Shown piece after piece: positions 1 to 27,100 of a stretch of DNA of 27,100 nt. Origin of the DNA: a virus. Position 1 is the stretch's first letter. Each line of letters begins with the position of its first letter. Position numbers and translations under genes: made by a program. Under the pieces are notes generated by a model that was given only the letters and a program-made list of their open reading frames with translations, was not told where the DNA came from and did not search any database. The stretch spans positions 1 to 27,100 of the IMG/VR virus record IMGVR_UViG_3300043395_001651. One strand, 5' to 3'.

Positions 1-5
1 GCGTC

Positions 6-1313
6 ATGGACGGCTTCGACGCCTCAGCCCTCCGCGAGGAGGTCAATGCTCTCGGGCGCTTCCTCCCCGCTCAGGCGCAGCAGGAGCTGGCCGAAGCCAT
101 CGCTGCAAGGCAGCGCCTCGGTCTCTACGCCACGCTGCTCGAGGAGGGCATGACTCCACAGCAGGCAGCAAAGGGCGTGGTAGACGCGCTCTATGACTAC
201 ACGCACTCCATGAGCGAGGCAGAGCGCAGCCTGTTCATCAAGGCCGTCCTGCCCTTCTGGCGTTGGCAGAAGAACGCGAACCGACAGATGCTCTCAGCGG
301 TCGGTTCTCCAGGCATGATGTACCGTATCGGCGCATGGCAACGTGGCCGCAGGCTCGCCGCCGAGTGGATCGAGGCAGGCTCCCTCGACGAGCGTGACCC
401 CTACGGCGTCTACACCGCACGCCTCGAAGTCGATCCCCAGGCTGCCGAAGCCTATGCCAGCCTCAAGCCGTACCTTGACCAGATGGTCGAGTCTGGAAAG
501 ATCACCCCAGCCGAAGTGCAGCAGCTCCTCTTCTACGCCGACATGCGTGGGCAGTGGAACGACATGCCCCCCGAGGTCAAGCAGCAGATCGCCCTCGTCC
601 AGACCTTCACCGAAGACCCCAACTGGCAAGCGCACCAACGGGCGTTCGACCGTGACAACGAGATCGCCCGCCTCCGCTGGATCAACACCGGGGAGAAGGG
701 TGAGATGAACATGCAGCGCGTGTGGCAGATGGCCGTGCCACCCTCAGGCATGGCGGGCGCAACGAAGTACCTCACCGCCTGGGCAACGGGCTACCTCACC
801 CTCCTCAATGCCGCTCTCTCGGAGGACGTTGAGGTGTGGCAGGCTCCGATCATCATGGAGCAGCAGGTCGCTGACCCCACTCGCATCATGCCCGTCGTTG
901 CGTATCGGGCGATCAAGGGCGAGGAGATGCCGACCATCTCGAAGGGCATGAGCGAGCTGCTGAGTTTCTCGACGCAGGCCACGCTCACGGAGCCGTTCAC
1001 TCGTCACTCCGATCCCAAGCGGGACACCTACCGCATCACCGATCCTGCCCTTGCGTTCGCGTACACACTTACAGGCGCGCAGACGCTCGACGCCGCACTC
1101 AAGCGGTCGGAAGCGATCTCGGAAGCGGTCACGGTCGGGGACACACAGATGCGCATCATGGCCCTGCTCTCCGTCATGGGCATCTCCGTCCGCGCCACGA
1201 AGCCACAGGGCGACTCCGGGGAAGCAGCGTTCGACGTCAAGCGCATGGGCGCGAACGATCCGATCCTGCAATCTCGGAAGCAAGATGTTCAGAAGGACAC
1301 TCGCCAGGAGTGA
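6..1313 (+). CDS. C-terminal part of a phage internal 'polyvalent' protein (likely 5'-partial)
   Basis: The reading frame is open to the window edge, and the first Met has only five bases before it and no visible ribosome site. This is probably the C-terminal part of a longer protein. Residues about 65-95 (core LFIKAVLPFWRWQKNANRQ, preceded by an acidic YDYTHSMSEAE stretch) resemble the conserved segment near the end of very large phage internal or polyvalent virion proteins, where a Tyr/Asp-rich stretch is followed by a PF-x-x-W/F-x-(R/K)-x-N core. That family link comes from memory. Such proteins are usually packaged in the head and ejected with the DNA. The rest is Ala/Glu/Arg-rich and helical, with no catalytic motif I can name. 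The gene lies in the 1.7-kb left tail that is not part of the circle implied by the 127-bp repeat, so it may belong to a variant or a different phage. Confidence 0.7.
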   Translation: MDGFDASALREEVNALGRFLPAQAQQELAEAIAARQRLGLYATLLEEGMTPQQAAKGVVDALYDYTHSMSEAERSLFIKAVLPFWRWQKNANRQMLSAVGSPGMMYRIGAWQRGRRLAAEWIEAGSLDERDPYGVYTARLEVDPQAAEAYASLKPYLDQMVESGKITPAEVQQLLFYADMRGQWNDMPPEVKQQIALVQTFTEDPNWQAHQRAFDRDNEIARLRWINTGEKGEMNMQRVWQMAVPPSGMAGATKYLTAWATGYLTLLNAALSEDVEVWQAPIIMEQQVADPTRIMPVVAYRAIKGEEMPTISKGMSELLSFSTQATLTEPFTRHSDPKRDTYRITDPALAFAYTLTGAQTLDAALKRSEAISEAVTVGDTQMRIMALLSVMGISVRATKPQGDSGEAAFDVKRMGANDPILQSRKQDVQKDTRQE

Positions 1314-1346
1314 TCACACACTTTATCTTCTCCAAAGGAGTCCGAA

Positions 1347-1718
1347 ATGGCACAGCGAATCCCCGTCCTGATCAAGACCCTCTCCCTCACCGCCCTGGGC
1401 GCAGCGACGCTCACAGCGATCCCGATCTCGAGCGAGTATCAGAAGCTCCGCCTGCTCTCCGTGCGAGCGAAGCACACCGCAGGATCAGCAGCGAACTTCA
1501 CCCTGCGCCTGCACAATTCGTCTGCGGCTGCGCTCCTCTCCGACTTCACTCAGGTCTACGTCGGGAGCAACACGCTGGTCGCCAACCTCTTCGGCGCAGC
1601 CAATATCAACTCGGTCTTCGGAACCGACGCGAACGGCTACATCTACATCGTCATGGCCCCGAACGCTGGCTCGGACAACGCCTTCTCCGTCGAGCTGGCT
1701 TTCGAGATCCTTGACTGA
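1347..1718 (+). CDS. Small beta-rich phage structural protein, unknown
   Basis: This encodes 123 aa from an ATG with a good ribosome site (AAAGGAG, 6 bases upstream), 33 bp after the preceding stop. The sequence is rich in Ser, Thr, Ala, Asn and Val, with alternating hydrophobic residues and few charges. That fits a beta-sandwich virion protein such as a decoration, head-fibre or tail-spike accessory protein. Its style resembles the 126-aa protein at 15566-15946, but I see no clear alignment. The start is hydrophobic (LIKTLSLTALGAATLTAIPI), but it has only one Lys and no cleavage site, so I do not call a signal peptide. The gene ends 13 bp before the 127-bp repeat that joins this tail to the main genome. 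The function is inferred from composition only. Confidence 0.7.
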   Translation: MAQRIPVLIKTLSLTALGAATLTAIPISSEYQKLRLLSVRAKHTAGSAANFTLRLHNSSAAALLSDFTQVYVGSNTLVANLFGAANINSVFGTDANGYIYIVMAPNAGSDNAFSVELAFEILD

Positions 1719-1731
1719 GCCGTGCTGCGTG

Positions 1732-1858
1732 GCATGGCTTTTGTCTCGGCAAAAGACTACCTAAGCGAAAGGAGTCAAGTGCATGCCACCCACGCGAGAT
1801 GACATCAGGGAGGCGCTCAAGTCCGTAGCCCTCCAGCTCGCTGCCATCTCGCAGCAGA
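1732..1858 (+). repeat. 127-bp exact direct repeat, left copy (contig overlap / circularisation point)
   Basis: This is identical base for base to 26974-27100, the last bases of the window. The bases just before differ (1731 is g, 26973 is c). It contains the last ten amidase codons and stop, the ribosome site AAAGGAG, and the first codons of the 1783 gene. A length of exactly 127 is a common k-mer size in short-read assembly, which suggests a graph overlap rather than a biological repeat. Confidence 0.95.
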
Positions 1859-2214
1859 GCTTGCAGACCAAAGAGGAGATCGACGACCTACGCCATCTCC
1901 TCAAGGACGTCGACGACCGACTCGAGGAGATCAGGAAAGAGCAGATCGCTGAGTCCGTCTACCGAAAGACCCTCGACGCTCAGCAAGCCAAGTCGTGGTC
2001 GCAGCGACTTCAGGATCGATGGATCGTTGCCATCTTCCTCATCTTCATCCTGGCCATGACCACAGTCGGCTCAGGCTTGCTCCTCCGCAACGGGGACATC
2101 GTCGGCTCCGTCGTAGACAGGATCGCTGACGTCGCCATCGTTTGGCTCAACGCTCCCAACGCTGAGAACAAGTCTCAAGACCATGCTACTCAGGATCAGG
2201 GAGAGAAGCCATGA
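1783..2214 (+). CDS. Single-span membrane protein with N-terminal coiled coil; candidate holin or lysis accessory protein
   Basis: This encodes 143 aa from an ATG preceded by AAAGGAG (spacing about 9). Residues about 5-60 are a charged heptad-like helix (repeated Leu/Ile with Glu, Asp and Lys). Residues about 80-101 are a strong membrane segment starting WIVAIFLIFILAM. A weaker hydrophobic stretch follows at 106-123, then a short polar tail. On the closed circle it begins 18 bp after the amidase stop, which is why I favour a lysis role (holin or a holin-like partner). Known holins of one- and two-span types have similar size and position. An anchored virion or superinfection-exclusion protein is also possible. 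Its last codon overlaps the next ATG (ATGA), so the two are probably translationally coupled. Confidence 0.65.
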   Translation: MPPTRDDIREALKSVALQLAAISQQSLQTKEEIDDLRHLLKDVDDRLEEIRKEQIAESVYRKTLDAQQAKSWSQRLQDRWIVAIFLIFILAMTTVGSGLLLRNGDIVGSVVDRIADVAIVWLNAPNAENKSQDHATQDQGEKP

Positions 2215-2480
2215 CCGGCATTGAGGAACGCTCTGCTGCACGCATCCGACTTGCCACAACGACGGAGCCTGAGGAGCAAGCCCCGCGAGCAGCAGCGACG
2301 CACAAGCACCACCGCTCAGAGAATTTCAAGTACATGGAACGGAGCGCCTTCTCCGTTCTCTTTGCGAAGTCGATCTCGTTGCTCTCAGGTGATCCCGACG
2401 AAGTGGTCGATCTCCTGTGCAGCGGCAAGCTCGCTGAGCATTACGCAGGTCTACCCGTAGGAGAAGATCATGGAAGATGA
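2211..2480 (+). CDS. Hypothetical protein, 89 aa
   Basis: The ATG overlaps the preceding stop in an ATGA tetranucleotide, with GGGAGAG upstream, so start and coupling are well supported. The N-terminal 40 residues are polar and rich in Glu, Arg, Ala and His and probably disordered. The C-terminal half (about 41-85) is a compact mixed hydrophobic and acidic segment. No family is recognised and no membrane segment or Cys motif is present. It is co-transcribed with the lysis-region membrane protein and overlaps the next gene by 11 bp. Confidence 0.6.
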   Translation: MTGIEERSAARIRLATTTEPEEQAPRAAATHKHHRSENFKYMERSAFSVLFAKSISLLSGDPDEVVDLLCSGKLAEHYAGLPVGEDHGR

Positions 2481-2757
2481 GTCTGATTGCGCCTGGGACA
2501 TCAAGCCCTCCGTCGACGCATGGGACACCGCAGCAGGGACGGTTGTCAAGCGACGCCTCGAGCTGTCCACACACCTCGACTTCGACGATCCCATGTGGCC
2601 AGCAGCCCGAGCCGCTGCCGTGGCAGGACAGGCTGCGTTCGATGCCTTCATCGGGACGACCTATGCAGCCGTCAAGCCCGACGCAGCAGCGTGGTATCTG
2701 AGCCTCTCCAACGCCCACAGGAACCTCCTCAGGCGCGGAGCGATCTACCTCGTCTGA
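2470..2757 (+). CDS. Hypothetical protein, 95 aa
   Basis: This starts at ATG 2470 with TAGGAG seven bases upstream, inside the end of the previous gene. It is acidic and Ala/Trp-rich: residues 1-45 contain several Asp, Glu and Trp, and the rest (about 46-95) is an Ala-rich helical region ending LLRRGAIYLV. No family is recognised. It is the last rightward gene before the origin-like region and runs 13 bp into the stop region of the convergent leftward gene, so transcription from both sides meets here. Confidence 0.6.
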   Translation: MEDESDCAWDIKPSVDAWDTAAGTVVKRRLELSTHLDFDDPMWPAARAAAVAGQAAFDAFIGTTYAAVKPDAAAWYLSLSNAHRNLLRRGAIYLV

Positions 2758-3212
2758 AGCCAGCGAAGCGCAGCACTCAGCAGCCGAATGATCCAAGCGG
2801 TCATTCGGCTTCGCTTCTTCTCGGGAGGAGGAGGGAGCATGGAACGAATGTGGCGCATGTCCGACTCAACCTCGGACGGCAGTGGGATCGCCTTCTCGTC
2901 CGCACTCCCCTGGCTCCATGCCAAGATCGCCATCACCCCTGCCATTCGCATGACCGACTTCTGGGCAGCGTCCAACGCAGCGACCGTAGCAGACTCCGCC
3001 ATCGAAGGCTTCGAAGACGAACGAGACTGCATCTCCTCCAACGCACTAAGCGTCCGACCCATCTTGTCTGCGTCGTGGTAGGTGCGCTGCATCTGTAGAT
3101 AGATCGCCTGCCGAACGAGCTGCCGCTCTACCACGTCCTCAGCGATCTCTCTCCCATGATCGGACATGAGCATGTAAGTAAACCGATCCACGCCTGAGAT
3201 CGAGTCCCTCAC
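2745..3212 (-). CDS. Only leftward gene: hypothetical helical protein
   Basis: This is a leftward frame of 155 aa. I chose the GTG at 3210-3212 because AGGGG lies six bases upstream on that strand. An ATG at 3173 without a clear ribosome site and a TTG at 3251 are alternatives. Codons on this strand (gag, aag, cag, gcg, atc) match those of the phage's rightward early genes. The protein reads as a plausible helix-rich soluble chain of about 110 residues, then a proline run (PPPP) and a basic amphipathic tail ending AWIIRLLSAALRWLQTR. No family is recognised. It points away from the origin-like region and the primase, so it may be a replication or early regulatory protein, but that is positional inference only. 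A rightward frame over the same bases is the main competing reading. Confidence 0.5.
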   Translation of the reverse strand: MRDSISGVDRFTYMLMSDHGREIAEDVVERQLVRQAIYLQMQRTYHDADKMGRTLSALEEMQSRSSSKPSMAESATVAALDAAQKSVMRMAGVMAILAWSQGSADEKAIPLPSEVESDMRHIRSMLPPPPEKKRSRMTAWIIRLLSAALRWLQTR

Positions 3213-3218
3213 AGAGTT

Positions 3219-3257
3219 CCCCTGGCAGGGGCCACGCCGTCGACCCCGCAAGCGGGG
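3219..3257. other. Two short GC-rich hairpins at the edge of the origin-like region
   Basis: CCCCTG-G-CAGGGG lies at 3219-3231 and CCCCGC-AA-GCGGGG at 3244-3257. Neither is followed by a T-run, so they are not ordinary intrinsic terminators. The first would mask the proposed ribosome site of the leftward gene. Confidence 0.6.
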
Positions 3258-3278
3258 CGACGTCGAAGGGTCTGCTCA

Positions 3279-3294
3279 GCGAATTCGAATTCGT
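3279..3294. repeat. Dispersed palindrome, copy 1
   Basis: The perfect 14-bp core is CGAATTCGAATTCG (3280-3293). It is intergenic, at the left edge of direct-repeat unit A. Confidence 0.85.
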
Positions 3295-3300
3295 TCTTCG

Positions 3301-3525
3301 GTGCTGAGAAGGAGGAGTCTGGGAGGGGTCTGGAGTACCCCTCCAAAAGCAAGGATCTTCCTATGTGGCTGTCACCACAATTAGATAATCTAATAAGGGA
3401 GGAGGGGCGGGTAGCCACCCACCCAGCCCACGAAGGAAGGAAGATCGAAGCCACATGAACAATCTCTTCCGTAAAAATCTTCGCGCAGCGAATTCGAATT
3501 CGTTTCGCTCTTCGATCCTCGATCC
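3301..3525 (+). repeat. Imperfect direct repeat, unit A (origin-like region)
   Basis: This matches 3548-3770 in register at an offset of 245-247. Conserved blocks in order are GTGCTGAGA, AGGATCTxCCTATG, a 28-bp identical core starting TGTCACCACAATTAG (3370-3397), a GAAGG/AAGGAAG stretch, CCACA then AACAATCTCTTC, the palindrome at 3489, and a GATCC-containing tail. The segments between the blocks have diverged. Confidence 0.8.
3488..3503. repeat. Dispersed palindrome, copy 2
   Basis: The perfect 14-bp core is CGAATTCGAATTCG (3489-3502), inside unit A of the origin-like repeats and in register with copy 3. Confidence 0.85.
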
Positions 3526-3547
3526 AGCCTCGCTGAGCCTTCTCAGC

Positions 3548-3770
3548 GTGCTGAGACCCTCCTCCTCGAACCCCTCCACAGGAGTGCGTGAGAACATAGG
3601 ATCTACCTATGGTGGTGTCACCACAATTAGATAATCTAATAAGAGGGTAGAGCAGCCCAGCCAGCCCAGAGGGCGACCGAAGGGGGAAGGAAGCAGCCAC
3701 ACCAACAATCTCTTCGGCAACTTTTCGCACGCGACGAATTCGAATTCGTCGCTGCCGATCCTCTCGATCC
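3548..3770 (+). repeat. Imperfect direct repeat, unit B (origin-like region)
   Basis: This is the second copy of the unit at 3301-3525, with the same block order and the 28-bp identical core at 3616-3643. Here the core is preceded by a better inverted repeat (CATAGG/CCTATG at 3595-3611), and the palindrome in this copy is the longest perfect one in the window (22 bp, 3731-3752). Confidence 0.8.
3731..3752. repeat. Dispersed palindrome, copy 3 (longest perfect)
   Basis: This is a perfect 22-bp palindrome: the core ACGAATTCGAATTCGT with three further paired bases on each side. It lies in unit B, about 90 bp upstream of the primase start. Confidence 0.9.
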
Positions 3771-3838
3771 TAAGCGAGATCCTCGTTTGCACGAACCTCC
3801 GATCCTGGGTACAGAGTCAATGACGACAGGAGAACGTG

Positions 3839-5593
3839 ATGAGTGCAGGACGTGTGCGGGCCGATCTCGATTGGCTTCTCGTACCTTCGATCTACGCAAA
3901 GGTCTTCAAGCGCAGCCAAGAAGTGATCAGCCTTGTGCTGTCTGCTTCCCGCAGCGCGAAGGAGAAGGCAGCGAACGCTGCTGCTCTCCTCTACATCACG
4001 ACTGACTTCTGCCGACTCGTCGAGCAGGGCAAGCCCATTGATCGGTGCAGGGGCTACTACTCCAGCACGAAGTATCCCTTCCCGCTCGCGGACGGATCTC
4101 CCTTCATCGGGGATTGGCGCGCTCGCACGATCCTCTCCTCGCTGCAAGAGTCACTCGGGAAGGATCTCACGGTGGACAAGACTGCTTCATACGATGGCGC
4201 TGCTGGCTCGATCTACACGCTCACGGCGAATGGGATCGCGGTGCTTCGGCTCGTAGCGAAGCGCCTCGCGGACGAGGCAGTGGCCTATGGGATCGATCCT
4301 TCTCTGGCCGAGCCGAAGGTCATTCGGACTGAGTACTTCGCTCTCCCTGCTGAGGACATCGGCCATCGGAGCAAGCTCGGCATCTTCATTCGCTGCCCGA
4401 TCCACAGTGACGGGAAGGAGCGGACGCCCTCTGCAATCATGTTCGATGGTGGCTCACGCGCAGTCTACTGCTTCGCTTGCACGCGCACCATAGGGGGCTG
4501 GAAGCAAGAGGGCGGAACCTACTACCTGAGCTTGCTCCTCAATCCTACGATCCCGACCGCTCGTCGCACTAACGAGGCAGCGCCTCGCACCAACGAATTC
4601 GAATTCGTCCCGCTCACTTCTACGCAGTCTGAAGTCATGGCTGCCTTCGATTCCTATGCTGCCTGCGAGTCGCAGATCCCTGAGTACCGCACGCGCCTCG
4701 CGGCTGCGAAGTCCCTGGCTACGGTCGGGCGCGGCACGCACACTTCGCAGATGGTGGCGCGTGAGTTCGGTGATGGCAAGAAGGAAATCCGGGTCGTGGC
4801 GTGGCGTTCCGATCAGCGTCGACTTGGAGCGGTTCGGACGACGCTGCACAAGGTGGCTGGCAAGTCGGAGCCTAAGCTGCGCTACGCGACCCACGTCGAT
4901 CCTCTCGAGCAGATGGCGACGGCTTGGAGCAAGGTGGAGAAGTACGGGAACAATGAGAATTCAGACGAGTACATGACGCTCGCTGCTGCGCTCGAGTCGC
5001 TCGCCCCCGGCGTCGATCCTAAGACGAAGTACCCGGACGAGTACATCACGATCCACGACATGACGCACGACGACGAGACTCACCGCGATCTCAAGTTCAC
5101 AAGCAAGGAGGACGGAAGCGAGCAGATCAGCGTCCTCTACAAGCCCAAGAGCTTCCGTGCTGTGTCTGGGCAGTACATCCTGATTGACATTGACCACCTG
5201 ACCCGTCGCACGCACAGCCCGATGGCTGCCGATGGCAAGGAGATCGAGGCCAAGATGATCGAGGGATTCCGCTCCGCCCTTGCGTCCCACGCGGCCAGCG
5301 GGATGTTCTCTGGGCATGGCAGCGTCGTCGAGACCTCTAAGACTGGCATGCAGATCCTGTTGCAGCTCTCCCGCCCGCTGGTCACGCAGCATGCGCTGGA
5401 GTCCTTCTACGCTGACCCGCTGATCAAGCAGGCGATCATGTCGCTCGGGGAGGAGATGAGGAAGGTCATTGAGCGCGGAGGCGACGTCGACCCTGCGGTT
5501 CATACGGTCGGTCGTTACGCCCGCCTCGCGGGAACGACCCGGATCGACAAGGACGGCACCTTCTTCATCAGCCGCCTCGTAGCGATCTTCTGA
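3839..5593 (+). CDS. AEP-family primase with N-terminal zinc finger
   Basis: This encodes 584 aa. I place the start at ATG 3839, with AGGAG six bases upstream; a GTG three bases earlier is also in frame. Residues 186-214 hold a CHC2-like zinc motif (CPIH then CFAC), as in primases that read single-stranded DNA. The C-terminal half shows the three marks of archaeo-eukaryotic primases (PrimPol/RepB' type). These are a paired-Asp metal site in LIDIDH (D450, D452), an SGHG motif (491-494) followed by an alternating hydrophobic strand, and a D-rich segment leading to R-x-x-R-x-x-G-T and an Asp-Lys (about 549-571). It should synthesise primers for phage DNA replication. No DNA polymerase or helicase gene is visible, so host enzymes would be needed. 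A dispersed palindrome encodes NEFEFV at residues 252-257, between the zinc region and the catalytic part. The origin-like region lies just upstream. Confidence 0.8.
   Translation: MSAGRVRADLDWLLVPSIYAKVFKRSQEVISLVLSASRSAKEKAANAAALLYITTDFCRLVEQGKPIDRCRGYYSSTKYPFPLADGSPFIGDWRARTILSSLQESLGKDLTVDKTASYDGAAGSIYTLTANGIAVLRLVAKRLADEAVAYGIDPSLAEPKVIRTEYFALPAEDIGHRSKLGIFIRCPIHSDGKERTPSAIMFDGGSRAVYCFACTRTIGGWKQEGGTYYLSLLLNPTIPTARRTNEAAPRTNEFEFVPLTSTQSEVMAAFDSYAACESQIPEYRTRLAAAKSLATVGRGTHTSQMVAREFGDGKKEIRVVAWRSDQRRLGAVRTTLHKVAGKSEPKLRYATHVDPLEQMATAWSKVEKYGNNENSDEYMTLAAALESLAPGVDPKTKYPDEYITIHDMTHDDETHRDLKFTSKEDGSEQISVLYKPKSFRAVSGQYILIDIDHLTRRTHSPMAADGKEIEAKMIEGFRSALASHAASGMFSGHGSVVETSKTGMQILLQLSRPLVTQHALESFYADPLIKQAIMSLGEEMRKVIERGGDVDPAVHTVGRYARLAGTTRIDKDGTFFISRLVAIF
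4593..4608. repeat. Dispersed palindrome, copy 4 (in primase, encodes NEFEFV)
   Basis: This is a perfect 16-bp ACGAATTCGAATTCGT, in frame and keeping the primase open. It falls in a low-complexity linker between the zinc finger and the catalytic domain. Confidence 0.9.
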
Positions 5594-5629
5594 CAAGCTC
5601 GACGCCCTATCGCTTGACGGCACATTGAC

Positions 5630-5649
5630 GGACGAATTCGAATTCGTCC
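5630..5649. repeat. Dispersed palindrome, copy 5
   Basis: This is a perfect 20-bp palindrome with the core ACGAATTCGAATTCGT, in the 80-bp gap after the primase. Its end is about 10 bp upstream of the ribosome site of the next gene. Two TTGACG words lie just upstream, at 5614 and 5625, but neither has a good -10. Confidence 0.9.
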
Positions 5650-5673
5650 CTAACTTCTGGAGAGGAGAAGAAG

Positions 5674-6099
5674 ATGAGTAAGAAGAAGCAGACCTTCGGG
5701 ATTGAGGACGTGGCCACCAGCGGGCATGGATGCGAAGAACGCATTGTGACCGATGCCTCGGGTCGCATTGTGAACGATCCATTGGAGCGCCTTGTTTGCG
5801 ACTTCGAATCGCTCGAGGCCAGTATTCGATACGCCTTCGAGGTGTATCTCATGGATAAAGAAGGTGAGCCGATGCCAGCGTCACTCACGCCAGCCCAGGC
5901 GAAGTGGATGAAGGAAGGGATGAATGAAGTCGCAACAAAGATCGTTGATGTTGCCGAATCACTCGAAGCGATGAGTGACATTCTGGTTCAATGGGCGTGC
6001 AGACGCAATCCCGATCTTCGGGAGTTCGCTGGCAGGAAGATCCCCCGCCCCGGAGATCCCGAGTGGGAGGAGATGAAGGCTTTGAGCGAGAAGGACTGA
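5674..6099 (+). CDS. Hypothetical protein, 141 aa
   Basis: The ATG follows GGAGAGGAG, giving a strong ribosome site. The product is acidic: a polar N-terminus (MSKKKQTFGIEDV), a central helical region with many Glu and Ala (about 40-105), and a C-terminal RRNPDLREFAGRKIPRPGDP stretch that may bind nucleic acid or protein. There is no membrane segment, zinc motif or family I recognise. It sits between the primase and a strong promoter, after palindrome copy 5, and is probably an early gene. Confidence 0.7.
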   Translation: MSKKKQTFGIEDVATSGHGCEERIVTDASGRIVNDPLERLVCDFESLEASIRYAFEVYLMDKEGEPMPASLTPAQAKWMKEGMNEVATKIVDVAESLEAMSDILVQWACRRNPDLREFAGRKIPRPGDPEWEEMKALSEKD

Positions 6100-6120
6100 G
6101 AAGCGTCAGGCGGACAATAC

Positions 6121-6149
6121 TTGACGCTACGCCGTGGAAGTGCTATATA
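6121..6149 (+). promoter_or_regulatory. Strong sigma70-type promoter
   Basis: TTGACG (6121-6126), a 17-bp spacer, then TATATA (6144-6149). Five of six -35 bases and four of six -10 bases match consensus at the optimal spacing. It points into a 135-nt segment that ends in an intrinsic terminator, not directly into a large gene. Confidence 0.75.
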
Positions 6150-6155
6150 AAGAGT

Positions 6156-6290
6156 AAGCTCATGGCGAGCTTGGCTGCTCTCCTGTCGTCAACTCGAAGC
6201 AGCCCGAGGCGGTGTTCTCTATCCTCGTAAAATAAAGTCCCCGCCTCCTCAGGAACCCCCTCCCACGATGCGAGGGGGTTCCGCTTTTTT
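6156..6290 (+). ncRNA. Candidate ~135-nt phage small RNA (or leader with a 22-codon ORF)
   Basis: This is bounded by the promoter at 6121-6149 (start predicted near 6156) and the terminator at 6252-6290. Inside, GAGGCGG and CCGCCTC can pair around a 31-nt loop, just upstream of the terminator stem. A 22-codon frame (ATG 6162 to TAA 6230, MASLAALLSSTRSSPRRCSL...) is present but has only a weak ribosome site, so it may be an unused frame or a leader peptide. No known RNA family is recognised, and it lacks tRNA features. Confidence 0.5.
6252..6290 (+). terminator. Intrinsic terminator
   Basis: A perfect 11-bp stem GGAACCCCCTC / GAGGGGGTTCC with a 9-nt loop, followed by GC and six T residues. 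This is a textbook rho-independent terminator for the rightward strand. Confidence 0.9.
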
Positions 6291-6341
6291 GGCAACTCGT
6301 AAAAACGATGTTATGTACTCCATGAGCGAGGAGAAGAAACG

Positions 6342-7091
6342 ATGGGAGAGACGCTGGTTCCTGTGATTGAGACGGAGGGGAAGGACATTCACTTCCTGCG
6401 AATGAAGCTCGTGGTTCGAGCCTTCGCGCATCCTGGTGCGCCGCCTGCCCTGCCTCACCTGTGTCGCGTCGGCGCACCCACATTCTTGGATGTGGCTGGG
6501 TACTCGATCCAACGGAAGGAGTTCGGGCCGAATCATCTCTATCGGCTTCTGCTGTGGGCCGAAGATGGCATTGGCGGATTCTCCCCTGAGACCTCTGCGA
6601 AGGTGGAGGCTTTGATTGTGGAGGCTGCGGCTCGCACGATGTACGTCAGTGACTCTCGGAGTCCTGGCCCTGTGCTGATTCGGAAGGATATCTGGACTCA
6701 CAGCGCCGCCTTCGACTGCAACCAGAACGCCGCATTCGATCTTGCGGAGGATAAGTCGTTGCGCCTGCCCAACTGGCTGCACTACCTCCAGATGGCTTCG
6801 ATCCAGCTCTGCATGCGCTTGAACCCTACGGCGTGGATGGGCATTGACTTCGAGTCGAGCAAGGAATTGGAAGCCATCTACGCTGGCCAGTCTTTGAGCG
6901 GCATCCCGCTCAGATACCGGTACAGCATTCGGAGCGTGAATCCTTCGCCGGATGGCAAGGTCTCGTTGGTGAGCTTCTCGGGAGAGTACAAGGTGCTGGG
7001 GGAACTCGACTGCAAATTCAGCAAGCCCTACCTGAAAGAGTGGAGCGACGAGACTGCCAAGCTCCTGCGTGAGGTTGGGAAGATCGAGTAA
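6342..7091 (+). CDS. Hypothetical protein, 249 aa
   Basis: The ATG has GCGAGGAG about eight bases upstream. The protein is soluble, of mixed alpha/beta character, with no membrane segment and no catalytic signature I recognise. Notable stretches are KLVVRAFAHPGAPP near residue 30, a Trp/Leu-rich WLHYLQMASIQLCMRL segment near 145 and a C-terminal acidic-basic helix. It forms a one-gene unit, with a terminator immediately upstream and another immediately downstream. A weak promoter-like pair, TTGGCA (6289-6294), 17 bp, TATGTA (6312-6317), could drive it; otherwise read-through from 6121 would. An accessory role such as host takeover or defence evasion is possible but unsupported by any motif. 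Confidence 0.7.
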   Translation: MGETLVPVIETEGKDIHFLRMKLVVRAFAHPGAPPALPHLCRVGAPTFLDVAGYSIQRKEFGPNHLYRLLLWAEDGIGGFSPETSAKVEALIVEAAARTMYVSDSRSPGPVLIRKDIWTHSAAFDCNQNAAFDLAEDKSLRLPNWLHYLQMASIQLCMRLNPTAWMGIDFESSKELEAIYAGQSLSGIPLRYRYSIRSVNPSPDGKVSLVSFSGEYKVLGELDCKFSKPYLKEWSDETAKLLREVGKIE

Positions 7092-7121
7092 CAGGGCTGA
7101 CCCAGATCGTCCTACGCGATG

Positions 7122-7149
7122 AGCGGAGCCTACCGGGTTCCGCTTTTGT
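7122..7149 (+). terminator. Intrinsic terminator after the 249-aa gene
   Basis: A nine-pair stem AGCGGAGCC / GGTTCCGCT (one G-T pair) with a 5-nt loop TACCG, followed by a T-rich run TTTTGTTG. It begins about 30 bp after the stop codon. Confidence 0.75.
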
Positions 7150-7196
7150 TGCTCCTGCGGTTTGCGTTCCTCGTCATTCAAGGCTACGTCAACAGT

Positions 7197-7250
7197 AGAC
7201 CCATTGCCATTCACTCTCATGTGTCGTCTCCTATCATCGGCAATGGGTCT
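7197..7250 (+). other. Perfect 12-bp inverted repeat with 30-nt loop
   Basis: AGACCCATTGCC (7197-7208) pairs exactly with GGCAATGGGTCT (7239-7250), followed by TTCCCTTTC. The loop is large for a terminator. It could be a second terminator, an RNA-processing site or a structured small RNA. It lies between the terminator at 7122 and the promoter at 7329, in a 286-bp gap without a gene. Confidence 0.7.
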
Positions 7251-7328
7251 TTCCCTTTCAGGTATCGGTGGGTGTCGTCTGTTTCTGCGCTGCGCGCATG
7301 AAGTGGAGAGGGAATCTGCCCTCGCTGG

Positions 7329-7357
7329 TTGACGGAAATCTCGGCATTGGGTATACC
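7329..7357 (+). promoter_or_regulatory. Sigma70-type promoter of the HNH gene
   Basis: TTGACG (7329-7334), 17-bp spacer, TATACC (7352-7357). It shares its -35 and spacing with the promoter at 6121. The predicted start, near 7364, leaves only a short leader with the ribosome site GAGGAGAG before ATG 7378. Confidence 0.7.
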
Positions 7358-7377
7358 AATTGTACGAGGAGAGGGCC

Positions 7378-7929
7378 ATGAGCAAGGGTAACAAGCCGGA
7401 GAACCGGGTCTACACGATGAAAGCACTCATCGAGCTGTTCCCGCAGGAGCATGTCTCCTGGCGAAAGGCAAAGGAGCGGGTGAGGATGATTGCATACCAC
7501 CCGTTCGAGAAGGTTCTGCGTCAGCAGCCGAATTGGAACAAGTACTACGAGTGCCGTCGCTTCTACATGGAGGACGCATGGCATGACGGAGCGAAGGGCT
7601 TCCTCCAGTTCCTTCTGGACGTAGGGCCGATTCCTGACGAGATCTGGAGCCAGACGGACATGCCTTCGCTTGACCGGATCGACGGCACGAATGGGTATGT
7701 ACGGGGGAACGTTCGGTGGGCGACGCCGAAGATGCAGCAGCTCAATCGAGCCTGCACTACCCAGATCCGGCATGATGCGACTGGCGAGATCATGAGTCAG
7801 GCTGAGGCGTCGTATCGTATGTTCGGGCATAAGGCCCGACTCGGCCACCTCAAGGTGAGGAAGGGTGCTGAGACAATGATCGAGGTGTGCAAGGATCATG
7901 GCTACACCGTCATGCGCTTCGGGGAGTGA
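7378..7929 (+). CDS. HNH-type homing endonuclease-like protein
   Basis: This encodes 183 aa from ATG 7378 with GAGGAGAG upstream. The centre carries the hallmark of small phage HNH proteins: SLDRIDGTNGYVRGNVRWAT followed by a Gln-rich helix ending NRA. The acidic-Arg-Ile-Asp core plus GYxxGNxRW is the part of the beta-beta-alpha metal fold I recall from this group. A basic helix precedes it and a DNA-contacting C-terminal segment (EASYRMFGHKARLGHLKVRKG) follows. Such proteins nick DNA and often spread as free-standing mobile genes. Some, encoded near terminase genes, help packaging. It has its own promoter and is isolated by hairpins upstream, which fits an inserted gene, though it is also only about 0.5 kb before the terminase cluster. 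Confidence 0.8.
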   Translation: MSKGNKPENRVYTMKALIELFPQEHVSWRKAKERVRMIAYHPFEKVLRQQPNWNKYYECRRFYMEDAWHDGAKGFLQFLLDVGPIPDEIWSQTDMPSLDRIDGTNGYVRGNVRWATPKMQQLNRACTTQIRHDATGEIMSQAEASYRMFGHKARLGHLKVRKGAETMIEVCKDHGYTVMRFGE

Positions 7930-7932
7930 GCG

Positions 7933-8307
7933 ATGGAAGAGGCACGCTGGCAGCATGTGCGGATCGATCTACTCCTCGCTGAGGCGAAGGCGATGCTGCT
8001 CTTGGATCGGAGCATGATCGACGAGTGGGACGACGAGATGCTGCTCTCGCTTGAAGCGGCTCGCTCCATGCCTGTGGACGCGCCGTATGAGGAGCGAGAG
8101 AAGGCGGAGTGCAGGATCTTGAATGCTTGGGTTCATTCCAAGCCTCGGAAGATGCTGGTCTACACGAAGGACGCAGCCGAGATCGTGACCCAGCGACGCG
8201 ACGACGAATTCGAATTCGTTTCCTTCGTGGACTTGGTCGCTCCCGAGATGATCTCTGAGGTGTGTCGCTCCCTTCTTCCCGAGGCATGGAGTCAACGAGC
8301 TTTGTGA
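7933..8307 (+). CDS. Hypothetical acidic protein, 124 aa, carrying a palindrome-encoded DEFEFV
   Basis: The ATG lies three bases after the preceding stop, with GGGGAGTGAG as ribosome site, so it is in the HNH transcription unit. It is helical and acidic, with Leu/Met/Glu-rich segments at about 5-60 and a basic-aromatic NAWVHSKPRKMLVYTK near 65-80. Palindrome copy 6 encodes DEFEFV at about residues 91-96, after which a hydrophobic-acidic tail follows. No family is recognised. It is the last gene before the long hairpin and the packaging operon. Confidence 0.65.
   Translation: MEEARWQHVRIDLLLAEAKAMLLLDRSMIDEWDDEMLLSLEAARSMPVDAPYEEREKAECRILNAWVHSKPRKMLVYTKDAAEIVTQRRDDEFEFVSFVDLVAPEMISEVCRSLLPEAWSQRAL
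8204..8219. repeat. Dispersed palindrome, copy 6 (encodes DEFEFV)
   Basis: A perfect 16-bp ACGAATTCGAATTCGT in the same reading frame as copy 4 in the primase, so it encodes the same peptide except for the first residue. Confidence 0.9.
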
Positions 8308-8321
8308 GCAAAAGTGAGAGA

Positions 8322-8369
8322 AGCGAGAGAGGGTTTCATTCTTTAGCGAGAATGAGACCCCTTCTCGTT
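8322..8369 (+). other. Long imperfect hairpin before the terminase genes
   Basis: The inner stem GGGTTTCATTCT / AGAATGAGACCC (8331-8360, one G-T pair, loop TTAGCG) continues through one mismatch into an outer stem of about eight pairs reaching 8322 and 8369. There is no T-run after it. It may be an RNase III site, a factor-dependent terminator or an mRNA-stabilising structure separating early from packaging genes. Confidence 0.75.
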
Positions 8370-8419
8370 CGTGGCACTGGGTCTGATCAGTGGGTATCTA
8401 CTACAGGAGAGGTGAGGAG

Positions 8420-9007
8420 ATGAGCGACGTTGTGGAGCAGAGTGCTGAGCAAGAGGCTGAGCCGATCCCGGTTCCTGTTGAACCTCCGCCCCACCCTTCG
8501 GAGGTTCCTGCCCGTCGTCGACGGATTCGTCGTCCTCCTCCTGAGTTCGCTGCGACTGCTGCCTCAGGCATGAATGTCGCTCGGCTTGCAGAGATGTTTG
8601 ACGCATCTCGTCCGACCGTGAGCAAGTGGCTGAATCTGCCCGATGTCATGGAGGAGATCGCTTCGATCAAGGCGGAGATCCAGGCGACCACGAAGTCCCG
8701 TTTTCTGGCGCTGACGCCGAAGGTAGCGGACGTCCTTGAGTCTGTTGTGCAGGGTTCGCTCGGGGAGGCTTGTCCGCACTGTGGTCGAGGGGCCGATCCA
8801 ATCGCCATTCGAGATCGGCTTCGTGCGATGGAGATGGTCTTGGATCGGATTCCTGGGCTTGAGGTAGGGACTCGCAGCGAGGTCTCGATCCTCCTTCCGC
8901 AGGGTGGCCAGGATGCAGACGGCGAGCTGCTCGAGTGTGCTGCGATGATCTTGGAGGATCAGGGGAACGAGGAGCTTGCGCGGCAGATCCGCGAGACCAT
9001 GAGGTGA
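8420..9007 (+). CDS. terS: Terminase small subunit
   Basis: This encodes 195 aa from ATG 8420 with AGGTGAGGAG upstream; an ATG 30 bases earlier has no good ribosome site. After a disordered Glu/Pro-rich start (1-35) and a basic stretch (VPARRRRIRRPP), residues about 50-75 form a helix-turn-helix (MNVARLAEMFDASRPTVSKW), typical of the DNA-binding end of small terminases. A helical oligomerisation region follows. The CPHCG near residue 120 is a possible half zinc site with no obvious partner pair. It ends three bases before the large terminase. By family knowledge it would recognise the packaging site and regulate the motor. Confidence 0.75.
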   Translation: MSDVVEQSAEQEAEPIPVPVEPPPHPSEVPARRRRIRRPPPEFAATAASGMNVARLAEMFDASRPTVSKWLNLPDVMEEIASIKAEIQATTKSRFLALTPKVADVLESVVQGSLGEACPHCGRGADPIAIRDRLRAMEMVLDRIPGLEVGTRSEVSILLPQGGQDADGELLECAAMILEDQGNEELARQIRETMR

Positions 9008-9010
9008 GCG

Positions 9011-10378
9011 ATGCCACCCAAGAAGCAGAATTCAAGGGTTAGCCAGTCCGCTCGGCAGGAAGTGCAGAGGCGAATGCAGGCTCGGAAGGACTACCCGCTC
9101 GCGTACTCGAGCCTTTGGCACCAGCCGCTTCCCAAGACCTCTCAGCGCACTGCGGCTCAGATCTCACTTGGGCCGCAATGGATCGCGTTCGTGAATGGCG
9201 GCAATCGCGCAGGCAAGACCGTGCTTGGCGCTCAGTGGGCGATAGCGCATGCGCTTGGGAGGGACAATGCGATTGTGCAGCAGTGGGCTGCGCGCAATCA
9301 CTTGGACATCTCCAACATTCAGCGTCGACCTGGGGTGGTATGGTCTGTGGCGCTGACCTTCTCAGACTCCATGAGGTACGTCCGCGCTGCGCTTGATCGG
9401 TTCATGCCGATAGGGACGGTTCGGAGGAATTGGAAGGCCGAGAATGAGGCTGAGGCGATCCTTCCTGGCGGTGGCCGGATCATCTGTAAGGCATGGAGCC
9501 AGGGGCGCGGAGGCTTTCAGGGCGACGCGATCCACGCTGCGTGGGTAGACGAGGAGCCGACAAACGAGCCAGCTTGGAACGAGCTGCTGATGCGACTGGC
9601 TGACTACCGTGGGCGCGTCCTGATCTCGTTCACTCCGGGTCTCATGGGCAAGACCTGGGTCTATGAGAGATACTGCAAGGAGCCTCACCCCGACGTGGCG
9701 CAGTACTCGATCTACGGGACAGACAATCCTCGTGGCGATCCGGCGCACCTACGCAAGATCCTCGGAGGATACACGGCGAACGAGCGAGCTGCGCGTGAGC
9801 GAGGGGAGTGGGTGAATCGGGACGGGATGGTCTATAAGGTCTGGACGAGACACCTTCATGTGGTTCGCTCGTTCCCGATCCCGAAGGAGTGGAAGCGGTT
9901 TCGAGGGATCGACTTCGGCTTCAAAGATCCATTCGCATGCGTATGGGTCGCTCGAGATCCGCAGGACGGGCAGCTCCACCTGTACCGCCTGCTGTACCAG
10001 TCCGAAAAGACAAACCAGCAGAACGGGGCGGACATCAATCGGCTCTCTACTGGCGAGGTCATTGAATGGTCGGTCGCAGACAGCGCGAGCGCCGAGGGGC
10101 GATCTGCATTGAACCAGCAGTGTGGGATCGCTACGCATCCTGCCGACAAGGCCATCGAGGACGGGATCGCAGTCATGACGAGCTATCTTGCCATTGGAGC
10201 GAACGGAGTCCCTGGGTTGGTTGTGCATGACTGCTGCACCGAGTTCATCAAGGAGATCGAGGGATACTTCTGGACGAAGAGTGGGCCTGCCGACATCAAC
10301 AACCACGCGCTCGACGCGCTCCGCTACCTCCTGAAGCGACTCAACAAGGCGGATCGGATGCGAGACTACGTCGGCTGA
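9011..10378 (+). CDS. terL: Terminase large subunit (packaging ATPase and nuclease)
   Basis: This encodes 455 aa from an ATG three bases after the small subunit stop. The ATPase domain shows a Walker A-like GGNRAGKT (63-70) and Walker B with catalytic acid in AAWVDEEP (D180, E181). The C-terminal RNase H-like nuclease shows D301 (GIDFGF), D357 (VADSAS) and D435 (HALDALRYL), the usual metal triad. It should translocate DNA into the prohead and cut the concatemer. Asp codons follow the next base exactly: all five Asp before a C-starting codon are GAT, and all twenty others are GAC. Confidence 0.95.
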   Translation: MPPKKQNSRVSQSARQEVQRRMQARKDYPLAYSSLWHQPLPKTSQRTAAQISLGPQWIAFVNGGNRAGKTVLGAQWAIAHALGRDNAIVQQWAARNHLDISNIQRRPGVVWSVALTFSDSMRYVRAALDRFMPIGTVRRNWKAENEAEAILPGGGRIICKAWSQGRGGFQGDAIHAAWVDEEPTNEPAWNELLMRLADYRGRVLISFTPGLMGKTWVYERYCKEPHPDVAQYSIYGTDNPRGDPAHLRKILGGYTANERAARERGEWVNRDGMVYKVWTRHLHVVRSFPIPKEWKRFRGIDFGFKDPFACVWVARDPQDGQLHLYRLLYQSEKTNQQNGADINRLSTGEVIEWSVADSASAEGRSALNQQCGIATHPADKAIEDGIAVMTSYLAIGANGVPGLVVHDCCTEFIKEIEGYFWTKSGPADINNHALDALRYLLKRLNKADRMRDYVG

Positions 10379-10395
10379 GGAGAGAATTCCCGTCG

Positions 10396-10411
10396 ACGAA
10401 TTCGAATGCGT
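10396..10411. repeat. Dispersed palindrome, copy 7 (degenerate)
   Basis: ACGAATTCGAATGCGT, one base from the consensus, in the 82-bp gap between terminase and portal and about 37 bp upstream of the TATACT at 10448. Confidence 0.75.
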
Positions 10412-10447
10412 TTCCCAAGATCGGTGGCTCCGCTGAGACGGGAAGAC

Positions 10448-10453
10448 TATACT
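10448..10453 (+). promoter_or_regulatory. Possible -10 element for a leaderless portal mRNA
   Basis: TATACT ends seven bases before the portal ATG at 10461, so a transcript from it would begin at or next to the start codon. No ribosome site lies close to that ATG (nearest GGGAAG is about 16 bases away). The -35 at 17 bp (GGCTCC) does not match consensus, so the promoter call is weak. Confidence 0.35.
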
Positions 10454-10460
10454 TCGAATT

Positions 10461-13256
10461 ATGAATGCGATCCTGAATCTCCTCCGTGGCCTGATCTCCG
10501 CACCTGCCTCGCCTCCCGCGACAGGTGCGCTCTCTGGCTTTCCAGTGTCGCAGGGATTCGACGCGCATGCCTCGATGGCTGCATTCGCGGCTTTCCCGTG
10601 GGTTCGTGCGTGCATTGACGCGATCTCCACGGATCTGACTGGTCTTCCGCTTCGAATCGTTCGTGGATCTGGAGATCAGGCGGAAGTCGTGGACGACATC
10701 CTGCTCCGCAACCTGCTCGAGAACCCGACCTCATGGCAGGGGCGTGAGGCTTGGGAGGGAGAGATCCTTCGGCAGCTCCTCCTGTCAGGCAACGGATACG
10801 CGCTCCCCGTGGGTGGATCTACCCCTTCGACGGTTCCGCTCATGCACTGCGAGTCAGTAAGCATCATTCCTGGCCCGTTCGGTGGCCCAGCAGGGTACAC
10901 CTACCGAAGCGTTGGTGGAGGTGAGACAACCTACGCGCCCGAGGCTGTCATTCACTGGAGGCTGGCCGCATGGGAGAACGGCCCTCAGGGACTCATTGGC
11001 GAGGGTCTGATTCGTGCGTTGCAGCCCGATCTGAATGCAGACCTGAATTCAGCACGCCTCTCCGCTCGAGCGGCTCGCCAGGGACGCCCTTCTGCGGTGT
11101 TCAAGCCGAAGGATGCTTCTGGAGTCGACGCGCAGATCGCACAGAAGGTCAATCAAGCCTATGCGAAGATCCTCGAGGGTGGGAGCGCCAGCATGGTTCT
11201 CCCTGGCAGCTTCGATGTAGACTTCCCCGCATTCACTCCCCGCGACCTTGAGTTCGCAGAGCAGCGAAAGCTGACAAGGGAGACGGTTCTCGCGGCGTTC
11301 GGCGTCCCGCCGACCCGTGTTGGTTTGCCGACCGCTAACTACGCTACGAGCCAGCAGCAGAACACGGTCTACTGGCAGGGGCTGATTGGGCTGGCCCGCC
11401 TGATCGACGCTGGCCTGACAAAGATCGCTCGGAAGTTCTCTCCCGATTACTCGATCCGTCATGACTTTTCTGCGGTAGAGGCGCTTCAGGAGGCGCGCAC
11501 AGCGCGATTGGATCGTGTGCAGAAGTGGGTAGACCTCGGGGCATCGCCAGCCCAGGCTGCGGCTTATGAGGGCTTCGACGATGCTCCTGTCGCTACTGAG
11601 GCGGCGACGGCTCAGCAGTCTGCACGTCGGTCGGCTTTCCCAGCGGCGACGAGTGCATTGGAGTGGCTCAGCACGGCGCGATCCGTGAATTCTCCCGAGA
11701 AGCAGCTTCGCGTGAATCGTCGACTGCAACAGACAGAGCTTGCGCTCGATCCCGAGAATCCTTCCCTGGAGGACAGCGACTACGCGCAGCCGCCTCGTGC
11801 GTACTGCGAGCAATTGAAGGCGGATTACCCTTCGATCTGGCGAGCTGGCGGGAACGAGCGTGGCCCTGAGGCGTTCATCCTCTGGGGCAAGTACCTTGAA
11901 GGCGACCGGAGCGAAGTGGTCTTGAATTGGGTGAAGGAGCGTGAGGCGTGGGCTGCTCGTCATTACGAGGACGGGGATGCCTTCGTTGGTTCCGACCCTG
12001 AGAATCCGACGCTGTCGAACATCGGCGGGGTGGTGGCGTGGCTGAAGTGGGGCGTGGTTGGGCAGCTTGGGTGGGCGCGCATGCGGGATCTGCTCGAGCG
12101 CCTGAAGGACTCCATTGATGCCGATACCTCACTCGGTGCGAGCGAGTACCTCCAGCCTCCATTCGACTACTGCGTGAGGCTGCGCGAGGAGTACCCTGAC
12201 ATCTGGAGTTCAGCGACGGACGAGAAGTTCTCACTGTGGGAGCAGTTCGAGAAGGGCGTAAGGTCGAAGAAGGTTCTGGCCTGGGTGAAGGAGCGTGAGG
12301 AGTGGGCGAAGGAAGGCTCCATTGGTTGCCTGCCCGAGGACGAGGAGAATCCTTCCCTGCCTACCATGACTCGCTTGATCACTTGCCTGAAGTGGGGCGT
12401 CGTGTGCAGCGAGGGCTGGAAGCGCATGGAGGCGTGCATTGAGAAGTGCAAGCTGAGCGTGGACAAGATCAGCCCTGAGGCAGACCTCGCGGAGGCGTGG
12501 GGCGTGTGGCGCAACTCGATCCACGCTCCGTTGGAGAAGGAGATCGGGATCGCTATGCGGAAGGTTCTGGCTCGTCAATTGCAGGGCGTCCTTGCAGCGA
12601 TCCCCGACATGAACGAGGTCGATCCTGACGTTGACAAGCTCGCGGCGATCTTCCCTGCTGCGACGCGCAAGATCCTGTCAGTCTCGATGAGCAAGGTGTA
12701 CGATCCCGCCTGCGCTCGGATCTGGGCATCGTCCCTCGCCTCCATTGGAGTGGAGACTCCTCGATCCGACGAAGTCGAATTCGTCGAGCCGTCTACCTCG
12801 ACCCGCGAGGCGATGTTGAAGGAGCTTGCGGCTCGGGTCAACACGACGACCGCTGACGCGATCCACCTGATGCTGATCACGGCGAGGAAGGAGGGATGGA
12901 GCCACGAGGATCTCTCAGCGAAGCTGACTGCGAGCAAGATCTTCTCACCCTCGCGGAGCGTCCCGCTTGCTAAGCAGGAGGCGACGAGGCTGTGTGCGAG
13001 CGTTGCGCTTGCGGCTTGGAAGTCTACGGGGAAGCAGATCAAGAAGGTCTGGGTATCGGCAGACGAGGCAGGCGAGAACCCGCACCACGCTTCCCTCCAC
13101 GGGGCTTCCGCTTCGCTCGACGGGAATTTTCGAATCCAGTCTGGACAATTTGAAGGACATGAGGGATCGCACCCTGGCTCGTTCGGAGAGATCCAACTAT
13201 GTATGAATTGTCGGTGCATGATTGCTCCGTCAATTGCTGAAGGGGAGGAGGCTTAA
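10461..13256 (+). CDS. Portal protein fused to a MuF-like head morphogenesis domain
   Basis: This encodes 931 aa, more than twice the usual size of an HK97-type portal. Residues 1 to about 390 match the portal family: helical clip and stem with PWVRACIDAISTDLTGLPL near the start, LLLSGNGYAL, and the RETVLAAFGVPPTRVG region near 275-290. Residues about 432-670 are an insert made of two related ~110-residue units, each with YxQPPxxYC, a conserved WVKEREAWA-type motif, a PTL/PSL segment and LKWGVV. The final part (about 840-925) resembles the Mu gpF C-terminal domain: KKVWVSADEAGENPHHASLHG, a Gly-rich turn, and NCRCM near the end. MuF proteins attach to the portal inside the prohead, so covalent fusion makes sense. 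Palindrome copy 8 encodes DEVEFV at about 771-776, before the MuF part. It overlaps the protease gene by one base (TAATG). Confidence 0.85.
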   Translation: MNAILNLLRGLISAPASPPATGALSGFPVSQGFDAHASMAAFAAFPWVRACIDAISTDLTGLPLRIVRGSGDQAEVVDDILLRNLLENPTSWQGREAWEGEILRQLLLSGNGYALPVGGSTPSTVPLMHCESVSIIPGPFGGPAGYTYRSVGGGETTYAPEAVIHWRLAAWENGPQGLIGEGLIRALQPDLNADLNSARLSARAARQGRPSAVFKPKDASGVDAQIAQKVNQAYAKILEGGSASMVLPGSFDVDFPAFTPRDLEFAEQRKLTRETVLAAFGVPPTRVGLPTANYATSQQQNTVYWQGLIGLARLIDAGLTKIARKFSPDYSIRHDFSAVEALQEARTARLDRVQKWVDLGASPAQAAAYEGFDDAPVATEAATAQQSARRSAFPAATSALEWLSTARSVNSPEKQLRVNRRLQQTELALDPENPSLEDSDYAQPPRAYCEQLKADYPSIWRAGGNERGPEAFILWGKYLEGDRSEVVLNWVKEREAWAARHYEDGDAFVGSDPENPTLSNIGGVVAWLKWGVVGQLGWARMRDLLERLKDSIDADTSLGASEYLQPPFDYCVRLREEYPDIWSSATDEKFSLWEQFEKGVRSKKVLAWVKEREEWAKEGSIGCLPEDEENPSLPTMTRLITCLKWGVVCSEGWKRMEACIEKCKLSVDKISPEADLAEAWGVWRNSIHAPLEKEIGIAMRKVLARQLQGVLAAIPDMNEVDPDVDKLAAIFPAATRKILSVSMSKVYDPACARIWASSLASIGVETPRSDEVEFVEPSTSTREAMLKELAARVNTTTADAIHLMLITARKEGWSHEDLSAKLTASKIFSPSRSVPLAKQEATRLCASVALAAWKSTGKQIKKVWVSADEAGENPHHASLHGASASLDGNFRIQSGQFEGHEGSHPGSFGEIQLCMNCRCMIAPSIAEGEEA
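12767..12786. repeat. Dispersed palindrome, copy 8 (in portal-MuF, encodes DEVEFV)
   Basis: CGACGAAGTCGAATTCGTCG, a 20-bp palindrome with one mismatched pair, in the same frame as copies 4 and 6. Confidence 0.85.
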
Positions 13257-13936
13257 TGGCCACGAAGGAGAAGCAGGCAGAGACGGTTCGCCGGATCTAC
13301 CATATCGACCGTGCAGCTTCCCCTCCGTCTGACGAGGGTGCGACCTTCATTGCTTCGACTCCAAGTTCGGATCGGTATGGCGACATCGTCGACCCGTCAT
13401 GGATCTTGGACAGCTACGAGTCGAACCCGGTCATTCAGGTGAACCATGACTACCGCGTCGAGGCGACGGTAGGGCGAGCGGTAAGCACTAAGGTCGAGGA
13501 AGGGAAGCTGATCGTAGAAGTGAAGTGGGGCAGCGATGCTCAGTCACAATTGATCGCTGCGAAGGTGAAGGAGGGGCTGCTCTCGGCAGTCTCTGTTGGG
13601 TTCCGTCCCGGTCGATCCGTGCTTCGTTCTGGCTTGCCTACCGATCATCCCTACTACGCGGACAGCAAGGAGAATCCCTACGGTCGGGTTTACTACGACA
13701 ACGAGCTGCTCGAGGTGTCGGTCGTAGCGATTCCCGCGAATGTGGAAGCCCTGGCTCAGCGGTCTGCGGAGGCAGCTCGCGCCACCCTCTCGAATGAGGA
13801 AGTCGCCAAGATCGCAGATGCGGTCATGGCGCGCATCTTCTCTCTCTCTACGCTCCAGAGCGTGGAGACCAAGTCCACCCCGTCCCAAACCAAGACAGAA
13901 GACACGCTGGCCGCTTGGCTGGCAGGAGGCAAGTGA
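13256..13936 (+). CDS. HK97-family prohead protease
   Basis: This encodes 226 aa, the normal size for peptidase family S78. The ATG overlaps the portal stop, with a strong AGGGGAGGAGG ribosome site. It opens with the typical sequence GATFIASTPSSDRYGDIV, followed by the catalytic His in VNHDY (H64) and the catalytic Ser in LLSAVSVGF (S113). The family end motif YDNELLEVSVVAIPANVEAL is present. It should cleave the scaffold-like N-terminal arm of the capsid protein during head maturation. The gene lies immediately before the capsid gene, as is standard. Confidence 0.93.
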   Translation: MATKEKQAETVRRIYHIDRAASPPSDEGATFIASTPSSDRYGDIVDPSWILDSYESNPVIQVNHDYRVEATVGRAVSTKVEEGKLIVEVKWGSDAQSQLIAAKVKEGLLSAVSVGFRPGRSVLRSGLPTDHPYYADSKENPYGRVYYDNELLEVSVVAIPANVEALAQRSAEAARATLSNEEVAKIADAVMARIFSLSTLQSVETKSTPSQTKTEDTLAAWLAGGK

Positions 13937-15357
13937 TGAAGCCCGAGGAAGTGATTGAGTTCGTCAAGGAGGCCAAGTCTGTGGCTCCGAAGACGCAGGC
14001 TGCGATTGACGACCTGACTCGCAAGTTCCAGGCGATTCAGGAGCGGCAGATCGACAACGCGAAGGAGACGGCACCGACCGGTGAGTCCCTGCGGAAGTTC
14101 GTTGGCCAGGACGGCAAGGTGCTGCTCAAGAGCGCCACGGCGACCGAGACCTTCGCTGGCAAGTCGGTCGAGGTGGAGCGCGCAGGTCTGCTGGACGGCA
14201 CCCCCTGCAACGAGTGGCACGCTGACTTCCAGCGACTCAACACCGCCCGCTACTTCGCGCAGCGCATCCTGAAGGGTGGCAAGACCCCGAACCTTGACCG
14301 CGAGCTTCTGAGCATGGCAGCGAAGGCTCCTCGGGAGATTCGCTCGCAGCTCGAGGCGACGATCAAGGCGATCTCGGACACCTCCGGTTCCGGTGCTGAG
14401 TGGATTCCCGACACTTGGTCGCAGAACCTGTACGAGGAATACTACGCTCCTGCCGGTATCGACGCGATGTTCGGCATGGTCGATGTCGCTGGCCCGCTGG
14501 TGGTTCCGAAGATCTCGGACACGATCCGGCCCTACATCCTCGGCCAGATCTCTTCGGACGACCCTGCGAAGTTCACCGCCTCGACCCCTGGCTCCTCGAA
14601 CCAGACCATCGAGGTCGGCGGCCTCGCGGCTCGCGTGATCGTGGATCAGTCCGCAACTGAGGACTCGATCTTCCCGATCCTTCCCGAGATCCAGCGTCGC
14701 CTCGCCCGCGCCCTGCGCGATGGCTATGAGGACGCGATGATCAACGGCTCGCTGACCGCGACCCACGAGGATGCGATCCAGAATTGGAACATCCGCAGCC
14801 GCTGGGGCGCGACCGGCCTGGGTGGGGCTGCTGACCACCGCCGCCAGTTCGACGGCCTGCGCCGGATCGCCATCGCCCGGTCGGCATCGTCCGACATGAG
14901 CGCGTCCCAGACGATCACTGGCGTGATGTCGAGCCTGCTCGGCGCGCTCGGTGAGCGTGGCGCGACCGATGCGGTGATCCTCGTCAGCCCCGAGGTCTTC
15001 TTCAAGAAGTTCCTCACCGACTCCAACGTCCTGACGGTGGACAAGCTCGGGCCGAACGCCACCCTGCTCAATGGGCAGCTCGCGGCGGTCGCTGGTGTTC
15101 CCATTGTCATGACTCGCTGGCTGTCGGCGGACATGAACGCCTCGGGCCTCTTCGACAACGTGACAACCACGAAGTCGGGTGTCCTCGCGGTGTCCCGCGC
15201 CGAGTTCTCGCACTACCAGCGGCGCGCTGCTGCGGTGGAGATCGACAAGGACATCACGATGGGCGCATTCAACCTCGTGGCGACCCTGCGGCGCACCTTC
15301 AAGACCCTCTCGGGTTCCGGCTCGAAGGTCGCGGCCTACGGGTACAACTGGCTGTGA
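13936..15357 (+). CDS. Major capsid protein, HK97 fold
   Basis: This encodes 473 aa from ATG 13936 with CAGGAGG seven bases upstream and a one-base overlap with the protease stop. Residues about 1-60 form a charged helix (EEVIEFVKEAKSVAPKTQAA...), the likely delta/scaffold domain removed by the protease. The rest has capsid-family features: EWIPDTWSQNLYEEYY, a DVAGPLVVPKISDTIRPY E-loop or P-domain region, and a C-terminal FNLVATLRRTFKTLSGSGSKVA. Codons are strongly C- or G-ending, with less of the GAT/GAC context effect seen in the terminase, as expected for a highly expressed gene. Two hairpins follow it. Confidence 0.9.
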   Translation: MKPEEVIEFVKEAKSVAPKTQAAIDDLTRKFQAIQERQIDNAKETAPTGESLRKFVGQDGKVLLKSATATETFAGKSVEVERAGLLDGTPCNEWHADFQRLNTARYFAQRILKGGKTPNLDRELLSMAAKAPREIRSQLEATIKAISDTSGSGAEWIPDTWSQNLYEEYYAPAGIDAMFGMVDVAGPLVVPKISDTIRPYILGQISSDDPAKFTASTPGSSNQTIEVGGLAARVIVDQSATEDSIFPILPEIQRRLARALRDGYEDAMINGSLTATHEDAIQNWNIRSRWGATGLGGAADHRRQFDGLRRIAIARSASSDMSASQTITGVMSSLLGALGERGATDAVILVSPEVFFKKFLTDSNVLTVDKLGPNATLLNGQLAAVAGVPIVMTRWLSADMNASGLFDNVTTTKSGVLAVSRAEFSHYQRRAAAVEIDKDITMGAFNLVATLRRTFKTLSGSGSKVAAYGYNWL

Positions 15358-15369
15358 GCCACACTGATT

Positions 15370-15414
15370 GAGCCTGTCACTCGCTGGCAGGCTCGATCTG
15401 GAAGCCTCGCTTCC
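15370..15414 (+). other. Pair of hairpins after the capsid gene
   Basis: GAGCCTG / CAGGCTC (15370-15394, 11-nt loop) and GGAAGC-CTC-GCTTCC (15400-15414). No T-run follows. They may protect the abundant capsid mRNA or attenuate read-through into the tail genes. Confidence 0.6.
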
Positions 15415-15426
15415 GAAACCAGCGTC

Positions 15427-15444
15427 AACGAAGTCGAATTCGTT
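15427..15444. repeat. Dispersed palindrome, copy 9
   Basis: AACGAAGTCGAATTCGTT, an 18-bp palindrome with one mismatched pair, in the 208-bp gap between the capsid and the next gene. Confidence 0.85.
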
Positions 15445-15500
15445 CACTGAGGATCGGGGCGACCAGATCGGGCCGAAGGTGAGGACAGGCTCAGTCAGAT

Positions 15501-15537
15501 CCCCTTCCACCCTTTCCGCTTCCCCTTCCCTTCTCTC
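15501..15537 (+). other. Polypyrimidine tract
   Basis: Of 37 bases, all but two (a at 15509, g at 15518) are C or T. It lies between palindrome copy 9 and the ribosome site of the next gene and belongs to no gene. Confidence 0.7.
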
Positions 15538-15565
15538 GTAAACCCAAGCAAGTGAGGATTCCAAC

Positions 15566-15946
15566 ATGGATCGCGGCTGTCTCTCCTCGACTCCTGTCTC
15601 CGGTACGGACGCAACCGATACCGCCTACATCGTGAACAACACCGGGTCGAAGATCCGCGTCCTGGGCGTCGTGCTGATGCCCAAGACCTCGGTCGCCACC
15701 CACGCTTCGAACTACATCACAACCAGCGTCAAGAAGGGGAGTGACACCATCGCTTCTCACACGACCAACTCGTCTGGCGGGTCTGCATTGACCGCTGGCA
15801 CGGCGAAGTCGCTGGATCTGACTGGCGCTGGCAAGGTGTTGGAGATCGACAACGGTGGGCTGATCACGGTGGACGTGGCGAAGGCTGGCACCGGGCCTGC
15901 TTACGCCAACCACGTCTCCGTCAACTACGAGCAGATCCGGTCTTGA
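15566..15946 (+). CDS. Small virion protein, probable capsid decoration or head fibre
   Basis: This encodes 126 aa from an ATG with GTGAGG about eight bases upstream. It is rich in Thr, Ser, Gly, Ala and Val with alternating hydrophobic residues, indicating a beta-barrel or sandwich, and has only one Cys and few charged residues. Its position directly after the capsid gene is where many siphoviruses encode a decoration protein or head fibre, and the size fits. No sequence motif proves this. It is preceded by an unusually long non-coding gap (hairpins, palindrome, pyrimidine tract), so its expression may be set separately from the capsid. Confidence 0.65.
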   Translation: MDRGCLSSTPVSGTDATDTAYIVNNTGSKIRVLGVVLMPKTSVATHASNYITTSVKKGSDTIASHTTNSSGGSALTAGTAKSLDLTGAGKVLEIDNGGLITVDVAKAGTGPAYANHVSVNYEQIRS

Positions 15947-16012
15947 TCGATCCTCTCTCCCGTCGCCTGAGCTACAGGCACCGCGCAATCCTATCTCCCT
16001 GGAGACCTCCCC

Positions 16013-16624
16013 TTGGCACTGATCACGACGACCGAAGCGAAGGAAGTCCTTCTGGACGTTCAGGGGGCGACGACCGACGACCTGATCTCGTCATTGATCA
16101 CGACGGTGGGGCGGTTGATTGCGAATTACCTGGGCTACCCGCCAGCAACGGCAGGCGCTCAGGCGACGGCTGAGAGTTCGAGCTACACCCTCTACCTCGA
16201 CGGGCCAGGGGGGCGGGAGCTTTACATTCCCGTCTACCCTGTGACTGCGATTGCTTCGATCTACGACTCAGTGGATCGTCGCTACGCTGCCTCCGACCTT
16301 GTGTCGTCCTCGGACTACACCTTGATCGAGGGGCAGCATGGCTTGGTAGAGCTTGATTGGGACGCTCAGCATGGCGCTTGGTCGACCGCACGCAGGGCGA
16401 TCAAGGTGACTTGCACCGCAGGCTGGTCGACGATCCCAGATCCGATCAAGCAGGCAGCCAAGCTGGCGGTCAAGCATCATCTCCAGCTTCGGAACAAGCT
16501 CGGAAAGACGACCGAGACCCAGGCTGGAGGGAACACCTCCTACGTCGAGCCGACTGAGCTTCCAAAGGAAGCGAAGCTGATGCTCAATCGCTACCGGCTT
16601 CCTACGGTCATGGTTCCGGTATGA
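16013..16624 (+). CDS. Head-tail connector (gp6-like adaptor)
   Basis: I chose TTG 16013, with GGAGA about eight bases upstream; it gives MALITTTEAKEVL, which fits the family start. The 203-aa product begins with a helical pair (TTDDLISSLITTVGRLIANYLGYPP), followed by a beta section with ELYIPVYPVTAIASIYDS and a C-terminal helix (IKQAAKLAVKHHLQLRNK) near a flexible end. This is the layout of HK97 gp6/SPP1 gp15-type adaptors that form a ring under the portal. Its position after the head genes and before the tail completion gene agrees. Its stop overlaps the next ATG (ATGA). Confidence 0.75.
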   Translation: MALITTTEAKEVLLDVQGATTDDLISSLITTVGRLIANYLGYPPATAGAQATAESSSYTLYLDGPGGRELYIPVYPVTAIASIYDSVDRRYAASDLVSSSDYTLIEGQHGLVELDWDAQHGAWSTARRAIKVTCTAGWSTIPDPIKQAAKLAVKHHLQLRNKLGKTTETQAGGNTSYVEPTELPKEAKLMLNRYRLPTVMVPV

Positions 16625-17145
16625 CGCTCACGCTCGACCAATTCAGGGAGAACCTCGAGCAGCTCGCGGACGACTTCAGGGAGCAGATGAAGGAAGCCCT
16701 GAAGCCTGTCGCATTGGCTGCCGAGCTTCGTGCGAGGGCGAACGCCACGAAGGTCTTGAAGCAGCGGTCGGGCGATCTTCGAGACTCGATCCATTCATCG
16801 ATCAAGTCCACGTCTGACGGAGCGGAGATCCTCCTGCGAGCGGACGTGCCTTACGCAAGAATCCATGAGGAGGGGGGGATCATCCGGCCCAAGCGTGGTC
16901 GGTATCTAAAGATCCCCGTGAATGGCACGTCCTACTCGGGCGCAGACCTTCACTTTCAGTCCTCCAAACGTGGCGGTGGTGTCCTGATCTCGTCAGATGG
17001 CCAGATCCGGTACATCCTGAAGGAACAAGTCAAGATTCCGAAGCGGCCCTTCATGGCTCCCGCATTGACTGACGACGGAGAGACGAAGGCTGGGATCGAG
17101 GATGCGGCGGTAGAGCTTCTGACGAATTCGATTTCGTCGACGTAG
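16621..17145 (+). CDS. Tail completion / virion morphogenesis protein (HK97 gp10- or Mu gpG-like)
   Basis: This encodes 174 aa with an ATGA overlap to the connector gene. Family features are an N-terminal helix, ADVPYARIHEEGGIIRPKRGRYLKIPV in the middle (Tyr-Ala-x-Ile-His followed by a basic loop), and the late VKIPKRPFMAPAL, the usual (I/V)PxRPFM signature near the end. Such proteins link connector and tail. The last seven residues, TNSISST, are encoded by palindrome copy 10, which runs across the end of the gene. The same peptide recurs inside the amidase. Confidence 0.75.
   Translation: MTLTLDQFRENLEQLADDFREQMKEALKPVALAAELRARANATKVLKQRSGDLRDSIHSSIKSTSDGAEILLRADVPYARIHEEGGIIRPKRGRYLKIPVNGTSYSGADLHFQSSKRGGGVLISSDGQIRYILKEQVKIPKRPFMAPALTDDGETKAGIEDAAVELLTNSISST
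17122..17137. repeat. Dispersed palindrome, copy 10 (encodes TNSISST at a C-terminus)
   Basis: ACGAATTCGATTTCGT plus CGACG. The whole 21-bp stretch from 17122 to 17142 is identical to 26518-26538. It reads in a different frame from copies 4, 6 and 8. Confidence 0.85.
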
Positions 17146-17153
17146 GAGGGAAG

Positions 17154-17594
17154 ATGGCTACGCCAGAGATCGTAGTGCGGGACGCCGTAAGGGACGCCAT
17201 TGAGGCATCCTCGGGGACGGATCTGACAGATCGCGTCAAAATTGGTCGTCCCTCGAACCTCGGGGAATTCACCCCTCCTGCGGTCTTTGTTGCAATCCGC
17301 TCTGCGGAAGACATCTTTGGAGAGGATCTCGCCGGATACAAGACCGAGCTTCTTCTGGACATCTACGTTTACGCGCCAGCAGATTCTCTCTCCCCAGAAG
17401 ACCGTGAAGCAGCTATAGTCAATTTAGGGTTCCAAGTGAGGAAGGCCGTGAGGAGAATGGGCGATCCAACGGGAGTCACACTCTTCAGCGCACCGCTGTG
17501 CGGCGTAGCCATCGTTCCCGAAGCGACTCAGGGAACAAACCTCTCGGTCATGGTTATGCAAGCCAAGTTTACCTTTTCGAGCGAGGACACCTGA
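17154..17594 (+). CDS. Tail terminator-like protein
   Basis: This encodes 146 aa from an ATG with TAGGAGGG upstream. The composition is alpha/beta: an N-terminal helix (EIVVRDAVRDAIEAS), a strand VFVAIRSAED, KTELLLDIYVYAP, a long helix (REAAIVNLGFQVRKAVRRM), and a final strand TNLSVMVMQAKFTFSS. The order helix, strands, helix, final antiparallel strand and the position between completion and tube genes match lambda gpU/HK97 gp10-neighbour tail terminators. I rely on layout more than on a diagnostic motif. Parts of the gene are AT-richer than its neighbours (17401-17460 is about 50% GC). Confidence 0.65.
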   Translation: MATPEIVVRDAVRDAIEASSGTDLTDRVKIGRPSNLGEFTPPAVFVAIRSAEDIFGEDLAGYKTELLLDIYVYAPADSLSPEDREAAIVNLGFQVRKAVRRMGDPTGVTLFSAPLCGVAIVPEATQGTNLSVMVMQAKFTFSSEDT

Positions 17595-17595
17595 C

Positions 17596-18366
17596 ATGAG
17601 CTGGCTTCGCACCTCAGACGGCTACAAGCCGACCTACCGGACGAGCATCACGATTGACACGACCGCGAGCGCGGCTGCTGCCGATGCTCAGATCCTCATT
17701 CCCGATTCCTTCTCCAACTTCTGGGATGCGATTGACTCGAGCGGCCATGAGCTGCGCGTGACTGCCGCAGACGGCGTGACGATCCTCGACTACCAACTGG
17801 CATCCTTCAACAAGACCACGCGCACCGGGTACATCCAGATTGACAACTTCGCTCCTGCCGAAGCGACGGTCAATCAGGTTTGGCTCTACTACGGCATGAG
17901 CGGCGCACCGGACGACTCGACCGCGTTCGTCTACTCAGCAAGCAAGACTGGCTACATCTACCTCGGCGCACCTGGGCCAGCGACTCCCGCCATTCCTGAG
18001 CGTCCAGGGGACACGGTTCCGAGGGACACGCTCTCAAAGACCTCGGCTGAGGCTCGCTGGTTCTGGTTCGACTTCGGCAACCGCTTGCAGCGCAGGTCGA
18101 CTCCTGGCGACGGGTATGATCTCTGGGAGGAGATCTACTCAGTCTCCTACGACGTGCAGACTGGCGGGGTCTCGGTTCCTGCAATGGTCACGGCGACAAG
18201 CCCGAAGATCATCGCGGGACGCTACGTTCAAGTTCTTGTTTCGGCAGGCTCGAATGGTACTGACTACACGATCATCGTAACGGTCAAGACCCGCCACCCT
18301 CCCGACCTGACAGCACAAACCATCCAGGGACGTGCCGTTCTGCGCGTCCGCGACGTAAAGGAGTGA
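17596..18366 (+). CDS. DUF2341-like virion protein, 256 aa
   Basis: The ATG is one base after the preceding stop, with GCGAGG upstream. Residues about 10-110 resemble the DUF2341 domain as I remember it: YKPTYRTSITIDTT, a paired D(A/S)xxHELRVTAADGVTILDYQ, and the closing NQVWLYYG. This beta domain is usually found in cell-surface or carbohydrate-linked proteins. A Pro/Gly linker follows. The C-terminal part (about 150-256) ends with a beta domain, GTDYTIIVTVKTRHPPDL...GRAVLRVRD, of the type seen in tube and fibre proteins. It lies between the tail terminator and the tube gene, an unusual place for an adhesion domain. It may be a tail-tube decoration. Confidence 0.6.
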   Translation: MSWLRTSDGYKPTYRTSITIDTTASAAAADAQILIPDSFSNFWDAIDSSGHELRVTAADGVTILDYQLASFNKTTRTGYIQIDNFAPAEATVNQVWLYYGMSGAPDDSTAFVYSASKTGYIYLGAPGPATPAIPERPGDTVPRDTLSKTSAEARWFWFDFGNRLQRRSTPGDGYDLWEEIYSVSYDVQTGGVSVPAMVTATSPKIIAGRYVQVLVSAGSNGTDYTIIVTVKTRHPPDLTAQTIQGRAVLRVRDVKE

Positions 18367-18370
18367 AAGC

Positions 18371-19321
18371 ATGGCAACGCAAAAGGGTTACAACACCTCG
18401 GTCTCCTTCGGTGTCGAGGTAACAGCAGGCACGGAAGTGAGCCGCACGGTTCGCAGCCGTGTCTCATCCGTCTCTTTGCGGGCGAGTCGTAATTCGGAGC
18501 GCGTCCCGCACCTCGTACCATCGAGCGGCTCTCGTGTTGCGCGCTCCATGTTCACCTCCTCGGTCGACGTGAACGGCAGCGTTGAGATGCCTGCTGCGTA
18601 TGCAGGCAACGGGCTTGGGCTGCTGCTCGAGGCGGCGCTCGGTTCGGTGGCAACGACGGGATCTGGCCCGTACACCCACACGTTCACCCCCGGAGCAAGC
18701 CTGCTCTCGATGAGCGCTGCTGTCGAGCGTGGCGTAGGGGCCAGCCTGGGCGACGAGGAGTTCTACGGCCTGAAGGTCAACACCTTCGAGCTGTCCGTCT
18801 CCGTTGGCCAGACGATGCAGTGCAAGCTCGACCTGATCGGCATGACCTCTGGTGCGCGTGGGAGTGACTCGCCGCCCGCTCTTGGCACCTACCTCCCGAT
18901 CCTGCACAAGCACGCTGGGCAGCTCAGCTACAACTCTGTTGACTACAAGATTTCGAGCTTCGCGCTCAGGGTCAACAACAGCCTCGCCCGCCTCGACGAG
19001 CTTGGCTCCGAGTACTCCTCCGAGCCTGAGCCGACCGACTTCCAGAGCATCGAGATCGAGTGCGAGCTGGTGGCTCGCTCCGACGCGCTCTACACGGCCC
19101 ACAAGGCGCAGACCGCGAGCGACGCTGTGATCACCTTTACAAACGGGGACGACTCGCTGGAGATCACCGTGTATAACGCAGAGATCACCTCGTATGAAGA
19201 TCCGATCTCCGATCCTGGCGTGATCAAGCAGAAGGTGACATTCACCGGTCTCGGGGATGATACCAATCATGGCTTGAAGGTTGTCCTGATCAATGATAAC
19301 TCTTCCTCAAGGACGGCTTGA
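18371..19321 (+). CDS. Major tail tube protein
   Basis: This encodes 316 aa with an AAAGGAG ribosome site. It begins MATQKGYNTSVSFGVEVTAGTE, the opening strand common to many siphovirus tube proteins. It continues with a beta-rich chain: FTSSVDVNGSVEMPAAYAGNGLGLLLEAALG, then PYTHTFTPG, a pattern of tube proteins where repeating SxDVxGxxxxP and YTHTFTP segments occur. The C-terminal half (about 215-316) is a second similar beta domain and could be an outer decoration. It should polymerise around the tape measure. Position before the chaperone and tape measure genes is as expected. Confidence 0.85.
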   Translation: MATQKGYNTSVSFGVEVTAGTEVSRTVRSRVSSVSLRASRNSERVPHLVPSSGSRVARSMFTSSVDVNGSVEMPAAYAGNGLGLLLEAALGSVATTGSGPYTHTFTPGASLLSMSAAVERGVGASLGDEEFYGLKVNTFELSVSVGQTMQCKLDLIGMTSGARGSDSPPALGTYLPILHKHAGQLSYNSVDYKISSFALRVNNSLARLDELGSEYSSEPEPTDFQSIEIECELVARSDALYTAHKAQTASDAVITFTNGDDSLEITVYNAEITSYEDPISDPGVIKQKVTFTGLGDDTNHGLKVVLINDNSSSRTA

Positions 19322-19344
19322 TCCCGTTCTGAGGAGAGGGACAC

Positions 19345-19881
19345 ATGAGCGCAGCAGACAGGCTTCGTCGGAGTTCGATTCGATCATTCGAGTACCCCGC
19401 TGGATCTGGAGTCAAGTTCTGGCTCCAGCCCATTACGAGTCGCACCCTTCTGGAGGCACACCGGGCGCAGCTCATGGCCTTCCTTCCGCCATCTTCCGAT
19501 GAGCGCGATGAAGCTCTGAGCTATGAGGATCTTCGGGAGAAATCCAAAACCGATCCGAATGCTGCCGCAAAGCTCGAGAAACTCGAGAAGTCGCTGGCCG
19601 CTCAATTCATGAAGGCTGCGACCGATCCAGAGAACATCCGTAAGGCTTGGGAGCATGACGTGGCTTGCCTGCGCGCCTCGGTCGTCGGCCTGAGCGAAGG
19701 GGAAGGCCCGATGGAGGAGATCAGGCTCGTAGAGAAGGACGAGGATGCGGACGCTTCCTGCAAGCCTGAGCTTGTCCCATTCAGCGCAGTCGGCCCCGAG
19801 GCGCTCGGTGCGATCTTGGACGAGATCAAGCGACTCTCGTTCAACGGGGGTGGCCCTGGGGCGGTCGCCCGATTTCGCTGA
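19345..19881 (+). CDS. Tail assembly chaperone (G-like), upstream frame
   Basis: This encodes 178 aa from an ATG with GAGGAGAG upstream, soluble and helix-rich, with FEYPAGSGVKFWLQPITSRTLLEAH near the start. It sits between tube and tape measure, where siphoviruses encode the G and GT chaperones, the latter made by ribosomal frameshift. Near its end the frame reads CGA-TTT-CGC-TGA. The +1 frame is open through this point and continues for 62 codons. A Phe-tRNA on TTT could slip to TTC, matching both positions, to make a 239-aa fusion. The family assignment rests on context and this second frame. Confidence 0.7.
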   Translation: MSAADRLRRSSIRSFEYPAGSGVKFWLQPITSRTLLEAHRAQLMAFLPPSSDERDEALSYEDLREKSKTDPNAAAKLEKLEKSLAAQFMKAATDPENIRKAWEHDVACLRASVVGLSEGEGPMEEIRLVEKDEDADASCKPELVPFSAVGPEALGAILDEIKRLSFNGGGPGAVARFR

Positions 19882-20065
19882 GGATCTCGATACGTCTCAG
19901 GTCGTAGGGGAGATGGCGATGGACTTCGGTGTCCTGCCTCCAGAGATCCTCGCACTCTCTCCCACGGATCTCGGATTGACTATCGTCGCATGGCGAGCGG
20001 CACGTCTCTCAAGGGCAAGGCAAGCAGCCAAGTGCGAAGCGATGCCAGTCTACATCGTGGGCTGA
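19877..20065 (+). CDS. Tail chaperone T-like extension (+1 frame), or separate small ORF from ATG 19919
   Basis: This frame is +1 (or -2) relative to the upstream chaperone. It encodes a coherent segment (AEDLDTSQVVGEMAMDFGVLP..., then LGLTIVAWRAARLSRARQAA) that has no good start at its left end. Two expressions are possible. One is a +1 slip at TTT-C (19873-19876), just before the TGA at 19879. The other is independent initiation at ATG 19919, with AGGGGAG six bases upstream, giving 48 aa. The first would yield the usual G-T fusion that recruits tail tube subunits to the tape measure. Confidence 0.6.
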   Translation, partial: AEDLDTSQVVGEMAMDFGVLPPEILALSPTDLGLTIVAWRAARLSRARQAAKCEAMPVYIVG

Positions 20066-20070
20066 GATGT

Positions 20071-20096
20071 CGGGAACGAAGTCGAATTCGTTCCCG
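20071..20096. repeat. Dispersed palindrome, copy 11 (longest, one mismatch)
   Basis: A 26-bp inverted repeat pairing at 12 of 13 positions, centred on ACGAAGTCGAATTCGT and flanked by CGGGA / TCCCG. It lies in the 102-bp gap between the chaperone and tape measure genes, close to where visual GC skew weakens or changes. Confidence 0.9.
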
Positions 20097-20167
20097 CTTC
20101 TTCTTTCGAGCATGGCCTTCGCAAGCAGATCCGAGTATTTCCCAATGAAGGGAGGCGCTGAAATCCA

Positions 20168-22282
20168 ATGGCAGTCGTAGACATCCTGCTCCGCGTTCGT
20201 GATGCAGCCACGCCTGCCCTGAAGGCTGCTGACAACGCAGCCGCTTCTCTCAACTCGACGCTCGATAGCGCCGACAAGCGATACAAGTCTGCCGCCACCT
20301 CCGTCACTCAGTGGATCGCCCAGCAACGCCAGTCGTTCGATAGGATGAAGGCTTCCCTCGCTGACACAGCAGCCTCCTACCCGAACCTCCAGAAGGCCAT
20401 GTCCTCCCTCTCCGCTGGAACGTCCACAGTGGCAAAAGGAGCAGCAGGAGCCGTCACCGCACTCGCAGGAATGGCAGCTGCGGGAGTAGCCATTGTGGCC
20501 TCGGTTGCAGCCATCGGGGGCGCAGCAGTCGCGGGGCTTGGCGTCGTCGTGGTCATGGCAAAAGAGGCTCAGGGCAGACTCGCAGAGCTTTCCGGCGTCA
20601 AGGAGATCCAGATCGCAGTCTCCCCTGCCTCGCAGGCGGCAATTGACAACGTATCGACTGCCATCGAGTCGATGAAGGCGATCTTTGACGCGCTCGTTGT
20701 CACTATCGCCGCAGACGTCGGCCCAACGATCTCCTACATCGCCAACGTCGTCACAGGGTTCGCCCTCGCTGGCCTCGAGTCGTTCAAGGCATTCGCGGAA
20801 GGCGGAGGTTCCGTCCTCGGGGAGCTGGCCTACTGGCTCGCTAACGGGTTCATTCGGGCGCTCCTCGTCCCAATCAATGCCGTCCAGCTCCTGCTCAAGG
20901 CCATGATCTTGCTCGGAGATGCGGTCGGTGTGCCTGTCGGCGCTCTCAAGGCGGCGGATGAAGGCATCAGTGGCATGATCGATACCGCTGCCAAGTACGT
21001 CGCAAGGCAAGCCGAGGCGGTCTTCGTCACCTCCTCTCTCAAGAAGTCACTTGATGCCGCCGCAGCCTCGGGCGCGAAGTTCAACGCGACAATGGGCAAG
21101 GCCGTAGAGCAACGAGACGCCAAGCCCCCCACGGAAGTCAAGGCACCGACGCAGGCAGAGATTGACTACAAGAATTATGTTGAGGTCTCAAACTCCTTCG
21201 ATAAACTTATGGGGGATGCCGATAAGTTTTTGGACGCATTGTCTGGCCCAGACTTCGCCGGGGCTTGGAGGATTCAGTTTGAGGAGATGGCGAAGGCCGC
21301 AGAAAAAGCATTAGGGTCGGGGCGAGCAGTCCGGGCGGCTCGCGCTGAATTGATAGGGATACTGGGGGTGTCCCGCATCGTAGCATCTGAAGCTGGACAA
21401 CAGATCCAGGCATCTTTTTCTGTAATCTCGTCTTCAAAAGCTGCCCAAGAAATCAAAGATGCATGGGCGGAAATGATCGCAGTCAAAGACACGGTGGCCG
21501 AAAAGATCGGAAGCTCGGGTGCCGTTCGGAAGATTAACGAGATCAAGGAAGCTTGGAAAGAATTGAGCGAAGTGCGGGAGAATCGACGCGCCCGTTTTGC
21601 TGGCATAAGGGAATTGGCAACCAACGCGATCAATAAGGTCGCCTCGCCAGCCTCCATGCTCAGCGCGACTCCGGTCGGCGCAGCCATGAGCATGGTCTCT
21701 GCCGTAGGGAAGGGTGGTGGCCCTATCGCTGAGATCAACACAATGCTGACCGACTTCACGGCAGGGCTGCAGGCGTTTCCTGACGCGATTACGAGTGGGA
21801 TCGAAGTCCTGGTCAAGCAGATCATCCCTGGCCTCGTAGATGCCCTTCCTGGCGCAATCAGGGGCATCGTCGGGGCCGTTGGGGCAGCCATCCCTGAGGT
21901 GATCTCCTCGATCATGAGCATCGTCCTCGACCCGAAGTTCTGGCTCGACATCATCAAGGCGCTCCTTCAGGGGATCGTTGATGGAATCAAGGGAGCCTTC
22001 TCCGTATTCAAGGAGAACAGCCAGGACAGACAGGATCGCCGTGCAATGCGCCGAGAGGAGCGTGGCTTCGCTTCCGGCCTCGACTACGTCGGAAAGACCG
22101 GCATGGCCGTCATTCACGAAGGCGAGCAGATCGTTCGGAACGGTGGCTCCATGAGCCTCGCAGCCAAGCGAAGGGCTGGGTCAGGAGCCATGATCAACAT
22201 CAACGTCGGCGGAGGCATCATCGATACCGCTGGCTTGATGCAGGTCTTGCGGGAAGCCCAGCGCATGGGAGATACCCTCTAA
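20168..22282 (+). CDS. Tail tape measure protein
   Basis: This encodes 704 aa, short for the family, implying a tail of roughly 105 nm if about 0.15 nm per residue applies. ATG 20168 has GGAGG 12 bases upstream. The chain is helix-rich. Hydrophobic membrane-like stretches lie at about 100-135 (AVTALAGMAAAGVAIVASVA...) and 175-270. The C-terminal region carries FASGLDYVGKTGMAVIHEGE, the usual late tape measure motif. Codon use in the part encoded by about 21160-21640 is AT-richer than the rest (21181-21240 is 26/60 GC; 20821-20880 is 37/60), suggesting an imported or recently recombined block. Confidence 0.88.
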   Translation: MAVVDILLRVRDAATPALKAADNAAASLNSTLDSADKRYKSAATSVTQWIAQQRQSFDRMKASLADTAASYPNLQKAMSSLSAGTSTVAKGAAGAVTALAGMAAAGVAIVASVAAIGGAAVAGLGVVVVMAKEAQGRLAELSGVKEIQIAVSPASQAAIDNVSTAIESMKAIFDALVVTIAADVGPTISYIANVVTGFALAGLESFKAFAEGGGSVLGELAYWLANGFIRALLVPINAVQLLLKAMILLGDAVGVPVGALKAADEGISGMIDTAAKYVARQAEAVFVTSSLKKSLDAAAASGAKFNATMGKAVEQRDAKPPTEVKAPTQAEIDYKNYVEVSNSFDKLMGDADKFLDALSGPDFAGAWRIQFEEMAKAAEKALGSGRAVRAARAELIGILGVSRIVASEAGQQIQASFSVISSSKAAQEIKDAWAEMIAVKDTVAEKIGSSGAVRKINEIKEAWKELSEVRENRRARFAGIRELATNAINKVASPASMLSATPVGAAMSMVSAVGKGGGPIAEINTMLTDFTAGLQAFPDAITSGIEVLVKQIIPGLVDALPGAIRGIVGAVGAAIPEVISSIMSIVLDPKFWLDIIKALLQGIVDGIKGAFSVFKENSQDRQDRRAMRREERGFASGLDYVGKTGMAVIHEGEQIVRNGGSMSLAAKRRAGSGAMININVGGGIIDTAGLMQVLREAQRMGDTL

Positions 22283-22306
22283 TGCTCCCCACCCTCGCTC
22301 CCAGGA

Positions 22307-22322
22307 ACGAATTCGACTTCGT
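22307..22322. repeat. Dispersed palindrome, copy 12
   Basis: ACGAATTCGACTTCGT, the exact reverse complement of the core in copies 8, 9 and 11, in the 58-bp gap after the tape measure gene and just upstream of the next ribosome site. Confidence 0.85.
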
Positions 22323-22340
22323 CGTCGTCGGAGGATTCTA

Positions 22341-23222
22341 ATGGCACAAGCAGCCTTCTACTGGTATCCCGGCGGCTCTTCTGCCCTCGACAAGATCGCC
22401 CTGAATTGCCGAATCACCCGCGCTGAGCCGTTCGAGCTGGCTCAAGCCGAGGATTCCTACTCAGGGGCGCAAAACTTCGTCCGATCTTTCGCGGGTACGC
22501 GCCGCAGGGTGCGAATCGCCATCGACCGAGTGAGCCTCCTGACCTCCAACGGGCGGGACGACTACAGGCGCTTGCAGAACCTCGTCTCGCACTTGAAGGC
22601 AGGCGGAGCAGTAGGGTTCACCACCGACACAACGAAGGCCGTGGCGTCGTACCCAACGGGTGGCTTCGGTGTCGGGTATCAGTACGCGATTCATGCTGGC
22701 AATGCCTTCTCGGCTTGGGAAAGCAGCGCCACCCTCTCAAGCGGTGATGAAGTCGTAATCGAGACCGAGCCGATGATCGGTATCTCCGAGTGGCACAAGC
22801 TCTCGGCCTACTCAAGCACCCAATTCACATTCGCTACCGACAAGACCCGCTACAACATGGCCAACGCGAACGCCATGATCCGCTGGCACCGATTCTGGCC
22901 TGCTCTCCGACTTCCCTCGGATCAGCTTGACGCTCCCATTCTTACCGACGAGCATGGGATCGGGTGGAGCTTCGAGGCTGAGCTTGAAGTGGCAGCCGAG
23001 ATTTATTTGGTTCCAATGCTCTCCCAGTCTATGGAAATTGGCAACCCTCCAGCGTCCCTGGCTCTTGGGACGACTCTTGACCTTCCTGGGGGCAGCCAAA
23101 ACAAGATTGGTCTTGAACGACTGCTCTCAAGAGTCCGGTCAAATCCCAGGCCGGGGCAAATGAGTAGGTACGAGGTAGAGGACGTGCTGGCTGGCTCTAC
23201 GGTCAATGGTGGGAGGCGCTAA
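22341..23222 (+). CDS. Tail tip protein, probable distal-tail component
   Basis: This encodes 293 aa from an ATG with GGAGG six bases upstream. It is beta-rich with many Arg, Ser and aromatic residues, opening MAQAAFYWYPGGSSALDKIAL and continuing with RSFAGTRRRVRIAIDRV near residue 50. Gly-rich loops and a long final segment (LLSRVRSNPRPGQMSRYEVEDVLAG) follow. Its place right after the tape measure, before the hub-like protein, is that of the distal tail (Dit) or an equivalent tip ring. The stop overlaps the next ATG by one base (TAATG). No diagnostic motif confirms Dit. Confidence 0.6.
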   Translation: MAQAAFYWYPGGSSALDKIALNCRITRAEPFELAQAEDSYSGAQNFVRSFAGTRRRVRIAIDRVSLLTSNGRDDYRRLQNLVSHLKAGGAVGFTTDTTKAVASYPTGGFGVGYQYAIHAGNAFSAWESSATLSSGDEVVIETEPMIGISEWHKLSAYSSTQFTFATDKTRYNMANANAMIRWHRFWPALRLPSDQLDAPILTDEHGIGWSFEAELEVAAEIYLVPMLSQSMEIGNPPASLALGTTLDLPGGSQNKIGLERLLSRVRSNPRPGQMSRYEVEDVLAGSTVNGGRR

Positions 23223-24763
23223 TGGCTTGGAAGTCGGAGTTCCTTTCGCTCATCGGGTCGAGCCAGCTTCGGCTCGTCTACGCGGTTCGTGTCGTCCATA
23301 TCGGTGATACTCCTGGCGTTGCTGGGTACGTCGCAGCATCGCACGCTCTCCTGGGCGACCCGATCATCGCCCCGCAGGGAGTGGTTGTCAACGGCCCCAG
23401 GATTACTCCTGGCGCTTGGTCAACGACTCTCGGAACGGCGTCCGTCAAGCTCGATGGGGATCTCAGGGATCTGAAGCGATCCATGACAAGGGGAACCTTC
23501 GTCGAGGTTCTCGCCGGGGATGTCATGTGGTCACTCGACGCCTTCGAGGTGATCTTCGCAGGGCAGGTGTCAAACATCAGCACGACCGGACGAAACTCTG
23601 GAATTCTCGAGCTTCGTGACCTGATCAGCGCACTCCGTTGTCGACCGACCGTCACAACAAGCAAAGTCAGGTTCTTCTTCAACTACACGGCAGATACGAC
23701 TATCGACACTTCGCCCTACGTCATTGGAGATTCAACCCTGACCGTCCTCGACACGACCGGCTTCGAGCGGGAGACTGGCGGAGTCGGTGCGATCCGAATC
23801 AATAACGGGACGGACGATCCATTCGTCTTGCGCTTCGACGGCACGACAGCCACCGAATTCGCCATCGACAATCCGGCGGACGAGAACCACGGGACAATCA
23901 GGGCCAATGCCGCCATCGGTTCGGATGTCGAAGCTCTCATGTTTCTGGAAAACCACCCAATCACGGCCACGCTCAAGTTCCTCACCTCCACAGGAACGGG
24001 AACCAACGGAGACTACGACACCCTTCCAGAATCCTGGGGCTTCATGCTTCCCGCAAAGTGGGTCGACTTCGAGGATGCAATCGCCTTCAGGACGCTCTCA
24101 GACCCGGATCTCAAGTACGAGTTCATGCTCGACACCTACTCCGAAGATCCGCTCGGCTGGTTGACCTCCGCGCTCAGTCGAGGAGGGTTCTTCGTCACGA
24201 CTCGGCAGGGGCTGTTGACCGTCCGGGCTGGAATGATGTCCACGTCAGCCGTGTCTGGAGTCTCAGATGTCATGCACATTGACGACCGAGACATCTCCTC
24301 TGCCTCATGGCAAGCCTTCGACCCAGATCAGGAGTCGGAGTACGTCCAGATCGCCGCCTATGGCTCGGACTACTCCGGTGGGTGGGGCATGGCTGGGGAG
24401 TACGGAAACCTTGAAGACCCTGCGTCTCTTCCTGTGTCCTACTACGCAGAATATGATCTCACCGATCTCATCTACACGCGCACACATGACTCTCTGGAGG
24501 GGATCGTTGGCAGGATCTGGGAAGCAGTGCAACGGGTGCCGGAACGGTTCACCTTCACGCTGTCGGGGCTGCGCGCCGCAACACTGGCCCCAGGAGACTT
24601 CATTCGGGTCTCGAGCCAGCGCATCTCGGGCCGTCTGGAGCGGACGCTCGACGGCCTTGATGATTGTAGACTCGTAGTCCTCCAAGTTTCGGTGAATTGG
24701 GGCGCTGCCCAAGTTACAATTGGAGGAGCAGTCTACGCAACAACCTCGGGGGCTTTCGCTTGA
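23222..24763 (+). CDS. Tail hub / baseplate-like protein, 513 aa
   Basis: The start ATG shares a base with the preceding stop, with GGGAGG upstream. It begins with beta segments (SSQLRLVYAVRVVHIGD) and a middle section with LRDLKRSMTRGTFVEVLAG and NSGILELRDLISALRCRPTV, as in proteins forming the central tail hub. A linker of about 60 residues with Thr, Asp and Gly follows, then a large C-terminal part with EYVQIAAYGSDYSGGWG and RISGRLERTLDGLDDCRLVVLQVSV. This composition and position (after the Dit-like gene, before the fibre) fit a gp27/Tal-like hub, but no catalytic peptidoglycan-degrading motif is visible. Confidence 0.6.
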   Translation: MAWKSEFLSLIGSSQLRLVYAVRVVHIGDTPGVAGYVAASHALLGDPIIAPQGVVVNGPRITPGAWSTTLGTASVKLDGDLRDLKRSMTRGTFVEVLAGDVMWSLDAFEVIFAGQVSNISTTGRNSGILELRDLISALRCRPTVTTSKVRFFFNYTADTTIDTSPYVIGDSTLTVLDTTGFERETGGVGAIRINNGTDDPFVLRFDGTTATEFAIDNPADENHGTIRANAAIGSDVEALMFLENHPITATLKFLTSTGTGTNGDYDTLPESWGFMLPAKWVDFEDAIAFRTLSDPDLKYEFMLDTYSEDPLGWLTSALSRGGFFVTTRQGLLTVRAGMMSTSAVSGVSDVMHIDDRDISSASWQAFDPDQESEYVQIAAYGSDYSGGWGMAGEYGNLEDPASLPVSYYAEYDLTDLIYTRTHDSLEGIVGRIWEAVQRVPERFTFTLSGLRAATLAPGDFIRVSSQRISGRLERTLDGLDDCRLVVLQVSVNWGAAQVTIGGAVYATTSGAFA

Positions 24764-24765
24764 CC

Positions 24766-26208
24766 ATGCGTACAACGTCCAAGTCAGGAGTAGGTCGCCG
24801 TGCGGGAGGGCTGACCGTCGACCGCGTCAACGGAACCCTGCGTGTAGCTCCGCCAGGAACCGTCCTTCTCTTCTTCGACGCCACAATGAACAAGCTCCGC
24901 TTCGTCGACGAAGACGGGAACCTCACCACCCTTCGGGCGGGAGGGGGCGGGGTCTCCGTTCACTCAGACCTCTCAGGGCTGAGCTGGTCGACGGGAGGCC
25001 ATATCGGGACGGCAGATAGCCTCGCGGGCTTCAATGGCTCAGGGGCTGCGACCTACTACCAGATCGGCGTCGACGTGCAGGCGTACAACGCTGGCCTGAC
25101 CAGCCTCGCCACGAAGGACGGCGTAGCAGGCTTGCCTTACGTCACCTCGGCTGAGACTTGGAATACCGCCACCCTGGGCGATCTCGCCGTGTCAGGAGGC
25201 GCATGGCAAGTCACGAAGGCGCGTGGCCTGCTCGAAGCTGGCGGCACCACCCTCACAATGGGCGCAGTAGCGGACGCAAGGCTCCTCGCAAGGAATGGCA
25301 CCGACATCGGGGGCGTGCAGGTCTCTACAGGGCTGTCAATGGCGGCAGGCGCGCTCTCCGTCGATACCAGCACCATCGCCACGCTTGCCGCCGTTGCCGC
25401 AGGATACCAGCCGCTTGACGCCGATCTCACGGCCCTCGCAGCCCTTGCATCGACCGGCATCATGGCGCGCACAGCGGCCAATACCTACGCCCTAAGGACG
25501 CTCCAAGGCGGAGCGGGCGTTACCATCTCCAACGGCGACGGGGTCTCTGGCAATCCTACGATCTCATTCGCAGGTGGAACCGGGCAGGACGACGATCCCA
25601 CCACGGCGTATACAATTTCAATCACGCCCTCCAACGCCACCCTGTTCAGCCGGGACGGCGGCATTACCGTCCGCTCGGCGTCAGCGGGCAACCTCGCCAC
25701 AAGGCGCGCAACCAACCTAACAGGGGCGTTCGCTGACTTCTACACGACCAACATGAACGTCTTTCAGACCCGCTGGTCGTACTCAGGGTCGGCATCGATC
25801 CGCGTTCGGTGGGTCACTGGCTCCTCGGTCGCGGCGACATGCAGGTATAAATTCGGTTTTACCGGCGGCGGATTGACATCCACGGACGCTGAGACCGCCC
25901 TGCGCGACACGGTCATGTTCCGCTACGTCACCGGTCTGGGCCATACAAAGTGGATGGCCTACTCCCAGAACGCCTCAGGATCGGAAGAAACTGACACCGG
26001 CATCACGGTATCAGCCAACACCGAGTATCTCCTCGAGATCCAATTGAATGCCACGCAAGCGGTCTTCTACATCAATGGAGTCTCCGTTGCGACCCATTCG
26101 ACCTATAAGCCTTCTTCCTCCCAAGACCTCGGCTTCCAAGGCGGCGTCTACGCCACAGGAAAGACGATCTACGTTGTCGGCGCGAGATTCAACCTCACTT
26201 GGAGCTAA
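24766..26208 (+). CDS. Tail fibre / receptor-binding protein
   Basis: This encodes 480 aa from ATG 24766, three bases after the preceding stop; the ribosome site is weak (GGGGG), so reinitiation is likely. The N-terminal 60 residues contain VNGTLRVAPPGTVLLFFDAT and the basic MRTTSKSGVGRRAGG. The middle carries the fibre repeat signature, YQPLDADLTALAALAS followed by MARTAANTYALRTLQGG and SGNPTISFAGG. The C-terminal (about 350-480) reads as a jelly-roll, lectin-like domain (EYLLEIQLNATQAVFYINGVS and GKTIYVVGARFNLTW), likely the part that touches the host surface. Confidence 0.8.
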   Translation: MRTTSKSGVGRRAGGLTVDRVNGTLRVAPPGTVLLFFDATMNKLRFVDEDGNLTTLRAGGGGVSVHSDLSGLSWSTGGHIGTADSLAGFNGSGAATYYQIGVDVQAYNAGLTSLATKDGVAGLPYVTSAETWNTATLGDLAVSGGAWQVTKARGLLEAGGTTLTMGAVADARLLARNGTDIGGVQVSTGLSMAAGALSVDTSTIATLAAVAAGYQPLDADLTALAALASTGIMARTAANTYALRTLQGGAGVTISNGDGVSGNPTISFAGGTGQDDDPTTAYTISITPSNATLFSRDGGITVRSASAGNLATRRATNLTGAFADFYTTNMNVFQTRWSYSGSASIRVRWVTGSSVAATCRYKFGFTGGGLTSTDAETALRDTVMFRYVTGLGHTKWMAYSQNASGSEETDTGITVSANTEYLLEIQLNATQAVFYINGVSVATHSTYKPSSSQDLGFQGGVYATGKTIYVVGARFNLTWS

Positions 26209-26215
26209 ACGATCC

Positions 26216-26416
26216 ATGCCATCCGTCCTCGGTCAATACTGGCGCAACCAAGATCACCCGCTCGGAAGGATGATCACCCGTGAGTACACGGATGAATCCA
26301 TCACTGACGACGACGGACTGCCGATCAAGTGGGTAGAATTCGGAACCCCGTCCCTCACCTACGCCTATCAGGAGCTTGCAGAGCGGGGCTGGGAATCTAT
26401 GGAGGCACCTCAATGA
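26216..26416 (+). CDS. Small hypothetical protein, 66 aa
   Basis: The ATG at 26216 follows the fibre stop by seven bases, with GGAG about 11 upstream. It is acidic and aromatic (MPSVLGQYWRNQDHPLGRMITREYTDESITDDDG...), ending with ELAERGWESMEAPQ. No family is recognised. Position between fibre and amidase, with an ATGA overlap to the latter, suggests a fibre-assembly chaperone or a lysis-cassette partner. Confidence 0.6.
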   Translation: MPSVLGQYWRNQDHPLGRMITREYTDESITDDDGLPIKWVEFGTPSLTYAYQELAERGWESMEAPQ

Positions 26417-27006
26417 CACCGATCTGCGTGATCTCGGTCGGCCATGCTGGCAGGACTCCTCCTGACTACGGCTCCTCCTTCGAAGGCTTCCGCGAGCTGG
26501 ACGGGATTCGAGTCTATACGAATTCGATTTCGTCGACGCTCCGCTCCCTCGGATGGCGGGTCGAGGTGCGTGAGGGAAGCTACTCAGCGGCCAAGTCTGA
26601 GGCTGACAAGCTCGGCGCGACCGTCTACATCAACGCCCATATCAACGCAGGCATGGGAGGAAGGGACTCGCAGCGAGGGGAGATCTTCTACGACCACAGG
26701 AGCAAGCCTACCAACGGTCTGGCACTCGCAGCCAGCATCGCTGACAAGCTCGACGACTGGACTCCCTTTCCCGTCTACCCTAAGTCGTGCAGACCCGACA
26801 CGAACGGCAATCCGAGGGACGGTGACTACTCCGAAGCCTTCGGCTGCATCAACGGAGTCCGCGCCGTCGCCGTCTGCACAGAACCCTTCTTCCTCGACGG
26901 CCAGTATCGAGCTGACCTCAGGACGAACGCAACGCTCGAGAAGATTGGCAAGAGCATTGCAGACGGGGTACACGCATGGCTTTTGTCTCGGCAAAAGACT
27001 ACCTAA
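26413..27006 (+). CDS. N-acetylmuramoyl-L-alanine amidase (endolysin), Amidase_3-like
   Basis: This encodes 197 aa from ATG 26413 with GGAGG seven bases upstream, overlapping the previous stop. The zinc-amidase layout is clear: H11 in SVGHAG, E28 in GFRELDG, H76 in INAHIN, and the catalytic Glu E157 in VCTEPFFLD, matching the HxxG...E...H...E order of Amidase_3 enzymes. It cleaves the bond between muramic acid and the peptide stem for host lysis. No signal peptide or wall-binding domain is seen, so it depends on a holin. Palindrome copy 13 encodes TNSISST at residues 36-42, between the first two zinc ligands. Its last ten codons and stop lie in the 127-bp repeat. Confidence 0.88.
   Translation: MTPICVISVGHAGRTPPDYGSSFEGFRELDGIRVYTNSISSTLRSLGWRVEVREGSYSAAKSEADKLGATVYINAHINAGMGGRDSQRGEIFYDHRSKPTNGLALAASIADKLDDWTPFPVYPKSCRPDTNGNPRDGDYSEAFGCINGVRAVAVCTEPFFLDGQYRADLRTNATLEKIGKSIADGVHAWLLSRQKTT
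26518..26533. repeat. Dispersed palindrome, copy 13 (in amidase, encodes TNSISST)
   Basis: ACGAATTCGATTTCGT followed by CGACG, the same 21 bp as copy 10, in frame within the amidase after its second zinc ligand. Confidence 0.85.
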
Positions 27007-27100
27007 GCGAAAGGAGTCAAGTGCATGCCACCCACGCGAGATGACATCAGGGAGGCGCTCAAGTCCGTAGCCCTCCAGCTCGCTGCCATCTCGCAGCAGA
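26974..27100 (+). repeat. 127-bp exact direct repeat, right copy (end of contig)
   Basis: This is identical to 1732-1858 and runs to the last base of the window. In this copy the preceding sequence is the body of the amidase gene, so this junction (amidase then membrane protein) is the natural lysis-gene order. Joining the two copies gives a circle of 26973 - 1731 = 25,242 bp. Confidence 0.95.

Follow-up and report, generated by a model that had tools for sequence, protein, structure and literature searches.

The window, by which we mean the whole stretch of 27,100 nucleotides analysed here (positions 1 to 27,100 of IMG/VR record IMGVR_UViG_3300043395_001651), carries a dispersed family of 13 palindromes, which are a real recognition site, commoner and more even than chance permits. 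The same 18-bp palindrome recurs at similar spacing in a 139-kb phage that is T4-like by gene content and otherwise nearly unlike the 25-kb phage of the window. The sites almost certainly form a protein-binding array under spacing selection. The complete reading, in which this array is read by a 585-aa protein and would act as a set of replication stations, is given a probability of about 0.37. The sites and the origin-like region of the window are as follows.

Site 1: 3279..3294, no strand; GCGAATTCGAATTCGT, intergenic, in the origin-like region
Site 2: 3488..3503, no strand; GCGAATTCGAATTCGT, intergenic, in the origin-like region, closes the first 152-nt repeat unit
Site 3: 3734..3749, no strand; exact, 22-bp perfect palindrome, closes the second unit of the 152-nt repeat, ~100 bp upstream of the primase-like gene
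Site 4: 4593..4608, no strand; exact, within the primase-like gene
Site 5: 5632..5647, no strand; exact, 20 bp perfect, intergenic
Site 6: 8204..8219, no strand; exact, within ORF 7933-8307
Site 7: 10396..10411, no strand; 1 mismatch, between the genes of the terminase large subunit and the portal
Site 8: 12769..12784, no strand; 1 mismatch, within the portal/head-morphogenesis gene
Site 9: 15428..15443, no strand; 1 mismatch, intergenic, 3' of the capsid gene
Site 10: 17122..17137, no strand; 1 mismatch, in the final codons of ORF 16621-17145
Site 11: 20076..20091, no strand; 1 mismatch, intergenic, 26-bp palindrome with one mismatched pair
Site 12: 22307..22322, no strand; 1 mismatch, intergenic
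Site 13: 26518..26533, no strand; 1 mismatch, within the amidase gene 26413-27006
Origin-like region: 3352..3749, + strand; two direct repeats of 152 nt with 72% identity, both containing ATTAGATAATCTAAT and a single site

The window was searched with the 16-mer ACGAATTCGAATTCGT, allowing up to 3 mismatches, and compared with shuffled sequence, which gave a mean of 0.05 matches and a maximum of 1. All 13 matches in the window have 0 or 1 mismatch; the absence of any with 2 or 3 gives the family a sharp boundary. An earlier note on this DNA had described 13 dispersed palindromes and proposed a check against composition shuffles; the same 13 places were found, at a density far above that of shuffled sequence, and five of the positions that it gave (3731, 5630, 12767, 15427 and 20071) are starts of longer palindromes with identical centres. 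The palindrome extents that it listed hold for the 22-bp perfect copy at 3734 and for the 26-bp copy at 20076 with its single mismatched pair, and symmetry is perfect over 20 bp at 5632, but the exact 16-mer is present in four copies (3734, 4593, 5632 and 8204) and not in three.

Positions 1732-1858 are identical to 26974-27100, so a circle of 25,242 bases is predicted, consistent with the 25-kb circle assumed before. The 1.7-kb tail of the window holds no site at up to 3 mismatches to the 16-mer, as had been stated. On the circle the centres of 8 of the 13 copies are intergenic, against a non-coding share of 8.2% (P 2e-6), which reproduces the earlier estimate of eight copies in gaps making up roughly 8%; with the origin gap left out, 5 of 10 centres are still intergenic (P 9e-5). 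The regular spacing noticed by eye also holds, the coefficient of variation (CV) of the gaps being 0.56 compared to 0.90 for random placement (P 0.02), and it becomes firmer when the origin cluster is counted once (CV 0.37-0.38, P 0.0006-0.001).

An exact scan of IMG/VR found 8 copies of the motif in IMGVR_UViG_3300043395_002432 (139,496 bases, here G001) and 3 in a second contig, G005, the other matches being scattered singletons. With up to 2 mismatches these numbers rise to 68 and 25, and a reversed control pattern gave 0. G005 represents the G001 phage again, with 99.99% identity over 62 kb, and the two contigs come from two metagenomes. At up to 3 mismatches G001 has 85 sites, and a weight matrix finds about 98 at a score for which 2 would be expected, with hardly any scores in between; the matrix extends the 16-mer to the full 18-bp motif RACGAATTCGAATTCGTY, which carries 26 bits. 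The scan of other phages and genomes that had been suggested thus recovered one further motif-rich phage and no motif-rich genome among those sampled. A wider degenerate motif scan of IMG/VR showed no further phage with several copies, and the motif is absent from the tail-protein relatives in IMG/VR, from the Actinomycetia phage DSL-LC01 and from Haemophilus phage HP1. Only two independent genomes with the motif are on record here, those of the window phage and G001. A library or adapter artefact from EcoRI linkers is excluded, since the copies vary in sequence, fall in more than one frame, have an even spacing and turn up in two contigs from two metagenomes.

The spacing in G001 is regular too when set against its random expectation. 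For the 85 sites the gap CV is 0.53 compared to 0.98, with none of 20,000 simulations lower, only 2 gaps are shorter than 500 bp where 22 are expected, and no gap is longer than 4.7 kb. For the 98 matrix sites, with a mean spacing of 1.4 kb, the CV is 0.49 compared to 0.98 and the largest gap is 3.8 kb compared to 7.3 kb expected. A null model that retains the intergenic bias leaves the result unchanged. Shuffles, spacing simulations and the weight-matrix expectation together exclude a chance origin of the palindromes. Both phages have one site about every 1.4 to 2 kb. In the primase-like gene, which is the one comparable gene, the site lies at 4593 in the window and at 118643 in G001, in different codons; because the positions differ, the density of sites rather than their exact places appears to be maintained. 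To our knowledge evenly spaced recognition sites throughout a genome are rare, and it is unusual for a dispersed iterated recognition site to be at once perfectly symmetric, evenly spaced and common to unrelated phages.

Judged by its genes, G001 is a T4-like contractile-tail phage. It encodes a tail sheath, an S77 prohead protease, a B12-dependent ribonucleotide reductase and a T4-type portal and major head protein, together with a DnaG-type primase and helicase, a DnaB-like helicase and an N6/N4 methyltransferase. On DNA and protein comparison, the window phage and G001 are unrelated and of different phage types. Their DNA has in common, besides the motif and short weak matches, only a 690-bp tail-gene stretch (window 18548-19237) that is 94% identical, and an all-against-all protein comparison gave two common families, one being the tail protein, at about 80% identity, and the other the 585-aa protein. 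The high identity of the tail-gene stretch points to a recent exchange and hence indicates a common or overlapping host. Spread of the motif by DNA exchange was considered and rejected, as the exchanged segment 18548-19237 is without any site. That the same motif and spacing occur in an unrelated phage supports the proposal that these are dispersed DNA sites for a DNA protein.

The pattern of variation suggests how such a protein would see the motif. In G001 the variation is symmetric: each half-site, RACGAATTC, is variable at its outer base and at bases 4 and 6, and changes in one half show no dependence on those in the other (Fisher P 0.15-0.64). Since covariation between the half-sites is lacking, an RNA or single-stranded DNA hairpin, which would require it, is excluded, and this opposes the single-strand initiation sites put forward before if they are taken as hairpins. 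Double-stranded DNA contacted by two protein subunits has no such requirement, and the motif, judged by its variation, behaves like a site of this kind, bound by a dimer. Copies within genes use all three reading frames in G001 (25/24/11) and two in the window, so it is the DNA and not the protein that is constrained. Most exact copies are intergenic and most degenerate ones lie in genes, as expected for a DNA motif that competes with coding. Two further roles listed in the earlier note are a poor fit: in-gene copies are too common and evenly spaced for recombination linkers at module borders, and about 98 copies in G001 do not suit a packaging site.

A motif that is palindromic and iterated, in a phage with an N6/N4 methyltransferase, could also be a methylation or restriction motif whose number is raised by a DNA methyltransferase or by repair bias, as for HIP1 (GCGATCGC), a cyanobacterial host-chromosome octamer tied to GATC/CGATCG methyltransferases (PMC4390886). 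This is very improbable. The methyltransferase core is not enriched, GAATTC outside the sites being near expectation in both genomes (9 compared to 8.3 in the window, 51 compared to 45.7 in G001), a frequency that also excludes avoidance or enrichment of the EcoRI type. Furthermore, 18 bp is much longer than a methylation site, and mutational bias would not yield even spacing.

The placement of the sites relative to genes could suggest a role in transcription. Stoperators are dispersed sites at which a repressor stops transcription in cluster A mycobacteriophages, with up to 30 per genome in a cluster A phage (PMC6550527); the number of sites per genome found here is similar, and the palindromes are biased to gene gaps and gene ends. 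However, a stoperator is an asymmetric 13-mer that keeps a single orientation relative to transcription and is bound by a monomeric repressor (PMC6550527, PMC9283540), whereas the present sites are palindromes with equivalent half-sites. No repressor was matched among the window proteins scanned and none is common to the window and G001, no sign of lysogeny was seen in the T4-like G001, and most G001 sites lie in genes but are still evenly spaced. We therefore regard a stoperator-like function as distinctly improbable.

In G001 a stop codon is touched or overlapped by 14 of the 85 sites, where 2.4 are expected; often the RA of the motif itself completes the TRA. This would be consistent with a motif that is read by the host, which marks its own DNA for natural transformation or self-recognition and whose phages carry the motif too, as HP1 does. 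Uptake sequences have a significantly even spacing around the genome and proposed links with terminators (PMC1939737). The uptake sequences of HP1, measured here, number 17 in 32 kb with a CV of 0.51, nearly equal to the palindromes in density and evenness, and the palindromes, like uptake sequences, are evenly spaced at about 0.5-1 per kb. For this reason replication does not follow from even spacing by itself, and a host-read motif stays a serious rival. The presence of the motif in two unrelated phages that have a tail gene in common is also in agreement with it. On the other hand, the uptake sequences known so far have a shorter, non-palindromic form, and a motif-rich genome, which this reading predicts for the host, was found neither among the matches listed in a genome-contig scan, nor among 15 genomes that hold a chance copy, nor in about 758 genomes of four groups (Actinomycetota, the class of the Paraburkholderia genome G023, and the phyla of the Balneolales genome G025 and the Anaerolineales genome G019). 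Among phages, the G001 ribonucleotide reductase matches an Actinomycetia-assigned phage best and mycobacteriophages next, which gives a weak hint of an Actinomycetia-type host for G001. We consider a host-read motif rather unlikely.

If the array is read by a protein of the phages themselves, the 585-aa protein is the best candidate because it is the only DNA-acting protein detectably common to both. Its features in the window are the following.

Candidate reader, 585 aa: 3836..5593, + strand; predicted winged helix at the N-terminus, then a CHC2 zinc finger like that of DnaG and a C-terminal domain whose acidic motifs look primase-like by eye
N-terminal domain, 165 aa: 3836..4330, + strand; predicted winged helix, pLDDT 80.5, pTM 0.80, MarR/PadR-like in weak fold matches
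Zinc finger CPIH...CFAC: 4394..4480, + strand; invariant in both phages

The protein is 41% identical to that encoded at 117267-119201 in G001. Fold matches of the N-terminal domain are nearly all MarR and PadR winged-helix regulators, none with E <0.2 in the PDB; such regulators are dimers that bind palindromes of this size. The model of the full-length protein (pLDDT 40) was not usable. The zinc finger matches Pfam Zn_ribbon_DnaG weakly (E 0.056), and that of G001 shares 63% identity, over a stretch of about 35 aa, with an unrelated phage's TOPRIM-type primase; this match, L340, was discarded as a homologue of the reader since it is confined to the zinc finger. In the C-terminal domain the motifs DxD, SKxGxQ, D and RLxG are invariant by eye and reminiscent of archaeo-eukaryotic primases, AEP for short. 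An AEP/PrimPol profile match was not obtained in Pfam, PHROGs or PDB searches, so for the AEP primase named in the earlier note support is limited to a winged helix and a DnaG-like zinc finger, while the primase role proposed there survives as the best lead in the form of a duplex-binding primase or replication protein.

The position of the gene is also suggestive: a motif site lies just upstream of it in both phages (3734 in the window, 119234 in G001), and the triple site cluster of the window falls in the repeat-rich gap before it. Homologues were not found in PHROGs, Pfam, the PDB, phage or plasmid collections or 119 Actinomycetota genomes. In IMG/VR the only relative is that in G001, as found by scans with short conserved peptides, which distant relatives may escape. 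Among 50 phage records, most of them picked via the tail gene, only G001 has the 585-aa protein, and the retrieved loci of the others contain 0 copies of the motif. That this protein reads the palindromes is possible, at a little below even chances; another small common protein, diverged beyond detection, may do so instead.

A further candidate type of reader is a ParB-, Noc- or SlmA-like dimer, of phage or host, that would bind the palindromes for partition, tethering, compaction or protection of the genome. A contiguous palindrome of 16-18 bp with half-sites of 8-9 bp has the format of a parS or Noc site, the even spacing is compatible with genome organisation, and G001 encodes a ParB-like protein. 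The latter, however, matches phage ParB-like nucleases beside a methyltransferase, a common non-centromere context; the window proteins scanned gave 0 ParB matches, and ParB systems usually require few sites. Such a dimer is thus an unlikely reader.

For the 585-aa protein the following scheme can be considered. Selection would keep the array so that every stretch of the genome has a nearby site, and the protein would sit on each 18-bp site as a dimer, bound through its predicted winged helix. In the most speculative step, the bound zinc-finger protein would prime or restart DNA synthesis at fixed stations every 1.4-2 kb, which is the usual length of a bacterial Okazaki fragment. The triple cluster at 3.3-3.7 kb, with direct repeats before the reader gene, could be the main origin. 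A replication role of the bound protein is tentative. As G001 has a DnaG-type primase and helicases, the 585-aa protein is not required as its sole primase. In its strongest form, the scheme implies a lagging strand programmed by sequence, with a dimeric, winged-helix, zinc-finger protein of primase type starting synthesis at fixed 18-bp palindromes; this is rather unlikely, and we know of no replisome of such a kind.

The cause of even spacing is disputed even for uptake sequences, where it was at one time taken to point to replication, repair or compaction (PMC1939737). A protein common to both phages, with a predicted DNA-binding domain, makes the old question of why a genome would need a site every kilobase or two open to a direct binding experiment. 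The earlier statement that no phage element with this sequence has been described agrees with our literature searches, which gave no published element with the motif.

Comparison with known systems shows partial likeness in each case. Uptake sequences (USS/DUS) as in HP1 are alike in density (about 0.5 sites per kb) and evenness (CV about 0.5), but they are asymmetric, 9-12 bp long and also present on the host chromosome, whereas the motif found here is an 18-bp palindrome with no motif-rich host in the genomes scanned. The sites of parS, Noc and SlmA are perfect palindromes of 12-18 bp, multiple and read by dimers, as is suggested for the present sites; they differ in sequence and are much sparser, and no ParB, Noc or SlmA was found among the window proteins scanned. 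Stoperators of the L5/Bxb1 type share the tens of dispersed sites and the bias to gene gaps but differ in symmetry, orientation and reader. HIP1 is likewise a highly iterated palindrome, but it is an octamer on host chromosomes and not an 18-bp phage-borne site. ColE2 Rep and RSF1010 RepB' are site-specific plasmid primases that direct priming to a fixed sequence; the likeness would be that a primase-type protein targets priming by its own duplex DNA-binding domain. These primases act at one or two origin sites, whereas the sites described here number 13 to about 98 around the genome.

The gene for the minor tail protein (window 18548-19237) is 94% identical at the DNA level to its counterpart at positions 136990-137679 (locus L169) of IMGVR_UViG_3300043395_002432 (G001), a 139-kb T4-like phage contig. 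Such identity indicates, at the sequence level, a recent exchange of this gene between a small phage and a T4-like phage, that is, between phages of very different types. At least 155 further relatives of the protein are present in IMG/VR, all of them more distant than the two members of this pair.

Pairs of repeats in the window include:
3352-3503 and 3598-3749, two direct repeats of 152 nt with the conserved block GTCACCACAATTAGATAATCTAATAAG
11928-11953 and 12282-12307, two copies of a 26-nt repeat, 96% identical and 354 bp apart from start to start

The 152-nt pair appears origin-like from its sequence, and the conserved block contains a near-perfect AT-rich palindrome. G001 lacks these repeats. 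Both 26-nt copies lie within the portal/head-morphogenesis fusion gene.

The first 1.7 kb (1-1731) meets the circle at 1732-1858, which is identical to 26974-27100 (127 bp). The join looks like that of a lariat-shaped assembly, as if a second variant or related phage had the downstream region in common. The gene at the end of this tail differs from the amidase gene, which precedes the join on the circle, and the tail (1-1731) carries none of the palindrome sites.

Elsewhere in G001, a gene for a ParB-like protein adjoins an N6/N4 DNA methyltransferase gene amid structural genes (L167:2326-5453). A single protein of 871 aa (L169:7330-9945) combines Hen1-like, methyltransferase and Pnkp-ligase domains, and is an RNA repair system united in one phage protein. 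The alignment of the B12-dependent ribonucleotide reductase (L168:13762-16671) to phage homologues is split in two, with 71% covered, which suggests an intein or other insertion.
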